In this document: piece after piece, positions 1 through 64,000 of the stretch | Layout of the letters: every line of letters begins with the position of its first letter | Position numbering within the stretch: position 1 is the first letter of the stretch | DNA from: Segetibacter aerophilus | GTDB taxonomy: Bacteria > Bacteroidota > Bacteroidia > Chitinophagales > Chitinophagaceae | Direction: 5' to 3' | Assembly (NCBI RefSeq): GCF_007991655.1 | Contig: NZ_BJYT01000007.1 | Location: 124,001-188,000 of the forward strand | DNA: 64,000 nt | Notes under the pieces: model-generated | Databases searched by the model: none | What the model saw: the letters and a program-made list of their open reading frames with translations, nothing else | What the model was told of the DNA's origin: nothing | Translations under genes and position numbers: made by a program

Positions 1-1
1 G

Positions 2-1537
2 GGGCTTTTAAAAGGCCACCTTCCTTTTTTGGGCGAACTACTGTTGGGTCACTTACGATATGGTACGCAGGGAAAGAACAACGCTGATTTTTGTCATCCC
101 TTCATCCGCAGAGAGGTAATTCCAGCTAGGAATCTTGCGCTTGCGGGCAATTTCAACCTTGTAAATACCGAAGAACTATATAAGCATATAGGATTTGATC
201 CCGGTACGTTTTCTAAACAAAGCGACCTCGCTGCCATGCTTGAGGTCATTCATCACTTTCTTGTAAAGGCAGATACCGAAAACCCTGAAAAACTTAATCT
301 TGGTTGCGTCTTAAAAGAGGCTGCATCCCTTTTTGATGGTGGTTATACTATTGGTGGTTTGATCGGTAACGGTGATAGTTTTGTACTGAGAGATGCCAAT
401 GGTATCCGCCCGGCTTATTACTATATTGATGATGAAGTAATTGTTGCTGGCAGTGAAAGAGCCGCAATCAGAACGACTTTTAACGTAGGTGAAAATGAAG
501 TGCATGAGTTAATGCCGGGCAATGCACTAATAGTTGAGGCACATGGCGAATACAGAGTTGAACAGGTACTGGACGTAAAAGAAAGACGCGCCTGCAGTTT
601 CGAACGCATTTACTTTTCGCGCGGTAGTGATGAAAAAATTTATCGCGAAAGAATTGCTCTTGGTTATCACCTTAGCAAGGCAGTTTTGGAAGCTGTAAGC
701 TATAACTTAAAAGACACCATTTTTTCATATATCCCTAATACCGCAGAGATCGCCTATTATGGTATGTGTAAGGGAATGGAAGATTACCTGAACCAAATAA
801 AGGTGCAGCGTATTTTAAGTTGGGGAAGCGATGTGACCGAAGAGAAGCTGGCGACGATGATCAACCGTAAAATCCGCCAGGAAAAAATTGCCATAAAAGA
901 TGTAAAGCTTCGAACCTTTATAACAGAAGATTCGAACCGGAACGAAATGGTTCAGCACGTCTACGACATCACGTATGGAACAGTTCGCAGGGGAGAAGAT
1001 ACATTGGTGGTTATAGATGACTCCATTGTAAGAGGTACGACACTTAAAGAAAGTATAGTCAAAATGCTTTCAAGGCTCAGTCCTAAAAAAATCATAGTCG
1101 TTTCATCAGCGCCACAAATTCGCTATCCTGATTGCTATGGCATCGACATGAGCAAACTTGGCGATTTCATTGCATTCAGAGCTGCGGTTGAATTATTAAA
1201 AGAAACTGGCCAGGAAATGTTGTTACAGGATTTGTATCAGAAATGCCTGCAACTGCAACAGTGCAATAAGCTACATCTTGAAAATGTAGTACGGCAGGTT
1301 TACAAGCCTTTTACAACAGAGGAGATCTCAGGAAAAATTGCGCAGTTAATTACACCTGAAGACATTGACTTTCCAGTTGAAGTGATCTATCAAACCATCG
1401 AGGATTTGCACGCGAGCTGTCCTACAAATACAGGGGATTGGTACTTCACCGGCAACTATCCGACGGCAGGGGGTAACAAGGTGGTTAATAAGGCCTTTAT
1501 TAATTATATGGAAGGAAGCAATTCAAGAGGCTACTAA
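2..1537 (+). CDS. PurF-type amidophosphoribosyltransferase, 5' end cut by window
   Basis: The reading frame is open to the left edge, so the gene is truncated there; 511 residues are visible. The first part is a class II glutamine amidotransferase fold (the HLRYGTQGKNN stretch and the NGIRPAYYY loop). The middle carries the PRPP-binding loop VVIDDSIVRGTT of type I phosphoribosyltransferases. This matches the long PurF-like amidophosphoribosyltransferases common in Bacteroidota, which would make phosphoribosylamine from PRPP and glutamine in purine synthesis. The catalytic N-terminal Cys lies outside the window. The C-terminal 100 residues, ending in SNSRGY, go beyond the classical PurF core, so this may be a paralogue and not the housekeeping PurF. 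It is followed 48 bp later by the SixA-like gene. Confidence 0.85.
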   Translation, partial: GLLKGHLPFLGELLLGHLRYGTQGKNNADFCHPFIRREVIPARNLALAGNFNLVNTEELYKHIGFDPGTFSKQSDLAAMLEVIHHFLVKADTENPEKLNLGCVLKEAASLFDGGYTIGGLIGNGDSFVLRDANGIRPAYYYIDDEVIVAGSERAAIRTTFNVGENEVHELMPGNALIVEAHGEYRVEQVLDVKERRACSFERIYFSRGSDEKIYRERIALGYHLSKAVLEAVSYNLKDTIFSYIPNTAEIAYYGMCKGMEDYLNQIKVQRILSWGSDVTEEKLATMINRKIRQEKIAIKDVKLRTFITEDSNRNEMVQHVYDITYGTVRRGEDTLVVIDDSIVRGTTLKESIVKMLSRLSPKKIIVVSSAPQIRYPDCYGIDMSKLGDFIAFRAAVELLKETGQEMLLQDLYQKCLQLQQCNKLHLENVVRQVYKPFTTEEISGKIAQLITPEDIDFPVEVIYQTIEDLHASCPTNTGDWYFTGNYPTAGGNKVVNKAFINYMEGSNSRGY

Positions 1538-1585
1538 ATTTGTACATCTTCGATCCACTTATTATTGTCTTTTAAACGATTGTTT

Positions 1586-2074
1586 ATGAAATCAATACTT
1601 CTTGTTCGACATGCAAAAAGTAGCTGGGATTTTAATGTAGAAGACTTTGACCGTCCCTTAAACCAGCGTGGTGAGACTGATGCTGCCGCAATGGCGAAAA
1701 GGCTGTTGAAAAAAGATGTCAAAATAGATGCTTTCGTAAGTAGTCCTGCAAAAAGAGCCCTAACTACCGCAACCTATTTTGCAGAAGCTTACGATAAGAA
1801 GCAGAAGCACATCATCATCGTTCCTGCTTTATATGAGGCCGGAGTAAGCGATTTTTTTAATACAATTGCCGGCCTTGATAATGATCTAAAACATGTTGCC
1901 CTGTTTTCTCACAACCCTGGTATCACCACTTTTGCAAGTAAACTCACAGCCACTTTTATTGACGACATGCCCACATGCGCAGTCTTCGCAGTAAAGGCCG
2001 ATCTAAAAAAGTGGTCTGACTTTGAAGGTGCACAGAAGGAGTTCTGGTTTTTCGATTATCCCAAAGCTGGTTAA
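1586..2074 (+). CDS. sixA: SixA-like histidine phosphatase
   Basis: This 162-residue protein begins MKSILLVRHAKSSW. The LVRHAKS motif holds the phosphoryl-accepting His of the histidine phosphatase superfamily, and FSHNPGI near residue 115 holds the second conserved His. The DFDRPLNQRG stretch after the RHA motif is typical of SixA-type phosphohistidine phosphatases. An upstream in-frame TTG at 1565 would add seven residues, but the ATG at 1586 places the RHA motif at the usual distance from the N-terminus. It probably acts in the cytoplasm; its target is unknown. A copy of the dispersed repeat lies just downstream. Confidence 0.85.
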   Translation: MKSILLVRHAKSSWDFNVEDFDRPLNQRGETDAAAMAKRLLKKDVKIDAFVSSPAKRALTTATYFAEAYDKKQKHIIIVPALYEAGVSDFFNTIAGLDNDLKHVALFSHNPGITTFASKLTATFIDDMPTCAVFAVKADLKKWSDFEGAQKEFWFFDYPKAG

Positions 2075-2101
2075 GGTGGGTTCTAAAAAATGTTTTTGGT
2101 T

Positions 2102-2150
2102 TCCAACTGTAGCCTTTCATAGCGCCATCGTTGTGTCACTCACTTTTACT
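2102..2150 (-). repeat. dispersed covarying repeat, copy 1
   Basis: The core GTGACAC (minus strand) is at 2133-2139, preceded by AAAAGTGA and followed by AACGATG; a second half-site (GTTGGA) lies 18 bp further on. It sits between the sixA and nhaA genes. Confidence 0.75.
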
Positions 2151-2243
2151 GAATATCAATTACCACCCATTAAAGAAATTTTTCAAAATTTCATTGTTTT
2201 TCGCAAATAGCAGAAATAGTCCTAAAAGAACTTAAACCTTTAA

Positions 2244-3407
2244 ATGATCGATCGATTCTCCAATCTTTTCAAAAGCTTTTTCGACAGCGAGAAAGTTGCA
2301 GGGCTGCTACTGCTGTTTTGTACAATCATTTCCCTTTCGATAGCTAATTCGTCTTTTGGAGATTTTTATGTTGATTTCATGCATAGTAAGATTGATCTTT
2401 CCTTCGCAAATGGATCTCTTAATTATAGTGTAGAACAATGGGTGAACGACGGCCTTATGACAATCTTCTTTCTTATGGTAGGACTCGAGGTAGAAAGAGA
2501 AATATACGTAGGAGAATTGTCAGACATAAAAAAAGCCATCTTGCCGGTTGCGGCTGCTGTTGGGGGAATGCTGGTTCCTTCCCTGATACACTTCATACTA
2601 AACAACGGTACAACTACACAAAGTGGCTTCGCTATACCGATGGCTACTGATATCGCATTTGCTTTAGGTGTACTTGCACTGGCTGGCAATAAAGTGCCTA
2701 CTTCAGTAAAAGTTTTCCTTGCTGCACTTGCCATTATCGATGATATAGGTGCTATTGTGGTGATTGCTTTTTTCTATACCGCTACTATAACTTTTTCCTA
2801 CTTGGCTGTCGCATTAGCCATCTTTGGGTTGCTCCTTATTTTTAATAGAATGAAAGTCTTTAACCTCGCATTTTATTTATTGCCCGGGCTACTAATGTGG
2901 TATTGTTTTCTGCAATCAGGTGTTCACCCAACTTTATCGGGAGTGTTGCTTGCCTTCGCAATACCATTTCACAAAACGGATGAAAAAAACGTTTCGTTGC
3001 GACTACAGCATTTTTTACATAAGCCTGTTGCTATTGTTATCATCCCGATTTTCGCGTTGGTAAATACTGCCATCATTTTACCAAACAACTTTAGTCAAGC
3101 TATTTTAAATACAAACTCTGCCGGCATTATTGCAGGATTGTTTGTAGGTAAGGTGATAGGTATAGTTTTGTTTCCATACCTGCTGATAAAGTTTGCAAAA
3201 GCGAAACTGCAGAAGGGGATCAACTTTCAGTTATTAATCGGCATTGGGTTTCTGGGAGGTATCGGTTTTACAATGTCTATGTTTATCGGTAACCTTGCTT
3301 TTGATGATAGCAACACTATTATAAATTCTAAACTAAGTATCTTAATAGGATCTGCTTTGTCTGCTATAACCGGCCTGCTTATTTTAAGACGAAGTGCAAA
3401 AACCTAA
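2244..3407 (+). CDS. nhaA: Na+/H+ antiporter NhaA
   Basis: At 387 residues it is almost exactly the length of E. coli NhaA, with about 12 hydrophobic segments. The pair of adjacent aspartates in LAIIDDIGAIVVI (about residues 164-165) is the ion-binding DD pair of the family, and the preceding MATDIAFALG loop supplies the other conserved Asp. The protein should exchange protons for Na+ (or Li+) across the inner membrane for pH and sodium homeostasis. It stands alone, 170 bp after sixA with a dispersed repeat between them, and is followed by a terminator-like hairpin facing the convergent aminotransferase gene. Confidence 0.95.
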   Translation: MIDRFSNLFKSFFDSEKVAGLLLLFCTIISLSIANSSFGDFYVDFMHSKIDLSFANGSLNYSVEQWVNDGLMTIFFLMVGLEVEREIYVGELSDIKKAILPVAAAVGGMLVPSLIHFILNNGTTTQSGFAIPMATDIAFALGVLALAGNKVPTSVKVFLAALAIIDDIGAIVVIAFFYTATITFSYLAVALAIFGLLLIFNRMKVFNLAFYLLPGLLMWYCFLQSGVHPTLSGVLLAFAIPFHKTDEKNVSLRLQHFLHKPVAIVIIPIFALVNTAIILPNNFSQAILNTNSAGIIAGLFVGKVIGIVLFPYLLIKFAKAKLQKGINFQLLIGIGFLGGIGFTMSMFIGNLAFDDSNTIINSKLSILIGSALSAITGLLILRRSAKT

Positions 3408-3597
3408 AGGAATTTGTAGGACACGTGAGTTTATTCTTTTATAACTATTTAAGTTCATTTAATGCAAGTTTAATAGTGCACCCAAGGGGAGTAGGCTAGA
3501 TTTGTATTGCATTTAAAAAACAACTTCCTTTTCTACCTAACCTTAACTGGACTCTAAACCCTTATTTACTACCTAACTCTTTTAGAGCCCCGCTATT

Positions 3598-3627
3598 AAA
3601 ACCTTTCATTTGATGACGGGTTTTTTT
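3598..3627 (+). terminator. intrinsic terminator between convergent genes
   Basis: AAAACC (3598-3603) pairs with GGTTTT and TCAT (3606-3609) pairs with ATGA (3613-3616) around a three-base loop, with a small internal bulge. Seven T residues follow (3621-3627). It suits nhaA; the A-rich left arm could also serve the opposite strand. Confidence 0.6.
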
Positions 3628-3659
3628 GTTTCTAGACGTTTAAAAAATGAACGGTGAAA

Positions 3660-4835
3660 TTATCCTCTAAATTTTGCCAGTTTCTCCACGGCCTTCTCCA
3701 GCGTTTGCTCTTTTTTGCAAAAACAAAATCTTATCACTTTATTATCTATTCCCTCATGATAAAATGCTGATACAGGAATAGGTGTAACACCGTATTGTTT
3801 TGTTAGCATAATTGCAAGGTCCTTGTCACCCAGCTCACTTAGTCCTGCGTAGCTATAGCATTGAAAATAACTTCCAAAGCTTGGTAAGGGTTTGAAGATG
3901 GTTGCGGCCATTAGTTGATTAAAATAATCCCTTTTCTTTTGTACAAAGGCACCAAGGTTATTGTACGAATCCTTATTCTGTAAATAACCGGCAAGGCCAA
4001 CTTGTGATGGAGTATGAACAGAAAAGCAGTTGAATTGATGCACCTTTCTAAATTCCTTCATCAGGGGAGCAGTTGAAATACAATAGCCGATTTTCCAACC
4101 TGTGCTATGAAAAGTTTTACCGAAGGAAAAGCAAACAAAAGCGCGCTCAAGTAGGTCCGGAAAACGAAGAATACTTTGATGTTGTAGACCATCAAATATC
4201 AAATGCTCATACACTTCGTCGCTGAGGATAAAGATATTGGTGCCTTTTACTATTTGCCGTAATTGTTCAATATCATCTTCTCTTATCACACTGCCGGTTG
4301 GGTTATGTGGAGAGTTGATGATGATCATTTTCGTCTTCTCCGTAATCTTGCTTCTTACCACATCCCAAGGTATTGAGTAGCCGGGAAATTCAAGCGGAAT
4401 TAAAACGGGAACAGCGCCGTTGATTTCGATGTTAGGAATGTAGCTATCGTAGGCAGGTTCAAAAACGATGGCCTCGTCACCGGGTTCAAGTACGGTGGTT
4501 AGCGCTGTGTAAATTGCATAAGTACCCCCGGGAGTTACTGTAACATCTGTCGATGCATTAATTTCTACACCATAAAGGTCAGACGCTTTTTCTGCTATTC
4601 GTTCACACAATATTGGTAAACCAGCCATCGGGGCGTATTGGTTTAAACCATCTTTCATTGCTTTTGATACGAGTTCAACCAGGTCTTCACTCATCTCAAA
4701 ATCAGGAAAGCCTTGGCCAAGATTGACGGAGTTATGGTCAGTGGCCATGCGACTCATGGTTGTAAAAACAGTGGTACCAACATTAGGCAGCTTGCTATTT
4801 AGGATCAATTTTGGTGCTTTTTTCAAAAGTAGCAT
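3660..4835 (-). CDS. Methionine aminotransferase-like PLP enzyme
   Basis: This is a 391-residue fold-type I, class I/II aminotransferase. NSPHNPTG (about residues 174-181) is the cofactor-binding Asn-Pro loop, LSDEVYEH holds the pyridine-binding Asp, and SFGKTFHSTGWKIGYC carries the Schiff-base Lys. The N-terminal SKLPNVGTTVFTTMSRMA and NLGQGFPDF segments are characteristic of the YbdL/kynurenine aminotransferase branch, usually annotated as methionine aminotransferase. It would transaminate methionine or aromatic 2-oxo acids in the cytoplasm. The chosen ATG lies directly after the T-tract of the terminator hairpin of the upstream gene, leaving almost no leader. A downstream TTG at codon 10 is an alternative start. 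Confidence 0.85.
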   Translation of the reverse strand: MLLLKKAPKLILNSKLPNVGTTVFTTMSRMATDHNSVNLGQGFPDFEMSEDLVELVSKAMKDGLNQYAPMAGLPILCERIAEKASDLYGVEINASTDVTVTPGGTYAIYTALTTVLEPGDEAIVFEPAYDSYIPNIEINGAVPVLIPLEFPGYSIPWDVVRSKITEKTKMIIINSPHNPTGSVIREDDIEQLRQIVKGTNIFILSDEVYEHLIFDGLQHQSILRFPDLLERAFVCFSFGKTFHSTGWKIGYCISTAPLMKEFRKVHQFNCFSVHTPSQVGLAGYLQNKDSYNNLGAFVQKKRDYFNQLMAATIFKPLPSFGSYFQCYSYAGLSELGDKDLAIMLTKQYGVTPIPVSAFYHEGIDNKVIRFCFCKKEQTLEKAVEKLAKFRG

Positions 4836-4872
4836 AAAAAAATTGAGGCTGCCACTTCCCAGTGACAGCCTC
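4836..4872 (-). terminator. strong intrinsic terminator of the 4902-6998 gene
   Basis: GAGGCTG (4845-4851) pairs with CAGCCTC (4866-4872), and CACT pairs with AGTG inside. On the minus strand the hairpin is followed by a seven-base T-tract (4842-4836) that runs straight into the ATG at 4835 of the next gene. Confidence 0.8.
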
Positions 4873-4901
4873 GTCCTATTAATCCGTACCCATAAAAAAC
4901 C

Positions 4902-6998
4902 CTAAACCTTAATGCGATATAATGAGTTCAATCCAGAAATAAACAAGTCGTAGTTTCCCGCGATTCCACTTGGAACCACCAACATTCCTGATGGCTTACT
5001 TCTTTCGTTATTGTCCTGGTCGTCTAATTCTGTAATCACTTTTGTTGTTGCCTTAGGGTTTAAGCGGTCGCTTACATCGAAATTATACTTGATGATCTTG
5101 TAGTTGAACACCGATGAATTCATATAGTTGATGTAAACTGAATTATCAGGTCCTACTGTCATCGAATAGATTTTTCTATGCAACACCTCTTTCCAGATTA
5201 TTTGTCCTGTCGTAAGATCAAAAAGGTAGACAACGTCGCCGCAAAAGCCGACGAGTAAATCGTTATTTAAAGGACTGAGCGGAGAATACAAATCATCCCA
5301 CAACGGAATATCCCATGATTTTACAACACTGTTGGTTACAGGATCGTACTTATATAATCTTTCGATTTTACCGTTTTTAGGTACCGCTCCAATAAGCGCA
5401 TAATTGCTGTCTTTGGTTAAACACATTGATTGAAACTCGTAATGCGAGAATTCAGGCAAGTAAAGGTTACGAACGGTACCGTTTCTATAACTGCCCATAC
5501 TTAGCTCACGGCCGGCAGAAACTGTGATGCGATCGTTATTGCCCGCACCCGCAACATAGCCGCTTTTGGTATACTTAATACCGAGCAAACTCATAGAGCC
5601 ATTTGTTCCTGACGCATCAGCGTCCTGGAAGAAAGCGCTTTGTTTTGGGTTAGACGATGTAGTTGCAAACCCACTGTTTGTATTTGTAAATCCCGCAACA
5701 TTCACGGTCCAGTCTTGTACAGGTGAATACTGCAACAAAGCTCCTTTCGGGTATCCCGCCATAAAAATTTTACCTGCATCAGGGCTTGTAGCGGGAGGCA
5801 TTAGCATAGTTAGAATACCCATACTTGTGCAACCTAATTTTTTGAATCCTTCACTTTTTGCATAAGACCCTAATAAACCTTGTTTGTAGCAGACGAGATA
5901 GAGCTTATCATTTGAGTACATCATCGGGCCGGTAGTAGGATAAATATCTTCCTGCAAACCAGTAACAGGTATCGAACCAGCCTGGCCATTATTTAGTTTA
6001 TACACAACCTTCTTCTCAACGTCGTTCCAAAAAACCTGGGGCACAGTAGCATCCGTTTCGGAATACGGAACGTAGATCATCCTGTTTGTCATAGGCCTAT
6101 CGTACTCTTTGAGAGCCGTTGACGTAAAGCCTGATAGTCTGAAATGTGTAGCAACCGAATGAGCATAAGGCGCATCCGTGTGGCTGGCTATATCTATAGA
6201 AACGCCGCTTCCACTGTTACTTTTTAAAGTTCTTTTTTCGCCAGTCTCTCTATCAATTGCGTATAGGAACCAGTTATTTTTTCCGCAAACTGCATAAGTA
6301 TACTTGCTATCGCCGGATACACTGGTAACGAAACGAGATGTATTGTCGAGCGTAGAAGCGTCGACGGCAAAACGTTTATAATCGTACCTAAAAGTCTTCA
6401 CATCACCTTCGTCGCCGAAAGATCCTCCATAAAGGGCACCGTCGGTACCAACATTTAAAGTATAGATGTCAAGCGCAGAATTTCCTTTTTTAAATGGTTT
6501 GCCAAGATCGATCGCAGTCTGGGTAGAGGGATCATATTGAATAAGATGTCCGCCGCCGGTAGGAGAACCTTGGGTGGCAACGTAATATTTTTTATCCATT
6601 CCAAAAATGCCCATGATAATTCTACCAAAAGAATAGTTAGCAGCGTTACCATCTGGTCCTTTGACTGGGATGATTTTAGATGAATTTGTTTGCATGTTAA
6701 CTGCTACAAACCGAAAAGCATTTATGGGGGTAAGACCATCCATGTTTCCGTTGTCAATCATCAATAAACAGTAACCGGAATTTTGACTTGGTAGATAAGT
6801 AAAGAGAGGTTCGTTGCCAGCGTTTAATGGGTGGATCTTCCATGTAATGTTTGTACCGGAAAAGACATGTCCAAGATTTTGAATAGTGGACGGCTGTTCT
6901 TCCGGTACAACAACCTTACCTGGAATTAATTGTTGATCAACTTTTCTGCACGAGCAAAACAGTAGTATTGCTAATGCAAAATGCGTTAGGTTTTTCAT
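4902..6998 (-). CDS. Large exported lipoprotein, beta-propeller-like, function unknown
   Basis: The 698-residue product starts with a short lipoprotein signal; Cys17 in LLFCSC is the likely lipid anchor. The body is rich in Gly/Asp/Tyr beta-strand repeats such as DGALYGGSFGDEGD, DSNYALIGAVPKNGKIERLYKYDP and NDLLVGFCGDVVYLFDLTTGQIIW, which resemble PQQ- or WD-like propeller blades. I recognise no catalytic motif. It is probably anchored in the outer membrane or faces the periplasm. It stands alone: a strong terminator follows it, and upstream is a 360-bp gap with a short tandem repeat and one dispersed repeat. A reader or binding protein with a propeller fold is the safest description. Confidence 0.7.
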   Translation of the reverse strand: MKNLTHFALAILLFCSCRKVDQQLIPGKVVVPEEQPSTIQNLGHVFSGTNITWKIHPLNAGNEPLFTYLPSQNSGYCLLMIDNGNMDGLTPINAFRFVAVNMQTNSSKIIPVKGPDGNAANYSFGRIIMGIFGMDKKYYVATQGSPTGGGHLIQYDPSTQTAIDLGKPFKKGNSALDIYTLNVGTDGALYGGSFGDEGDVKTFRYDYKRFAVDASTLDNTSRFVTSVSGDSKYTYAVCGKNNWFLYAIDRETGEKRTLKSNSGSGVSIDIASHTDAPYAHSVATHFRLSGFTSTALKEYDRPMTNRMIYVPYSETDATVPQVFWNDVEKKVVYKLNNGQAGSIPVTGLQEDIYPTTGPMMYSNDKLYLVCYKQGLLGSYAKSEGFKKLGCTSMGILTMLMPPATSPDAGKIFMAGYPKGALLQYSPVQDWTVNVAGFTNTNSGFATTSSNPKQSAFFQDADASGTNGSMSLLGIKYTKSGYVAGAGNNDRITVSAGRELSMGSYRNGTVRNLYLPEFSHYEFQSMCLTKDSNYALIGAVPKNGKIERLYKYDPVTNSVVKSWDIPLWDDLYSPLSPLNNDLLVGFCGDVVYLFDLTTGQIIWKEVLHRKIYSMTVGPDNSVYINYMNSSVFNYKIIKYNFDVSDRLNPKATTKVITELDDQDNNERSKPSGMLVVPSGIAGNYDLFISGLNSLYRIKV

Positions 6999-7006
6999 GA
7001 GAAAAT

Positions 7007-7032
7007 TGGATATTGGATATAGGATATTGGAC
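7007..7032. repeat. short tandem GGATATT-type repeat
   Basis: TTGGATATTGGATATAGG is followed by ATATTGGA immediately upstream of the ATG at 6998, so it lies in the leader of the lipoprotein gene. It resembles low-complexity tandem runs common between Bacteroidota genes. Confidence 0.6.
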
Positions 7033-7359
7033 TTTAAAACCGCGTTACCGAAGCAACACTAATTAAACGCGGGCTGCGAAAGGAGATTGCAGGAAAATTT
7101 TGGTTAGCTCAATTCGGGTACGGTATAAGCCGATTGGAGTTAATATGGAGCTACCTATTATGGAAGAATTTGAAAAGCAACGAAAAATGATGCAAAGCTC
7201 AATATCAAAATCAAACGAAATCAATGTTGCTTATTTCGGAGGAAGAAACAACAAAGCCGCTATGAGAAATACAGTACAAGGGAGTGACACAACCAGGTAT
7301 GAAAGAAGATCAACTGCCGGTCAGACAAAAACATTCATTATGGAAGTGGCAAAAGAAAT
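7033..7359. other. intergenic stretch without a convincing gene
   Basis: This lies between the lipoprotein start and the tolC stop. It holds one dispersed repeat (7274-7321). An 87-codon open frame on the plus strand runs through the repeat, has no family resemblance and ends at the tolC stop, so I do not call it a gene. Confidence 0.6.
7274..7321 (+). repeat. dispersed covarying repeat, copy 2
   Basis: GTACAAG at 7274 is followed by GGA, the core GTGACAC (7284-7290) and AACCAGG, then the second half-site GCCGGT at 7316-7321. It lies between the lipoprotein gene and tolC. Confidence 0.75.
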
Positions 7360-8655
7360 CTAAATGCCTAATTGGCTTGCGAGACGCTTTAATTCAATTT
7401 CGGCAACTTTTGCTGAATATGATAAATTGGTTAGCCTGTATCCGGCTTCGACGAAACTTCGTTGTGCCTCGCGAACCTCTATAATTGTAGCAGCAGAAAG
7501 CTCGTAGCGTTGAAGGGTTAACTGTAATAGTGCAGCGGCGATCCTGTTGTTTTCCTTTTCTAACTGTAACCTCTGCAAAGTATTCTGATATGCCTGCCAC
7601 GATTTCACGGCAGAAGTTTCTAAAGTATTCAATAAGATCTCGCGTGACACGCCCGCATTTTTCGTAGATATGTCAGCAACCCGCACTTGCCTTTTAGTAA
7701 GACCACCGTTAAAAATGGGTACGCCTACAGTGAAGCCAATATATGGACCAAGGTTCTGATTCAATAAAGTAAAGCCGGCACTACTCTGAGTGCGTGCATA
7801 GTTGAAGCCGGTGTTTAATGAGACGGAAGGATAACGCTGGGCGCCTACTTCCCTGGCAATTAGTTCGTTTATCCTGATTTCCTGTTCCGCAGACAATACT
7901 TCGGGGTTTCTTTGAAGGTTTTCCCTAACCAGATTAAAGTTGACTGTGCTATCTACAATAATGGTATCTCTAATTGCGAAGGCGCTATCAGGTCTTTGAG
8001 TCATTAAGTTCATCAGGTCTGATTTGGCTTGCATAATAACCAGTTCCTGGCTCTGCAATTCCTGCTGGCTTGCTGTTAGATCCAGTTGGGCCTGGTATGT
8101 GTCAGCATTGTTTGCAAGACCTACACTTTGTCGAACATCTATAATCTTCTTTCTTTGGAGCGTTGCTTCGATGGATTGTTTTAAAGTTTCTATGTAGCTG
8201 TTTTGGCGAACTATATCGTAATACTTCAGCATCACGTTCGCTACAATGTTTTGTATTTGCGTAGTTACTAACTGTTCGCTCTGTAGTTGCAGTGCCTCAA
8301 GTCTTTTCTTGGTTGCATGTACCCTTAAGCCATTATACAGTAACAAACTACCACCAATGCCACCGTTTAACGAATTGTTTAGGTTACCATTTCGTTTAGT
8401 GGTAGTACCGTTACTTAGGTTCTGGGTAAGATTGGTAAGAGACTGGTTATTGGTGATACTAGCATCTACATTAGGCAAACCGCCGGCAACACTAATGTGA
8501 TTATTGATTTCATTGGCGGTAACATTATTCCTTGCGATTTCAATATCCAGACTATTTTTTAATGCAATGTTGATTGCTTCCTGCAATGTTAAAACTTGTG
8601 CATCGATCCTGATAATTGCAAAAAGAAGAAATGCGCTTAAAAGTGTTTTCTTCAT
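7360..8655 (-). CDS. TolC-family outer membrane efflux protein
   Basis: The 431-residue product has a signal peptide (MKKTLLSAFLLFAIIRIDA, then Q). LTLQEAINIALKNSLDIEIARNNV is the canonical N-terminal helix of the outer membrane efflux protein repeat, and the second half repeats the pattern (RENLQRNPEVLSAEQEIRIN). Long alpha-helical coiled-coil stretches rich in Gln/Glu/Lys alternate with strand segments. It would form the trimeric outer-membrane exit duct of the tripartite pump. It starts 4 bp after the stop of the RND gene, so the two are translationally close. It is the last gene of the leftward order adaptor, RND, TolC. Confidence 0.92.
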   Translation of the reverse strand: MKKTLLSAFLLFAIIRIDAQVLTLQEAINIALKNSLDIEIARNNVTANEINNHISVAGGLPNVDASITNNQSLTNLTQNLSNGTTTKRNGNLNNSLNGGIGGSLLLYNGLRVHATKKRLEALQLQSEQLVTTQIQNIVANVMLKYYDIVRQNSYIETLKQSIEATLQRKKIIDVRQSVGLANNADTYQAQLDLTASQQELQSQELVIMQAKSDLMNLMTQRPDSAFAIRDTIIVDSTVNFNLVRENLQRNPEVLSAEQEIRINELIAREVGAQRYPSVSLNTGFNYARTQSSAGFTLLNQNLGPYIGFTVGVPIFNGGLTKRQVRVADISTKNAGVSREILLNTLETSAVKSWQAYQNTLQRLQLEKENNRIAAALLQLTLQRYELSAATIIEVREAQRSFVEAGYRLTNLSYSAKVAEIELKRLASQLGI

Positions 8656-8659
8656 CTGT

Positions 8660-11600
8660 TTAATTTGTTATCATAGGTGAAGGTTTTAATTCTTCACGGC
8701 CTATTCCATTTCCTGAGTGTAATAACTTTTCTTCTTCCAGTTTTTCCTGGCGGTGAACTTCATCATATTCCAGGTTTACATCTTTTTTGTGTTTACCTGA
8801 TATAAAGGTATAAACCGCTGGAATTACAAATAACGTGAGGACCAGTGAAAACATAATGCCACCAACTACAACAATACCCAAAGGAATTCTGCTTGTTGCT
8901 GCAGCTCCTAAACTTAATGCAATAGGTAGGGCACCTAACGCGGTAGCAAGACTCGTCATCAGTATCGGTCTCAAACGTTGGGCTGCTGCCTCAAGTACCG
9001 CCTGCACTTTAGGTATCCCTTGTTCACGTTTCTGATTAGCAAACTCAACTATTAAAATACCGTTTTTAGTTACGAGCCCAATAAGCATAATCATTCCGAT
9101 TTGAGAGAATATATTAAGCGTTTGTCCAAACAACCAAAGACTTAACAGCGCTCCGCAAAGTGCCAGGGGAACTGTGACCATAATGATAAAAGGGTCGGTA
9201 AAACTTCCAAACTGTGCAGCTAGCACCAGGTAGATCAACATGAGCGCCAAGCCGAATGCAAAGCTTGTATTAGAAGAACTTTCCGCATAGTCTCTTGATG
9301 GTCCGCTTAGCGAAGTTTGGAATGTTGGATCAAGTAATTTTGAAGCAATGTTCTGCATCGCCTTTACCCCATCGCCAATTGTTTTGCCTTCTGCAAGGGA
9401 TGCCTGCATCGTGGCTGCCTTGAAACGATTGTAGTGAAACAGCGTAGGAGGATTACTTGTTTCTATCATACTTACTACAGAACTCAAAGGAACTTTCTGA
9501 CCAGAGGCAGTAGTTACATAAATGTTATTGATATCAACAGGCTCATTTCTATCTGCTCTTTCTACCTGCGAGATTACCTGGTACTGGCGGCCATTCATAG
9601 TAAAGTAACCGGCTCTTCGTCCACTAAAGGCACTTTGTACCGCCCCGCCTACGTCAGTAATCGATAGGCCTAAATCTTTTGCCTTTATGCGATCGATTTG
9701 CAATTGCAACTCGGGCTTATTGAATTTGAGATTTACGTCAACATTAGAGAATGTAGGATCCTTTCTGGCTTCTTCCAGGAACTTCGGGATCACATCTTTT
9801 ATTTTTTCAAAATCAAGGTTCTGAATAATGAACTGAACAGGCAATGAACCACGGCCGCCACCAACAGAGATCGTTTGTTCTTCAATGGGGAAAGCCCGCA
9901 CATTATTAAACCTTCTCAATTTACCTTGCAAATCTCTTGCTACTTCTGACTGTGTCCTGGTCCTGTCTTTAGGATCAACTAGCGCAAGTCTCAAACTTCC
10001 TGAGTTCACGCCACCTCCACCACCAAAACCTGGTATTGATCCAAAAACATAATCCCTTTCAGGAATAGAGTCATAGAGGTAGTTCACTAATTCATTTCCT
10101 ACGTTAGTCATAAAGTCATAGCTCGCGCCTTCAGGTCCGGTGATGTTTAAGCGCACATTGCTCTTATCTTCCAACGGAGCGATTTCATTTTGAATATTAC
10201 TACCAAGCACGTAGATAAGTCCGCCGCAAACAATCACCAGCACCCACGCAATCCAACGAACCCTTACAAACCTGGTTAGAAGTTTTTTATAACCATTTTC
10301 CATTCCCTGGAAAAATGGTTCTGTTTTCTCATAAAACTTCCCATGTCCGCTATTCTTCTTAGTCATGTAAACATTCAATACGGGCGTAATGGTTAATGAG
10401 ACGAGTGCGGAGACCAGTACAGCCCCGGCTACCACCACACCAAATTCACGGAACAACCTACCCACAAATCCCTGCAAGAAGATAACCGGTAGAAACACAA
10501 CAGCAAGGGTGATAGAAGTAGAAATGACAGCAAAAAAGATTTCACGGCTTCCCAAAAGAGCGGCCTTTTTTATCGACATTCCCTCTTCGAGTTTTCTAAA
10601 AATATTCTCTGTAACCACGATACCATCATCGACTACCAACCCCGTCGCCAGTACAATTGCAAGGAGCGTCAATACGTTGATCGAGAAACCTGCTATGTAC
10701 ATGATGAAGAAAGAAGAGACAAGCGAGATTGGAATATCTATCAGCGGCCGGATGGCTATCAACCAATTTCTAAAGAAGAAAAATATTACCAGGATAACCA
10801 GGCAAAGCGAGATAATAAGGGTCTCCTTAACTTCCTCAAGCGACCTGCGAACATTACGGGTAGTGTCCACCAGCACGTTCATCTCGATGTCTGACTTTTC
10901 TGTTTTCCGTATGTCTTCAAGCCTTTTGTTGAACTCATCAGAAATGTTGATATAATTGGCGCCTGGCTGAGGAATGATGGCCATACCCACTGCGTTCACG
11001 CCGTTGTACTTCCAACTTTGTTCTTCATTTTCCGGACCTAATTCAACTTTCGCAACATCGCTTAATCTAACAATTCCGGCTGAGTCTTGCCTCACTATAA
11101 GATCGGCAAACTCTTTTTCAGTAGTCAGCCTTCCCAGTGTTCGAATGATCAGCTCTGTATTATTTCCGGCGATCTTTCCTGCAGGCAGTTCTACGTTCTC
11201 CCGGTTAAGCGCGTTCTGCACCTCTGTAAAAGATACGTTGAACGAAGAGAGTTTATCAGGCTGAAACCAAATGCGCATTGCCGGCCTCTTTTGCCCGAAT
11301 ATATTTACCGCACTTACTTCATTGATGGTTTGAAATCGTTCGAGCAGTACATTCTCAGCATAGTCGCTTAGCTCCAGCAAACCTTTGGTGTGACTTTGCA
11401 CAGCAAGCAAAATAATAAACTCACTATTTGCATCGGCCTTACTTACCACGGGCGGAGCATCAAGATCCTGTGGTAGGTTGCGTACTGCCTGGCTTACTTT
11501 ATCGCGAACATCGTTAGCCGCTTCCTCAAGGGAAACGCTCAAATCGAACTCCACCGTGATATTACTTGAACCCGCACTGCTTGAAGAAGTTATACTCTTA

Positions 11601-11830
11601 ATACCAGGAATACCGTTTACAGCTTTTTCAATCGGCTCGGTTATCTGGGTTTCTATAATGTCAGAATTGGCGCCCGTGTAAGAGGTTCTGACATTTACAA
11701 TTGGTGGATCAATTGCAGGATACTCCCGCACACTGAGAAAATAAAATCCTACGAGGCCGAACAGTATAATCAATAGATTTATAACTGTTGCCAGTACCGG
11801 TCTTCTTAGCGATAATTCTGAAATATTCAT
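8660..11830 (-). CDS. RND efflux pump inner-membrane permease (HAE1/AcrB type)
   Basis: At 1056 residues it has the usual RND length. It begins MNISELSLRRPVLATVINLL with TM1, has two large periplasmic loops and about 12 TM segments. VLATGLVVDDGIVVTENIFR in TM4 contains the adjacent aspartates of the proton relay, and the family sequence ISSTSITL/AVVFLPVIF follows. It should use proton influx to export hydrophobic or amphiphilic compounds through the adaptor encoded upstream and the TolC duct encoded downstream. A 208-bp gap holding a dispersed repeat separates it from the adaptor gene, which is unusual for such an operon. The hydrophilic tail after TM12 (about 40 residues) is of ordinary size. 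Confidence 0.95.
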   Translation of the reverse strand: MNISELSLRRPVLATVINLLIILFGLVGFYFLSVREYPAIDPPIVNVRTSYTGANSDIIETQITEPIEKAVNGIPGIKSITSSSSAGSSNITVEFDLSVSLEEAANDVRDKVSQAVRNLPQDLDAPPVVSKADANSEFIILLAVQSHTKGLLELSDYAENVLLERFQTINEVSAVNIFGQKRPAMRIWFQPDKLSSFNVSFTEVQNALNRENVELPAGKIAGNNTELIIRTLGRLTTEKEFADLIVRQDSAGIVRLSDVAKVELGPENEEQSWKYNGVNAVGMAIIPQPGANYINISDEFNKRLEDIRKTEKSDIEMNVLVDTTRNVRRSLEEVKETLIISLCLVILVIFFFFRNWLIAIRPLIDIPISLVSSFFIMYIAGFSINVLTLLAIVLATGLVVDDGIVVTENIFRKLEEGMSIKKAALLGSREIFFAVISTSITLAVVFLPVIFLQGFVGRLFREFGVVVAGAVLVSALVSLTITPVLNVYMTKKNSGHGKFYEKTEPFFQGMENGYKKLLTRFVRVRWIAWVLVIVCGGLIYVLGSNIQNEIAPLEDKSNVRLNITGPEGASYDFMTNVGNELVNYLYDSIPERDYVFGSIPGFGGGGGVNSGSLRLALVDPKDRTRTQSEVARDLQGKLRRFNNVRAFPIEEQTISVGGGRGSLPVQFIIQNLDFEKIKDVIPKFLEEARKDPTFSNVDVNLKFNKPELQLQIDRIKAKDLGLSITDVGGAVQSAFSGRRAGYFTMNGRQYQVISQVERADRNEPVDINNIYVTTASGQKVPLSSVVSMIETSNPPTLFHYNRFKAATMQASLAEGKTIGDGVKAMQNIASKLLDPTFQTSLSGPSRDYAESSSNTSFAFGLALMLIYLVLAAQFGSFTDPFIIMVTVPLALCGALLSLWLFGQTLNIFSQIGMIMLIGLVTKNGILIVEFANQKREQGIPKVQAVLEAAAQRLRPILMTSLATALGALPIALSLGAAATSRIPLGIVVVGGIMFSLVLTLFVIPAVYTFISGKHKKDVNLEYDEVHRQEKLEEEKLLHSGNGIGREELKPSPMITN

Positions 11831-11870
11831 AGTTTATCTCGCTGTTCGATTTATTAAAAATTATTTATTT

Positions 11871-11918
11871 GCCGTCTTTTGATCTATACTAGACATTGTT
11901 GCGTCGCACTCTTGTACG
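11871..11918 (-). repeat. dispersed covarying repeat, copy 3
   Basis: On the minus strand GTACAAG is followed by AGT and the core GCGACGC (11901-11907), then AACAATG and, 17 bp on, GACGGC. It lies between the adaptor gene and the RND gene of the efflux operon. Confidence 0.75.
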
Positions 11919-12038
11919 GTTTGTTCTTTAGTCAGGGAGTATACAAAAGCAACCGAAACTTTCTCTTAAGCAATAATTATTAGTCCTGGAAGAAATGATT
12001 TAACCAATTGTTCTATTCGTTATGATTACTGCTGTAAA

Positions 12039-13091
12039 CTATTTAATCACCTCTGCCAATGTTCTTACTTTTCTGACTTTAACTGCTGCATTAGGTCGTG
12101 CAAATAGCACACCGCTGATTACAACACTATCACCTGCATTCAATCCACTGGTTACCTGTACGGCACCTACCTGGCGAACACCGGTTTCTATATCTACAAA
12201 TTTTGCTTTGCCGCCTTTTACGACCACCACTTGTTTGGCTCTTGCATCGGGTATAATAGCATTGGCCGGTATCATCATACCATTTTCTTCACCTGCATCT
12301 ACATATACTTTTACGAAGCTTCCCGGGTTAACATTTGTTGCATCGTCTAGTCGCGCTCTTACCAAAACATTCCTGGTAGTGGTACTGATTTGTGGTTCTA
12401 TCGCAATGATCGTGGCTCGTCTTTTTGATTGAGCATTTGCATCCGTCTCAACAACCACCTTATTTCCCCTTTTTAGCAAATTTGCATAGTTTTCAGGCAA
12501 AGTAAAATCGATCCTGATTTTACCCATTTGCTGAAGAGTTGCAAGAATTGTAGCGGGCGTAACATAGGCTCCGTTACTTACCTGCCTTAAACCTACCACG
12601 CCGCTAAAGGGTGAGCGAACAACGGTTTTGGCAAGATCAGCTTGTATTATACCGATGTCTGCTTTCAGGCTATTTACCTGGTTAAGCGCAACATCATAAT
12701 CGGCCCTGTTAATACCTTGTATATCTAATAGCTTTTTATAGCGTGCTACTGTAATTTCCGCAAGTTGTAGCTGCACCTTTACTTTGTTTAATTGGGCTCT
12801 CAGGTCAGCATCATTAATTTTTGCTATTACGCTTCCTCGTGTGATACGTGAACCTTCTGCTACATTCAAGTATGTTAACCGGCCACTAATTTCGGGCCTT
12901 ACCTCTACGAACTCTCCGGCTACTACAGTTCCATTAGCTTCAATAGTATTAGGGATCGTTTGAGAACTTGCAATAATAACATCAACTGTTGGAGGAGGAG
13001 GAGCCTGGTTTTTTTTAGGTTCTTCTTTCTTACCCTTGCACGAAAAAGCCAATAAATTTAAAAGCACAACTGAGAGTAAAGCATACTTCAT
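12039..13091 (-). CDS. RND periplasmic adaptor (membrane fusion) lipoprotein
   Basis: The 350-residue product has a lipoprotein signal with lipobox LAFSC (Cys18), a Pro-rich linker, and the HlyD/AcrA core. GRLTYLNVAEGSRITRGSVIA is the first half of the lipoyl-like domain, an alpha hairpin of about 80 residues follows (QLQLAEITVARYKKLL), and TVVRSPFSGVVGLRQVSNGAYV is the second lipoyl half. The beta-barrel and membrane-proximal domains complete it. It links the RND permease to TolC. It is the first gene of the leftward efflux operon. No regulator gene is adjacent. Confidence 0.93.
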   Translation of the reverse strand: MKYALLSVVLLNLLAFSCKGKKEEPKKNQAPPPPTVDVIIASSQTIPNTIEANGTVVAGEFVEVRPEISGRLTYLNVAEGSRITRGSVIAKINDADLRAQLNKVKVQLQLAEITVARYKKLLDIQGINRADYDVALNQVNSLKADIGIIQADLAKTVVRSPFSGVVGLRQVSNGAYVTPATILATLQQMGKIRIDFTLPENYANLLKRGNKVVVETDANAQSKRRATIIAIEPQISTTTRNVLVRARLDDATNVNPGSFVKVYVDAGEENGMMIPANAIIPDARAKQVVVVKGGKAKFVDIETGVRQVGAVQVTSGLNAGDSVVISGVLFARPNAAVKVRKVRTLAEVIK

Positions 13092-13345
13092 TTGATAAAG
13101 TAGTATTGATTATAGAGCACTAAAGATAAAGCAGAAATAATAGGGTAACTGTTGAAAGAGTAAAAAGTTTGCACTCTTAAATGTGGGGCATGTTTTAATC
13201 GGTAAATGTTTGCTTTATTAAGGTAAAGACTTTTAAAGACGGGAGCTTGTGTATGAAAAATGGAATATAGAAAAACGAGCATTTTTCTCTTTAAAGTGTT
13301 GGTGCCTTCATCTCCAATGGCTTAACTTTTGAAACAGATCCGAAG

Positions 13346-14692
13346 ATGATCATTAAGCCTCGTACTATACATTTTTTTTCAACAATTATTACGATCCTCT
13401 TAGTTGCCTCTTCATGTACAACTTCAGATACTTCAGGGTTATTTGGAAAGAAAAGTCCGCATGAACAGTATGCTGATAAAATTGCAAAAGCAGGTTTAAG
13501 CGAGACTGCGTTAGGAAGAAAGTGGCTTACTGCTGCTACACAAAGTCTTGTCAAGCCCGTCTCCATAAATCTCCCTTATAGCGAAACAGGATATTTTGCC
13601 CAGGAAGAACCAAAGGCTGTCGGGATAATTTTCCAGGCAAGACGTGGTGAAAAACTTACGATAAGTTTGAGCAAAAAACCTGCACGAGGCTTTTCGATCT
13701 ATGTTGATTTAGGGCGTCCGGCGAATACAGCCAATGAGAAGCCTGAGTTTTTATTGGCTATGGATAGCACATCGTCAAAGATGGAATACGAAGTCGACAA
13801 GGAGGGAAGTTATATCCTAAGATTGCAACCTGAATTGTTGCAAGCGGGAGAGTACACCCTTTCCATCAGTACCGGCCCAACGCTCGCCTTCCCTATTACG
13901 CCTAAAGTAAAAAGTACCATTGCAAGTTTTTGGGGAGCAGGCAGAGATGCGGGTGCGCGAAAGCATGAGGGGATAGACATTTTTGCACCACAAGGAACTC
14001 CCCTGGTGGCAGCCGTTGACGGAGTCGTGACGCGTGTGCAGGAAAACGTACTGGGTGGGAAGGTAATTTTTCTTCGACCACATAACAAGGACTATACATT
14101 GTACTATGCGCATCTTGATAAACAAATAGCACAACCAGGTCAAACTGTTAGTACTGGAGATACGATAGGCCTGGTAGGAAATACAGGAAACGCCCGAACG
14201 ACTGATCCACATTTGCATTTTGGCATTTACACATACCACGGCGCAATTGATCCTTTACCTTTCGTTAACCGCGTAAGCAAGACACCGGAAAGCATTACGG
14301 CATCACTAGGTAACCTGAATAAATGGGTGAGAAATAATCGGCGTGTTAACCTTTCAACTGAACCCGGAAGTAATGGCCAAGGCGTGATTACATTAGATGC
14401 AAATACGCCATTGAAAGTGGAAGCAGCAACGGCCGGATGGTATAAAGTTTCATTGCCCCGAGGAGATATCGGCTTTGTTGCAGACAATATAGTATCTCCC
14501 GCAGTAGCGCCGATTAAGAAAGTGGTTTTAAAAAATCAGCAACCTTTATTGGACCAACCTGGCGATATGGCTGCTCGAAAGACAATATTATTGCCGGGAG
14601 AGCCCGTCAATATCCTCGCCACATATAAAAATTTCTACCTCGTGCAACATCAAAAACAGGTGGGATGGATACCAAAGAATTTTTTACTTTAA
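13346..14692 (+). CDS. M23 metallopeptidase lipoprotein with C-terminal SH3-like domain
   Basis: The 448-residue product has a lipoprotein signal with lipobox VASSC (Cys24). Residues about 60-185 form a beta-rich N-terminal region. The LytM/M23 domain follows at about 190-310: HEGIDIFAPQGTP supplies the HxxxD zinc ligands and DPHLHFGIY the HxH motif. The C-terminal 120 residues contain two SH3-like repeats (RRVNLSTEPGSNGQGVITLDA and NQQPLLDQPGDMA), which in this group usually bind cell wall. It should cut peptidoglycan cross-links or stems at the outer membrane inner face. It stands alone, transcribed away from the efflux operon. Confidence 0.9.
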   Translation: MIIKPRTIHFFSTIITILLVASSCTTSDTSGLFGKKSPHEQYADKIAKAGLSETALGRKWLTAATQSLVKPVSINLPYSETGYFAQEEPKAVGIIFQARRGEKLTISLSKKPARGFSIYVDLGRPANTANEKPEFLLAMDSTSSKMEYEVDKEGSYILRLQPELLQAGEYTLSISTGPTLAFPITPKVKSTIASFWGAGRDAGARKHEGIDIFAPQGTPLVAAVDGVVTRVQENVLGGKVIFLRPHNKDYTLYYAHLDKQIAQPGQTVSTGDTIGLVGNTGNARTTDPHLHFGIYTYHGAIDPLPFVNRVSKTPESITASLGNLNKWVRNNRRVNLSTEPGSNGQGVITLDANTPLKVEAATAGWYKVSLPRGDIGFVADNIVSPAVAPIKKVVLKNQQPLLDQPGDMAARKTILLPGEPVNILATYKNFYLVQHQKQVGWIPKNFLL

Positions 14693-14694
14693 GT

Positions 14695-14719
14695 GATTTT
14701 AGGGGTCTTTTCCTAAATC
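14695..14719. terminator. terminator-like hairpin between convergent genes
   Basis: GATTTTAGG (14695-14703) pairs with CCTAAATC (14712-14719) with one bulged T. There is no long T-tract, so the call is tentative; its position between two convergent stops supports it. Confidence 0.35.
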
Positions 14720-14722
14720 TAA

Positions 14723-15769
14723 TTAACTCTCCTCGTCGTAGAATAATTTATAAAAATGTTTGCCCGTAAGTTCGTCGTATCCTTTTTCGATCAAATCTTT
14801 TCGGCCATGAATATAGATGTGAAAGTTTCTATCAAGCTTTAAGACTGCTTTAAAGATTTTTGCCTGCTTTTTTACAGCAGACAGATTTATGTCAAACTCG
14901 TCTTCGATTTCAAAATTCTTTACCGACTCGTAGGTCTTTTTATATTCTTTAAAAGTATCAACAACGTCAGCATGATGAATCACTTCTTCGGCAAACTCAT
15001 CCAGGCTAAACTGGTCTTTTGTTTTAAAATAGTCCATCGACCGGTTTAGCAAATCGATTTGGTCGCTCTTCGAAATTTCAAATTTCTCTGCGTATTCATT
15101 TGTAATAAATTGTTTGCAAAGCCCCAGATACTTGTCTGTATTATGATAGCTGTCAGCGTACGGCTCTACCTGTAAAAAGTCGGAAACCCAGTATTGAGCT
15201 TCATTCTTTTTATTTGTCGAATCGACCACACAGACTGTATAACCCTCCTCTTTATTGTTTCTGAAAACAAGGCAACCTTTGTCTAACTTATTTATATTAA
15301 TACCTTCCTCAGATATTACTTCGAGACTCCTGCCATGTGTAAATACCTTTAAAAAGTTTTCTTTATTTTCTGATTTGAAGATTCCAATAGCCTGTTTGTA
15401 TTCCGTACCCAGAGGTACCTGGTCAAAAAGGGCGATGTATAGTTCACCTTCTTTTACCCTCGCATGGGTACTTTTACTATGAAGAAAATTAGCAAGCAAA
15501 GCCGAAGTAGCTACAAAAGCAGAAGGGTCCTCAAAAATTTTTGTGACATAGGTGAAAACTTCGTTCAAATTCAAGTCACTCAAGTGGGTAAAGTGGTAGT
15601 GCTCGTTTTCATTAAACGAAGAAAGGAAATACTTTGTCAGCATCCTTTTTACAAGTTCATCATTTAGAGTTAATGCGTTTTCTGATAAAACCAGGTTCTC
15701 GCTTCTTGTTGGGTTTCCTACTTTATGAACAATAACATCTCTCAACTGTACACTGTCTATACCTGTCAT
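14723..15769 (-). CDS. Nucleoid-associated protein (NdpA/YejK family)
   Basis: The 348-residue product matches the 37-kDa nucleoid-associated protein family: the N-terminal DSVQLRDVIVHKVGNPTRSE opening, ALLANFLHSKSTHARVKEGELYIALFD in the middle, and a conserved C-terminal part (LDRNFHIYIHGRKDLIEKGYDE). Members are cytoplasmic proteins that associate with DNA, sometimes near phage or defence genes, without a settled mechanism. Here it stands alone. The assignment rests on overall pattern and not on a catalytic motif. Confidence 0.8.
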   Translation of the reverse strand: MTGIDSVQLRDVIVHKVGNPTRSENLVLSENALTLNDELVKRMLTKYFLSSFNENEHYHFTHLSDLNLNEVFTYVTKIFEDPSAFVATSALLANFLHSKSTHARVKEGELYIALFDQVPLGTEYKQAIGIFKSENKENFLKVFTHGRSLEVISEEGININKLDKGCLVFRNNKEEGYTVCVVDSTNKKNEAQYWVSDFLQVEPYADSYHNTDKYLGLCKQFITNEYAEKFEISKSDQIDLLNRSMDYFKTKDQFSLDEFAEEVIHHADVVDTFKEYKKTYESVKNFEIEDEFDINLSAVKKQAKIFKAVLKLDRNFHIYIHGRKDLIEKGYDELTGKHFYKLFYDEES

Positions 15770-16105
15770 TCGGCGAAGATAGCCCCGCAGCCAAGCTCAG
15801 ACCTTTTGCGTCAAAAATTATTTTTCTTGCAACAAAAGAGCTAGCTTTTTCATCTACTACGAGGTAAGTTTTAGCTATCGCAAAAGATAAGTGAAGGAGT
15901 AGAACTAACAGGAAATAAGGAAGGATTTTTTAAACCTGGAATGGTTAAGGCAGTCACAGAAATGTTAAGATTACTTAATAAAAATTAAGATGAAATTAAA
16001 TAAGTCCTTTTATTGAAATCTTATTGGTTTCATTCTTAGTTTTATAAAACGAAATCAGAACTAATAATATCTCCGCTTATTTCTCCGTTGTAAACAGATG
16101 TTTTT
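15770..16105. other. intergenic stretch, nothing recognised
   Basis: This 336-bp AT-rich gap lies between two divergent genes. I see no RNA gene, repeat copy or strong hairpin; it presumably carries both promoters. Confidence 0.5.
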
Positions 16106-16315
16106 ATGCAAGCTACTTATTCTTTTCCCGAGATTAAATCACTGGTAAGATCGTTAGATAATTCCTCAATAAACATCTTGAAAGAATTGATTGAAGAAGA
16201 AAAAGATTTCTTTTCCTTACCAGAGTTACGAGCTATTAATCGGTTTATACAAATAAAAAACAGGCAAATTGTAGGAAACGAAGTGAAGTTTGACTACTTG
16301 TTGTCGTTCAACTAA
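16106..16315 (+). CDS. small hypothetical protein
   Basis: The 69-residue product is soluble and mostly helical in appearance (SSINILKELIEEEKDFFSLPELRAINRFIQIKNRQ). I recognise no family. The charged amphipathic pattern and the absence of a competing frame make it a plausible gene. There is no obvious Shine-Dalgarno sequence, as elsewhere in the window. It could be co-transcribed with the small membrane protein that follows. Confidence 0.45.
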   Translation: MQATYSFPEIKSLVRSLDNSSINILKELIEEEKDFFSLPELRAINRFIQIKNRQIVGNEVKFDYLLSFN

Positions 16316-16458
16316 TACAACTTCTTCAAAGATGGGATTTATAAGGATTGAACAGGATCGAAAGAGTCTGTCTTCCCCGTGATTCTTGTTCTACAAGAAC
16401 TTTTATTATATTTATCGTATTCCAAAACGAACGCTTGCTCCCAACAAAACGAGCACTT

Positions 16459-16716
16459 ATGTTAGACTTTATCATCTTCCTGCTTCTAAAGTACACGTAC
16501 GTACTTGCAGCCATATTATTCTTAGTTAAGATCTTTTTATTTGTAAAGAATAAAAACAAGAACTGGACAGTTTCGCAATTTATATTCTTCAATCCAACGA
16601 ACATCCAATTTACTCCGAACGCAGAAAGGGCAAAATTGAAGCGCGTACAGAATAATTTAAGTATCGCTATCGCAGTGTTGTTGGCTATACAGGTTGGTGC
16701 AACAGTGTTGTTTTAG
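16459..16716 (+). CDS. small two-TM membrane protein
   Basis: Starting at the ATG at 16459 gives 85 residues with a hydrophobic segment near residues 3-27 (FIIFLLLKYTYVLAAILFLV), a basic cytoplasmic-type loop (KNKNKN) and a second hydrophobic segment at the C-terminus (LSIAIAVLLAIQVGATVLF). The frame opens further upstream at 16348, but those 37 residues look unlike a membrane-protein N-terminus. Family and function are unknown. Confidence 0.5.
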   Translation: MLDFIIFLLLKYTYVLAAILFLVKIFLFVKNKNKNWTVSQFIFFNPTNIQFTPNAERAKLKRVQNNLSIAIAVLLAIQVGATVLF

Positions 16717-16768
16717 CCCTTTGTTGGCTAATTTGGTTGCTGTTTTATTTCTTCAAAAAATTCCGTTC

Positions 16769-17893
16769 CTAATAGTTTATTACCTGCTCTTCCATAAGCA
16801 TGGGCATTTCGCGGAACTGGTACTGCTGGTTACGTAATTGCGGTTCAAAACCTGCTTCACGAATCGCTTCCTGTATCCCTTTGCTAGTAAATCTATGAGG
16901 AGCACCAGCGGCACTAACAACATTCTCTTCGATCATAATACTACCAAAGTCATTAGCACCGGCGTTCAAACAGATCTGAGCTACCTGTTTTCCTACAGTT
17001 AACCAGCTTGCCTGGATGTTTTTGACATTAGGAAGCATGATTCTACTTATCGCTATCATTCTAATGTACTCATCTGCTGTGGTTAAATTTTGAACCCCTC
17101 TTATACGAGCCAATAAAGTATCAACATCCTGGAACGTCCACGGAATAAAAGCAATAAAACCTTTTGCATTTTCTGGTTTTCTAGCCTGTACCTCGCGCAG
17201 CTTCACTAGGTGTTCCATTCTTTCTTCAACAGTCTCAACGTGACCGAACATCATTGTAGCGCTGGTGGTGATATTTAGTTGATGTGCTTCAGCCATTATA
17301 TCAAGCCATTCCTGAGACCCACATTTTCCTTTGCTGATTAATCGTCGAACCCTGTCGACCAGTATCTCTGCCCCCGGGCCCGGCAAACTGTCCATTCCTG
17401 CTTCCTTTAAGGCCATCAACACTTCGCGGTGGGTACTTTTTTCCAGCTTGGTAATATGAGCAACTTCAGGGGGACCTAACGCATGAAGTTTAAGCGTGGG
17501 GAACATCTCTTTTAGCTTACGAAACAAGTCAACATAATATTGTAAACCCAGTCCCGGATGGTGCCCACCTTGTAACAATAGTTGTTCTCCACCATACCTA
17601 AAGGTCTCTTCTATCTTTCGACGGTAGGTTTCGATGTCTGTTATGTATGCTTGTTCGTGACCAGGAATGCGATAGAAATTACAGAATTTGCAGTTCGCTA
17701 TACACACATTAGTAGTGTTCATATTGCGGTCAATGATCCAGGTAACCTTACCGTGCGGAACTTGTTTTTTTCGGAGCTGATTTCCAATATTCATTAAGTC
17801 AGCTGTGGGTGCATCTTCAAAAAGAAATACTCCTTCTTCAACACTTAGAAATTCAAAATTTAAAGCCTTTTGGTAAAGATCCGCTAATAGCAT
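16769..17893 (-). CDS. mqnC: Cyclic dehypoxanthinyl futalosine synthase MqnC
   Basis: This 374-residue radical SAM enzyme carries the iron-sulfur motif CIANCKFC (CxxxCxxC) near residue 64-71 after NMNTTNVC. LPGPGAEILVDRVRRLISKGKC and FGHVETVEERMEHL are characteristic of the MqnC/MqnE group, and the IPWTFQ and SWLTVGK stretches point to MqnC. It would cyclise dehypoxanthine futalosine in the futalosine route to menaquinone. The other mqn genes are not in the window. It stands alone, divergent from the aspartyl protease gene with a dispersed repeat in between. Confidence 0.9.
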   Translation of the reverse strand: MLLADLYQKALNFEFLSVEEGVFLFEDAPTADLMNIGNQLRKKQVPHGKVTWIIDRNMNTTNVCIANCKFCNFYRIPGHEQAYITDIETYRRKIEETFRYGGEQLLLQGGHHPGLGLQYYVDLFRKLKEMFPTLKLHALGPPEVAHITKLEKSTHREVLMALKEAGMDSLPGPGAEILVDRVRRLISKGKCGSQEWLDIMAEAHQLNITTSATMMFGHVETVEERMEHLVKLREVQARKPENAKGFIAFIPWTFQDVDTLLARIRGVQNLTTADEYIRMIAISRIMLPNVKNIQASWLTVGKQVAQICLNAGANDFGSIMIEENVVSAAGAPHRFTSKGIQEAIREAGFEPQLRNQQYQFREMPMLMEEQVINY

Positions 17894-18054
17894 ACCTACA
17901 TTTTAAAGAAGCACAAAAATACGACACGGCTCTCGACTGCCGTAACTTGTTTTGTCTCAGTTTCTTAAATTACAGCTAATTAAATTAGATGCGTGATAGA
18001 GTAAACAAGGATAAGTTTTGTAATTTGGATTTGCCTGACCAGAAATTAAACGAC

Positions 18055-18097
18055 AAAGTGAGTGACACAACGATTGCTAAATAGAAAAATAACCGAC
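18055..18097 (+). repeat. dispersed covarying repeat, copy 4, overlapping a gene start
   Basis: The core GTGACAC is at 18062-18068, preceded by AAAGTGA and followed by AACGATT; ACCGAC at 18092-18097 is the second half. It overlaps the 5' end of the protease frame. Confidence 0.65.
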
Positions 18098-19303
18098 TGC
18101 TCTCTAAAATTCTTATTGGTCTTATCCTTTACTGTTGCGATTGTTTTTCGTGGATTTGCGCAAGATGCAAGTGCTCCTAAAGCCACACTGATAACAAAAT
18201 TTCCTTTTACCACTCTTTCCGGGGGGATCATCATTGTAAAAGCCCTTTTGGATGAACATCCTGATACACTGAATTTTATCCTGGATACAGGCAGCGGAGG
18301 CATTTCCTTAGATTCTGCGATAGTTGAATATTTACACCTGGTTAAAACTCCCTCCGAAAGAATTCTCCGTGGCATAGCTATGATCAGGAAAATTATCTAT
18401 GTCCCGAACCGAACCTTACACCTGCCGAAGCTAGATATTGAACACCTCGATTTTCATATCAATGATTACACTTTGCTCACCAGTGTCTACGGGGTAAGGA
18501 TCGATGGAATAATAGGTTACAGCTTTTTTAGCAGGTTTATTGTAAAAGTGGATTATGACACCAATATGCTCGAAATCTACAGTCCCGGAAAGATAAAATA
18601 TCCTAGGGGCGGCATTATTTTAAAGCCAACGATCAACGGCATTCCTGTTTTTGATGCTACAATCACCGATGGCGTAACCAAAGCAAGCCGCTTCTATTTT
18701 GACTCAGGTGCGGGTCTTTGCCTGCTCATGTCCGACAATTTTGCTAATGACAGCAGTATTTTAGTCAAAGGAAAAAAAGTCTTGTTCACACAAGCGGAAG
18801 GCATTGGAGGTAAAAAGCCAATGAAACTGACTACCGTGAAAGAGATAAAAATCGGCCCATACAGATTTAAAAAAGTACCAGCGCATATTTTTGTCGACGA
18901 CTACAACGTCACTTCATACCCCACTTTGGGTGGCCTCATTGGCAACGATCTGCTTCGCCGTTTCAACCTTATCGTAAATTATGCTGACCATGAAATTCAT
19001 CTAAAACCCAACACTCATTTCCGCGAAACCTTTGATTATTCTTATACCGGTTTAGGGATGTATGATGTAAACGGGCAAATAATAATCGAAGACGTGATGG
19101 AGGGTTCGCCTGCTGCTAAAGCGGGTTTAAAGCCGGGAGATATCTTAGCCGGAATTAATACAGTACTTGCCGGCAATATCCAGAGCTATAAAAACATGCT
19201 GCAGGACGTGGGAACAAAACTGAAGATGCTCATTGTGAGAGACGGCGAGTTGTTTATTATCAATCTCAAGGTTCGAAGCTTTTTAGATAAAGATGTCCAA
19301 TAA
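18062..19303 (+). CDS. Exported aspartyl protease-like protein with PDZ domain
   Basis: The 413-residue product has a signal peptide ending near VFRGFAQ (residue 34). Two D-[ST]-G motifs, FILDTGSGG (Asp75) and FYFDSGAG (around residue 218), give a retropepsin-like duplicated aspartyl protease fold. IDGIIGYSFF and GGLIGNDLLRRF are the matching hydrophobic-Gly strands. A PDZ domain occupies the last 80 residues (GSPAAKAGLKPGDILAGIN). It is likely a periplasmic peptidase or peptide-binding protein. The GTG start at 18062 lies within the dispersed repeat; TTG at 18074 would give almost the same signal peptide and may be the true start. Confidence 0.82.
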   Translation: MTQRLLNRKITDCSLKFLLVLSFTVAIVFRGFAQDASAPKATLITKFPFTTLSGGIIIVKALLDEHPDTLNFILDTGSGGISLDSAIVEYLHLVKTPSERILRGIAMIRKIIYVPNRTLHLPKLDIEHLDFHINDYTLLTSVYGVRIDGIIGYSFFSRFIVKVDYDTNMLEIYSPGKIKYPRGGIILKPTINGIPVFDATITDGVTKASRFYFDSGAGLCLLMSDNFANDSSILVKGKKVLFTQAEGIGGKKPMKLTTVKEIKIGPYRFKKVPAHIFVDDYNVTSYPTLGGLIGNDLLRRFNLIVNYADHEIHLKPNTHFRETFDYSYTGLGMYDVNGQIIIEDVMEGSPAAKAGLKPGDILAGINTVLAGNIQSYKNMLQDVGTKLKMLIVRDGELFIINLKVRSFLDKDVQ

Positions 19304-19316
19304 CGCCAATACAACC

Positions 19317-19348
19317 CTTGCCTCAAAAAGCTGCAAGTAATTTTTTTT
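19317..19348 (+). terminator. possible terminator after the protease gene
   Basis: CTTGC (19317-19321) pairs with GCAAG (19333-19337), followed within three bases by eight T residues (19341-19348). The stem is short. Confidence 0.4.
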
Positions 19349-19351
19349 GTA

Positions 19352-19401
19352 GCAAACAATTGGATCCAAATTCAACATCGTTGTGTCACCCACTTGTACT
19401 T
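19352..19401 (-). repeat. dispersed covarying repeat, copy 5
   Basis: On the minus strand GTACAAG, TGG, core GTGACAC (19383-19389), AACGATG; second half GTTTGC. It lies between the protease and cupin genes. In plus orientation its CTTGTAC end sits 18 bp before TACTTTTA, a weak Bacteroidota-like promoter arrangement for the cupin gene. Confidence 0.75.
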
Positions 19402-19457
19402 TTTTTCTTTATGCTACTTTTAGAAATACACCTCAAAAACATTAAAAACGTATAGTT

Positions 19458-19802
19458 ATGCCGGCAACCCCAATACCGTTTTCAGTAACCGATTGGACAC
19501 GTGTTCCAGTTGTTGAAGAAAAAGGAATTACCGGGATAGCCAGCATTAAAACTTTGAATTTGGGAGATGTGATACTTAGGCAAATCGAATATTCATCAAA
19601 CTTTGAATCCGATCATTTTTGCCAAAAAGGACACATTGTTTACTGTATTTCCGGTGCGATTGAAATAGAGCTTTCTAACGATAGTATCCATACAATAACT
19701 GCCGGAAACACTTTCCAGGTTGCGAACGAAGAAAGCAGTCACAAGCTTTACAGTAAAGCAGGAGCAAAGATTTTTATAGCAGATGGGGCTTTTTTAAAAT
19801 GA
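19458..19802 (+). CDS. DHCW-type cupin
   Basis: The 114-residue single-domain cupin has DHFCQKGHIVYCISGAIEI in the middle, corresponding to the DHCW motif that names a small cupin group, and TITAGNTFQVANEESSHK as the second cupin motif. Members are cytoplasmic and of unknown chemistry; the Cys and His residues could bind a metal. It stands in the same direction as the sugar isomerase-like gene downstream, but a 138-bp gap makes co-transcription uncertain. Confidence 0.75.
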   Translation: MPATPIPFSVTDWTRVPVVEEKGITGIASIKTLNLGDVILRQIEYSSNFESDHFCQKGHIVYCISGAIEIELSNDSIHTITAGNTFQVANEESSHKLYSKAGAKIFIADGAFLK

Positions 19803-19940
19803 TGGTGGCCTATAATCGAAGCAAGGTTAATAGAAATGTAATAGTATTGTAAACAATATTAGTTGTCATCAATACGATGGGTGACAGTTAAAAAGCATGC
19901 CGTCAATTTCAATAATCAAACAACTACTCCTTACATTATC

Positions 19941-20867
19941 ATGAACAGACGTGATCTCATAAAATCATTAAGTGCTACAGCCACCCTCCCTTTTTTGCCT
20001 GTTGTTAGTTCTGCCCAGGCAGCCCAAAAGACTTCAGGTAAGTTTACCTATTGTATTAACATGGCCACTATCAGGGGTCACAAGCTGGGGTTTGTAAAGG
20101 AGTTGGAAGTAATATCGAAAGCGGGCTTCAGAGCAGCCGAAATCTGGATTGAGTCTCTGCAAACTTATTTAAAAGAAGGTGGTACACTTAAAGATGCAAA
20201 AAAGCGACTGGATGATTTAGGAATAAAAGTTGAAAACACAATCGGTTTTGCTCCCTGGATAATAGATGACGAGGCGAAGCGCAAAGAAGGCCTCGAGCAG
20301 ATGAAACGTGAGATGGATATACTTGCGCAAATCGGTTGTAAGAGAACTGCTGCCCCACCTGTCGGAGCCACCAACAATCCCGTGCTTGATCTTAAAATGG
20401 TAGCAGAGCGTTTTAGAACAGTACTTGAACTTGGTGATACAACAGGCGTAATACCTCAATTGGAAATGTGGGGATTTTCTAAAAATCTAAGCAGGGTCAG
20501 CGAGGTGACCTATGTTGCTCTTGAGTCCGGTCATCCCTCTGCCCGTGTGCTGCTTGATATTTTTCATCTTTATAAAGGTGGCTCTAGCCTTGATACGTTA
20601 GGCTTGATAAACCCGGCCTCAGTAGAAATTCTTCACATGAATGACTATACCGCCAACCTGCCTCCCGCCACTATTACTGACGCAGACAGGATCTATCCTG
20701 GGGATGGCGTTGCTCCCATTCAAAGAATACTGCAAACCCTCGGAAAAAGAGATAAACCGCTCGTTCTGTCCGTAGAGGTTTTCAACAAAAACTACTATGC
20801 ACAGGATCCACTGCTAGTAGCAAAAACTGCCCTGGCAAGATTGAAAACTGTAACTGCTGGTATTTAA
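19941..20867 (+). CDS. Exported sugar phosphate isomerase/epimerase-like TIM barrel
   Basis: Starting at ATG 19941 gives 308 residues with an N-terminal MNRRDLIKSLSATATLPFLP segment, a twin-arginine-like export signal of the kind seen on many Bacteroidota isomerase-like proteins. The frame continues 26 codons further upstream, but that extension does not look like protein. The barrel carries EIWIESLQTYL, PQLEMWGF, LLDIFHLYKGG and EILHMNDYTANLP, in the order of AP endonuclease 2/xylose isomerase-like barrels; the Glu, Asp-His and His residues are probable metal ligands. The substrate is unknown. A hairpin overlaps its stop codon. Confidence 0.85.
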   Translation: MNRRDLIKSLSATATLPFLPVVSSAQAAQKTSGKFTYCINMATIRGHKLGFVKELEVISKAGFRAAEIWIESLQTYLKEGGTLKDAKKRLDDLGIKVENTIGFAPWIIDDEAKRKEGLEQMKREMDILAQIGCKRTAAPPVGATNNPVLDLKMVAERFRTVLELGDTTGVIPQLEMWGFSKNLSRVSEVTYVALESGHPSARVLLDIFHLYKGGSSLDTLGLINPASVEILHMNDYTANLPPATITDADRIYPGDGVAPIQRILQTLGKRDKPLVLSVEVFNKNYYAQDPLLVAKTALARLKTVTAGI

Positions 20868-20879
20868 TACCAGCGGTTT
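20852..20879 (+). terminator. hairpin spanning a stop codon, possible terminator
   Basis: GCTGGTA (20856-20862) pairs with TACCAGC (20868-20874), with flanking AAC/GTT pairing. The TAA stop lies in the loop. The following T-tract is interrupted, so efficiency is uncertain. Confidence 0.4.
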
Positions 20880-20941
20880 CATTGTTTTCGCAATGCTTTT
20901 ATCAAACGGTTATAATGTGAAGTCAGCGGTCTCTTAATTTT

Positions 20942-21379
20942 CTAGTAATTAGAATAATCAGGCGTCTCTATTTCATATACTTGTTCCATAAAATCTGAAT
21001 GCAGTACAAAGTTTGCCGTTGTCCTGTTTGAGGCCAGCAGAATATTCCATGCTACAGCAAGTCGTTGTAACGCTTTTACGTCGCTGTCATGCGCCTGCGC
21101 CTCTAACGGATCCCAAAAGAAGACGAGAAATTGAAGCTTGCCCTCAGCTATCAACGAACCTATTTGTTGATCTCCGCCCAGTGGTCCGCTTAGCAATTTT
21201 TCTACCGGCAAGCCTAGTTTTTCTTCTATCAATTTGCCGGTACTCCCTGTTGCAATCAGTTGGTGGTTTTTGAGGATCTCCTTATTTTCCAAAGCCCATT
21301 CGACAAGCTCATCTTTCTTCTTATCATGTGCTACAAGGGCTACCTGTTTTTGTACAGGTAAACTTCGTGTTTCAGACAT
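20942..21379 (-). CDS. mgsA: Methylglyoxal synthase
   Basis: The 145-residue product matches MgsA in length and motifs: ALVAHDKKKDELVEWA at the N-terminus, ATGSTG as the phosphate-binding loop, and SGPLGGDQQIG with the catalytic Asp. FFWDPLEAQAHDSDVKAL and the WNI...NRTTANFVL ending are also canonical. It converts dihydroxyacetone phosphate to methylglyoxal, a relief valve when sugar phosphates build up. It stands alone between two rightward genes concerned with sugar-like substrates. Confidence 0.95.
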   Translation of the reverse strand: MSETRSLPVQKQVALVAHDKKKDELVEWALENKEILKNHQLIATGSTGKLIEEKLGLPVEKLLSGPLGGDQQIGSLIAEGKLQFLVFFWDPLEAQAHDSDVKALQRLAVAWNILLASNRTTANFVLHSDFMEQVYEIETPDYSNY

Positions 21380-21567
21380 CTTTTGCAGGTATTAGTGATT
21401 TTTGTAATTACAAAACCACTGCCATATTACACAATAACTTTTTTAGTACTAAATCTGAAATTGAGCAAAATATGGTACAATTAACCATTTCTTAGCGATG
21501 TTTCGTAGACGACAATTGGAAGGGCTGGAAGTGTTGCTCTTATTTACAAAATCAATAATTTTAGGAG

Positions 21568-22860
21568 ATGCTGCCAAAACTACCTTACCGTTTCAGGGTT
21601 TTAGCTTTACTCTGTTCATTAACCACACTTACTTATCTTGACCGTATTTGCATCTCGATTGTTGGGGTAAGAATAAAAACGGAGTTTGCTTTAAACAACT
21701 CCCAGTTCGGATGGGTATTGGCATCTTTCTCATTAGCGTATGCGCTCTTCGAAATTCCGTCTGGAGTGTTAGGAGATCGGATAGGACCTAAAGCGCTTTT
21801 TATCCGCATTGTACTGTTGTGGTCCTTTTTTACAGCTTTAACAGGTTTTGCCACCGGCCTGATGTCTTTGATATTTATTCGCTTTCTTTTTGGTGTGGGC
21901 GAGTCGGGCACTTATCCCAATTGTATGATTGTTATTTCAAGGTGGTTTCCTGTTCAAGAGATTGGGCGCTCGCTCACATGGGTAGGCATTGGATCTCAAA
22001 TTGGCTCTGCCATAGCGCCTTTGATTATTATTCCCATTGCTGTCGCTTATGGTTGGCGTGCCTCTTTTTATGTCAATGCTTTAATTGGCGTAGTCTGGGT
22101 GTTGGTCTGTTATCTCTGGTTTAAGAATTTTCCTTCTGAGATGAAAAAAATCTCTCCTAAAGAGGTTGAGTATATAGAAAACAATCGCCGGTTTAGCGCC
22201 AGTCACCAACACCTCTCCTGGAAAACCATTCTAAGAAACTGGAACCTTTGGGCCCTGATGCTGATGTATTTTTGTTGCCAGTGGGCTAATTACTTTTTCG
22301 TTGCCTGGATGCCTGTCTACCTGGTTGAGGGAAGGCATTTTACTGAAAATGTCATGAAAGAAATTGTGTTCACTTTGTTTGTGGTTGGTATTGTAGGTTT
22401 TTTGTTTGGAGGTTTTTGCGGAGACTTTTTAGTTAAGCGAAAAGGTCTTCGATTTGGGAGACGGTTTGTAGGAATGAGCGGCCTTGGCATTTGTGGTGTG
22501 CTTATTTTTTTAGCTGCCATTTTACCTCAGAACAATTCGGTGGCTTTTTGTCTTATTGCCGCAAACGGTTTCTTTTCATTTGGTGTGATGGTCTCGTATG
22601 CAGTGTGTACAGACATAGGCAGAAACAATGCAGGAACCGTTACCGGCGCCATGAATTTCTTTGGACAGATGGGTGCTTTCTTCCTTGCAATTATTTTCGG
22701 GAAAATGGTCGACGTGTTTCACAACTTCGACTACCCACTTTTTGTCGTCGCTTTGGTTATGTTAACAGGAGCGTTATTGTGGTTAGGCATTGATCCATTG
22801 AAACAAGTAAGCCTGCCTGAAAACATTGAAGAGGGATCAATAAAACCGGTTATTGTTTAG
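21568..22860 (+). CDS. MFS transporter, anion:cation symporter type
   Basis: The 430-residue product has about 12 TM segments. Motif A-like sequence occurs as GVLGDRIGPKALF after TM2. RFLFGVGESGTYPNCMIVISRWFP is the signature of the ACS branch (hexuronate, galactonate and glucarate carriers), and LTYLDRICISIVGVRI in TM1 fits as well. It probably imports an organic acid or sugar acid by proton symport. The FG-GAP protein gene follows 116 bp later in the same direction and may belong to the same unit. Confidence 0.88.
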   Translation: MLPKLPYRFRVLALLCSLTTLTYLDRICISIVGVRIKTEFALNNSQFGWVLASFSLAYALFEIPSGVLGDRIGPKALFIRIVLLWSFFTALTGFATGLMSLIFIRFLFGVGESGTYPNCMIVISRWFPVQEIGRSLTWVGIGSQIGSAIAPLIIIPIAVAYGWRASFYVNALIGVVWVLVCYLWFKNFPSEMKKISPKEVEYIENNRRFSASHQHLSWKTILRNWNLWALMLMYFCCQWANYFFVAWMPVYLVEGRHFTENVMKEIVFTLFVVGIVGFLFGGFCGDFLVKRKGLRFGRRFVGMSGLGICGVLIFLAAILPQNNSVAFCLIAANGFFSFGVMVSYAVCTDIGRNNAGTVTGAMNFFGQMGAFFLAIIFGKMVDVFHNFDYPLFVVALVMLTGALLWLGIDPLKQVSLPENIEEGSIKPVIV

Positions 22861-22976
22861 CAGTTGCTTATTTGTTAGAGCTTCAAATCCAGCTGCTTTC
22901 TCAAATCTTTTTGGAGTAAATTATACTTCGAATTTTACTGTCAAACCAAATCTTCTTACAATCAAAATAATACATC

Positions 22977-24134
22977 ATGCTTGCTTTCTTCCTGTTATTT
23001 CAATTAAACCTTTTCGGCAGCAATGCACCTCTGCCTCCAAAGTTTGAAGCCCAAACAATTGATAATAATATTTCCATAGGTTACGGTCTTGCTTTGGGTG
23101 ATGTTGATGGTGATTCAAAACCAGATATTCTGCTTGCTGATAAGAAACAGTTCGTGTGGTATCGCAATGGTGACTGGAAGCGTTTTGTGATGATAGAAAA
23201 CCTGACAGAGCAAGACAATGTATGCATTGCTGCGCGAGACCTGGATGGAGATGGCAAGGTAGAAGTAGCCGTGGGAGCACAATGGAATCCAGCCGAAACT
23301 TCAGATACAGCTAAGTCTGGTTCTGTGCATTATCTCGTTCGTCCTAAAGATCCGACCCAACGATGGGAGGCGATCGAGCTACATCATGAACCAACTATTC
23401 ATCGTATGCGCTGGATGAAAGCTGCAGATGGCAACTTTTACCTGGTAGTAGTTCCATTGCATGGACGTGGCAACAAAAATGGTGAGGGAGAAGGGGTTAA
23501 GATTATGGGTTATAAATTTCCGGCTAACCCACGCTCGGCATGGCAAACGGTAACTATAGACAATGCCATGCACATGACACACAACATTGCGATAGCAGAT
23601 GAAGGGTCTGCAAAAGAGAATAAAATTTATATTGCCGGAAAGGAAGGAGTGAGACTTGTTCAAAATTTTCCAGGTAAAACCGGCGCACCAAACGCTGAGA
23701 AAATTGCAGGTGTAGAGCTGGGAACGGGGGAAATTAGAGTTGGCAACTTCGGCAAAGAAAAGTTCCTGGCGACAATAGAACCAATGCACGGAGTAGCAGT
23801 TGCTGTCTACATGGGAGAGCAAAATCCGACACGAAAAGTACTGGACGATCAGTTGAAGGAAGGCCACGCATTAGCTGCCGCCGATTTGCTTGGTCTTGGA
23901 ACCGACCAGGTAATTGCAGGATGGAGAAGTCCGAACGCCGAGAATAAAGTGGGGATCAAAATGTATGTATCAAAAGACAAAAGTGGCAATCAATGGGATT
24001 CTTATTGGATAGATGACAACGGCATGGCCACAGAAGATTTGCAGGTAATTGATTTAAACGGAGACGGTAAAAAAGATATTATCGCTTCAGGACGTGCTAC
24101 CAAGAATCTTAAGATTTATTGGAATAGGAATTAA
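22977..24134 (+). CDS. Exported FG-GAP/VCBS repeat protein
   Basis: The 385-residue product starts with a signal peptide (MLAFFLLFQLNLFGSNA). It carries calcium-binding type repeats: GDVDGDSKPDILLAD (about residue 42), ARDLDGDGKVEVAVG (about 88) and IDLNGDGKKDIIASG near the C-terminus, the usual FG-GAP blades of an integrin-like beta-propeller. No catalytic domain is seen. It probably acts in the periplasm or on the surface as a binding or structural protein. The upstream neighbour is the MFS carrier; a dispersed repeat and a bidirectional terminator follow. Confidence 0.85.
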   Translation: MLAFFLLFQLNLFGSNAPLPPKFEAQTIDNNISIGYGLALGDVDGDSKPDILLADKKQFVWYRNGDWKRFVMIENLTEQDNVCIAARDLDGDGKVEVAVGAQWNPAETSDTAKSGSVHYLVRPKDPTQRWEAIELHHEPTIHRMRWMKAADGNFYLVVVPLHGRGNKNGEGEGVKIMGYKFPANPRSAWQTVTIDNAMHMTHNIAIADEGSAKENKIYIAGKEGVRLVQNFPGKTGAPNAEKIAGVELGTGEIRVGNFGKEKFLATIEPMHGVAVAVYMGEQNPTRKVLDDQLKEGHALAAADLLGLGTDQVIAGWRSPNAENKVGIKMYVSKDKSGNQWDSYWIDDNGMATEDLQVIDLNGDGKKDIIASGRATKNLKIYWNRN

Positions 24135-24283
24135 GCCTATAAAACGTCAATCGAATAAGTAAGATAAGGAGTCAAGCTTCTAACTTAAATGAAGCTTTCG
24201 ATATTAATCGGGCAAAAATGAAAAATCCGGATATTGTTGGAACTAAAGCTTAGTTAAGGAACTGTTGAAAATAGCAATGCTGC

Positions 24284-24332
24284 AAAAGTGAGTGACACAA
24301 CGAAGCTGATGAAAATTCAAATGTTGGCCAGC
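24284..24332 (+). repeat. dispersed covarying repeat, copy 6
   Basis: AAAAGTGA precedes the core GTGACAC (24292-24298), then AACGAAG; the second half GGCCAGC (24326-24332) is a few bases further away than in other copies. It lies between convergent genes. Confidence 0.65.
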
Positions 24333-24355
24333 AAAATTTACCACCTATAAAATCA

Positions 24356-24383
24356 AAAACCCCCTGCTTTTTACAGAGGGTTT
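24356..24383. terminator. bidirectional intrinsic terminator
   Basis: AAACCCCCTG (about 24358-24366) pairs with CAGAGGGTTT (24374-24383) around a TTTTTA-type loop. It is A-rich on the left and T-rich on the right, so it can serve both convergent genes. Confidence 0.65.
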
Positions 24384-24408
24384 CTAATTATAGATTGTTG
24401 GCACCCGG

Positions 24409-27201
24409 CTATAGCTTTTGATCAAACTTTATATCCGATACGGATATTGTAACGTCTGTGTTTTTTGCTTTGCTATTTACAAAAACAAAGTATAAATCAT
24501 GCATACCTGTTACTTCACCGATGCCGGCTTTTGCTCTTGCTCCGCGACCGCCTCGCCTTGCACCTCCAGGTTGTGGTGGTGTAATTTCAGGGGTGGTGCC
24601 TATTAATTTACCTGTTGGAGAATCCAAATGAATTTCAATAGTTCCTCCTAAAGCAGGACCCATAGCTCCGAATGCTCCGGCAGCGAACTCTATCGAGTCT
24701 ATGCCAGTTAAATCAACTTTGTTTATTCCAATGTAAGACATTGGCCCTTTGGCTAACGCCCTTGCCCTGCCTGGTGCAAATTCTATATTTTCATCCCTGT
24801 CTACATTAGACACCTGAACAATCGGGTTACGCAAAACAACTACCTCTTCGGCAGTTTGGGCAGCAGCGGTTTTAGTTCCTTTGTCTCTGTAAGCTGCTCT
24901 AAAAATGAGGTTTCCTTTAGGACTTGTTTTGGTAGTTGAATCCAACGAATAACTGCCCTTTACAGGTCTTGATTTTATTGTCTGTTTCTCGCTCAGGCTT
25001 AAAATGTACTTGACAATAGTGGCCGCATCATTTGTTGAAAATGAAGGATGAGCAGGCATGGCGGCATCACCCCAAACACCACTACCACCGGAGATGATCT
25101 TTTTAGCCAACCTGTCCTCTGCTCCATTATCACCTTTGTACTTAAGTGCAACGGCTGTAAATGCAGGGCCTAAAGATTTTTTATCGATGTTGTGGCAAGC
25201 CTTACAATCACTTTTACTGATTAAGTTTTGAGCGGTTGCAAATCGTACAGAAGCATCTACACTCCTTTGGTTAGACGCAATCACAACTTGATCATATCCC
25301 TCAGAAAGGTAATCGATTGTCACTGCTACCTGGGCAGGCGTAATTTTGCCGCTTGCAAGGCTGCCGTCTTCTTTGTCATTTACATTTACGTTATAGTCGA
25401 TCTTTTTTCCCGGGAAGTAGAAGCTTTTATTACTACCCTTAAAATCAATGTTCACTACCGGAGGTTCGTTACCCGCAGTTAGTTGTACTGCCTTGCTGTT
25501 TTTTGCACCTTTGGCATCGGTCACTGTTAACAACGCTGTATAGACTCCAGGTGTAGTAATCGTTACAACCGGGTTAGCCTGGTTGAAAATCTTAGGGGTA
25601 CCATTTTTAGAAGTCACCTTCCACTGGTAAGTAAGTGCATCGCGGTCGAAATCTTCTGTACCTGCAGCTGACAGTTGAACTTTAAACGGAACTGCGCCGC
25701 CTTTTTTATCAGAAGATGCCTGTACCACAGGTCGACGGTTGCCCCCGTTATATTCGATTTTTACAAGTTGGGCTTCAGGGTTATCGGCAAAGTACCCGTT
25801 TCCATATTCAAGCACATACAAGTCTCCGTCAGGACCAAAATCCATATCAATAGGACCTCTGAACATTTCCTTTGGAAGAAAATGTTCCATCGATTTATAC
25901 TTTCCGTCCTCACCTAATGTCACCGCCATAATCCAGCCTCTTGCCCAATCAGTAACAAACCATTTTCCTTCATAATATGCAGGGAAAGGACGCTTAGGAT
26001 TTTTAAAATCAGACCTGTGATAGATGGGCCCGCCCGTGGCACTACGGCTTCCGCTACCCAACTCAGGAAATTCATCCGATACAATATAAGGATACCAGAT
26101 CATAGCAGGTTGAGCCGGTGGTAAATCATTTAATCCGGTGTTGTTGGGTGAATTATTGATAGGATGCGCAGGGTTAAATTGCTCTCCTGACTTTCCTGTA
26201 GCAAAGTCATAATCCCAGTAAGCTTTATTATCAGCAACCATATAAGGCCAGCCATAATTTCCCGCTTGCTTGGCCATATTAAATTCGTCGTATGCCTTTG
26301 GGCCACGACCGACAGTATCATTGAATCCATCAGGGCCCACCTCACCCCAATACAACCAGCCGGTTCTGCTATCAATTGCTAAACGCCATGGGTTCCTGTT
26401 GCCCATAATGTAGATTTCAGGGCGGGTTTTAGCAGTTCCTTTTGGAAAAAGATTGCCTTCAGGGATAGTGTATGTGCCATCTGGCTCGGGATGAATACGA
26501 AGAATCTTTCCCCTGAGATCATTGGTGTTGCCTGAAGATTTTTGCGCATCCCTTGGGTACTGCCCGGGACGTTCATCTATCGGAGTAAAGCCGCTGGAGG
26601 ATCTTGAAAAAGTATTGTCACCTGTAGTCAGATACAGATTGTTTTGTTTGTCGAACAACATACCGCCTCCAACGTGGCAACATTCCTCGCGTTGAACGGC
26701 TACTTTCAATAGTATCTTTTTTGAGCTTTCGATTAATTTGTCTCCTAACCATTCAAACCTCGCCACTACGTTGACGGCTTCGTTTCCAACCTGGGAATAG
26801 TATAAATAAATCCAGTGGTTTTGGTCATAATTAGGATCGAGGATAACACCTTGGAGACCATCTTCCGCTTCGGTTATCTCGCCGGTAAAGCTCTTGTATT
26901 TTGTACTTACCGGAATTTCGGCAATCACAGTTACTTTGCCCGTTGTAGGATTATATAATTTCAATTTTCCTTTTCGTTCGGCAAAAAGAACCCGTCCATC
27001 TTTTAAAAGTTCAAACTGCATTGGCTCCTCTAGTTTCTGCGCCAACACTACCCGCGTAAAACGATTTTGCTCAGTGTCAGCACCAGGAGGAACATTACTT
27101 GTGGAATTCGGACCAGTCTGCTTAAACGCTGCCGAAAATATTCCAACGGCAGCAAGAATGAGAACAACATAGAAATACTTCGCTGATATAATCTTATTCA
27201 T
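24409..27201 (-). CDS. PQQ-type sugar dehydrogenase with PKD, cytochrome c and carbohydrate-binding-like domains
   Basis: The 930-residue product has an N-terminal signal or anchor (YFYVVLILAAVGIFSAAF). Residues about 50-480 form a soluble glucose/sorbosone dehydrogenase propeller (EECCHVGGGMLFDKQNNLYL, GNRNPWRLAIDSRTGWLYWGEVGPD, FGPDGDLYVLEYG). A PKD domain follows (FDRDALTYQWKVT), then a cytochrome c domain with CKACH near residue 670 and a downstream MPAHPS Met ligand. A C-terminal beta-sandwich resembling CBM6 (about 770-930) ends the protein. It would oxidise a sugar in the periplasm and pass electrons to its own haem. It is monocistronic, convergent with the FG-GAP gene. Confidence 0.88.
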   Translation of the reverse strand: MNKIISAKYFYVVLILAAVGIFSAAFKQTGPNSTSNVPPGADTEQNRFTRVVLAQKLEEPMQFELLKDGRVLFAERKGKLKLYNPTTGKVTVIAEIPVSTKYKSFTGEITEAEDGLQGVILDPNYDQNHWIYLYYSQVGNEAVNVVARFEWLGDKLIESSKKILLKVAVQREECCHVGGGMLFDKQNNLYLTTGDNTFSRSSSGFTPIDERPGQYPRDAQKSSGNTNDLRGKILRIHPEPDGTYTIPEGNLFPKGTAKTRPEIYIMGNRNPWRLAIDSRTGWLYWGEVGPDGFNDTVGRGPKAYDEFNMAKQAGNYGWPYMVADNKAYWDYDFATGKSGEQFNPAHPINNSPNNTGLNDLPPAQPAMIWYPYIVSDEFPELGSGSRSATGGPIYHRSDFKNPKRPFPAYYEGKWFVTDWARGWIMAVTLGEDGKYKSMEHFLPKEMFRGPIDMDFGPDGDLYVLEYGNGYFADNPEAQLVKIEYNGGNRRPVVQASSDKKGGAVPFKVQLSAAGTEDFDRDALTYQWKVTSKNGTPKIFNQANPVVTITTPGVYTALLTVTDAKGAKNSKAVQLTAGNEPPVVNIDFKGSNKSFYFPGKKIDYNVNVNDKEDGSLASGKITPAQVAVTIDYLSEGYDQVVIASNQRSVDASVRFATAQNLISKSDCKACHNIDKKSLGPAFTAVALKYKGDNGAEDRLAKKIISGGSGVWGDAAMPAHPSFSTNDAATIVKYILSLSEKQTIKSRPVKGSYSLDSTTKTSPKGNLIFRAAYRDKGTKTAAAQTAEEVVVLRNPIVQVSNVDRDENIEFAPGRARALAKGPMSYIGINKVDLTGIDSIEFAAGAFGAMGPALGGTIEIHLDSPTGKLIGTTPEITPPQPGGARRGGRGARAKAGIGEVTGMHDLYFVFVNSKAKNTDVTISVSDIKFDQKL

Positions 27202-27582
27202 AATTGGTTTGATGCATTTATCGGGAATTTGTAGAATAATGAAATTGGGAAATCTCGTTTTACCTGTGAAATGGGGTTAAATATACTAGCATATCAACAA
27301 AGTGTAGTTTCGATAATTCTCGATTTTGCAATAAAAAGTTTAAAACTAAGCGAGGCAAAAAATACCTGCACTTTTATAACCAAACCTGATACTCTTTTAC
27401 TTCTTTAAAGGCTTTTGATTTGCCTTTTCTCCCGATTATTTTTTTCGCAACTGTTTATTTCCGGCTCTAATCATTTTTTAATTAATTTTTCCGGGCAAAC
27501 CAACCGAATCATTTAGGGACACGTATTAGTAATTAAGAAACCAGAAAACCTGCAAAAGCAATTGGAAGATTTACATTCCATA
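27202..27582. other. AT-rich divergent intergenic region
   Basis: This lies between the divergent dehydrogenase and sigma factor genes. I see AT-rich sequence with no repeat copy, RNA gene or strong hairpin; it should hold the promoters of both genes. Confidence 0.5.
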
Positions 27583-28137
27583 ATGGAAGGATGCCTGATT
27601 AACGACCACAAGTGTCAGAAGAAGCTTTATGAGCGATACTATGGCTATGCACTAAAAGTTGTGTTTAGATATATTTATCGGTATGAAAAAGCAACTGATG
27701 TGGTAAATGATGCTTTTGTAAAAATCTTCAGATCATTTAAAAAATTTGAATGTCCGGAAAGGGAAAATCTTGAGAAAATTTGGATGGGCTGGATGAAACG
27801 CATCATGATTAATACAGCGATAGACGAGTTGAGAAGAAGTAACATGCTGCCCGAGATTGGGGGCTTACCAGACCATATATGGGAGGTACAAGATAAAAGC
27901 CAGGCGGCGGATGCAAAAATCCTATACAAGGAGTTAATCGCCAAGGTCAAGAACTTGCCACCGTCTTACCGGGCTGCATTCAACATGTATATTATTGATG
28001 GCTACTCGCACCAGGAGATTTCTGAAAAGTTGGGCATTTCTGTTGGAACGTCTAAGTCAAATCTTGCAAAAGCAAGAATGCAATTAAAAAATTTTTTAGA
28101 TAAAGATTTACAAGAAGCAGATATATGCAGCCTTTAG
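27583..28137 (+). CDS. ECF-type RNA polymerase sigma factor
   Basis: Starting at ATG 27583 gives 184 residues; TTG at 27562 would add seven. Region 2 is CQKKLYERYYGYALKVVFRYI...ATDVVNDAFVKIFRSF, and region 4 is LPPSYRAAFNMYIIDGYSHQEISEKLGISVGTSKSNLAKAR, a helix-turn-helix that binds the -35 element. It is the first gene of a six-gene operon and overlaps the next gene by 13 bp. That next gene has a cytoplasmic head, a TM segment and an outer-membrane-type barrel, so the pair looks like a sigma factor with its envelope sensor or regulator. No separate anti-sigma gene is present. Confidence 0.9.
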   Translation: MEGCLINDHKCQKKLYERYYGYALKVVFRYIYRYEKATDVVNDAFVKIFRSFKKFECPERENLEKIWMGWMKRIMINTAIDELRRSNMLPEIGGLPDHIWEVQDKSQAADAKILYKELIAKVKNLPPSYRAAFNMYIIDGYSHQEISEKLGISVGTSKSNLAKARMQLKNFLDKDLQEADICSL

Positions 28138-29486
28138 ATGACGATATGGAAGACTTGTTCAAGCGGGCTGCCGAAGAGTATCCTTTGGATACAAGTGGAG
28201 CCGATTGGAATAAGGTGAAGCAAGAGCTGCATCATGAAAAAGGAGTTGTTGCCGAAGAGGTGTCAAGAAAAAGAGATTACAGGTTTTTATGGTTGCTTTT
28301 TCTTTTACCAATAGGTTTTATTTGTGGCAGGTATATCGGTAACGATAAAATGGCGGCTAGTGTAGAAACAAATAGAACTGTTGATATACAATCTGATCCG
28401 GCAAACAATACACCTTCACTTGGTTCAAACCCTAAAATAGGGAACGTCGAATCAAGGAAAAAAGAAAGTGAAACAGAAGCGATAGCAGGAAATGGAAAAG
28501 GGGAAGTAACGAAATCAGCGGGAAGCAGTAACGAGGTTAATTTAATAAGCGGCAGCAAAGCAATTAAGGGTGTTAAGATGAGCAAAGCAAGCTTAGCGGG
28601 AGAAGGAGCTTTGGCTGTTAATACTGCCCTTATTACAAAAAGGAAAAAGTTAGCCGGCAAATCTCTTTCCTCACAAACTTCAGCTCCTAAGTCAATTAAT
28701 GCAACCGGCGAAGAAAGCCCTACTACCACTACTGCCGACCTTGATAAGGCAACTGCCTCATCAACACAATCCCAGGTAATCACGGATTCATCCAAAAAAG
28801 AAAATACCCCTGAAAACGTTGTTACTAAAAACGGAGAAGGTTTGTCTACACCTCCTGCAAGTAAGGAAACTAAAAATATAAAGAAGCCTCCTTTTAAAAA
28901 GACGCTCTCTTTTTCAATTGTTGCCGGACCTGATGTAAGTACAGTAAAGCTTCAAAAGACAAGCAAGGTTGGCTATAGCTTAGGGGTTATGCTCAGGTAT
29001 CAATTTGCCAGGAGAATTTCTGTAGAAGGCGGCGCATTGTGGGATAGAAAAAATTATTATACCGATGGTAAGTACTTGGACACAGCCTTTTTAAAACTCC
29101 CCATGCACAGTGAAGTTAAGAACGCAACCGGCTATTGTGATATGATAGAAATTCCGATTAACATGAGATATGATTTCGCTGGAACTCAAAAGCACTCCTG
29201 GTTTGTATCAGGCGGAATATCATCTTATATAATGTCGCGCGAGGACTATAACGTATCGTATAACCGCTACAATGTATCCTATCGAAAAGACTATGAATAC
29301 ATGCAATCAACCAGAGACTGGTTCTCGATAATGAACTTAAGTGTGGGTTATCAGAAGTCGTTGGGCAAGTATACCAATATTAGCGTTGCACCTTATGTAA
29401 AGCTGCCGCTTAAACAAGTTGGTATAGGAAAATTACCTGTATCCAGTACGGGTATATTCTTAAGTCTGAGCAGGTCTTTCAAGTAG
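28125..29486 (+). CDS. Transmembrane protein fused to a PorT-like outer-membrane beta-barrel, putative sigma regulator
   Basis: The 453-residue product starts inside the end of the sigma factor gene. Residues 1-50 are acidic and helical (DDDMEDLFKRAAEEYPLDT) and probably cytoplasmic. A single TM segment lies at about 52-70 (FLWLLFLLPIGFICGRYIG). Residues about 75-255 are a Ser/Thr/Lys-rich, low-complexity linker. Residues about 260-453 are an outer-membrane barrel of the PorT type, ending in alternating strands (GIFLSLSRSFK). The layout suggests one chain linking inner membrane to outer membrane, with the head contacting the sigma factor. This role is inference; the family has no defined function that I know of. 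Confidence 0.75.
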   Translation: MQPLDDDMEDLFKRAAEEYPLDTSGADWNKVKQELHHEKGVVAEEVSRKRDYRFLWLLFLLPIGFICGRYIGNDKMAASVETNRTVDIQSDPANNTPSLGSNPKIGNVESRKKESETEAIAGNGKGEVTKSAGSSNEVNLISGSKAIKGVKMSKASLAGEGALAVNTALITKRKKLAGKSLSSQTSAPKSINATGEESPTTTTADLDKATASSTQSQVITDSSKKENTPENVVTKNGEGLSTPPASKETKNIKKPPFKKTLSFSIVAGPDVSTVKLQKTSKVGYSLGVMLRYQFARRISVEGGALWDRKNYYTDGKYLDTAFLKLPMHSEVKNATGYCDMIEIPINMRYDFAGTQKHSWFVSGGISSYIMSREDYNVSYNRYNVSYRKDYEYMQSTRDWFSIMNLSVGYQKSLGKYTNISVAPYVKLPLKQVGIGKLPVSSTGIFLSLSRSFK

Positions 29487-29512
29487 CCATTAATTATTGT
29501 AAAAAATCAAAC

Positions 29513-29929
29513 ATGAAAAAAAAGAGTGTTTTTTTTTCAGGGATGGTATTGCTTGTTGCCATCATTGCTGCTACAGCTTTTTATATGTATCAAAAGCCTC
29601 GCACAAGCCTGGCAGATGTAAAAGCGGATTATAGTGTAAGTGCTAAGGACCTGTACGCAGCTTTTCAGCAGGATGAAAAGAAAGCAAGCCAGCAGTTCGT
29701 TGAAAAGGTGGTTGAGGTAACTGGGACTGTCGACAATGTGCAAGTGTCGGACAGCACCATAAGCGTTTTGTTAGTAGGGGATGAGATGGGAGGTGTTAAT
29801 TGTAGCGTAAGAAAAAATCAGGATGGTGCAGAAACTACACCTGCAAAAGGTGCCACTGTAAAGGTGAAAGGAAGATGTGTAGGCTTTTTAATGGACGTAA
29901 ATATTGTTGACGCTGTTATTGAGAAATAA
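29513..29929 (+). CDS. OB-fold protein, tRNA_anti-like
   Basis: The 138-residue product has one N-terminal TM or signal anchor (VFFSGMVLLVAIIAATAFYMY), then a small beta-rich domain with the strand order of an OB fold (VVEVTGTVDNVQVSDSTISVLLVG and GATVKVKGRCVGFLMDVNIVDAVIE). It resembles the tRNA_anti-like family of exported OB-fold proteins in Bacteroidota. The ligand is unknown; it need not bind nucleic acid. It is the third gene of the sigma-led operon, 26 bp after the barrel gene. Confidence 0.75.
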   Translation: MKKKSVFFSGMVLLVAIIAATAFYMYQKPRTSLADVKADYSVSAKDLYAAFQQDEKKASQQFVEKVVEVTGTVDNVQVSDSTISVLLVGDEMGGVNCSVRKNQDGAETTPAKGATVKVKGRCVGFLMDVNIVDAVIEK

Positions 29930-29952
29930 AACTCTACTATAAAATTTAAAGA

Positions 29953-30342
29953 ATGAAGAAGATTTGTGTTTGTTTATGTGTGATAAGCTTGTTTGTTGCG
30001 AGTTGTTCTAAAACAAATGAAGAAGTTGAAAGCAAGAGCAGTACTCCCCCTACCGGAGGCACGACCAATCCTTGCGATACTGTTAATATGAAGTACGCTG
30101 CTAACGTGCAACCTATCCTCCAGGCAAACTGCTACAGCTGTCACGGCAATGGTAATGTTGAAGGAGGTGTCAGCCTCGATACTTACAACAAAGTGCAACA
30201 ACGGGCTTCAACGGGATTGCTATTGAACGTTATTACACATGCAAGCGGGTACCCTGCTATGCCATATCAAAAGCCTAAACTTTCAGATTGCGATATCAAC
30301 AAAATAAGAGACTGGATTAACAGGGGCTCTCAAAATAATTAA
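29953..30342 (+). CDS. Cytochrome c-like lipoprotein
   Basis: The 129-residue product has a lipoprotein signal with lipobox FVASC (Cys18). A linker of about 20 residues leads to a small cytochrome c-type domain: ILQANCYSCHGNGN holds the CxxCH haem site (CYSCH) and HASGYPAMPYQ a possible Met axial ligand. KIRDWINRG is the usual C-terminal helix. It should carry one haem c at the periplasmic or outer membrane face. It is the fourth gene of the operon and precedes YceI and DUF5777 genes, neighbours often seen together in this phylum. Confidence 0.85.
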   Translation: MKKICVCLCVISLFVASCSKTNEEVESKSSTPPTGGTTNPCDTVNMKYAANVQPILQANCYSCHGNGNVEGGVSLDTYNKVQQRASTGLLLNVITHASGYPAMPYQKPKLSDCDINKIRDWINRGSQNN

Positions 30343-30369
30343 TGCTTCAAAACACTTCAATTGCTACAC

Positions 30370-30909
30370 ATGAAAACACTCGTATTTGCGTGCTTACTAT
30401 CACTACTTACCGGTAGTCTGCAGGCTCAAACTTTTATCACCCGCAATGGCTATGCAGGCTTTTTTTCAAAAACACCTTTGGAAGATATAAAGGCAGAAAA
30501 CCGCCAGTTGTATGCAGTCATTGACGCTACTAAAAAGAACCTTGCTTTTACCTGCCTCGTCAAAGGTTTTCTATTTCCCAAACAGTTGATGCAAGAGCAC
30601 TTCAACGAGAACTATATAGAAAGCGACAAATTTCCGAAAGCAACTTTTGTAGGTAATTATACCGGTGACGTCAATGCCGCTAACGCGGGCAAGTACCCTG
30701 TGCAGATAAAAGGACAATTAACCCTGCATGGAGTAACGCAAACCATTGATGTGCCTGGAACGATAGAGGTTAGAGACAACAAATTAATTGGTGCCTCAGA
30801 GTTTAAATTAACACCCGGTGATTTCAATATTAAGATCCCTGCTTTGGTGAGCGAAAAAATAGCCAAACAAATCGATGTTCGTGTTTTAGTAGAATGTAAT
30901 CCAAAATAA
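30370..30909 (+). CDS. YceI-family periplasmic protein
   Basis: With the start at ATG 30370 the product has 179 residues; a TTG three codons upstream is less likely. A signal peptide (MKTLVFACLLSLLTGSLQAQ) is followed by the YceI lipocalin-like barrel: YIESDKFPKATFVGNY and GQLTLHGVTQTIDVPGTIEV are the family hallmarks. YceI proteins bind polyprenyl or similar lipids in the periplasm. It is the fifth gene of the operon, 27 bp after the cytochrome gene and 5 bp before the DUF5777 gene. Confidence 0.92.
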   Translation: MKTLVFACLLSLLTGSLQAQTFITRNGYAGFFSKTPLEDIKAENRQLYAVIDATKKNLAFTCLVKGFLFPKQLMQEHFNENYIESDKFPKATFVGNYTGDVNAANAGKYPVQIKGQLTLHGVTQTIDVPGTIEVRDNKLIGASEFKLTPGDFNIKIPALVSEKIAKQIDVRVLVECNPK

Positions 30910-30914
30910 ATATC

Positions 30915-31808
30915 ATGCGTAGAAATTTGCTGACCGCTACACTTTGCTTTTTCCTTTTTACTGTCTCATCTTCTGCCCAGGACAGTGCTCTTCTCAACAT
31001 GTTGAATGACTCTTTAAGTAAAGATGCTAAACCGGAAGTTGTTTCCGGCACGTTTAAGGCCACTCAACTTATCAATACACCAACCGCTGAAGCTCCTGCA
31101 AAAAAGACGCTGCAATTTTTAATCATGCACCGGTTTGGAGAATTGAGCGATGGCGCATACGAGCTGTTTGGATTAGACAATGCCGAAATTCGTTTTGGAC
31201 TCGATTATGGCATTGCTGATTTTCTCTCAGTCGGGGTAGGGCGAAGCTCGCTGGATAAGACTTGCGATGCAAACTTTAAACTAAAACTACTAAGGCAGAC
31301 TGCCGGAAAGATTCCCGTATCAGTTAGTTTGTACGAGCTGATGTCATATACGTCTTTTCCAAAAAAGGCAGATAAACCTTTCTTAACCTCACGCTTTCGC
31401 ACGGCCTATACGTCGCAATTATTGATTGCAAGTAAGTTGAGCAGAAAACTTTCATTACAGCTTTCGCCAACTCTTATCCATTTCAATATGGTATCAACGC
31501 CAAAAGACAAAAATGATGTGTTCGCGTTAGGTTTAGGAGGTCGCATGAAGATCACCAATCGAATGAGTATTGATGCGGAGTACAACGTACTTCCCGGCAA
31601 CCAGGTGGTATCTTCTAAAGTGTATAATTCTCTTTCACTAGGGTTAGATATCGAAACGGGCGGCCACGTTTTCCAGTTGGTATTTACTAACTCGCGCGGC
31701 ATGATCGGCCCTTACTACCTCGCTAAAACAAGCGGCCAATGGAGTGATGGTGATATATATTTTGGTTTCAACATTTCACGTGCTTTTAATTTCAAACGGA
31801 AAGAATAA
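30915..31808 (+). CDS. DUF5777-type outer-membrane beta-barrel protein
   Basis: The 297-residue product has a signal peptide (LLTATLCFFLFTVSSSA) and a short helical N-terminal part. A beta-barrel follows with alternating aromatic and polar strands, including HRFGELSDGAYELFGLDNAEIRFGLDYG, which I associate with DUF5777, and NISRAFNFKRK at the end. It is the last gene of the sigma-led operon, 5 bp after yceI, with a strong terminator 31 bp downstream. It may work with the cytochrome and YceI proteins at the outer membrane; that is inferred from context. Confidence 0.8.
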   Translation: MRRNLLTATLCFFLFTVSSSAQDSALLNMLNDSLSKDAKPEVVSGTFKATQLINTPTAEAPAKKTLQFLIMHRFGELSDGAYELFGLDNAEIRFGLDYGIADFLSVGVGRSSLDKTCDANFKLKLLRQTAGKIPVSVSLYELMSYTSFPKKADKPFLTSRFRTAYTSQLLIASKLSRKLSLQLSPTLIHFNMVSTPKDKNDVFALGLGGRMKITNRMSIDAEYNVLPGNQVVSSKVYNSLSLGLDIETGGHVFQLVFTNSRGMIGPYYLAKTSGQWSDGDIYFGFNISRAFNFKRKE

Positions 31809-31839
31809 TAACGGTTCATCTGGTAGCTGTGAAGTGTAT

Positions 31840-31868
31840 CGGGCCTGTTCTCAGGTCCGGTATTTTTT
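31840..31868 (+). terminator. intrinsic terminator of the sigma-led operon
   Basis: CGGGCCTG (31840-31847) pairs over eight positions, one of them G-T, with CAGGTCCG (31852-31859) around a four-base loop. TATTTTTTT follows. Confidence 0.8.
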
Positions 31869-31874
31869 TATGGA

Positions 31875-31921
31875 GCCAGCTTTATAACTCGTACAAACAT
31901 TCTTGCGTCGCACACTTCGAC
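31875..31921 (-). repeat. dispersed covarying repeat, copy 7
   Basis: On the minus strand the core GCGACGC (31905-31911) is followed by AAGAATG and, 17 bp on, GCTGGC. The GTACAAG end is decayed to TCGAAG. It lies between convergent genes just after a terminator. Confidence 0.7.
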
Positions 31922-31961
31922 TGTTGTTGATAGCGGAGCACACTTGCGAGACAAACGGCAC

Positions 31962-32720
31962 TTACACCTTTGCAGGTTTTCTTACCGGCCCTCGCTTTTT
32001 AACGAGGTTCCAAACAGTTTCTTTTACAGGTGCATTTATAAATGCCGTTCTAAACTCAGAAGAGCTTTCAAACTTTAGCTGCTGTATCTCTCTTGATTCG
32101 AAGGCGACAGAAAACGAGTTCGCCTCAAAAGGCCACGGCTCCACTGTTAATACTCCCGGCTCTATTTCGAATAACTGGTACACCGTTCCATCTGGACCTG
32201 TACTTATTTCAATGCCTCTTTTTTCAGGTTGCACTTGTTGCCTGCATAGTAGAAGTGAGAATGCATCACACCACTCGAGCAGGTAATAAATTCTTTCAGC
32301 CTCCTTTTTATCAATACCCAATTCTTCCCGCCACTTTTCCTGCAACGCTCTTTGATGTTCGAGGAATTGTTTCGCTTGGGGGTTCTCTTTTTCTTCATCG
32401 CGGTGCAAAAAATCCATGTGCATGGAAGTAAGCAGGGCTATGTAACGACTTTTTGTAATGGTAAGCATGGCAAGCTGCTCGCAGTGTTCCAGGTCAAAAA
32501 GCTTCATTGAAAAGTTTAGTGGTCCACCAGTTTCTGTAATTAAATCTTCACCACCTAACTCCACTTCTGCGTCATCATGTTCAGCTATGGCAAGCAACGT
32601 TTCAAGCCATCTTGAAGGACGTTCCTTCGCCTTCCAATGCATAGCTACCTGTGCTGCTACTATTCCATGCGCACGTTGTGTGACTACTTCCCATCCCGTT
32701 TCTTTATAGTTGACAATCAT
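31962..32720 (-). CDS. DUF3891 family protein
   Basis: The start at ATG 32720 gives 252 residues, beginning MIVNYKETGWEVVTQRAHGI; the frame extends upstream by 24 codons that look unlike the family. TQRAHGIVAAQVAMHW and LLAIAEHDDAEVEL (a His-Asp-Asp cluster) are typical of DUF3891, soluble proteins of unknown role with a conserved, possibly metal-binding, His/Asp set resembling HD-type helices. It is flanked by dispersed repeats on both sides. Confidence 0.8.
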   Translation of the reverse strand: MIVNYKETGWEVVTQRAHGIVAAQVAMHWKAKERPSRWLETLLAIAEHDDAEVELGGEDLITETGGPLNFSMKLFDLEHCEQLAMLTITKSRYIALLTSMHMDFLHRDEEKENPQAKQFLEHQRALQEKWREELGIDKKEAERIYYLLEWCDAFSLLLCRQQVQPEKRGIEISTGPDGTVYQLFEIEPGVLTVEPWPFEANSFSVAFESREIQQLKFESSSEFRTAFINAPVKETVWNLVKKRGPVRKPAKV

Positions 32721-32865
32721 GGTTGACCTGTTGAATACTTCTCTAAAAAAAGCTATTGCACGTATTGCTTTTAATATTATGCCATCTGCCATTTATTGCT
32801 GTAAAAGATCCAAACTGGAAAGGATTTGCGGGAAGGCTAAGACGTAAGTTGTAACTAATGATGAA

Positions 32866-32909
32866 CGAAATGCGACGCAACGATGATGCTATGAAAAACA
32901 AAAGCCGGT
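32866..32909 (+). repeat. dispersed covarying repeat, copy 8
   Basis: The core GCGACGC (32872-32878) is followed by AACGATG and, 18 bp on, GCCGGT (32904-32909) and an A-run. The GTACAAG end is decayed. It lies between DUF3891 and the GH95-like gene. Confidence 0.7.
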
Positions 32910-32923
32910 ACCAAAAAAATTAA

Positions 32924-35431
32924 TCATGGACGGAGCAAGATTACCTCGCCGGGAGTTGTTTTTAAAACTAACAAGGATTTACCAATTGCTCGTTTTCCTG
33001 CTGCAGTTACTACATCGCCATCAGTGCCCCACGGATTTATGATACGTAATTCATTGCCTTTTTCGCTGATGATTTTTACGCCTGTAACTTTTTCGTCCTG
33101 CTGGCTTGCGCTTACCAGAAAAGCTCCTGCCGCCCGGAGGTTATTGAATGTCGCATCTTTTTCCTTTGGCCAATTTGGAAAAAGCCTTATTAATCCATCG
33201 TAACCTTGCATGAGACATTCGTTGATTACTGCCGGCAGCGCAAAGTTTTCGAACCAAATGCCTGCATCAGCCATAAAAGTAAAGTTCGACTGGTCGGTGT
33301 ACCTGCCCCTTGTTTGCGAAACAAGATTGGCCGCCGTGCCGTTGGGAAGTAAGCAATAATTTACCTGTCGCTTAAACTGATCGAGATCGAGCAAGCCCAA
33401 TCTTGCTGCCTGCATGTTAAGGAAGACCAAATCGTTGCCGCCTTCATTTTGATGATTTCGGTAGGTATTTCTGAATTGTTGTAAAAGGTTTTTTTCACTT
33501 CCCAGCCCGCCGTCTTCCCCGGGAAAAACAGGGGAAAGCGACAAGGGAATATTGTACACAACATCATGATGTTCTTTTGGCGCAGACACGAATACTTCTC
33601 CAAATTCATCTGAAGTAGCGGTGGGATAATCGGGGTAATTGTTGAGAATATCAGTAATGTCAGACAGCAAAGGAGCCTCCTGTTCAGCAGTTTTTAATAC
33701 GGCCGTCGCTTGTTGAAACGCGTTAAAAATAAACCTGGTAAGGGCTAGGTCAAGTGAGCAATCATAGTTGTAATTGAAGCCCGGCGTAAGGCCATGCAGC
33801 TCGGGAGGCACCGTTGGAAAAATATGGTATTTGTCATCTTTCCACCGGTTGCCGCTATATGCGTCAGGTCTTTTCATGTACGCCACCAAAAATTGTGTTG
33901 CTGCTTTTATAGGTTCATACGCCCGCGCTCTTAAAAAGGTCGTATCTCCTGAGTAAGTGTAGTGCCACCAAAGCCCTTGCACCGCCCATGGGGTCTCGCT
34001 TATTTCCCATCCCCAATCAGGTATTGGAAAGGGATTCATAGACATTTGAACAGGATAAGCCGTGTGGGGAAAAGCAGCTCCGGGCAAATGATAGTACTCG
34101 TTTGCCCATCGCCGGCTCAAGGGCATAAGAAACTCCACCAGGTTTACATAGGGAAGGTTTTTCTCGAGGTGGTTACTTGAAAAGGTCAGCCAAAAAGGTT
34201 GTTGTATGTTATAGTTGAAATGATAATCGCCGTGCCATCGGCTACCTATAGTATTGTAGCTCCAGTTGGCAAAGAGGCCGGGAGATTGAACGCCATCTTT
34301 AACCGCACAATTGAAAAAGTAGAGGTTTCGGTACCACACTTCCTCAAGAAAATTATCGCCCAATTCGACAGATGACTTACTCCAATACCTTGACCATTCC
34401 CTTACGTTTTGCCGTAGTGTTGCGGTGAATAAATTGTGAGAAGGCTCAGTCTTGTCCGCAAGTTTTTGCGGTACGTTAGTGTCTCTACCTTCAGATAAAG
34501 ACACCATTGCAGAGAAAGTTCCAGTTGCGGAAACAGCGCTTTCGAGATCAGGCATCTCATCCAAACCACCGTTCACATTGATTTGTTTTATCTTCTTTAG
34601 CCGGGAGTTAACTCTAACGGCTAAAGAAAATGCCTTGTCTTCAGCGCTGGCCGCCACCTCTCTATTTTTACCAACTGCATCTGGTAAAATTTGTCGAAAC
34701 CCAAGCGTGCCGTCAGCAAGAGAATTAAGTGTTTCGTAATGAGGAAATTCGGCGGGCGTAGATGGATCAGGAAGGACTTTTATTCTTGTGAAAATGTTTG
34801 CTTCAGGTTTTCCGCCGGCATCTACCAGTTGCATTAGCAGCCTGTCTTTATTCATGTCTGTCATCAACTTAAGAAAAACTTTCTTTTTACCTGCTAACAG
34901 TCTTACCGTACAAACTCCATTTGAAATATCAAGTTCATGTCCCATGAGCTCTACTTTTCTCCTGTCAAATCCAAGCACGACCGAGCCGCAAGGGAATGGA
35001 CGGGGATAGGGTTTATTATAATTGTCAGACGCTGTCTTGTGGTATTCTTTGTACCATTTGTTTTGGGTAAGCTTAGCAATGGAAGTAGGTACTTTTTTCA
35101 GTTTGTCAAAAACGTAATTAAAATCCTTCAATTCTTCCCTGTGGTTCTCCGCAACCCGCACGTCCCACACATTGTTGTGACCAAAATAAAGCACAATGGC
35201 ATCGGGCCTTGTGGTCACTACAACTCCCAGCCCTCCGTTACCCAAAAGCGCTCCGGAAAAAAAATCAGGGGCGGGTTTATTACAAACAATAGAATGTCTT
35301 CTTGCCAGTTCTTTTGCTTCCGGCTTTCCTATCACAATTTCTTTGTAACCTATAAACGGCAGAGGTAATAGTAGTGCAGCAATAAGGCACGAGGTTCGTT
35401 TTGTATTTTTTGGGAAGAAAGTTATTGCCAT
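32924..35431 (-). CDS. GH95-like (alpha/alpha)6 glycoside hydrolase
   Basis: The 835-residue exported protein has an N-terminal signal (SCLIAALLLPLPFIG). Residues about 55-330 form a beta-rich N-terminal domain beginning GALLGNGGLGVVV, typical of clan GH-L enzymes of the GH95/GH65 type. The catalytic barrel follows, with WHGDYHFNYNIQQPFWL (about residue 405) corresponding to the WxxDYHxNxNxQ motif of GH95, and DWGWEISETPWAVQGLWWHYTYSGD further on. GH95 enzymes release alpha-L-fucose or alpha-L-galactose; this protein is divergent, so the substrate is open. No SusC/SusD pair is adjacent. It could contribute to plant or host polysaccharide use. Confidence 0.78.
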   Translation of the reverse strand: MAITFFPKNTKRTSCLIAALLLPLPFIGYKEIVIGKPEAKELARRHSIVCNKPAPDFFSGALLGNGGLGVVVTTRPDAIVLYFGHNNVWDVRVAENHREELKDFNYVFDKLKKVPTSIAKLTQNKWYKEYHKTASDNYNKPYPRPFPCGSVVLGFDRRKVELMGHELDISNGVCTVRLLAGKKKVFLKLMTDMNKDRLLMQLVDAGGKPEANIFTRIKVLPDPSTPAEFPHYETLNSLADGTLGFRQILPDAVGKNREVAASAEDKAFSLAVRVNSRLKKIKQINVNGGLDEMPDLESAVSATGTFSAMVSLSEGRDTNVPQKLADKTEPSHNLFTATLRQNVREWSRYWSKSSVELGDNFLEEVWYRNLYFFNCAVKDGVQSPGLFANWSYNTIGSRWHGDYHFNYNIQQPFWLTFSSNHLEKNLPYVNLVEFLMPLSRRWANEYYHLPGAAFPHTAYPVQMSMNPFPIPDWGWEISETPWAVQGLWWHYTYSGDTTFLRARAYEPIKAATQFLVAYMKRPDAYSGNRWKDDKYHIFPTVPPELHGLTPGFNYNYDCSLDLALTRFIFNAFQQATAVLKTAEQEAPLLSDITDILNNYPDYPTATSDEFGEVFVSAPKEHHDVVYNIPLSLSPVFPGEDGGLGSEKNLLQQFRNTYRNHQNEGGNDLVFLNMQAARLGLLDLDQFKRQVNYCLLPNGTAANLVSQTRGRYTDQSNFTFMADAGIWFENFALPAVINECLMQGYDGLIRLFPNWPKEKDATFNNLRAAGAFLVSASQQDEKVTGVKIISEKGNELRIINPWGTDGDVVTAAGKRAIGKSLLVLKTTPGEVILLRP

Positions 35432-35721
35432 AAACCTCGTCGAGAATAGCCAATTCCTGCTTTATGATCTGGTTGATCTGAATATTGCAGAAAGAAGTTT
35501 CTGCACCGCGACCAGGATAAAGAAGAAATTTAAAATATATAATAAAAGTAGCATAAAAGACTATGCCACATCATGGAGGTTATGGAGCTTTTTTTAAAAA
35601 GCAAATACAGGTCGAAAAAGGGTGAAACTAAGGTTAGGGTGCCAGAAGTAGCAAGATGAGTTTAACAACGATATGTATTAAATCGCCTTAGCTTCGCCCC
35701 TGTCATTTATAAATCATCACA

Positions 35722-36144
35722 ATGTTTTTAAAGATCCTGACCGTTGCGGGTTTAGCCAGTTTTGAAATTTATGCTGCAATACCTGCAGGCTTTGCATTCG
35801 GGCTTTCGCCCTGGTTAATACTACTCGCTAGTATGACAGGTGGCCTGGCAGGTGTATTTATAGCTGCGTTTTTAGGCGATCGTATCAGGCGATTATTTAA
35901 GAGCAAAAAGAAACCAAAGGAAGAGGACGCTAAAACAGGTCTTATTTATCGCATCTGGAATAAATACGGAATTATAGGATTGGGTTTTTTAGGAACGATG
36001 TCAGTAGGTGCACCTGTAAGCCTTGCTGTAGGAATTGGATTTAAAGCTCCTCTACAAAAATTAATCACATGGTGCTGCATAGGTGTAATTACCCGTTGCC
36101 TCGTTTTTACCTTGATTGGATATTACGGTTTGAAATTGTTTTAA
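35722..36144 (+). CDS. Small multi-drug export family membrane protein
   Basis: The 140-residue protein has about four hydrophobic segments: LTVAGLASFEIYAAIPAGFAFG, LILLASMTGGLAGVFIAAFLG, GIIGLGFLGTMSVGAPVSLAVGIGF and WCCIGVITRCLVFTLIGYYG, with a basic loop KSKKKPKEED between the second and third. This fits the Sm_multidrug_ex/COG2426 family, named as exporters on thin evidence. Its stop codon overlaps that of the convergent gene by three bases (36142-36144 against 36141-36143), so no terminator fits between them. Confidence 0.72.
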   Translation: MFLKILTVAGLASFEIYAAIPAGFAFGLSPWLILLASMTGGLAGVFIAAFLGDRIRRLFKSKKKPKEEDAKTGLIYRIWNKYGIIGLGFLGTMSVGAPVSLAVGIGFKAPLQKLITWCCIGVITRCLVFTLIGYYGLKLF

Positions 36145-37277
36145 GGCAGCGAGACAGGCTGCTTTATTTCGAAGGTCCTCTCGTAGATAGGCTTATCTGT
36201 TTTTACAGTCTTCACCTTTGTATCACGATCGAAGGGGCGGTTCAGGTTGTTTCCTGCAAGGTCTTCAAGAATTGATTGGACCACGAGCCGGTATTTGCCC
36301 GGCTTCCAATTGTCGACCGGCGTAAAAAGTATTTCTCTTTCCTGATTAGTTACCTCAATTCTACCTGCAACACCCGCATTATCTTCTTGTATAATTCTGA
36401 TAGTTTCATCCAGAAGAAATTTGTCCAACGGTTCACCAAAGGAAATTACCAGCGCAGCATTTGTTTTTGCAGAGGGTATTTTCAATTGCCAATCTTTCGG
36501 ATCAGGAGAAAGTTCATCTCTTGTACCAACCAAAAATTTCTTTGTGAATGGTTCCTTTAACGATAAACCGCGATTGTCCTTCCAATTGTTTGCAACCGCT
36601 AGAGTGTACTGTTTGCCTTTTTGTAGAGGGTTTCCTAATTTTTGGTTAGGAATTAAATCACGCTTTATTCGTCCCGGATCTAACCACATTGTTAGCACAG
36701 TCCGCTCCTTGTTCCAGAGTTCGGGTTGAAGATCTAAAAAAACGTTTTTTACGGTATCACTATTTTGATCCAATAAAGCCACGTGTTGTAAAGATTCTCC
36801 TTCGCGCATTGGGGTCGAAAAGCGGAGGTAAATCTTCAAAAGGTTTTCAGGCAAGGTATCTGAACTTGGGTAAACGTTAAGTACTACGGGGGCGTCTGCA
36901 GCATCTGCTAAAGGAACTTTTACAGTACCAATCACTTTGTTGTTAACAACAACTTCATACAACAATCCTCTTGTAAGGGAAACAAGCGGCGTAAAAATAA
37001 CGTGGCCATTTTTGCTGCTTAAATCGCCAAGCATTGCCTCCTCGCCTTTTGCAACCCGTACCTGCAACATCTTTCCATCCGCGCTTGCTCCGGCTGTCTC
37101 TAATAAATCTTCAGGTATAGCAATAGCTACCGCTTTGTCATTGCTCCAAACCAACGAGACTTTTTCCTGTTTATTTTGCTTGCAGGAGGCGAGAAAAGTG
37201 CACGCAAAAAAAATCAGGCTATACAAAAGGTATAACCTGATTATGAAGTATATAGAGAAATTACCAGTTCTTGTCAT
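36141..37277 (-). CDS. Exported lipoprotein with Ig-like repeats, function unknown
   Basis: Starting at ATG 37277 gives 378 residues with a lipoprotein signal ending FLASC (Cys32). An ATG nine codons upstream (37304) is possible. The mature part contains two or three beta-sandwich-like segments such as YPSSDTLPENLLKIYLRFSTPMREGE and GKYRLVVQSILEDLAGNN, the pattern of bacterial Ig-like (Big_5-type) domains. No enzyme motif is seen. It overlaps the 3' end of the upstream exported beta-rich protein by 17 bp, so the two are probably translated from one mRNA. Confidence 0.7.
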   Translation of the reverse strand: MTRTGNFSIYFIIRLYLLYSLIFFACTFLASCKQNKQEKVSLVWSNDKAVAIAIPEDLLETAGASADGKMLQVRVAKGEEAMLGDLSSKNGHVIFTPLVSLTRGLLYEVVVNNKVIGTVKVPLADAADAPVVLNVYPSSDTLPENLLKIYLRFSTPMREGESLQHVALLDQNSDTVKNVFLDLQPELWNKERTVLTMWLDPGRIKRDLIPNQKLGNPLQKGKQYTLAVANNWKDNRGLSLKEPFTKKFLVGTRDELSPDPKDWQLKIPSAKTNAALVISFGEPLDKFLLDETIRIIQEDNAGVAGRIEVTNQEREILFTPVDNWKPGKYRLVVQSILEDLAGNNLNRPFDRDTKVKTVKTDKPIYERTFEIKQPVSLP

Positions 37278-38358
37278 TGGCTGTCCATAAGTCAACATCA
37301 CCATTTGCTTTCTGCTGTAAAACTACCACTTGAGCGTCATCCAGCTTGTCCATTTGTAGTACCTTATTCATGTCTGGCATTAAGGTAAAGTTAACCCCTG
37401 CTGTGCCTTTCACCGGCTCGGTTAATGTTCCTTCAAATGAAGCAATATTCTTATAGTCTACTTTGGAAACGGATCGGGCAGTATTAGCCATTACCAGGAA
37501 TGACTCACTTCCTTTATTTAAAGAGATCATATCAATCGGTGTATTACCAGCGCCCATTTCAGCAACTGTTCTTCCTTTTACATGGGTACCAGGTTTCAAT
37601 TGGTCCATTGGAAACAGCACGAGAGGCGTGCATGTATAGCTGGCCACAAGGTATTTTTTACCATTCACTTCTGTTGTTGTGAAAGTTTTAATCGGTGCCG
37701 CTGTTTCATACCTTCCATGGGCAGCATGATAAATTTCTAAGGTGGCCTCATCTTGTTTATCGGTAAAAGGAAAAGAAATGCTTTTGAATGAAGAGCTGAA
37801 TTCATGGTTAGACAAACCGCTTACCAATAGTTTTCCATCTGCATATCCTAAATCAGAAATGGTTGATATTCTTAACGGTCTGCCACGTTGATCTTTTGCA
37901 TCTTCAGCAGGTGCGTTATTTAAAACAACCGAAGAGTAGTTGACGTCTTTCAATGAAAACGACGAAATCTGATCGCCGTTTACTTTTAGAAGTACAGGAG
38001 TACCATCAGCATGCTGCACAGAAAGGTATAAGGCTTTACTAACAGGATTAACGGCCATGTCTGTAATAGTAATGTTCGCGACTTCTGTACCAAGCGCCGC
38101 TGCAATTTTCTTATCGATGTTTTTCATCTCAACGGCGCCAGCTTTGTTCTTCTTTGCATCTTTTGTATTGATAGCAAATACACTGGCACTTTTAGAATCA
38201 CCAATAAACAAAATGCCATCGGGACCAAAAGCCAGCGAACTGATAGATTTAATTTCAGGAGTACCATTTACAAAACCGGTGGTCGTCGTTGGCTTTATTG
38301 CTGCGACAAAGAATATTCCTGCTATTCCGGCAACAAGAAAGGCGAGAGTTTTTTTCAT
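37261..38358 (-). CDS. Exported beta-propeller-like protein, function unknown
   Basis: The 365-residue product has an N-terminal signal (MKKTLAFLVAGIAGIFFVAA). Repeated strands such as ISSLAFGPDGILFIGDSKSASVFAI, ITDMAVNPVSKALYLSVQ and ISDLGYADGKLLVSG suggest an NHL/six-bladed propeller. No catalytic residues are recognised. It is first in a two-gene unit with the overlapping Ig-like lipoprotein, and the two may form a complex; this is inferred from context only. Confidence 0.68.
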   Translation of the reverse strand: MKKTLAFLVAGIAGIFFVAAIKPTTTTGFVNGTPEIKSISSLAFGPDGILFIGDSKSASVFAINTKDAKKNKAGAVEMKNIDKKIAAALGTEVANITITDMAVNPVSKALYLSVQHADGTPVLLKVNGDQISSFSLKDVNYSSVVLNNAPAEDAKDQRGRPLRISTISDLGYADGKLLVSGLSNHEFSSSFKSISFPFTDKQDEATLEIYHAAHGRYETAAPIKTFTTTEVNGKKYLVASYTCTPLVLFPMDQLKPGTHVKGRTVAEMGAGNTPIDMISLNKGSESFLVMANTARSVSKVDYKNIASFEGTLTEPVKGTAGVNFTLMPDMNKVLQMDKLDDAQVVVLQQKANGDVDLWTANDKNW

Positions 38359-38597
38359 GTGTATGTTGTTTTAATATGGAAAGGAAATGTGAGGACGGGT
38401 GTAATCAAATATAACATTTTTAGATTGTACTTGTTCTCTTCAGAAATTAAAATAGGTGAGGCCAATAAGATGGAGGGTTAAGGCCAAATGATTATGCAAA
38501 TGGATACGGATTTGAAAGACGGATAAACGAGGTTATAAAAGAAATATGTACTTTAGACTGCATCTTCCAGCAGCTTCATTACAATAAAAACTCTTGT

Positions 38598-39701
38598 ATG
38601 CAATCGGGCAAATTCTTTATCAGTTATTCCAGAAAAGACTCTGAATTTGTTAAAAGGCTGGCAATCGATCTTAAAAAAGCAGGCGAAGATGTGTGGCTCG
38701 ATCAACTCGATATTGCGCCAGGTGTGCCTTGGGATGAATGTATACAAAAGGCGTTAAGTGATGCCGAAGGAGTAATAGTTATTCTATCAGAAGCATTCGT
38801 AAAGTCGGCAAACGTAATGGACGAAGTTTCTTATGCGATGAGCAAAGGCAAAAGAATCTATCCATTAATGGTAGAAACGTGCCCTGTTCCCTTCAGGCTT
38901 GCCCGATTGCAATACATCGACTTCACCGGCGACTACGACTCTTCGTTCGAGCATTTGCTTAAAGCTATGAATGCTCCTGAGCCTTCAAATTTTCAGCCTT
39001 CAGCCGAACAAGTTGCCACAACTTCTGCGGAGCAGGAAAAAAAACGCCCTAAAAAATTGGGCAAAGCCCTGCCGGTTGTTTTCATCATTATAGCATTGTT
39101 AGTCGTATTTGCTTTATTTAAAAATAAGGGCACAAATGATCCTGAGGATGCGGTTGTAGAAACCAAACAGACTGAACAGTCAGCTGAAACAAACAATGAA
39201 ACAGCACTGGAGAGCAAAGGCAAAGATGAAGGCAGTTCTGCCACTAATTCAGAACCGGCTGTGGCGACAAAAACGGGGCGGATAAATCTGTTAGATAGTG
39301 AGAATGGAGGAGAACTACTGGTTGCTTCTAATGATAACTGGAAGTATTCGATCGACCACAACGAAGATGAAGTTACTATACATGTAGGTGAGGAAGCTGT
39401 ATATGGTTTTAAGAACGAGAGGGCGGCAACTTTTGATATGTTTACTATGCTGATCGCTCGTACAACCGAGTACAATGTAAAGGAATTTGAACTCTTGGTA
39501 GGTAACGATAAGCCATTGGGAACATTTGAATCAATAGGTAAATTTCAACCTCAAAATATCAAGCTCTTCAAAACCCCCTACCAGGAATTTAGCTTCCCTC
39601 CCGTGACAGCTAAGTACTTAAAAATAAAAATAATCAAAATTGCCGGTGAGGGATCCTCGGGCTACATTAGGGAAGTTCAGTTGTTCGGAAAAATAAAATA
39701 A
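38598..39701 (+). CDS. TIR domain - TM - discoidin-like membrane protein
   Basis: The 367-residue product starts with a TIR domain (residues about 5-125): KFFISYSRKD is the first box, WLDQLDIAPG the BB loop, and SANVMDEVSYA carries Glu76 at the place of the catalytic Glu of NAD-cleaving TIR enzymes. A basic linker leads to one TM segment at about 158-175 (ALPVVFIIIALLVVFALF), then an acidic Ser/Thr/Glu linker (180-230). A C-terminal beta-sandwich (about 230-367) resembles discoidin/F5-F8C-type domains (LKIKIIKIAGEG, YIREVQLFGKIK). The topology predicted is TIR inside, sensor outside. No partner gene is adjacent, so defence, signalling or NAD hydrolysis are all open. Confidence 0.8.
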   Translation: MQSGKFFISYSRKDSEFVKRLAIDLKKAGEDVWLDQLDIAPGVPWDECIQKALSDAEGVIVILSEAFVKSANVMDEVSYAMSKGKRIYPLMVETCPVPFRLARLQYIDFTGDYDSSFEHLLKAMNAPEPSNFQPSAEQVATTSAEQEKKRPKKLGKALPVVFIIIALLVVFALFKNKGTNDPEDAVVETKQTEQSAETNNETALESKGKDEGSSATNSEPAVATKTGRINLLDSENGGELLVASNDNWKYSIDHNEDEVTIHVGEEAVYGFKNERAATFDMFTMLIARTTEYNVKEFELLVGNDKPLGTFESIGKFQPQNIKLFKTPYQEFSFPPVTAKYLKIKIIKIAGEGSSGYIREVQLFGKIK

Positions 39702-39764
39702 AGCTTTGAACCTTTTTCGACCTGGTATTGAGAATTACACAAACGTACAAACGAACTTTGCCGC

Positions 39765-42737
39765 ATGTCTTTTCCATTTGATGATCTAGCTGAAAAAATT
39801 GAAGGCGAATTATACTTTGCAGGAACAGAGCGCGACAATGCTATGCGAATGGTTTATTCTACCGATGCTTCTGTTTACCAGGAAAAACCCATCGCTGTTT
39901 CATTGCCAAAAACCGTCGAAGACATTCAATTGCTAATACAATTTGCTAATGACCATGCCCTCACCATTATACCAAGAGCCGCGGGAACATCCCTCGCGGG
40001 ACAAGTTGTAGGCAATGGAATGGTGGTTGACATTTCAAAATATTTTACGGCAGTTTTAGAAATAAACCAAGACGAGAAATGGGTTCGCGTGCAACCGGGG
40101 GTGATACGGGATGATTTGAATGCAATGCTAAAACCAACCGGGCTAATGTTTGGCCCGGAAACTTCGACCTCTAACAGGGCTATGATCGGTGGAATGATCG
40201 GTAATAATTCAAGTGGGTTACATTCTATTATCTGGGGAGATACAAGGGCGAATTTGTTGGAAGTAAAGGCGTTTTTATCAGATGGCTCTGAGGTTGTTTT
40301 TAAAGATCTCACCAAAGAAGAATACCAGGATAAATGCAAGCTTCAATCGCTGGAAGGGGAGGTGTATAGATCGATCGAAAACATGATGCAGGACGATGAA
40401 AAGCAGCAAGCTATCCGCGAAGGTTTTCCAAAAGCATCTGTTAAGCGTCGAAATACGGGATATGCTTTGGACTCAATTCTCAGCATGTTTACTTCAGGTA
40501 GTTCTTTTAATATCAGCAAGCTTATCGCCGGGTCAGAAGGTACACTTTGTTTTATAACTGAGGCAAAGCTCCGGCTGCTTGATCTTCCACCAACTGAGAA
40601 AGGCGTAGTGGCGCTGCATACCAACACAATCAATGAGGCTCTAAGAGCTAACCTCGTAGCACTAAAACATGATTGCAGAGCCTCAGAGTTGGTGGACGAC
40701 ATTATACTTGAGTATACGAAAACAAATATTGACCAATCGAAAAACAGGTTTTTTGTTGAAGGCGAACCAAGGGCCATATTAATGGTGGAGTTTTTTGATA
40801 CAACAAAGCAAGGTTTACTTGCAAAAGCAAATGCATTAATAAAAGAGTTACAGCAGGAAGGTTTGGGATATGCGTGGCCACTCTTACTGGGCAATGATAC
40901 ATTGAGGGCCTGGGACCTGAGAAAAGCTGGTCTCGGATTACTCCGCAACGAACCCGGAGATGCACAGCCGGTTAACTTGATTGAGGACTGTGCGGTCGAT
41001 GTAGAAGATCTTCCCAATTACATAGCCGAAGTGGAGGCTTTACTGCAGAAGCACCAGGTTAAATACTCAATGTACGCGCATGCCGGTGCAGGGGAAATTC
41101 ACGTTGAACCCATGGTGAATTTAAAAACGACTGCAGGTAAGCATCTTTTCAGAACCATTTTAGAGGAAACGGCAATAATTGTAAAAAAGTACAACGGATC
41201 ATTGAGCGGTGAGCATGGAGACGGCCGTCTTCGTGGTGAGTTTATTTCGTTCATTATGGGTGAAAAAAACTTTGCGTTGTTTCATGAAATCAAGCAGTTA
41301 TTTGATCGGAAAGGAATATTCAATAGGGGCAAAATTGTTGAAACTCCGAAGATGAATGACTTTCTCCGTCACGAACAAGACAAGCCACGGAAGCATATTG
41401 AAACCACTTTTTCTTTTACCGCGCAGGAAAGCATTTTGCATTTGGCCGAGAAGTGCAGCGGCTCTGGTGATTGTCGCAAGACACAGGTAACAGGCGGTGT
41501 AATGTGTCCAAGTTATATGGCCACGCGTAGCGAGCGGGATACAACAAGAGCGAGGGCAAATATGCTCAGGCATTTTTACACCAACATCGAAACACACAAG
41601 CCAGGGGAGTTATACGCCGAAGTGCTGGATGTATTGGACTTGTGTATCTCGTGTAAGGGTTGTAAGTCTGAATGCCCTTCAAGTGTTGACATCACTAAGA
41701 TGAAAGCGGAGTTCCTGCAACAGTATTACGATCATAAAGGAGTGCCTACGAGATCTAAACTGGTAGCGAATTTTAGCAAACAAATGAAGCTCGCTTCTGT
41801 TGCACCCTGGGCTTACAACTCAGTATTTGGTACTGCCGCACTTAGGCGGCTGGCTAACAAAAGTGTAGGCTTTCATCCTGATAGAACAATGCCTTTGCTA
41901 GGTAAAACAACTTTGCTGAAGTGGTGGGAGAGAAGAAGTAAGAAGATGACGGATGGCAGTTCGAAGATATCAGCCGGGAAAAATTCGGTACAAGTCAATA
42001 ATGCGCGGTCATCAAAAGTTTATTTATTCTGCGATGAGTTTACCAATTACAATGATGTAGAAATCGGGCAAAAGCTAATAGGGCTGCTGGAGGTTTTAGG
42101 TTATGAAGTAATCATACCAAAACATGTTGAGAGTGGTAGAACTTATTTGTCAAAAGGTTTGGTAAGAGAGGCAAAGAAAATTGCAGTTGCCAATGTAAAT
42201 CTGCTAAAAGATGTTGTAACCGATGACATTCCAATTATAGGCATTGAGCCTTCGGCAATACTAACCCTGCGCGATGAGTACATCGACCTTGTACCTGAAG
42301 ATCAAAAAGAGCAGGCTAAGTATTTAGCAAAAAATACTTTCCTCTTTGACGAATGGTTTGCCAGGGAAATGCTGAGAGGAAATATCACCAAGGATTCTTT
42401 TACGGCCGAAGCAAAACAAATGTTGCTGCATGGTCATTGTCACCAGAAGGTGTTGTCCTCTACTCAGTATACTTTGAAGTGTCTCTCGTTACCCGAGAAT
42501 TATACCGTGTCTGAAATACCTTCCGGTTGTTGCGGTATGGCCGGCTCTTTCGGGTATGAAGAAGAGCACTATGACGTAAGCATGAAAATTGGAGAATTAG
42601 TTTTGTTTCCTGCGGTAAGAAATCAACCTCAAACTGTTATCGCTGCAACGGGCACCAGCTGCCGCCACCAGATTAAAGACGGCACGGGGAGAATTGCGAA
42701 ACATCCGATCGAAATTTTGTATGAAGCGTTGAAATAA
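39765..42737 (+). CDS. FAD-linked oxidase fused to Fe-S subunit (GlcD-GlcF/YdiJ-type)
   Basis: The 990-residue fusion has an N-terminal FAD-binding PCMH domain (IIPRAAGTSLAGQVVGNGMVVDIS, about residues 65-90), then the FAD oxidase C-terminal domain with SLSGEHGDGRLRGEF near 485. Two ferredoxin-type clusters follow (CSGSGDC and CISCKGCKSECP), then two cysteine-rich CCG half-domains (HGHCHQKV and PSGCCGMAGSFG). The order matches D-lactate/2-hydroxyglutarate/glycolate dehydrogenases of the YdiJ type. It probably oxidises a 2-hydroxy acid at the membrane and reduces quinone. It is monocistronic; a paired inverted-repeat region follows the stop. Confidence 0.9.
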   Translation: MSFPFDDLAEKIEGELYFAGTERDNAMRMVYSTDASVYQEKPIAVSLPKTVEDIQLLIQFANDHALTIIPRAAGTSLAGQVVGNGMVVDISKYFTAVLEINQDEKWVRVQPGVIRDDLNAMLKPTGLMFGPETSTSNRAMIGGMIGNNSSGLHSIIWGDTRANLLEVKAFLSDGSEVVFKDLTKEEYQDKCKLQSLEGEVYRSIENMMQDDEKQQAIREGFPKASVKRRNTGYALDSILSMFTSGSSFNISKLIAGSEGTLCFITEAKLRLLDLPPTEKGVVALHTNTINEALRANLVALKHDCRASELVDDIILEYTKTNIDQSKNRFFVEGEPRAILMVEFFDTTKQGLLAKANALIKELQQEGLGYAWPLLLGNDTLRAWDLRKAGLGLLRNEPGDAQPVNLIEDCAVDVEDLPNYIAEVEALLQKHQVKYSMYAHAGAGEIHVEPMVNLKTTAGKHLFRTILEETAIIVKKYNGSLSGEHGDGRLRGEFISFIMGEKNFALFHEIKQLFDRKGIFNRGKIVETPKMNDFLRHEQDKPRKHIETTFSFTAQESILHLAEKCSGSGDCRKTQVTGGVMCPSYMATRSERDTTRARANMLRHFYTNIETHKPGELYAEVLDVLDLCISCKGCKSECPSSVDITKMKAEFLQQYYDHKGVPTRSKLVANFSKQMKLASVAPWAYNSVFGTAALRRLANKSVGFHPDRTMPLLGKTTLLKWWERRSKKMTDGSSKISAGKNSVQVNNARSSKVYLFCDEFTNYNDVEIGQKLIGLLEVLGYEVIIPKHVESGRTYLSKGLVREAKKIAVANVNLLKDVVTDDIPIIGIEPSAILTLRDEYIDLVPEDQKEQAKYLAKNTFLFDEWFAREMLRGNITKDSFTAEAKQMLLHGHCHQKVLSSTQYTLKCLSLPENYTVSEIPSGCCGMAGSFGYEEEHYDVSMKIGELVLFPAVRNQPQTVIAATGTSCRHQIKDGTGRIAKHPIEILYEALK

Positions 42738-42758
42738 GAATGGCCCTCTTTCCCCGCC

Positions 42759-42829
42759 GTTGTTGGTCGCCGTTCTCTCGAAGTTGTTAGTCGTCTGACC
42801 AACAACAAACGCCCATGTTGACCACCAAC
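42759..42829 (+). repeat. nested inverted repeats downstream of the oxidase gene
   Basis: GTTGTTGGTC (42759-42768) and GTTGTTAGTC (42783-42792) are forward copies. GACCAACAAC (42797-42806) and GACCACCAAC (42820-42829) are reverse copies. The inner pair makes a nine-of-ten hairpin with loop GTCT; the first copy is a perfect partner for the third, so alternative stems exist. It may act as a terminator or RNA stabiliser. Confidence 0.6.
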
Positions 42830-42893
42830 CCAGCAACTCGAACTCATGTCGTTCAAAAAACACTTTCAACTTCCGTCGAGCAGAGCTAAAAAA

Positions 42894-42940
42894 GTACAAG
42901 GGAGTGACACAACGATGTCAAATTCAAAGGTAAAGCCGGC
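42894..42940 (+). repeat. dispersed covarying repeat, copy 9
   Basis: GTACAAG, GGA, core GTGACAC (42904-42910), AACGATG, 17 bp, GCCGGC (42935-42940), then a seven-A run. It is the best example of the full bipartite form. Confidence 0.8.
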
Positions 42941-43009
42941 AAAAAAATTCCTACAATAAGCCAGAGCAATCAATAATACCAGTACAATAACCTTTTAAAA
43001 GTATCGGGG

Positions 43010-43039
43010 TTGACTTCAGCGCTGTTCTTCTAAGATTTG
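43010..43039 (+). promoter_or_regulatory. candidate Bacteroidota-type promoter
   Basis: TTG at 43010-43012 and TAAGATTTG at 43031-43039 are 18 bp apart, close to the phylum's -33 TTTG / -7 TAnnTTTG pattern with one extra base. It would drive the isomerase gene at 43103. Confidence 0.3.
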
Positions 43040-43102
43040 TGCTATATTGAAAAACGTTTAATAAATGTCTTTACTACTCCGCAAACAACCTGTAACGATG
43101 CT

Positions 43103-43981
43103 ATGCTAACCCGCCGAAAATTGCTTAGCAATACTGCCTTACTTTCTGCATTGGCTCCTTTCGCTGGTGTAAGCGATTTGTTTGCTGGGGCCCGAAAACA
43201 AAAATTCAACATTGGGGCTTGTGATTGGTCGATAGGTAAGAACAGTGATGTAGGTGCTTTTGATGTGGCCAAACAAATAGGACTGGATGGTATTATGGTA
43301 AACATGGGATCGGAAAAAAACAACCTACATCTCCGCGATAAATTTTTACAGCAAGACTACCTGCTGGCCTCAAAAAGAACAGGTGTAAAGATTTCGAGCC
43401 TTGCCATCGGAGAGCTGAATAATGTGCCATATAAATCTGATCCTCGTACTGAGGAATGGGTATGGGATACGATTGACGTTGCGAAGAACCTCGGGGTCAC
43501 TGTTATTCTTCTGGCGTTCTTTGATAAGAATGATTTAAGGAATGATGAAGCGGGAAAAAAGGAAGTGATACGCAGGCTAAAGCGGGCTGCACCGAAAGCA
43601 GAAAAACAGGGTATTATACTAGGAGTTGAATCTTATTTAAATGCAAGAGAGCACCTCGACATTATAGAGCAAGTGGGCTCAAAAAATGTAAAAGCTTACG
43701 TTGATTTTCGCAATACAGCTGATGCAGGATATGATGTATTGAAAGAAGTGAAACAGTTGGGCAGGGATAACATTTGCGAACTTCACATGAAAGAGAACGG
43801 GTTTCTATTGGGGCAGGGAAGTTTGCCGTGGCAACAGATCAGGGATCTTGTTTACGAAATGAATTACTACGGAGACGGTTGGATGCAGATCGAAGGAGCC
43901 ATACCCAAAAATGCCGACATGTTGGACAGTTACAAACATAACCTTCAATTTTTACGGCAGCTTTTTAATAAAAAGATATAA
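43103..43981 (+). CDS. Exported sugar phosphate isomerase/epimerase-like TIM barrel
   Basis: Starting at ATG 43103 gives 292 residues beginning MLTRRKLLSNTALLSALAPF, a twin-arginine-like export signal; the 22 upstream in-frame codons are not convincing. The AP endonuclease 2-like barrel shows DWSIG, LGVESYLNAREHLDII, KAYVDFRN and ICELHMKENG, with Glu, Asp and His metal-ligand candidates. Substrate is unknown. The haem dehydrogenase-type gene follows 58 bp downstream in the same direction, a pairing common in Bacteroidota and Planctomycetota sugar-oxidation clusters. Confidence 0.85.
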   Translation: MLTRRKLLSNTALLSALAPFAGVSDLFAGARKQKFNIGACDWSIGKNSDVGAFDVAKQIGLDGIMVNMGSEKNNLHLRDKFLQQDYLLASKRTGVKISSLAIGELNNVPYKSDPRTEEWVWDTIDVAKNLGVTVILLAFFDKNDLRNDEAGKKEVIRRLKRAAPKAEKQGIILGVESYLNAREHLDIIEQVGSKNVKAYVDFRNTADAGYDVLKEVKQLGRDNICELHMKENGFLLGQGSLPWQQIRDLVYEMNYYGDGWMQIEGAIPKNADMLDSYKHNLQFLRQLFNKKI

Positions 43982-44039
43982 CGCTATGTGCATTGTTTAG
44001 GATGTTGCCACGACTATCATTATTACAACGAATTGCCAC

Positions 44040-46964
44040 ATGAAAAGAAAATACTACCTCACCTTTTTCCCATTGTTGCTTTGTCTCTCCGTTTATTTAT
44101 GGAGCTATAAAGAAGCCCCAAAGTCAACTGACTTTCAAGCCGGGGCCGCTATCAGCAAAAGGGTTGATTTGTATTTGCCCGATGATCTCGAAGCAACGCT
44201 TTGGGCCGAATCTCCCATGTTTTTCAATCCAACAAATATGGATGTTGACATTAAGGGCAGGCTTTGGGTAACGGAGGCTGTTAACTATCGAAACTTCAAC
44301 AACGACTCAACCAGGTTTCTACACCACTCACAAGGTGATAGAGTAATGATATTAGAAGATACTGATGGCGATGGTAAGGCAGACAGCTCAAAAGTGTTTG
44401 TGCAGGACCGTGACCTTGTATCTCCTGTCGGCATTGCAGTTATCGGAAATAAAGTAATTGTCTCGTGCTCGCCTAATCTTATTGTTTATACCGATGAGAA
44501 TGGGGATGATAAGCCAGATAAAAAGGAGATTCTGCTGACTGGTTTCGGGGGAAAAGATCACGACCATTCACTACATGCGGTTTTTGCCGGTCCGGATGGC
44601 AACTGGTATTTTAACGCCGGTAATTCAGGGCCGCACGTGGTAACAGACAAGGCGGGTTGGACCCTACGTGCAGGAAGTCTTGCAGTTGGAGGTTCACCTT
44701 ACGCAAAGGAAAACCAAGGCAACCTGAAAAGTGATGACGGCAAAGTTTGGGTAGGTGGAGTAGCCTTGCGAATTAATCCAGACGGAACAGGTTTGAAGGT
44801 AATGGGGCACAATTTCAGAAATTCGTATGAGATCATTCCAGATTCGTACGGCAATCTTTGGCAGAATGACAACGACGACCAGGTGGTAACGTGTCGAACT
44901 ACATGGCTGATGGAAGGTGGAAACGCCGGTTATTTTAGCGAGGACGGAACTCGGTATTGGCAAGCTGATCAACGTCCGGGACAAGACATTTTCACTGCAC
45001 ATTGGCACCAGGATGATCCGGGAGTAATGCCGGCAGGTGATCGTTCAGGGACAGGTGCACCAACAGGAGTGGTGATGTATGAAAGCGATATCCTGGGCTC
45101 GCAATATATGGGCATGTTGTTGAGTGCAGACGCCGGAAGGAATACGATATTTAGCTATCATCCCACACTAAAAAAATCAGGGTATGACTTAGGTAGCAGG
45201 AGTAATTTTATTACATCATTGGCCAGTGATAATGTTGGATATGTTTGGAATGATTCTGCCCAAAATGCAGATAAGGAAAAATGGTTTCGCCCAAGTGATG
45301 TAGCGGTTGGTACTGACGGTAGTATTTACGTAGCCGATTGGTACGATCCTGTTGTTGGGGGTCACCAAATGAGAGATCGCAATGGGTACGGAAGGATTTA
45401 CCGGATTACCCCAAAAAATAAAAAGCTTACTGCTCCGAAAATTAATTTGAGCACTGCTGAAGGACAATTGTTAGCTTTTAAAAATCCTGCAATAAATGTT
45501 CGAAACCTTGGATTTGAAAAGTTGAAAGAACGGGGAGAAGCGGCAGCTGAAACCGTTACTGCGTTGTTGTCTGATAACAATCGCTACATAAGAGCAAGAG
45601 CCGTTTGGCTACTGTCACAATTAGGGCCAAAGGGTAGGGCAGAAGTTGAGAAAATGCTTGCTAATCCTGATACTCAAATAAGAGCTGCAGCATACAGGGC
45701 ATTACAACAAACAACTACCGACATTCTCCCGTATGCAAAGAAACTCGCTGGTGATACCGCTGCCTTTGTACGAAGAGAGGTAGCGATCTCGTTGCGCGAT
45801 CTTCCCTACGAAAAGACCAAAGAGGTTTTATTGGAACTCGTTAAACGTTTTGACGGCGAAGACCGGTGGTACCTCGAAACTTTAGGCGCTGATTTGAAGG
45901 GGCACGAGTCAGATATATATCCTGTTATATTAAAGCTGTTTGGAGAAAACAAGCCGTCCATAAAATGGAACAAGCAGATGACAGCGCTTGCATGGCGACT
46001 ACACCCTGTTGAAGCGGTAAATGATTTAGTGGCACGTGCCGAAAATGCAACTTTGCCGGTAGTTGAACGCCGTGCTGCGTTAACAGCCCTCGCTTTTGTC
46101 AATCATAAAACTGCTGCTGATGCAATGGCTGCACTTTCAACTAAGAAGTTAGGCGACGTTTCTGACCAGGCTTCTTACTGGCTTTCCTTCCGCCAGGGCA
46201 ACGACTGGTACAACCTTTTGGATTGGAGTAAGCTGAACATCAATACCCGGTATGAAAGAAAGCTGGCCCAGATGAAAGTGAAACAACAGGTGATTCTCGA
46301 CGCTGATCAATCTATTTATGAGCGTAGGTCGAGGGCGAGGGAAATGGCAGCTGATTCGGTAGGCGGACAGTTACTGATTGGTCTTGCAGCAGAGAAGAAG
46401 CTTCCTCAGTCGTTGATGCCCATTATCCAGGAGAAAATCTTTCAAAATCCTGATGCGACTGTTCGCGTGCAGGCAACCAATTATTTTTCAATGCCGGGCT
46501 CCAACAAAACATATTCAATATCACAGATAGAAAAAATGACCGCAGACGCAACGCGGGGAAAGGCACTTTTTATCAATCGTTGTTCATCATGTCATAAGGT
46601 AGGTGCAATAGGAAAAGCCATCGGACCTGAGCTAACAACCATCGGAAAGAAATTTGGCAAAACCGAATTACTCGATGCAATTATAAACCCCAGCGCGGCT
46701 ATAGTTTTTGGATATGACGGATGGCTGGTTAACACAAAAGATGGCTCTTCGTTATTTGGTTTTTTAGTATCTGAAAACAACCAGGCAATGGTCTTGAAGG
46801 ATTTGTCCGGCCAGAGACATACTATTCCGTTAGGCGAAATCACGAAGAAACAAAAGCAGGATAAAAGCCTGATGCCTGATCCCGTCAACAATGGGCTGAC
46901 TGAACAAAACCTGGCCGATATAGTAGCATATTTAAGAAAAGGCCAAAGCATTGTGAAGCGGTGA
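44040..46964 (+). CDS. Membrane-bound dehydrogenase-type propeller with HEAT repeats and cytochrome c
   Basis: The 974-residue product has an N-terminal signal or anchor (YYLTFFPLLLCLSVYLW). Residues about 40-480 form a propeller of the PVC-type membrane-bound dehydrogenase family (WAESPMFFNPTNMDVDIKGRLWVTEAVNY, DGDGKADSSKVF, VGTDGSIYVADWYDPVVGGH). HEAT-like helical repeats span about 490-800 (RYIRARAVWLLSQLGPKGRAEVEKML). The C-terminal cytochrome c domain has CSSCH near residue 857 followed by GPELTTIGKKF. It is likely a periplasmic oxidoreductase with built-in electron acceptor, possibly acting on a sugar processed by the isomerase upstream. Confidence 0.88.
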   Translation: MKRKYYLTFFPLLLCLSVYLWSYKEAPKSTDFQAGAAISKRVDLYLPDDLEATLWAESPMFFNPTNMDVDIKGRLWVTEAVNYRNFNNDSTRFLHHSQGDRVMILEDTDGDGKADSSKVFVQDRDLVSPVGIAVIGNKVIVSCSPNLIVYTDENGDDKPDKKEILLTGFGGKDHDHSLHAVFAGPDGNWYFNAGNSGPHVVTDKAGWTLRAGSLAVGGSPYAKENQGNLKSDDGKVWVGGVALRINPDGTGLKVMGHNFRNSYEIIPDSYGNLWQNDNDDQVVTCRTTWLMEGGNAGYFSEDGTRYWQADQRPGQDIFTAHWHQDDPGVMPAGDRSGTGAPTGVVMYESDILGSQYMGMLLSADAGRNTIFSYHPTLKKSGYDLGSRSNFITSLASDNVGYVWNDSAQNADKEKWFRPSDVAVGTDGSIYVADWYDPVVGGHQMRDRNGYGRIYRITPKNKKLTAPKINLSTAEGQLLAFKNPAINVRNLGFEKLKERGEAAAETVTALLSDNNRYIRARAVWLLSQLGPKGRAEVEKMLANPDTQIRAAAYRALQQTTTDILPYAKKLAGDTAAFVRREVAISLRDLPYEKTKEVLLELVKRFDGEDRWYLETLGADLKGHESDIYPVILKLFGENKPSIKWNKQMTALAWRLHPVEAVNDLVARAENATLPVVERRAALTALAFVNHKTAADAMAALSTKKLGDVSDQASYWLSFRQGNDWYNLLDWSKLNINTRYERKLAQMKVKQQVILDADQSIYERRSRAREMAADSVGGQLLIGLAAEKKLPQSLMPIIQEKIFQNPDATVRVQATNYFSMPGSNKTYSISQIEKMTADATRGKALFINRCSSCHKVGAIGKAIGPELTTIGKKFGKTELLDAIINPSAAIVFGYDGWLVNTKDGSSLFGFLVSENNQAMVLKDLSGQRHTIPLGEITKKQKQDKSLMPDPVNNGLTEQNLADIVAYLRKGQSIVKR

Positions 46965-46971
46965 GTAGTGC

Positions 46972-48282
46972 TTAATTAGCCGGGATATAAATGTCAAAAC
47001 GAGCTCCCTTGTTTACTTCGGCGGTAGCGGCTATAAATCCGCCATGATTGTCAACGATTTTCTGAACTATTGAAAGGCCGATACCTGTTCCATCATATTC
47101 TTCTCTTCCATTCAGCCTCTGAAAAACTTTAAAGATTCTCTCGTTGTGTTCCGCCTCAAAGCCAATTCCGTTGTCTGCTACAGTAATGTGACAGTATTCT
47201 TTATCCTCCGATAACTTATCACTCACCTCCTTATTTCCCTTTTCAATAAAACTTGAAATTTCTATCACAGGCGGTATATCATGCCGTCTAAACTTGATCG
47301 AGTTAGACACCAAGTTTTGTAACAGCTGATACATTTGAAATGGAATAACCGGGGCCGTACACATCTTACCGACTATAAACTTTACGTGCTTCTGGCTAAT
47401 TTCTTCTGAAAAGCTTTGTTGTATATCATTAACGATGGTAAGTAACGAAGTGTTTTTAAAAGCAAGTTCATGACCTTTTACTTGTGAGTACGTCAACAAG
47501 TCTCTAATCAAAGCCTGCATTCTCGTTACAGACTTTATTATTCGATCGAAATAGTTTTTGGCAGTCTCAGACAGGTTCTGGTAATCCTTCTTGTGTATGA
47601 GACTTGTAAAGGTTTCGATTTTTCGAAGAGGCTCTTGCAGATCATGGCCGGCTACGTAGGCAAAAGCCTCCAGGTCCTGGTTCATCTTCTTCAATTCTGC
47701 ATTTTTCTTCTCTAAAATTTTCATCCGGTCCTCACGTTCTTTTAAAAGCTGTAGCTCACTGTTTTCAATTTCCTCGGCAGCCTGCAGGTGGAATGATATA
47801 AGATCAGAAAACAAATTAAACATGCCAACAACCTCCGGCGTATTTAAGTTGGCAGGCTTGGGATCAAGACCGCAAAGGGTTCCAAAGAAAGTTCCGTCTT
47901 TTCGAAGAATGGGTACAGAAATGTAACTTCTAAACCCGTACATAGCCGGCGTAGGATGATTGCAGAAATGATTGTCGGCAGCTACATCGTTTATAACTAC
48001 CGGCTTACCACTTTGCCTTATCTCATGGCAGATAGTTGTTTCGAGTTTCAACTCATCGCCGGGTACAAGACCAAATTCTAATTTATCCAGCACACTACAT
48101 GTAATCCATTTTTCATCAGTAACCCTCGCTACTGCAACAAGACCTAAACCGGTTGTCCTACAAATGACATCTAGTATTTTAGGGATGATAGGAATTCGTT
48201 GTATAGACTCAACATCTTTTTGTAGGCGCTCATCAATCACATTAACTTCCATCTTATCAGGATTCTTGTTGCTTTTTTTCAT
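46972..48282 (-). CDS. GAF-domain sensor histidine kinase
   Basis: The start at ATG 48282 gives 436 residues; a TTG four codons upstream is less likely. No TM segment is seen, so it is cytoplasmic. An N-terminal GAF domain spans about 30-170 (ITCSVLDKLEFGLVPGDELKLETTICHEI, MYGFRSYISVPILRKDGTFFGTLCGLD). A coiled coil leads to the H-box AYVAGHDLQEPLRKIETF with the phospho-accepting His, and then the ATPase domain with NLVSNSIKF (N box), VADNGIGF (G1) and YDGTGIGLSIVQKIVDNHGG (G2). No response regulator gene is adjacent. It converges on the dehydrogenase gene with a 7-bp gap. Confidence 0.92.
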   Translation of the reverse strand: MKKSNKNPDKMEVNVIDERLQKDVESIQRIPIIPKILDVICRTTGLGLVAVARVTDEKWITCSVLDKLEFGLVPGDELKLETTICHEIRQSGKPVVINDVAADNHFCNHPTPAMYGFRSYISVPILRKDGTFFGTLCGLDPKPANLNTPEVVGMFNLFSDLISFHLQAAEEIENSELQLLKEREDRMKILEKKNAELKKMNQDLEAFAYVAGHDLQEPLRKIETFTSLIHKKDYQNLSETAKNYFDRIIKSVTRMQALIRDLLTYSQVKGHELAFKNTSLLTIVNDIQQSFSEEISQKHVKFIVGKMCTAPVIPFQMYQLLQNLVSNSIKFRRHDIPPVIEISSFIEKGNKEVSDKLSEDKEYCHITVADNGIGFEAEHNERIFKVFQRLNGREEYDGTGIGLSIVQKIVDNHGGFIAATAEVNKGARFDIYIPAN

Positions 48283-48418
48283 GTACAAAATCAACCTCGG
48301 CAGTAAAACTCTTTGCAGTCCTTTTATGTCAGTTCTTATTTTACTGCTAAAAAAGGCTTAAACCTATTCTAAAAATATGAAATTCTTTATTTCAATAATT
48401 AGCTTGATTCCTTAAAAT

Positions 48419-48464
48419 CACAAGGGAGTAAAACAACCATTATTTCCAGTTTTAGAATGCAAGC
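48419..48464 (+). repeat. decayed copy of the dispersed repeat, copy 10
   Basis: CACAAGGGAGTAAAACAACC matches copy 2 at most positions but has lost the GTGACAC core; GCAAGC at 48459-48464 stands where the second half-site is expected. Confidence 0.45.
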
Positions 48465-48519
48465 GAGGCTTCGTAAATGAGCATAATTCCCGGCAGAAAA
48501 CAAATATCTTCGTAATCAT

Positions 48520-50280
48520 ATGACTCCTGCTGCAAATAACCGTACCACATCTACAAAAAAACCACCCGGCGTCTTCTCCCTGCTACGTCCATACACCGCA
48601 CTCGTTGTTCTTTTAATTTTATTCGCGTTGTTGGGAAACGCACTTAACCTGTTGCTCCCAAAGATCATTGCAAACGGTATCGATACGTTCGAACATCATC
48701 AGTTTAGTTTCAGCTTTATCATCAAACAGTTTTTGCTAGCCACTGTCCTCGTCTTTGTTTTTACTTACCTGCAGACAATCATTCAAACATACACGTCAGA
48801 AAAAGTTGCAAGAGATCTTCGTTCAAGACTGGCAGACAAAATTTCGCATTTAAGCTATGCAGCATTAGAGCAGGCAAATCCTTCAAAGCTCTTAACCAAT
48901 TTAACGGCAGATGTAGATTCTATAAAACTGTTTGTTTCACAAGCCGTCGTCTCTATTGCATCGTCGTTATTCATCATCGTTGGGGCAAGCATTTTATTGC
49001 TCACTATCAATTGGAAACTGGCGCTTTGTGTAATGGCTATTATCCCCATTATTGGCATCACTTTCTTCGTAGTACTTAAAAAAGTAAGGGCGCTTTTTAT
49101 AAAAGGTCGTGAAGTAATAGACAGGCTAAACAAAGTAATTAGCGAAAGTATTTTAGGTGCGGCACTTATAAGGGTTGTCAACTCGCAGCAACTCGAATAT
49201 GATAAGTTTATTGAAGTAAATAACCAGGCAAAAACACTTGGCCTTTCTATCCTGCGTCTTTTTGCGGGGCTAATACCTGTGATCGTGTTTACCGCAAACA
49301 TGGCCGGGCTCGCCATTCTGTTACTGGGCGGCCATTACGTAATTACGGGCAGTATGTCTCTCGGTAATTTTGCAGCCTTCAACAGCTATCTTGCTATGCT
49401 TATTTTTCCGATACTTGTTATTGGCTTTATGAGCAATGTAATTGCGCAGGCAACAGCTTCTTATCAACGCATAAGCTTTGTGTTAAACTCCCCCGATCCC
49501 ATTGCTGGCGGTACCATTACATCAAACCTGCAGGGTGACATACAGCTAAAGAAGGTTTCATTGTTTTATGGACAAAAACCTACTCTGAAGAATATTGATC
49601 TACATATAAAACCAGGCTCACGGATAGCAGTGATTGGTCCTACTGCGGCAGGCAAGACACAATTACTGTATTTACTTACTGGTCTTGTAAAAGCAACTGC
49701 CGGCGTTATTGAGTTCGATGGTCACCGCATTGAAGAGTATAACAAAGAAAACTTTTATAGCCAGGTAGGTTTTGTGTTCCAGGACAGCATTGTCTTTAAT
49801 ATGAGCATTAGGGAAAACATCGCATTTAGTGACACCGTTACAGACGCCTCTTTACAAAAAGCAATTGATACTGCTGAATTAGGAGATTTTATAAAAAGCC
49901 TTCCAAATGGTTTAAACACTGTTGTATCAGAAAGAGGTTCGAGTTTATCCGGGGGGCAAAAGCAACGCATCATGCTTGCACGAGCACTGGCTATCGATCC
50001 CCGCATCTTGCTACTCGACGACTTTACCGCAAGGGTCGACCAAAGCACAGAGACTAAAATCTTACAGAACGTGCTCACAAATTATTCCGGCATTACACTC
50101 ATTTCAGTTACTCAAAAGATAGCTGCCATCGAGCAGTATGACCAAATTATCCTGTTGACGCAAGGTGAAATTGTAGCTTCGGGCAAGCATGAAGAATTGA
50201 TGAATACCAGTGTGGATTATGTGCAGATCTTAAACTCGCAACAAAGCACAAGTAATTATGAATCGGTGTCATTGGCTTAG
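48520..50280 (+). CDS. ABC exporter half-transporter with degenerate ATPase site (subunit A)
   Basis: The 586-residue product has six TM segments (residues about 20-300) fused to a nucleotide-binding domain. Walker A is GPTAAGKT and the signature is the intact LSGGQKQR. Walker B reads ILLLDDFTARVD, with Asp where the catalytic Glu should be, and the switch position is Gln (SVTQKIAAI) and not His. These are the marks of the non-hydrolysing half of a heterodimeric exporter. The partner is the next gene, 96 bp downstream. Together they would export lipids, peptides or drugs. A dispersed repeat lies in the gap between the two genes. Confidence 0.92.
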   Translation: MTPAANNRTTSTKKPPGVFSLLRPYTALVVLLILFALLGNALNLLLPKIIANGIDTFEHHQFSFSFIIKQFLLATVLVFVFTYLQTIIQTYTSEKVARDLRSRLADKISHLSYAALEQANPSKLLTNLTADVDSIKLFVSQAVVSIASSLFIIVGASILLLTINWKLALCVMAIIPIIGITFFVVLKKVRALFIKGREVIDRLNKVISESILGAALIRVVNSQQLEYDKFIEVNNQAKTLGLSILRLFAGLIPVIVFTANMAGLAILLLGGHYVITGSMSLGNFAAFNSYLAMLIFPILVIGFMSNVIAQATASYQRISFVLNSPDPIAGGTITSNLQGDIQLKKVSLFYGQKPTLKNIDLHIKPGSRIAVIGPTAAGKTQLLYLLTGLVKATAGVIEFDGHRIEEYNKENFYSQVGFVFQDSIVFNMSIRENIAFSDTVTDASLQKAIDTAELGDFIKSLPNGLNTVVSERGSSLSGGQKQRIMLARALAIDPRILLLDDFTARVDQSTETKILQNVLTNYSGITLISVTQKIAAIEQYDQIILLTQGEIVASGKHEELMNTSVDYVQILNSQQSTSNYESVSLA

Positions 50281-50291
50281 TAATGTTGGTT

Positions 50292-50340
50292 GCCAGCGGA
50301 AGGCTATCTATTACGCATTGTTGTGTCACACACTTGTACT
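50292..50340 (-). repeat. dispersed covarying repeat, copy 11
   Basis: On the minus strand GTACAAG, TGT, core GTGACAC (50323-50329), AACAATG, 18 bp, GCTGGC. It lies between the two ABC exporter genes. Confidence 0.75.
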
Positions 50341-50376
50341 TGCAGCAATTCTACTCAACTAAATTGACATTCACTT

Positions 50377-52140
50377 ATGAACTATAACATTAATCAACTT
50401 TCTGGGCAGCAGCAAAAGACCTCCTCTTTAAAGGCTGTCAAAAAGCTGTACTCGCTCATTGCCCACGAAAAAAGAAACCTCATCATTGCATTGATTGCAA
50501 TCCTTGTCAATTCATCTCTTCAACTGGTTGGTCCGTTATTGATTGGTCATGCAGTTGACGCGTATGTAACAACCAAACAATACAACGGCGTTTTAATGAT
50601 CGGTGGAATTTTACTCGCCATGTACCTGCTTGCGTTGGGAACCAGCTACATGCAAACAAAGCTGATGGGAAGTGTGGGTCAAAGAACGCTTTTCACTTTG
50701 CGCAATGCACTCTTTAATAAACTACAGGAATTACCCATTGCTTTTTTCAACCAGAACAAAGCAGGCGACCTAATCTCAAGATTGAATAACGATACAGATA
50801 AGATTAACCAGTTTTTTTCGCAATCGTTAATGCAGTTTATCGGAAGTATAGTAACGATGACGGGCGCCGGAGTTTTCTTACTTGCCATTAACATTGAACT
50901 TGGGGCAGCTACTTTATTGCCTGCACTGCTGATCCTTATTTTTACAATGATGGTGTCTCCATGGGTGAAACGTAAGAATGCTACGAACCTAAAAAGTGTC
51001 GGAAGCATGAGCGCCGAAATTCAGGAAAGCCTGAACAACTTCAGGGTGATCATTGCCTTCAATCGCCGCGATTATTTCCTTAAACGATTTAATGATGCAA
51101 ATCATCAAAACTACAATACCGCTATTGGTGCTGGCATGGCTAATAATGTTTTCCTGCCGGTTTATGGGTTGTTCTCGAGTCTCGCTCAATTGATTGTACT
51201 TGCCTTAGGCATTTATCTTATTTCAACCGGCAGCTTTACTATTGGTTTATTGGTTAGCTATCTTGCTTACGCCGTTAATTTTTATAATCCTTTGCGCCAG
51301 CTTGCTGCTTTATGGACAAGCTTCCAGGTAGCCATGGCGGGCTGGGATAGGATTTCTCAAATCTTATCACTGCAATCAAACCTCACTGATAGGAGCACAG
51401 GAGAAACAACGGCCTTGCATAAACCCGGCTTAGCCTTTCAGAATGTATCGTTTGCTTATCCTAACGGAAGCGAGATTCTTCATCATGTTAGTTTCGACCT
51501 GTTGCCTGGGAAAACCTATGCGCTCGTTGGTCCTACCGGTGGAGGTAAAACAACCACGGCTTCACTAATTGCCCGCTTGTACGATCCTACCCACGGAACT
51601 GTTTTTCTTAACGGCCGCGACATCCGCACGTACAGTGCAGAAGAGAGAGCCAAAAAAATCAGCTTTATACTGCAGGAACCGATTTTATTTACAGGCACTG
51701 TGAAAGACAACCTTCTCTATGGCAACGAACAGTTGTTGAAATACAATAATGAAGAGCTGGAGGAAGTCATAAAAGAGTCGCATCTGCAAAAATTGCTTTC
51801 CGTATTTGAGCAGGGACTAGATACCCCTGTGAGTGCAAGTGGTGAAAGTATTAGCCTGGGGCAAAAACAATTGATTGCCTTTATGCGTGCAGTTTTGCGC
51901 AACCCTGAAATCCTGATTTTAGATGAGGCATCTGCAAACATTGATACGGTTACCGAGCACTTGTTAACTGAAATCCTTGACCAATTACCTGAGCAGACAA
52001 CTCGTGTTATTATCGCACATCGACTAAATACTATTGAAAAAGCAGACGAGATCTTCTTTGTTAACTCAGGCAATGTAATTCCCGCAGGTTCTTTAGATCA
52101 TGCTGTAGAAATGTTGATGCAGGGAAAACGTGCAAGTTAA
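50377..52140 (+). CDS. ABC exporter half-transporter, hydrolytic subunit (subunit B)
   Basis: The 587-residue product has six TM segments (residues about 35-310) and a nucleotide-binding domain with Walker A GPTGGGKTT, Walker B ILILDEASANID with the catalytic Glu, and switch His in IIAHRLNTI. Its own signature is altered to SLGQKQ where SGGQ is expected. So the site built from this Walker A/B and the partner's LSGGQ is complete, while the other site lacks both a catalytic Glu and a normal signature. This is the BmrCD/TM287-288 arrangement. It probably forms a heterodimer with the preceding gene product. Confidence 0.92.
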   Translation: MNYNINQLSGQQQKTSSLKAVKKLYSLIAHEKRNLIIALIAILVNSSLQLVGPLLIGHAVDAYVTTKQYNGVLMIGGILLAMYLLALGTSYMQTKLMGSVGQRTLFTLRNALFNKLQELPIAFFNQNKAGDLISRLNNDTDKINQFFSQSLMQFIGSIVTMTGAGVFLLAINIELGAATLLPALLILIFTMMVSPWVKRKNATNLKSVGSMSAEIQESLNNFRVIIAFNRRDYFLKRFNDANHQNYNTAIGAGMANNVFLPVYGLFSSLAQLIVLALGIYLISTGSFTIGLLVSYLAYAVNFYNPLRQLAALWTSFQVAMAGWDRISQILSLQSNLTDRSTGETTALHKPGLAFQNVSFAYPNGSEILHHVSFDLLPGKTYALVGPTGGGKTTTASLIARLYDPTHGTVFLNGRDIRTYSAEERAKKISFILQEPILFTGTVKDNLLYGNEQLLKYNNEELEEVIKESHLQKLLSVFEQGLDTPVSASGESISLGQKQLIAFMRAVLRNPEILILDEASANIDTVTEHLLTEILDQLPEQTTRVIIAHRLNTIEKADEIFFVNSGNVIPAGSLDHAVEMLMQGKRAS

Positions 52141-52159
52141 AAGTGTTCCATACAAAGCG

Positions 52160-53377
52160 TTACTCGCTCTGCCTCATCAGTTCCATCACCTCATCAAACG
52201 TTTGCAATAAGTCATCGGCATCTCCCTGGGGATAGGCAGACTGAAGCTTTTTTCTAAACACAGTTTTAGGATCGAGGTCTGTGAGAGTCATTGCTTCAGA
52301 AACCTGTTCATTCAAATTAAGAAGCGGTTTTAATTTTCGTTGACTTATGAATAATCGTTCGATAAAGACTTTCTTATGAATAAGCTTATTCAACTGGTCT
52401 TCCAACTCATGGATATAACCATCGGTTTCCACCTGCACTTCCACCCAGGCAGGATAGCAGAGCTTGTCGTCCTCGAGAAGAATAAGCTTGTTCTTTACAG
52501 TCTCGAAATTACCTTTTATCCTAATTAGCTTACGACAACAGGGAATATTGAACTCTTCTAATTCGCTTAGCTTACCACCTTCAAAAGTTAATATCAAAAC
52601 CAGTTTTTCATCCTGGTTCTCGGAGAAACTTAGCGGTATCGGCGAACCGGAATAACGAATGTGGTTTATTTTGTTCACCACCTGCGGACGATGCAAATGG
52701 CCCAGCGCTATATAGTCAAACTCTTCAGGAAACTGGTCTCCGCAAACTTGGCCAAGATTACCGACATGAATGTCTTTCTCACTCTCCGAGTTCGCTCCAC
52801 CTGCAGTAAATAAATGACCTGTTGCTATCACCGGAATTCCTTCGGCTTTGTATGGAGCGACATGTTCTTTAAAAGCATTGTAATGATCACAAATTCCTTT
52901 TTTTAATCTCGCTTCCATATCAGAAGAACTTTCTCCTGAAATAGATAAGCGCACATCTTTGTCCCGCAGGAAAGGCACGGCACAAACGACCAGTTCAAGT
53001 TCTCCTGCCGCATTAGATATAGGAATAATCTGGTCAACCAGGTTGTCAGGAACGCCCCCAACAACATGCACACTAAAATATTTAAGTAAGTCTTTGGGTG
53101 CGTTAAGCGTCGTTACAGAGTCGTGATTTCCGCCAATAATAATTACTTCTTTACAGCACGTATTTTTAACCCTCCATAAGAAATCGTAATACTGTTTTAG
53201 TGCAGCATTTGAAGGTGTGCCTGTATCGAAAACATCTCCTGCAATGATTAAAACGTCAATACATTGTTCAGAAAGCTTGTCGATCAGCCAGTCTAAAAAC
53301 TGCTGGTGTTCTTCGGTTCGTTCGCACTGTTCAAGCCGTTTGCCTAAGTGCCAGTCTGCTGTGTGTAATACTTTCAT
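52160..53377 (-). CDS. sbcD: Exonuclease subunit SbcD
   Basis: Starting at ATG 53377 (MKVLHTADWHLGKRL) gives 405 residues; the frame extends 36 codons upstream without family resemblance. The calcineurin-type phosphoesterase motifs are all present: DWHLG, GDVFDTG, GGNHDS and GHLHRP. They bind the two Mn2+ ions of the Mre11/SbcD nuclease, which with SbcC opens hairpins and DNA ends. The C-terminal part carries the capping and SbcC-binding region. No sbcC gene is adjacent, although the two are usually joined in an operon. It converges on the ABC gene with a 19-bp gap. Confidence 0.9.
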   Translation of the reverse strand: MKVLHTADWHLGKRLEQCERTEEHQQFLDWLIDKLSEQCIDVLIIAGDVFDTGTPSNAALKQYYDFLWRVKNTCCKEVIIIGGNHDSVTTLNAPKDLLKYFSVHVVGGVPDNLVDQIIPISNAAGELELVVCAVPFLRDKDVRLSISGESSSDMEARLKKGICDHYNAFKEHVAPYKAEGIPVIATGHLFTAGGANSESEKDIHVGNLGQVCGDQFPEEFDYIALGHLHRPQVVNKINHIRYSGSPIPLSFSENQDEKLVLILTFEGGKLSELEEFNIPCCRKLIRIKGNFETVKNKLILLEDDKLCYPAWVEVQVETDGYIHELEDQLNKLIHKKVFIERLFISQRKLKPLLNLNEQVSEAMTLTDLDPKTVFRKKLQSAYPQGDADDLLQTFDEVMELMRQSE

Positions 53378-53609
53378 GTTGGGTTTCTTCCTCGGGCGGT
53401 AAGGCGCAAAGTTAGTCGTCAAAGCCCGTCCGAAGTCTAAATTATAATATCGATGTTCGCAAGCTTTGAATGTTTTGCTAAACAAAAGTAAAAGATTGAA
53501 CTATAGCCAAAAAGGGCACATTATAGTTCATAGCTTCCCACCGCAGAGGTCTCACATAATTTCTATTATAATAATTCGTTATCGATTCAAATACTCTGTT
53601 TTCAGCTAC

Positions 53610-55382
53610 ATGCACCTATCATTAAATCCTTATGCACTTATATTATCGGTCAGCGGTCTCGCTACCATAATATTGTCCATAATTATTTATACCCGCTTAA
53701 AATCCGCGGAAAGATCTTTTGCTTTCGTCATCGGCCTGGCCGGATGGTGGGCGCTTACTTATGCAGGAGAATTGTTCTCGTCGAACCTTTCAACCATCAA
53801 GTTCTGGCTGCAGCTGGAATATGTTGGCATAACTTTGCTTCCGCTAGCTTTGCTCCTTTTTATTCATGTTTTTATTTTTAAGCAAAAGCTTGTTATCAGG
53901 CCCTTCCACGCGTGGATTGCTCTTATACCTGTTAGTACTTTAGTTCTTGTTTTTACAAACGATTACCATCATTATTACTATAAATCATTATCCGTTAATA
54001 GTAGTGGTGCATTTCCTTTACTTACCATCGAACCTTCTTTCTGGTATTATGTATTCACCGCATATTTCTATGCAGCACTTGCGTGGTCTATTTATTCGCT
54101 TGCGACTGCTTTTAAAACTGCAGATCGTATCTATGTAAAGCAGAAGAGGATTATTTTTTATGCGCTCGTGATACCCTGGATTTTTAATATCCTCTATAAG
54201 CTTGGTGTAAGGGCTGAACAGAATATTGATTTAACTCCTTTTGCATTTATTGCAACCTCCACCATCATTTCTTTTGGTCTTCTCCGGTATAAACTGCTGG
54301 ATATTATTCCTGAGGCAAGGGAAAAAATTTTCGAGTCGATGCAGGATGGCGTGTTGGTTCTGGACTCCTATAACACGGTCATCGATAAGAATAGTCAAAT
54401 GGAATGCGTCTTATCTCACCTTCCCGAAAAAATAATTGGCGCTCAACTTTTCACGCTGTTTCCTCTTGCGCATCAACTATACCAGGGTGTAATGGAAAGA
54501 AGAAAAAATACGATCGAGATTGAAATAGAGAAAAACGGCAGCAAGAACTATTATGAGGTTGACATCAACGTTCTTACCGACCGAACATCTGATTATAGCG
54601 GGTGCATTTTAATCTTCAACAATATCACGCAGCGCAAGAAAGATGCAATTTCGCTTGCCGCTCTCAATGAACAAAAAGACCGTCTTTTTTCCATTATCGC
54701 ACATGATGTTAGAAGTCCACTAATTAATATCATGGACATGGTTAGGCTAATAGACGAACAGGTAATTACTGAGACAGAGTTTAAAACTTATTTGCCCGAA
54801 CTTTCTAAAAACCTGAATTATACGTCAAGCCTTTTGGATAACCTGCTGCACTGGTCGAAAAGCCAACTGAAGGGAGAAGTAATTAATCCTGGAAACCTTG
54901 ACATTAGAAAAATTGTAAAGCACGAAATAGCATACTATCAACAAAAAGCAACCCAAAAAGGAATATACTTAAGTAGTACAATAGAAGACGAAACGGGGGT
55001 ATTTGTAGATGCTGAAATGATACAGCTGGTCATAAGAAATTTGATCGGCAATGCCATTAAATATTGTAGCAAGGAGGATTACATTATTGTTTCCGCAACC
55101 GTAGATGCTGGCCAGGTTACCATTTGCGTTAAAGATACCGGTAGTGGAATGAAGCCAGAGATAGTGGAGAAACTCTTTAGGTTTGAAACCTTTACCATCC
55201 GGGGTACTAATAACGAGCGGGGAACCGGACTGGGACTACAATTATGTAAAGATTTTGTAGAAAAAAATAACGGTAAAATTTGGGTAACAACCGAATTGAA
55301 TGTCGGTAGTAAATTCTATTTTACAATGCCCGTCGCTAACTCAAAAATACTTATACCTGCTTCTGCCAGTTCCGCTCATTAA
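53610..55382 (+). CDS. Sensor histidine kinase with 7TM N-terminal domain
   Basis: Starting at ATG 53610 gives 590 residues; 48 upstream in-frame codons are not protein-like. Residues about 5-230 hold seven TM segments of the HisKA_7TM type (LAGWWALTYAGELF, FWLQLEYVGITLLPLALLLFI). A PAS-like domain follows (SMQDGVLVLDSYNTVIDKN). The H-box is FSIIAHDVRSPLINIMDMV, the N box NLIGNAIKYC, and the G boxes KDTGSGMKP and GTGLGLQLCKDFVEKNNG. No response regulator is adjacent. Its stop overlaps that of the convergent argH gene by four bases. Confidence 0.92.
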   Translation: MHLSLNPYALILSVSGLATIILSIIIYTRLKSAERSFAFVIGLAGWWALTYAGELFSSNLSTIKFWLQLEYVGITLLPLALLLFIHVFIFKQKLVIRPFHAWIALIPVSTLVLVFTNDYHHYYYKSLSVNSSGAFPLLTIEPSFWYYVFTAYFYAALAWSIYSLATAFKTADRIYVKQKRIIFYALVIPWIFNILYKLGVRAEQNIDLTPFAFIATSTIISFGLLRYKLLDIIPEAREKIFESMQDGVLVLDSYNTVIDKNSQMECVLSHLPEKIIGAQLFTLFPLAHQLYQGVMERRKNTIEIEIEKNGSKNYYEVDINVLTDRTSDYSGCILIFNNITQRKKDAISLAALNEQKDRLFSIIAHDVRSPLINIMDMVRLIDEQVITETEFKTYLPELSKNLNYTSSLLDNLLHWSKSQLKGEVINPGNLDIRKIVKHEIAYYQQKATQKGIYLSSTIEDETGVFVDAEMIQLVIRNLIGNAIKYCSKEDYIIVSATVDAGQVTICVKDTGSGMKPEIVEKLFRFETFTIRGTNNERGTGLGLQLCKDFVEKNNGKIWVTTELNVGSKFYFTMPVANSKILIPASASSAH

Positions 55383-56710
55383 GCAGTCAAATCTTCAATT
55401 GCTTTGTGATATTTTCCAAATTCAAAAGCATCGATCGCTGCCCTCATTGCATCCTTAATTTGTTCGGTGCAAAGGTTTCCAATACTTCCTTCGTGCGTGT
55501 GATTAACGGTTGTAGAATATTCAAACTTGCCTGCTTCGATCTCAAGCCCAACTTTTTTATAAGCATCTCTAAAAGGTGTTCCTTGTAAAACAAGTTTATT
55601 TACTTCTTCTACGCTGAACAAGTATTTGTATTGTTCGTTTTTGAGAAGGTTCTCTTTCACTTTCATGTTACTGATCATCAAGTGCATCATATCAAGGCAA
55701 CTGTTAATTGTAACAAAAGCAGGAAACAAGTATTCTTTTAATAACTGAAAGTCTCTATGGTAGCCGGAGGGAAGATTGGTTGTAAGCAAAGCAACATCGT
55801 TTGGTAAAGCTTGCAGTTGATTGCACTTGGCTCTAATCAACTCGAACACGTCCGGATTTTTTTTATGAGGCATGATTGATGAGCCGGTTGTCAGCTCATC
55901 CGGAAAGGATATGAACCCAAAGTTTTGGTTCATGTAGAGGCAGCAATCCATCGACAGTTTATTGAGAGTTGATGCTACATTGCTTACGGCCTGTGCAACT
56001 ATCCGCTCACTTTTGCCACGGCTCATTTGAGCATACACCACGTTGTAATTTAAATCTTCAAAGCCAAGTAATTGAGTGGTAAGCGTACGGTTTAAAGGAA
56101 ACGAAGAACCATAGCCGGCAGCAGAACCGAGCGGATTTTTATTAACTACTTTGTACGCAGATTGTAAGGTGATGACATCATCAACGAGGCTTTCAGCATA
56201 AGCTCCAAGCCACAATCCAAAAGAAGAAGGCATTGCCAGTTGAAGATGAGTATACCCCGGTAACAGGTTCTCTTTAAAGGCTTCGCTCTTCTGCTGAAGC
56301 AGTTGAAAAAGGTGTTCTATGTTTTGTACAAGTTGTTCAATAGCGCTTCTGAAAAACAATTTTAGATCAACCAACACCTGGTCATTTCGGCTTCGTCCAC
56401 TATGGATTTTTTTGCCAACCTCACCTAATCGTTCTGTCAGTAATAGTTCTACTTGCGAATGAATGTCTTCCACATCATCCTGCAGTGTAAAATTCCCTGC
56501 TTCAATTTCTTTATAGATCTTTTTTAATTCTGCCGATAGAACCTTCCAATCTTCAGATGTTAAAAGGTCAATAGTCTCCAACATTTTTATATGAGCGAGT
56601 GATCCCTGAACATCAAAAGGTGCAAGAAACAGGTCCATCTCCCGGTCATTTCCAACCGTAAATGTTTCTACCGCGGTAGACGTATTTGTATTTTTTTGCC
56701 ACAACTTCAT
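55379..56710 (-). CDS. argH: Argininosuccinate lyase
   Basis: The 443-residue product is a fumarase/aspartase-superfamily enzyme. GSSIMPHKKNPDVFELIR is the family signature with the catalytic Ser loop, and SGRSRNDQVLVDLKLF and GYTHLQLAMP are the other conserved blocks. It splits argininosuccinate into arginine and fumarate, the last step of the pathway. It is the last gene of the leftward arginine cluster, 26 bp after the unknown 154-residue gene. Confidence 0.96.
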   Translation of the reverse strand: MKLWQKNTNTSTAVETFTVGNDREMDLFLAPFDVQGSLAHIKMLETIDLLTSEDWKVLSAELKKIYKEIEAGNFTLQDDVEDIHSQVELLLTERLGEVGKKIHSGRSRNDQVLVDLKLFFRSAIEQLVQNIEHLFQLLQQKSEAFKENLLPGYTHLQLAMPSSFGLWLGAYAESLVDDVITLQSAYKVVNKNPLGSAAGYGSSFPLNRTLTTQLLGFEDLNYNVVYAQMSRGKSERIVAQAVSNVASTLNKLSMDCCLYMNQNFGFISFPDELTTGSSIMPHKKNPDVFELIRAKCNQLQALPNDVALLTTNLPSGYHRDFQLLKEYLFPAFVTINSCLDMMHLMISNMKVKENLLKNEQYKYLFSVEEVNKLVLQGTPFRDAYKKVGLEIEAGKFEYSTTVNHTHEGSIGNLCTEQIKDAMRAAIDAFEFGKYHKAIEDLTA

Positions 56711-56736
56711 GGTAATAATTATTGAAACAAGATGTA

Positions 56737-57201
56737 TTAATCGCCTACATATTTCTGTTCAGAATATGGGGCAGGATAAGTAAGAGACAGCAAATATTCC
56801 CAGTCTAATTTTTCCTTTAAATCAAGCATATATTGTTGCGAGATACCTGGGTAGTTGGATAGGAAAAACAGGCTGATAATTTTATAATACAAGCCAACGA
56901 TGTTTTCCATAGGTTTATCGTTTGCATAAATATCATCAAGAGTAATTGCAACAGGATAATATTTAATCAATTCCTCTTCAACTAAAGACGCCTCGTAAAT
57001 GTTGACACCCTGCGGACTGTTGTCGTCCTTCTTAAACAGCATTATAGAAAGCAAAACTTTCCACTTTTCGTTTAGTATAATATTAAAAGGCTGTAGAATA
57101 TAATTGTGAACAAATTCCTCGAAATATTCTTCCACTTTGTAAGAATAAGGCGGACGATTTGCTTCACTACACACCTTCTTTATCAAAAACTGTTTTATCA
57201 A
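56737..57201 (-). CDS. Unknown 154-residue protein inside the arginine cluster
   Basis: The protein is acidic to neutral, rich in Tyr, Ile and Leu, with no signal peptide and no TM segment (KVEEYFEEFVHNYILQPFNIILNEKWKVLLSIMLF). I do not recognise a family. Its ATG overlaps the argE stop by four bases (ATGA), so translation is coupled, and argH follows 26 bp later. The placement suggests a role in or regulation of arginine synthesis, but that is inference; it could equally be a passenger gene. No active-site-like cluster stands out. Confidence 0.65.
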   Translation of the reverse strand: MIKQFLIKKVCSEANRPPYSYKVEEYFEEFVHNYILQPFNIILNEKWKVLLSIMLFKKDDNSPQGVNIYEASLVEEELIKYYPVAITLDDIYANDKPMENIVGLYYKIISLFFLSNYPGISQQYMLDLKEKLDWEYLLSLTYPAPYSEQKYVGD

Positions 57202-58289
57202 AGTATTACCTTATTTAGCATGGAAATATAACCTTGAATTCCTTCCTCTATTTCATTTAAAAATATAAATTCATCCGCTGTATGACTTCTTGCACTATCG
57301 CCCGGACCACACTTTAAGGCGGGGAAAGGCATTAACGCTTTATCGCTACTTGTGGGTGATCCATAACAAGTTTTTCCAAGACTCATTCCTGCCTGAACAA
57401 GAGGGTGGTTAATGTTAATTCCTGTAGCTCTAAGTCGCATGCTTCTTGGTGCCACCTGCGATGATACGTTTTGTCGAATGATTTCAAATATTTCTTCATG
57501 GCTATACACTTCTGTAATTCTGACATCAACAACAAAGTTGCAGCTGGAAGGAACCATGTTATGAGCCTTGTTTTCTGTGTTGATTACAGTTACAGACATC
57601 TTAACCGGCCCTAGCCACTCGCTTATTTTCGGGTACCGATAGGTGCTAAACCATTCAATATCCTTTACAGCTTTATAAATTGCGTTGTCTCCTTCTTCCC
57701 TTGCGGCATGACTAGCTTTCCCTTGCGCCACACAGTCAAGTACCATCAAACCTTTTTCAGCAATTGCTAACTGCATCTTTGTCGGCTCACCAACAATAGC
57801 ACAATCAATCTCCTTTCCCTGTAACGTTTCTTCAAATTTGTCGTTTCCAAGCAACAACTCAATTCCTCCATAACCACTGATTTCTTCCTCAGCAGTTGCC
57901 GCAAGAATTAGATTGTATTTTAAATCTTCTGTATTATGAAAATGAAGGAATGTAGCAATAAGACTTACAAGGCACCCGCCCGCATCGTTACTTCCCAAAC
58001 CAGATAATTTCCCATCCTTAACAATAGGCGTAAACGGATCGTTTGTATAATGAGGGCTTGGTTTTACCGTGTCGTGATGTGAGTTTAAAAGTATAGTTGG
58101 TTTTGCTACATCGAAGTGTTTATTTACTGCCCATACATTGTTTAGAAGTCTATTATTCTGAATTCCATTTTCAGTAAGAAAGTCTTCTATTATTGTAGCA
58201 GTTCCATCTTCATATTTTGAGTAAGATGCAGTTGAAATTAACTGGTGCAGAAGTTTTACTGCCTTTCTATATAGTAAGTCCGCTGCCAT
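57198..58289 (-). CDS. argE: M20-family N-acylcitrulline/N-acylornithine deacylase (ArgE-like)
   Basis: This is a 363-residue M20 zinc peptidase-fold enzyme. NSHHDTV (about residue 68) holds the first metal His and Asp, GSNDAGGC the bridging Asp, AATAEEEISGYGG the catalytic Glu pair and EPT the next ligand. In Bacteroidota and Xanthomonas, where carbamoylation is done on acylated ornithine, this enzyme removes the acyl group from acylcitrulline. It would therefore act between the transcarbamylase and argininosuccinate synthase. It overlaps argB by one base and the unknown gene by four. Confidence 0.88.
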   Translation of the reverse strand: MAADLLYRKAVKLLHQLISTASYSKYEDGTATIIEDFLTENGIQNNRLLNNVWAVNKHFDVAKPTILLNSHHDTVKPSPHYTNDPFTPIVKDGKLSGLGSNDAGGCLVSLIATFLHFHNTEDLKYNLILAATAEEEISGYGGIELLLGNDKFEETLQGKEIDCAIVGEPTKMQLAIAEKGLMVLDCVAQGKASHAAREEGDNAIYKAVKDIEWFSTYRYPKISEWLGPVKMSVTVINTENKAHNMVPSSCNFVVDVRITEVYSHEEIFEIIRQNVSSQVAPRSMRLRATGININHPLVQAGMSLGKTCYGSPTSSDKALMPFPALKCGPGDSARSHTADEFIFLNEIEEGIQGYISMLNKVIL

Positions 58290-59080
58290 TAATTTATAAA
58301 AAGAGTTCCGCTGGTTTTGCCTGTTGTATTTTGAATAAGATCGTTTGCATCCCCTACCAGAACTTCTTTTACTCCGGCATCAATGGCTGCAAAAGCATTG
58401 TCAATTTTTGGAAGGATACCGGCGAACAATTTCTGTTCACTCAATAATTGCTGATACGTTTTCTTATTAATTATTTTAATGACTGATTCGTCATCGTCTA
58501 CATTTTCTAACACGCCTTTTTTCTCAAAACAATAAATTAATCTTACGTCATACATATAAGACAAAGCAACAGCTAAAGATGAAGCCACTGTATCTGCATT
58601 TGTATTTAAGATGTGACCTTGTCCATCATGAGTAAGCGGTGCAAAGGCAGGAACTAATCCACTATCAAGCAATAACTTTAAACTCTCAACCTTCAACTTT
58701 GAACTTTCCACATCTCCCACCCAGCCAAAATCAACTTCTTTAACGGGACGTTTAGTAGCAGGAATAATGTTACCATCAGCGCCGGTTAAACCAATTGCAT
58801 TGCAACCTAAGGATTGCAATTGCGCAACAATTTTTTTATTCACCAACCCGCCATATACCATTGTTACAAGATCTATGGTTGCATCGTCTGTCACTCGCCT
58901 TCCGTTGATATATTTTGATTCGATACCCAGTTGCTCCCCCATTTTTGTTGCAATCTTTCCACCTCCGTGAATCAAAATCTTGTTTCCTTCAATTGCAGCA
59001 AAATCCTTTAAAAAAGATTGTAACCCGGCTTCGCTGTCTATCACATTTCCACCAATCTTAATAACGAATAGTTCTTGCAT
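58289..59080 (-). CDS. argB: N-acylglutamate kinase
   Basis: The 263-residue product is an amino acid kinase: VIKIGGNVIDS at the N-terminus, LIHGGGKIATKMGEQLGI, and GADGNIIPATKRPVKEVDFGWVGDV are the usual blocks, and NTNADTVASSLAVAL is the ATP-binding part. It phosphorylates N-acyl-glutamate (acetyl, or succinyl in this pathway variant). After VGDV, residues about 129-143 (ESSKLKVESLKLLL) are coded by a repeat-like run of AAAGTT-type units and appear about two residues longer than the usual helix here; see findings. It is followed by argE with a one-base overlap. Confidence 0.93.
   Translation of the reverse strand: MQELFVIKIGGNVIDSEAGLQSFLKDFAAIEGNKILIHGGGKIATKMGEQLGIESKYINGRRVTDDATIDLVTMVYGGLVNKKIVAQLQSLGCNAIGLTGADGNIIPATKRPVKEVDFGWVGDVESSKLKVESLKLLLDSGLVPAFAPLTHDGQGHILNTNADTVASSLAVALSYMYDVRLIYCFEKKGVLENVDDDESVIKIINKKTYQQLLSEQKLFAGILPKIDNAFAAIDAGVKEVLVGDANDLIQNTTGKTSGTLFIN
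58676..58709 (-). repeat. AAAGTTGAA-type tandem repeat inside argB
   Basis: On the minus strand the run GAAAGTTCAAAGTTGAAGG is followed by TTGAGAGTTTAAAGTT, read in frame as part of ArgB. The same kind of low-complexity run is usually intergenic in Bacteroidota. Confidence 0.6.
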
Positions 59081-59114
59081 TATTTGTTTTCAATATGTCG
59101 AAGAATAGTCAAAT

Positions 59115-59162
59115 GTACAAGTGTGCGACGCAACAATGTGTAATAGTAGTAAATGAGTCGGC
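59115..59162 (+). repeat. dispersed covarying repeat, copy 12
   Basis: GTACAAG, TGT, core GCGACGC (59125-59131), AACAATG, 18 bp, GTCGGC. It lies between argF' and argB. Confidence 0.8.
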
Positions 59163-59211
59163 TCTAAAAATATTCTTTAAACCAGTCACCATTTTGTTTA
59201 ATCAAGCAGCT

Positions 59212-60192
59212 TTAAATCCCTCCCTTCGGGGAGGTTAGAAGGGTACTAATTACTGCCTGTGCAGCCCACACCCTGTTTGATGCTTCTTGTGTCACCAGGC
59301 TATTCGGACCGTCTAATATTTCGTCGCTCAATTCTACATTTCTTCTTACGGGGAGGCAGTGCATTACTTTAGCGTTGTTGGTTTGTTGCAACTTGTCGTT
59401 GGTCAACATCCATGATGTGTCACTGCTATGCATCTTCCCGTAATCATTATAGGCGCTCCAATTTTTTACATAAACAAAATCCGCATCCTTGAGCGCTTCA
59501 TCCTGGTCATGAGTGATGGTAGCGCCTTTTGTAAACTTCTCTGCCAGCTCATAACCCTCCGGGTGGGTGATTACAAAATCGGCTTCACCCCAGGCATTTA
59601 TCCATTCAGCAAACGAGTTGGAAACACATTGCGGAAGTGGCTTAATATGCGGAGCCCATGTAAGAACAATCTTAGGTTTACCCCCAGCCCGTAAAGGGGA
59701 GTTAAGCAAATATTCTTTAATCGTGATAATATCCGTCAAACTTTGCAGCGGATGAAGCGTAGCACTTTCGAGGCTGATAACCGGAACACCCGCATACTTA
59801 ATAAACTGGCTGATGTACATCTCGCTGTAATCTTCTTCACGGTTTTTAAGCGAGGGAAAAGTACGGATACACAGAATGTCGAAGTACTTGCCAAGAACGG
59901 GGGCAGCATCTTTTACGTGTTCGACAGTGGTGCCGTTCATAATGGCGCCTTCCTCAAACTCGAGTGCCCAACCTTCTTTGTCAACGTTAAAAACGATCGC
60001 TTCCATTCCAAGTTGTTGTGCAGCTACCTGCGTACTTAATCTTGTGCGCAAACTTGGATTTAGAAACAAAAGACCAATTCTTTTATTTGCGCCAAGTGCC
60101 TTATCCTTAAACGGATCTGCCTTGTACTCCAACGCTTTTTTGACCAAAGCGTTTATATCACTGACATCAGAAACGGAAATGAAATTTTTCAA
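59212..60192 (-). CDS. argF': N-succinylornithine (acylornithine) carbamoyltransferase
   Basis: This 326-residue transcarbamylase of the acylornithine branch has the carbamoyl phosphate loop as NPSLRTRLSTQ, not the STRT form of ordinary OTCase. HPLQSLTDI and TWAPHIKPLPQ are also typical, and MHCLPVRRNVELSDEIL is the C-terminal substrate loop. The residue that separates acetyl- from succinylornithine enzymes is Val90 in NGTTVEHV, matching neither Glu (acetyl) nor Pro (Bacteroides succinyl), but hydrophobic as in succinyl users. An in-frame G-rich repeat codes the NSPLRAGGK loop (about 168-176), and the last codons (LLTSPKGGI) lie in a second repeat. Dispersed repeats flank the gene. Confidence 0.93.
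   Translation of the reverse strand: MKNFISVSDVSDINALVKKALEYKADPFKDKALGANKRIGLLFLNPSLRTRLSTQVAAQQLGMEAIVFNVDKEGWALEFEEGAIMNGTTVEHVKDAAPVLGKYFDILCIRTFPSLKNREEDYSEMYISQFIKYAGVPVISLESATLHPLQSLTDIITIKEYLLNSPLRAGGKPKIVLTWAPHIKPLPQCVSNSFAEWINAWGEADFVITHPEGYELAEKFTKGATITHDQDEALKDADFVYVKNWSAYNDYGKMHSSDTSWMLTNDKLQQTNNAKVMHCLPVRRNVELSDEILDGPNSLVTQEASNRVWAAQAVISTLLTSPKGGI
59217..59237 (-). repeat. G-rich palindrome at the 3' end of argF'
   Basis: On the minus strand CCTCCCCGAAGGGAGGG codes the last residues of ArgF' (TSPKGG) and forms a short palindrome (CTCCC/GGGAG). Confidence 0.6.
59680..59702 (-). repeat. G-rich palindromic repeat inside argF'
   Basis: On the minus strand CTCCCCTTTACGGGC runs on into TGGGGGT, read as SPLRAGG. 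A near-identical unit is present in argC at 62955-62982. Confidence 0.65.
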
Positions 60193-60212
60193 CTTTTATT
60201 TTTATTTAGGTA

Positions 60213-60260
60213 GCCAATTGTAGTTTTCCAATGATGCATTCTTGCGTCGCACTCTTGTAC
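60213..60260 (-). repeat. dispersed covarying repeat, copy 13
   Basis: On the minus strand GTACAAG, AGT, core GCGACGC (60244-60250), AAGAATG, 18 bp, ATTGGC. It lies between argD and argF'. Confidence 0.75.
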
Positions 60261-60334
60261 TTTACATCTTTTGATGGGCTTTTCAACGTTATGGCAAAAA
60301 CGAATTTTACTGCTAAAAAGATTGCTTTTAAAAT

Positions 60335-61510
60335 TTATACCGTTACTGCTCGTTCACTTTCTTTTTTAGCACCGGTTAGTGAAGCAATCTCTGCTTCAAG
60401 TGCTTCTAAAAATTCACTAGCCTGGTCTTTAGTTAATGCCAAAGATGGAAGCAATCGTATAACATTCGGCTTCGCCTCACCGGTAAAAACGTGCTGCTTA
60501 TAGAGCAGGTTTTTCTTTAGGTCTTTTAACTCTTCGGGCACATCAAAGCCTATCATTAAGCCTCGTCCGCGTACGTTTTTAATTTCAGTAATTGCAGCTA
60601 AACGATCTAATAAATAGCTACCAACCTTTTGAGCATTTTCAATTAGGTTCTCTTCTTCCATCACTTCAAGCACGGCAAGGGCAGCAGCGCAGGCAAGCTG
60701 GTTACCACCAAAAGTAGTTCCAAGCATTCCATGTTTTGGAGCAATGTGAGGCGCAATTAAAATTCCGCCAATTGGAAAACCGTTGCCCATTCCTTTAGCC
60801 ATCGTATAAACATCTGCACTTACTCGTCCGTAATCATGAGCGAAGAATTGTCCACTTCTTCCGTAACCATCTTGCACGCTATCAGCGATATAAACAGCAT
60901 TATATTGATTGCACAAGGAACGGATCTTTTGAAGGAAGTTTTCTGTAGCCGGTATAATTCCACCAACACCCTGGATAGCCTCAATTATGACAGAAGATAT
61001 TTCGTCACCTCTTTGTGCGAAACAATCTTCCAACGCTTTCTCATCGTTATAAGGAAGAAAAATAACGTTCTCATTTTCGTTAACGGGAGCCACAATAGCA
61101 GGATTATCTGTAACTGCAACAGCCAGCGATGTTCGGCCATGAAAAGACTTACTAAAGGCGATTATTTTCTTTTTGCCGTTGTAAAAAGAAGCAAGCTTTA
61201 ATGCATTTTCATTTGCCTCCGCACCACTACTTATCAGGAACAACTGGTAGTCTTCTTTACCACTTAGCTTACCCAGTTTTTCAGCAAGTTGTTGCTGCAC
61301 AGGGATTTTTACGGAGTTAGAATAAAAAGCAATCTTGTTCAATTGCTCTTCAATTCGCAACACCCAATGAGGATGAGTATGGCCAATACTGATAACAGCA
61401 TGACCGCCATACATATCAAGGTATTTTGTTCCCTGGTCATCCCAAACATAAGAGCCTTTAGCCTTAGTAATGGTGATGTTGTTAAGTGGGTAAACGTCGA
61501 AGAGTTTCAT
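60335..61510 (-). CDS. argD: Acylornithine aminotransferase
   Basis: This 391-residue class III aminotransferase shows SSGAEANENALKLA as the PLP phosphate-binding segment, SFHGRT, EAIQGVGGIIP, and the Schiff-base Lys239 in TMAKGMGNGFPIGG. FGGNQLACAAALAVLEVM completes the set. It converts acylglutamate semialdehyde to acylornithine. The ADEVQ motif reads ADSVQ here: Asp210, which binds the PLP ring, is kept, but the next residue is Ser211 and not Glu. A four-helix cassette is inserted between this gene and argC. Confidence 0.94.
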   Translation of the reverse strand: MKLFDVYPLNNITITKAKGSYVWDDQGTKYLDMYGGHAVISIGHTHPHWVLRIEEQLNKIAFYSNSVKIPVQQQLAEKLGKLSGKEDYQLFLISSGAEANENALKLASFYNGKKKIIAFSKSFHGRTSLAVAVTDNPAIVAPVNENENVIFLPYNDEKALEDCFAQRGDEISSVIIEAIQGVGGIIPATENFLQKIRSLCNQYNAVYIADSVQDGYGRSGQFFAHDYGRVSADVYTMAKGMGNGFPIGGILIAPHIAPKHGMLGTTFGGNQLACAAALAVLEVMEEENLIENAQKVGSYLLDRLAAITEIKNVRGRGLMIGFDVPEELKDLKKNLLYKQHVFTGEAKPNVIRLLPSLALTKDQASEFLEALEAEIASLTGAKKESERAVTV

Positions 61511-61513
61511 GGG

Positions 61514-61546
61514 AGTTTTAAGTTGTGAGTTATAAGTTATAAGTCA
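61514..61546 (+). repeat. AAGTTATAAGT repeat, left flank of the four-helix cassette
   Basis: AGTTTTAAGTTGTGAG then TTATAAGTTATAAGT lies just upstream of the argD start. A similar run in inverted orientation lies at 61936-61967. Confidence 0.65.
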
Positions 61547-61632
61547 GGTTTAGGTTGAAGTATTAGGATAAGGGTTTGAAGGTTTATCTTGAACTTTTCC
61601 TATTAATGAAATAAGCATTCCTTTTACGTCAT

Positions 61633-61935
61633 TTATTGGGTGAATAGAATATCAAAGTTTTTTTGCTTCAGATAGCCCCGGTCTTTAGAAAGAATTAGAA
61701 AATATTCGGCTTCGTTTGAAGATCCGAGGGCAATATTTAAGAAGTTGGCGAAGTCGCTTTGGGAATTCTTTCCACAGCCTTCAGCAATATTTGCAGGAAT
61801 TGAAGAAGAGGATCTTCTGATTTGATTGGTTAAGCTATAAATTTCCTCCTTTGGAAAACCTTTAGTAACCTCATACACCCTCAGAGTAAATTGATGAGCT
61901 TTATCCCAAACTTTCAAATCTTTATAGTTCTGCAT
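61633..61935 (-). pseudogene. Four-helix bundle (S23/IVP-type) protein gene with frameshifted 3' end
   Basis: The first 100 codons give MQNYKDLKVWDKAHQFTLRV..., with IRRSSSSIPANIAEGCGK and SSNEAEYFLILSKDRGYL: the four-helix bundle family related to proteins coded within 23S rRNA intervening sequences. The frame stops at FDILFTQ, short of the usual fourth helix. The missing end is present in another frame: shifting one base just before the stop gives HPINDVKGMLISLIGKV, ending at 61550. A lost base (or read error) near the CTATTCACC site explains this. The gene and its remnant fill the space between argC and argD and are flanked by inverted AAGTTATAAGT-type repeats. Confidence 0.75.
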
Positions 61936-61967
61936 AACTTATCACTTACAACTTACAACTTATCACT
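61936..61967 (-). repeat. AAGTTGTAAGT repeat, right flank of the four-helix cassette
   Basis: On the minus strand AGTGATAAGTTGTAAG then TTGTAAGTGATAAGTT leads directly into the four-helix start codon, mirroring the run at 61514-61546. The end of the argC stop lies at its edge. Confidence 0.65.
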
Positions 61968-63046
61968 CAAAATCCCCCTCCCTTCAGTCTCAATCCCGCC
62001 GTCTCTTCCAGCCCAAACATCAAATTCATATTTTGAACTGCCTGCCCGCTTGCGCCTTTTAGCAGGTTGTCTATTGCTGAGTGTACGACAATTTTTTCTT
62101 CTGCTTTTTCGATATGAATTAAGCACTTGTTTGTGTTGACTACTTGCTTCAGATCGATCATTGTCTCACTTACATGAGTGAAAGGCTCATGCTGGTAAAA
62201 GTCTTTATATAATTGGTTCACCTCGTTCAATGAAAGATTGCAATCGATAGTAGAACTGATATAAATACCTCTTGGAAAATCACCTCGCCAGGGAACGAAG
62301 TATAGTCCACTTTTTGTTTCTGATGAAGTTGAAAAAGATCCCTGCAACTGTTGTAACGATTGAGTAATCTCCTTTAAATGCTGGTGAGTTAAAGTTTTGT
62401 AGGCCGAGATATTATTTGCTCTCCAACTAAAATGTGTTGTTGCTGATAAACTTTGCCCGGCACCAGTAGAGCCGGTAATGCCGGTTGTATAGATCTCTTT
62501 TAGTAGTCCGGCCTTTGCCAACGGCAATAATCCTAACTGAATTGCAGAAGCAAAGCAACCTGGATTAGCAATGTTCTCTGCCGACTTAATTTGTTCTTTA
62601 TTTAGCTCCGGAAGGCCATAAACAAAACTTCTCTCTTCAAAGTTTGCGTTAGCAGCAACCCTGAAGTCCTGACTTAGGTCTATCAATTTTACTCCCTTTA
62701 GAGATGGGGCTTCTTCGGCTAGAAATTTCTTCGCATCTCCATGACCAACGCACAAAAACAAAACATCAATATCGTTGGAGAGTTCTGATGAAAAGGCTAT
62801 ATCAGTCTCACCCAATAGGTCAGCATGAACTGAAGCAACAGGCTTGCCGGCGTTACTTTTACTGTTTATGAAAGAGATTTGAACATTTGGATGATTGATC
62901 AAAATGCGGATTAATTCTCCACCGGTATAGCCGGCTCCACCAATTATTCCAACCCGAAGCCCCCCCGCCCCTAAAGGGGAGCTTGAGTTTGCACCCGACA
63001 AAGGGGAGTATAAAAAGTTGTTTAGATGATCTCTTCTTAAAAACAT
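61967..63046 (-). CDS. argC: N-acyl-gamma-glutamyl-phosphate reductase
   Basis: The 359-residue product has the dinucleotide-binding GIIGGAGYTGGELIRIL near residue 34, the active-site Cys in IANPGCFASAIQLGLLPL, and TGITGSTGAGQSLSATTHFSWRANN, all typical of ArgC. It reduces acylglutamyl phosphate to the semialdehyde. The N-terminus is about 30 residues longer than usual: YSPLSGANSSSPLGAGGLR is coded by two G-rich repeats. An unseen internal start is possible, but no ATG lies between the repeats and the Rossmann motif. The C-terminal LKGGGF also reads through a G-rich run. Confidence 0.93.
   Translation of the reverse strand: MFLRRDHLNNFLYSPLSGANSSSPLGAGGLRVGIIGGAGYTGGELIRILINHPNVQISFINSKSNAGKPVASVHADLLGETDIAFSSELSNDIDVLFLCVGHGDAKKFLAEEAPSLKGVKLIDLSQDFRVAANANFEERSFVYGLPELNKEQIKSAENIANPGCFASAIQLGLLPLAKAGLLKEIYTTGITGSTGAGQSLSATTHFSWRANNISAYKTLTHQHLKEITQSLQQLQGSFSTSSETKSGLYFVPWRGDFPRGIYISSTIDCNLSLNEVNQLYKDFYQHEPFTHVSETMIDLKQVVNTNKCLIHIEKAEEKIVVHSAIDNLLKGASGQAVQNMNLMFGLEETAGLRLKGGGF
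62955..63010 (-). repeat. two G-rich palindromic repeats at the argC 5' end
   Basis: On the minus strand CTCCCCTTTGTCGGG is followed by CTCCCCTTTAGGGGC and a run of seven Gs. They are read in frame before the Rossmann motif of ArgC. The second closely matches the unit inside argF'. Confidence 0.65.
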
Positions 63047-63112
63047 ATTAGTTGATTGTTAACAATGGTCTTAGAAAACTTCTGCTTTCTATTTTTAGCC
63101 GCGGTTACCCTT

Positions 63113-63487
63113 CTATACCAGGTTATGGCGATCGCTGCTGGTAGAGGGTTGAGAGATAACAAGGAACTCTAGTGCGCCTTCGTCTTTATTCATTATTCTG
63201 TGTCGTCGACCTGCTTCAAGGTGCAATCCTTCTCCCTCGTGTACAATCACGATTACTTCGTCTACTTCGAAAACTGCCCTGCCTTTTAGTATGTAGAAAA
63301 ATTGCTGTGATTGCTTGTGATAGTGTAAAATCTCTTCAGCGCCATGGGGCATCTTCTCATGTTTTATACTCAGGCTGTCGTTGTTCAATAAGTTCCAGGC
63401 TTCACAATTTTTACCCCATACATATTTGGTCGCGTTTGAAGTTGAAACGACTGCAGGAGGAGGGTTTGTTTGAATGTTTTTTAACAC
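63113..63487 (-). CDS. Cupin-domain protein in the arginine cluster
   Basis: The 124-residue single cupin carries EEILHYHKQSQQFFYILKGRAVFEVDE as the first motif (two metal His) and GEGLHLEAGRRHRIMNKDE as the second. It is cytoplasmic and probably binds a metal and a small ligand. It lies between argG and argC in the same direction, 66 bp before argC, so it is probably co-expressed. A role in arginine metabolism is possible but not shown by the sequence. A dispersed repeat separates it from argG. Confidence 0.8.
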   Translation of the reverse strand: MLKNIQTNPPPAVVSTSNATKYVWGKNCEAWNLLNNDSLSIKHEKMPHGAEEILHYHKQSQQFFYILKGRAVFEVDEVIVIVHEGEGLHLEAGRRHRIMNKDEGALEFLVISQPSTSSDRHNLV

Positions 63488-63537
63488 TAAAAACGTTTTT
63501 GACTAAAGTGAAAGAGTAGCTGAAAAGATTGATTTAC

Positions 63538-63586
63538 GTACAAGAGTGCGACGCAACCGAAGCTTGATAGTACCACTAAGGCGGGC
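63538..63586 (+). repeat. dispersed covarying repeat, copy 14
   Basis: GTACAAG, AGT, core GCGACGC (63548-63554), AACCGAAG, 18 bp, GCGGGC. It lies between argG and the cupin gene. Confidence 0.8.
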
Positions 63587-63598
63587 TACCAAAATGTT

Positions 63599-64000
63599 CT
63601 AACTCTCTTTTGTACTATCCTTTACCTGGTGCCAGATCATTGTTTGGTTACCAAAGATCTTACTGAATCCTCGAACATCATCGCCTGTCCAGCCGGTATT
63701 CATTTCGCCGTATTTACCAAATTTAGCACTCATTAAATCGAACTTGGAGTCAATACCAATGATGTGAAAGTGGTAAGGCTTCAACTGTACAAACACATCG
63801 CCTGTTACGTTCTTTTGGGTATTCTGCAAAAAGGCCTCTATATCTCTCATAACAGGATCCATAATCTGGCCCTCGTGCAACCAGTTTCCGTAGAAAATAG
63901 CCAGTTGGTCTTTCCAGTTCAGTTGCCATTTAGTAAGCACGTGCTTTTCTAAAGCATGATGTGCTTTTAAGATGACCATGGGAGCAGCGGCTTCGAAACC
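63599..64000 (-). CDS. argG: Argininosuccinate synthase, C-terminal part (cut by window)
   Basis: The frame is open to the right edge; 133 residues are visible, beginning GFEAAAPMVILKAHHALEKHVLT. FDLMSAKFGKYGEMNTGWTGDDVRGF is the conserved C-terminal block of Bacteroidota argininosuccinate synthases. The enzyme joins citrulline and aspartate using ATP. An ATG at 63979 is internal, not the start. It is the most upstream visible gene of the leftward arginine cluster; a dispersed repeat lies just after it. Confidence 0.88.
   Translation of the reverse strand, partial: GFEAAAPMVILKAHHALEKHVLTKWQLNWKDQLAIFYGNWLHEGQIMDPVMRDIEAFLQNTQKNVTGDVFVQLKPYHFHIIGIDSKFDLMSAKFGKYGEMNTGWTGDDVRGFSKIFGNQTMIWHQVKDSTKES

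Follow-up and report, generated by a model that had tools for sequence, protein, structure and literature searches.

Scattered between the genes of the window (the whole 64-kb stretch of DNA analysed here) are copies of a short repeat with the core GYGACRC, in which two positions vary together, raising the question of what this element is and what keeps its core matched. The reading we prefer, with a probability of roughly one half, is a hairpin-free, REP/BIME-like non-autonomous mobile intergenic repeat that would be a putative DNA site for a dimeric protein.

The repeat and its core

A 24-mer allowing up to three mismatches matched the window 11 times (0.01 expected), and a 14-mer allowing up to two matched it 13 times (3.4 expected); twelve of the latter were copies listed in an earlier note on this DNA, one (23352) was additional, and the copy at 63548 was not picked up. 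A profile search returned 13 copies (Table 1), with seven GTGACAC cores, six GCGACGC cores and none mixed, which is the tally the earlier note had given. That note had counted fourteen copies, of which thirteen stand; the other, described as a decayed copy at 48419, has no profile match among the 21 window matches at E<100 and is indistinguishable from chance here. The reported overlap of copy 4 (18062) with a gene start depends on a GTG start that may be mis-called. The repeat itself is real, but its length had been set too short, as the element continues past the 24 bp on both sides. It is about 80 bp long and consists, in order, of an AT-rich box, the 24-bp head, a second box, a GCCGG tail and an A-run.

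Table 1. Copies of the repeat found in the window by profile search
Copy	Position	Strand	Core	Head (or core)	Surroundings
1	2086..2172	-	GTGACAC	2126-2149	between ORFs 1565-2074 and 2244-3407
2	7256..7337	+	GTGACAC	7274-7297	tail 23 bp from OEP efflux gene
3	11856..11935	-	GCGACGC	11894-11917	between ACR_tran and HlyD genes
4	18032..18115	+	GTGACAC	core at 18062	
5	19337..19417	-	GTGACAC	19376-19399	L062 synteny begins within head
6	24262..24342	+	GTGACAC	24282-24305	
7	31862..31932	-	GCGACGC	31898-31921	
8	32871..32924	+	GCGACGC	core at 32872; degenerate head start	
9	42884..42951	+	GTGACAC	42894-42917	G198 synteny lost past tail
10	50282..50349	-	GTGACAC	50316-50339	ORF end 2 bp before tail
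11	59094..59178	+	GCGACGC	59115-59138	between AA_kinase (argB-like) and OTCace (argF'-like) genes
12	60202..60282	-	GCGACGC	60237-60260	between OTCace and Aminotran_3 genes
13	63517..63600	+	GCGACGC	63538-63561	

Unmatched cores exist beyond the window but are rare, contrary to the many mixed cores that would have refuted the earlier note. The core pair is matched in 103 of 107 heads of the home genome (three of the others are mixed and one is of another kind) and in 229 of 230 heads of relatives, counts that omit copies without a detectable head pattern (33/140 home, 50/280 relatives). The relatives' loci (L034-L155) were selected for an exact copy, most from among the matches listed, and several may share one genome. 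A pattern left open at both core positions gave four unmatched cores among the first 100 of 369 matches (counted by eye); by our rough estimate, independent positions would leave about half of the cores unmatched.

Position 9 is coupled to the core pair (A with T..A, T with C..G), although position 17, which mirrors it in the dyad, shows little variation, and in the genome G070 one tail position is coupled to the pair as well. These ties support two co-existing sub-families, one of the options the earlier note had raised, and several head types occur. The dyad constraint that it had also proposed is supported by the joint switching of positions 9, 11 and 15 at two orthologous places; position 11 or 15 changed alone in none of 19 ortholog comparisons. 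At the copy 12 site of G200 the core is GTGACAC. A dimeric protein that reads the half-sites GYG and CRC alike would keep the pair matched, and this is the arrangement we propose.

Spread, placement and inheritance

The home genome carries 193 exact 24-mers (none in the reversed control) and 578 copies of the 15-base core. Across ten genomes of the home genus the core count runs from 4 (G196, with one control match) to 1,271, a range of about 300-fold that fits a mobile repeat, and G070 holds 1,733. The suggested search of related Chitinophagaceae found an exact copy in 26 of 101 sampled genera; outside this family the counts (0-3) resemble those of the control.

Of 130 copies in the home genome (>18 bits), 117 have a core that falls within no called ORF (our greedy ORF calls). 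Of these intergenic copies, 77 of 117 stand between co-directional genes (background 275/449), indicating no bias to transcription-unit borders, and there is no sense bias (34 sense, 43 antisense). Copies are found at the same place in L070 for copies 2 (in the same orientation) and 3, and copies 11-13 are present or absent by species with their orientation retained. Copy 11 is missing in G172 and G201; since G172 has copy 12 without copy 11, the two copies around the OTCace gene are independent of each other. Synteny breaks at the tail side of two copies, 5 and 9, and in L058 and L171 the same intergenic space holds oppositely oriented copies, a point against the preferred reading.

Over 19 ortholog comparisons at 11 loci, the heads are 91% identical, compared with 54% for the upstream flank and 59% for box 1, although the head value is inflated because the pairs were hand-picked and both members needed detection (omitted pairs include copy 11 home/G200, L094/L170 and L083/L155). 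Heads retained at old sites are unexpected for dead mobile DNA, so function or gene conversion is needed to explain them.

Orientation of neighbouring copies

The inverted order of close neighbours is new; the earlier note also lacked the full length of the element and its head-facing doublets. In the home sample (844 kb of 5.89 Mb), all 42 pairs of neighbours less than 3 kb apart are inverted, including 28 of 28 at 1-3 kb, and beyond 3 kb the order is weak (49 of 85 inverted, 36 direct). At less than 1 kb, the inverted and direct pairs number 14 and 0 in the home sample, 55 and 3 in relatives and 30 and 0 in G070, and most of these neighbours form head-facing doublets (10/14, 49/58 and 30/30, respectively). 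A genome denser than the home genome has 81 of 101 neighbours inverted overall, and weak copies of G070 that lie between same-direction neighbours are opposite to them in 13 of 15 cases. Along a contiguous home stretch the alternation is modest (53/80 neighbours above 12 bits, 34/62 above 25 bits), and second neighbours there show no order (42/79). The profiles were trained on the same sequences that were searched, and the best reversed-control match scored 6.8 bits against the 12-bit cut.

Inverted neighbours are no more similar to each other than random copies are, so the doublets were not amplified as units, and local inverted duplication was rejected as the source of the order. Purging of direct repeats by deletion was rejected also: non-adjacent direct pairs at 1-3 kb do occur (3 in the home sample, 25 in relatives), so distance by itself is not decisive and adjacency matters. 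When an alternating array that loses copies at random was simulated, the fit to the orientation data was rough: the model predicted some direct pairs at 0.3-3 kb (2.5-20%; 0/33 seen) and fewer than observed at 3-5 kb (8-39%; 13/27 seen).

Candidate explanations

Under the preferred reading, each copy would be a half-unit with a direction, about 80 bp in length, and its head with the dyad core would most likely be bound by a putative dimeric DNA-binding protein. Copies would enter intergenic DNA one by one or in head-facing pairs and be inherited in place, the head being retained as the rest decays, and the orientation order would result from half-unit pairing. Against this reading, the 204 ORFs between copies, compared with one another (126 intervals of 0.4-3 kb, part of each genome), include no widely recurring family, and target-site duplication gave no consistent signal (p 0.12-0.67 in five of six comparisons; 0.04, uncorrected, for the relatives' doublets).

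A host chromosome-organising site, at which copies would act as inverted pairs around genes in boundary formation or DNA wrapping and so produce alternation, is possible though doubtful. The gene-scale order at 1-3 kb, the opposite orientation of the weak G070 copies, the conserved orthologous heads and the GC-rich boxes, which the G070 columns show at a spacing of about 30-33 bp, the intervening DNA being AT-rich, would all suit it, but it sits poorly with the wide copy-number range in one genus, the lack of an exact copy in 75 of the 101 genera, the absence of border bias and the weak home order beyond 3 kb. We regard as unlikely a directional protein-bound boundary element with obligate alternation, in which genes would lie in segments between inverted sites and selection would keep the dyad in matched alleles (GTG/CAC or GCG/CGC).

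No excess of hairpins was found in the 13 window copies, in 405 copies or in 87 aligned G070 copies. The longest perfect stem averages 4.2-4.4 bp (shuffled, 4.4; 405 copies), perfect stems of at least 8 bp occur in 3 of the 405, and the window copies folded as single-stranded DNA gave z-scores of -1.1 to 1.4. A structured RNA element, which the covarying core pair and RNA folding energies 0.5-2.1 kcal/mol below simple shuffles might suggest, is thus largely refuted and the least probable reading, given also the lack of consensus base pairs in the 87 aligned G070 copies, the lack of sense bias and the absence of Rfam matches at the gathering score in the window (five loci gave one unrelated weak match). 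The earlier note was right that the core is not an RNA stem, but its argument, the impossibility of a one-base loop, was the wrong test, as one could conceive of a loop of three bases with the Y-R pair closing it.

The missing palindrome also counts against a classical REP/REPIN family moved by RAYT (a Y1 HUH transposase), a reading that we consider improbable. Inverted dimers and the rarity of head-tail dimers are REP traits according to PMC3733652, and the repeat shares them with the REP/BIME/REPIN (GTAG) super-family, along with high copy number and intergenic placement. It differs in having no palindromic stem and no GTAG foot, and in its length of about 80 bp, of which the head and the boxes are conserved; the kilobase-scale inverted order was measured for the repeat here alone. 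Three Y1_Tnp matches in the home genome speak for this reading, but only one of these loci (L031) shows a weak copy nearby. Among 195 genomes searched, 143 have a Y1_Tnp match and just 40 an exact copy, while G172 (38 exact copies) has no Y1_Tnp match and G141 (122) is not among the matches listed. The link to a co-occurring RAYT gene that the earlier note had suggested is thus not a requirement. If the REP dimer rules are kept here without a palindrome and without a needed transposase, those two features may not create the rules.

Inverted pairs that enclose one or a few genes, together with the two synteny breaks, might instead mark the ends of gene-carrying transposons with the brackets as units. 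This has been largely refuted and is very improbable, as the bracketed ORFs are mostly unrelated: comparison of the 204 ORFs from these sampled intervals gave only 17 similar pairs, and the genes look ordinary by eye. Copies 11 and 12 occur independently, and for one gene pair of 90% identity, which by eye looks aspS-like, the flanking copies are arranged tails-in in G070 but heads-in in L152.

DNA uptake sequences (DUS/USS) likewise have high copy numbers and lineage-specific dialects. Spread by biased transformation, with the head types as dialects, would agree with the core count in G070, the near confinement to one family and the several head types, but is quite improbable. The repeat is longer than known uptake sequences, is placed mainly between ORFs and is discretely present or absent at sites, and this reading leaves the orientation order unexplained.

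Another similar system is that of CGTC-tagged repeats, which PMC3733652 describes from five phyla including Bacteroidetes, as mostly inverted dimers and seemingly without a dedicated transposase. CGTC is present in the complement of the C-type core and TGTC in that of the A-type, both of which that paper allows; CGTC repeats, however, have stems of 8-9 bp with loops of mostly 4-5 bases, which the copies here rarely approach. The gene-scale inverted order and the matched-allele core offer direct experimental handles on the repeat.

A literature search found no paper with strings of the sequence and no description of the element among the matches listed. With one copy as the query (window 59090-59185), plasmids gave no match and phages a single 32-base match (E 0.9). 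Eight viral contigs fit a 20-base pattern, and in only one of them, L269, are the surroundings element-like by eye.

Abundance and distribution

Thirteen copies of the repeat were detected in the window (G000:C7:124001-188000 of the 5.89 Mb home genome) by pattern and profile searches, seven with a GTGACAC core and six with GCGACGC, and the repeat family described there in an earlier note is real. The copy listed in that note at 48419 was unsupported in the profile search of the window. Genome-wide, the exact 24-mer occurs 193 times in the home genome, against 0 for the reversed control; an 18-mer with both core positions open gives 369 matches, and the 15-mer core 578.

Of 195 Chitinophagaceae genomes, 40 carry an exact copy; at genus level the figure is 26 of 101. 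In a sample of 395 genomes drawn across the class, counts outside the family were 0–3, similar to the reversed control. One apparently genuine exception is G446, a 71% complete genome of another family, which has two C-type (GCGACGC) cores 120 bp apart and head to head (G446:C129:4239-4373); this pair could reflect real spread or contamination. Across the home genus, core copies range from 4 (G196; control 1) to 1,271 (G201). The dense genome G070 has 1,733 core occurrences. Three copies (at 1030, 6080 and 9592) lie on an IMG/VR contig, L269, perhaps host chromosome or a prophage. The only exact copy of G073 (locus L035) lies between ORFs that, by eye, resemble atpA and atpH.

Element structure and the coupled core

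Aligned copies extend past the 24 bp. An AT-rich box lies upstream of the head GTACAAG-NGN-GYGACRC-AAC, which is followed by a second box, then a GCYGG motif and finally an A-run. The G070 consensus is sharper and, judged by eye from the alignment's columns and rows, is approximately TTTGCTGCATAGNATTNCC, GTACAAGWGTGCGACGCAAG, TAAAGC, CAATAGNATTNC, TTTGCCGGGCTAATAAAA; its two boxes, spaced about 43 bp, look directly repeated. In 280 kb of G070 there are also 10 heads of a third type, CCGAGCGTGGCAAG (L276-L289; e.g. C12 9711 and C34 35812); this type mostly obeys the same orientation order as the other heads (see below), and often has a C-type partner within about 150 bp.

The core was previously said to vary only in compensating pairs. 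Positions 11 and 15 are matched (T-A or C-G) in 103/107 home heads and 229/230 heads of relatives, counts that omit the 33/140 home and 50/280 relatives' copies above 12 bits in which the head pattern was not found; unmatched cores do exist but are rare. Position 9 is tied to the core pair, as is a tail position in G070, and the two types are therefore sub-families, one of the options offered in the earlier note. Orthologous copy 12 is C-type in the home genome, G198, G197 and G172 and A-type (GTGACAC) in G200, with positions 9, 11 and 15 all different and position 7 the same. The same block switch is seen between loci L043 and L089, an orthology weakened by a second L089 copy that shares the intergenic space. 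Neither position 11 nor position 15 changed on its own in any of the 19 comparisons, which cover 11 loci; position 9 did so once, in copy 5. Short tracts of gene conversion, or selection that keeps the dyad matched, would account for block switching at orthologous sites.

Orientation order and turnover

Copies lying close together are inverted relative to one another. The home sample covers 844 kb and contains 140 copies scoring above 12 bits; its inverted/direct counts were 14/0 below 1 kb, 28/0 at 1–3 kb and 49/36 beyond 3 kb; the corresponding counts were 55/3, 53/10 and 27/10 in relatives, and 30/0, 31/8 and 20/12 in G070 with its three head types (81/101 inverted overall). In a contiguous 560-kb home stretch alone, alternation was 53/80 (34/62 for strong copies only), and second neighbours showed no order (42/79). 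From these counts, the order is strong between close copies but weak between distant ones. A simulated alternating array with about half of its members lost or unseen fits the counts roughly, not exactly. Weak copies between same-direction neighbours in G070 had the missing orientation in 13/15 cases (p 0.007), or 9/10 at a higher cut (p 0.02); the home (10/18, noise level) and relatives' (3/5) figures give support neither way.

Short pairs are head-facing in 30/30 cases in G070, 49/58 in relatives and 10/14 in the home genome. Tails lie nearer to genes than heads do (medians 52 vs 105 bp, home; 50 vs 122 bp, relatives), so that head-facing doublets inside one intergenic space are expected from this alone; such closeness would not account for the inverted order across genes. 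A comparison of likeness between near neighbours found no sister-copy relation within near pairs.

An arginine-biosynthesis-like cluster (window 57198-63046: Peptidase_M20, AA_kinase, OTCace, Aminotran_3, Semialdhyde_dh) contains copies 11 and 12, and is collinear among the genus relatives compared, up to the ends of their contigs. Copy 11, near the argF'-like OTCace gene, is found in the home genome, G198, G197 and weakly in G200 (16.6 bits), is absent from G172 and G201 (short gaps only), and was not seen in G196, G199, G098 or G195. Copy 12, likewise not seen in those last four, is present in the five genomes typed above, and at its site G201 has a tails-facing pair, the second member oriented as copy 12. 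Copy 13 is shared by the home genome, G198, G172, G200 and G199, and was not seen in G196, G098 or G195; the contigs of G197 and G201 stop short of the site. All three keep the same orientation in every genome having them. Several syntenic sites have a copy in just one of the genomes, and L058 and L171 carry oppositely oriented copies in one shared intergenic space.

Over the 19 hand-picked ortholog comparisons, head identity was 91%, inflated by the detection needed in both members. The other parts were less alike: 54% for the upstream side, 59% for box 1, 65% for box 2, 70% for the tail and 72% for the downstream side, which often already includes the start of coding sequence. Even so, we estimate that a 24-mer evolving neutrally at 55% identity would reach at least 19 matches only about once in 100. 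Copies 5 and 9 each have a synteny breakpoint on their tail side, at window 19372 (L062) and 42951-43037 (G198), respectively; further breakpoints with G198 have no copy.

Relation to REP elements, and a second repeat

The repeat is classed here with the REP/BIME-like interspersed repeats, as a new type that forms no hairpin, and is probably a site for a putative dimeric protein. According to PMC3733652, REPs form inverted dimers and, rarely, head-tail ones, with spacers mostly of 20–100 bp, an organization similar to that found here; however, the defining palindrome of REP is missing. A hairpin was rejected, there being no hairpin signal; RNA folding energies were slightly under those of simple shuffles. 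Rfam had no matches at gathering score in the window. The RAYT raised in the earlier note is not required, a Y1 search set against copy presence across genomes showing no dependence on Y1/RAYT; PMC3733652 describes CGTC repeats as seemingly lacking a dedicated transposase. Ends of a cargo transposon were rejected from the bracketed ORFs and the copies around the OTCace gene, and there was no consistent signal of target duplication.

The home genome also holds a second, different repeat, with none from the window among the matches listed. Its end sequence, GTTCTTGCA, recurs on the other strand about 107 bp away, giving it a MITE-like look.

Positions of the second repeat within home-genome loci
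Locus	Position
L157	4271-4378
L158	4946-5054
L164	8144-8252
L167	827-933
L174	7353-7461
L174	11518-11625
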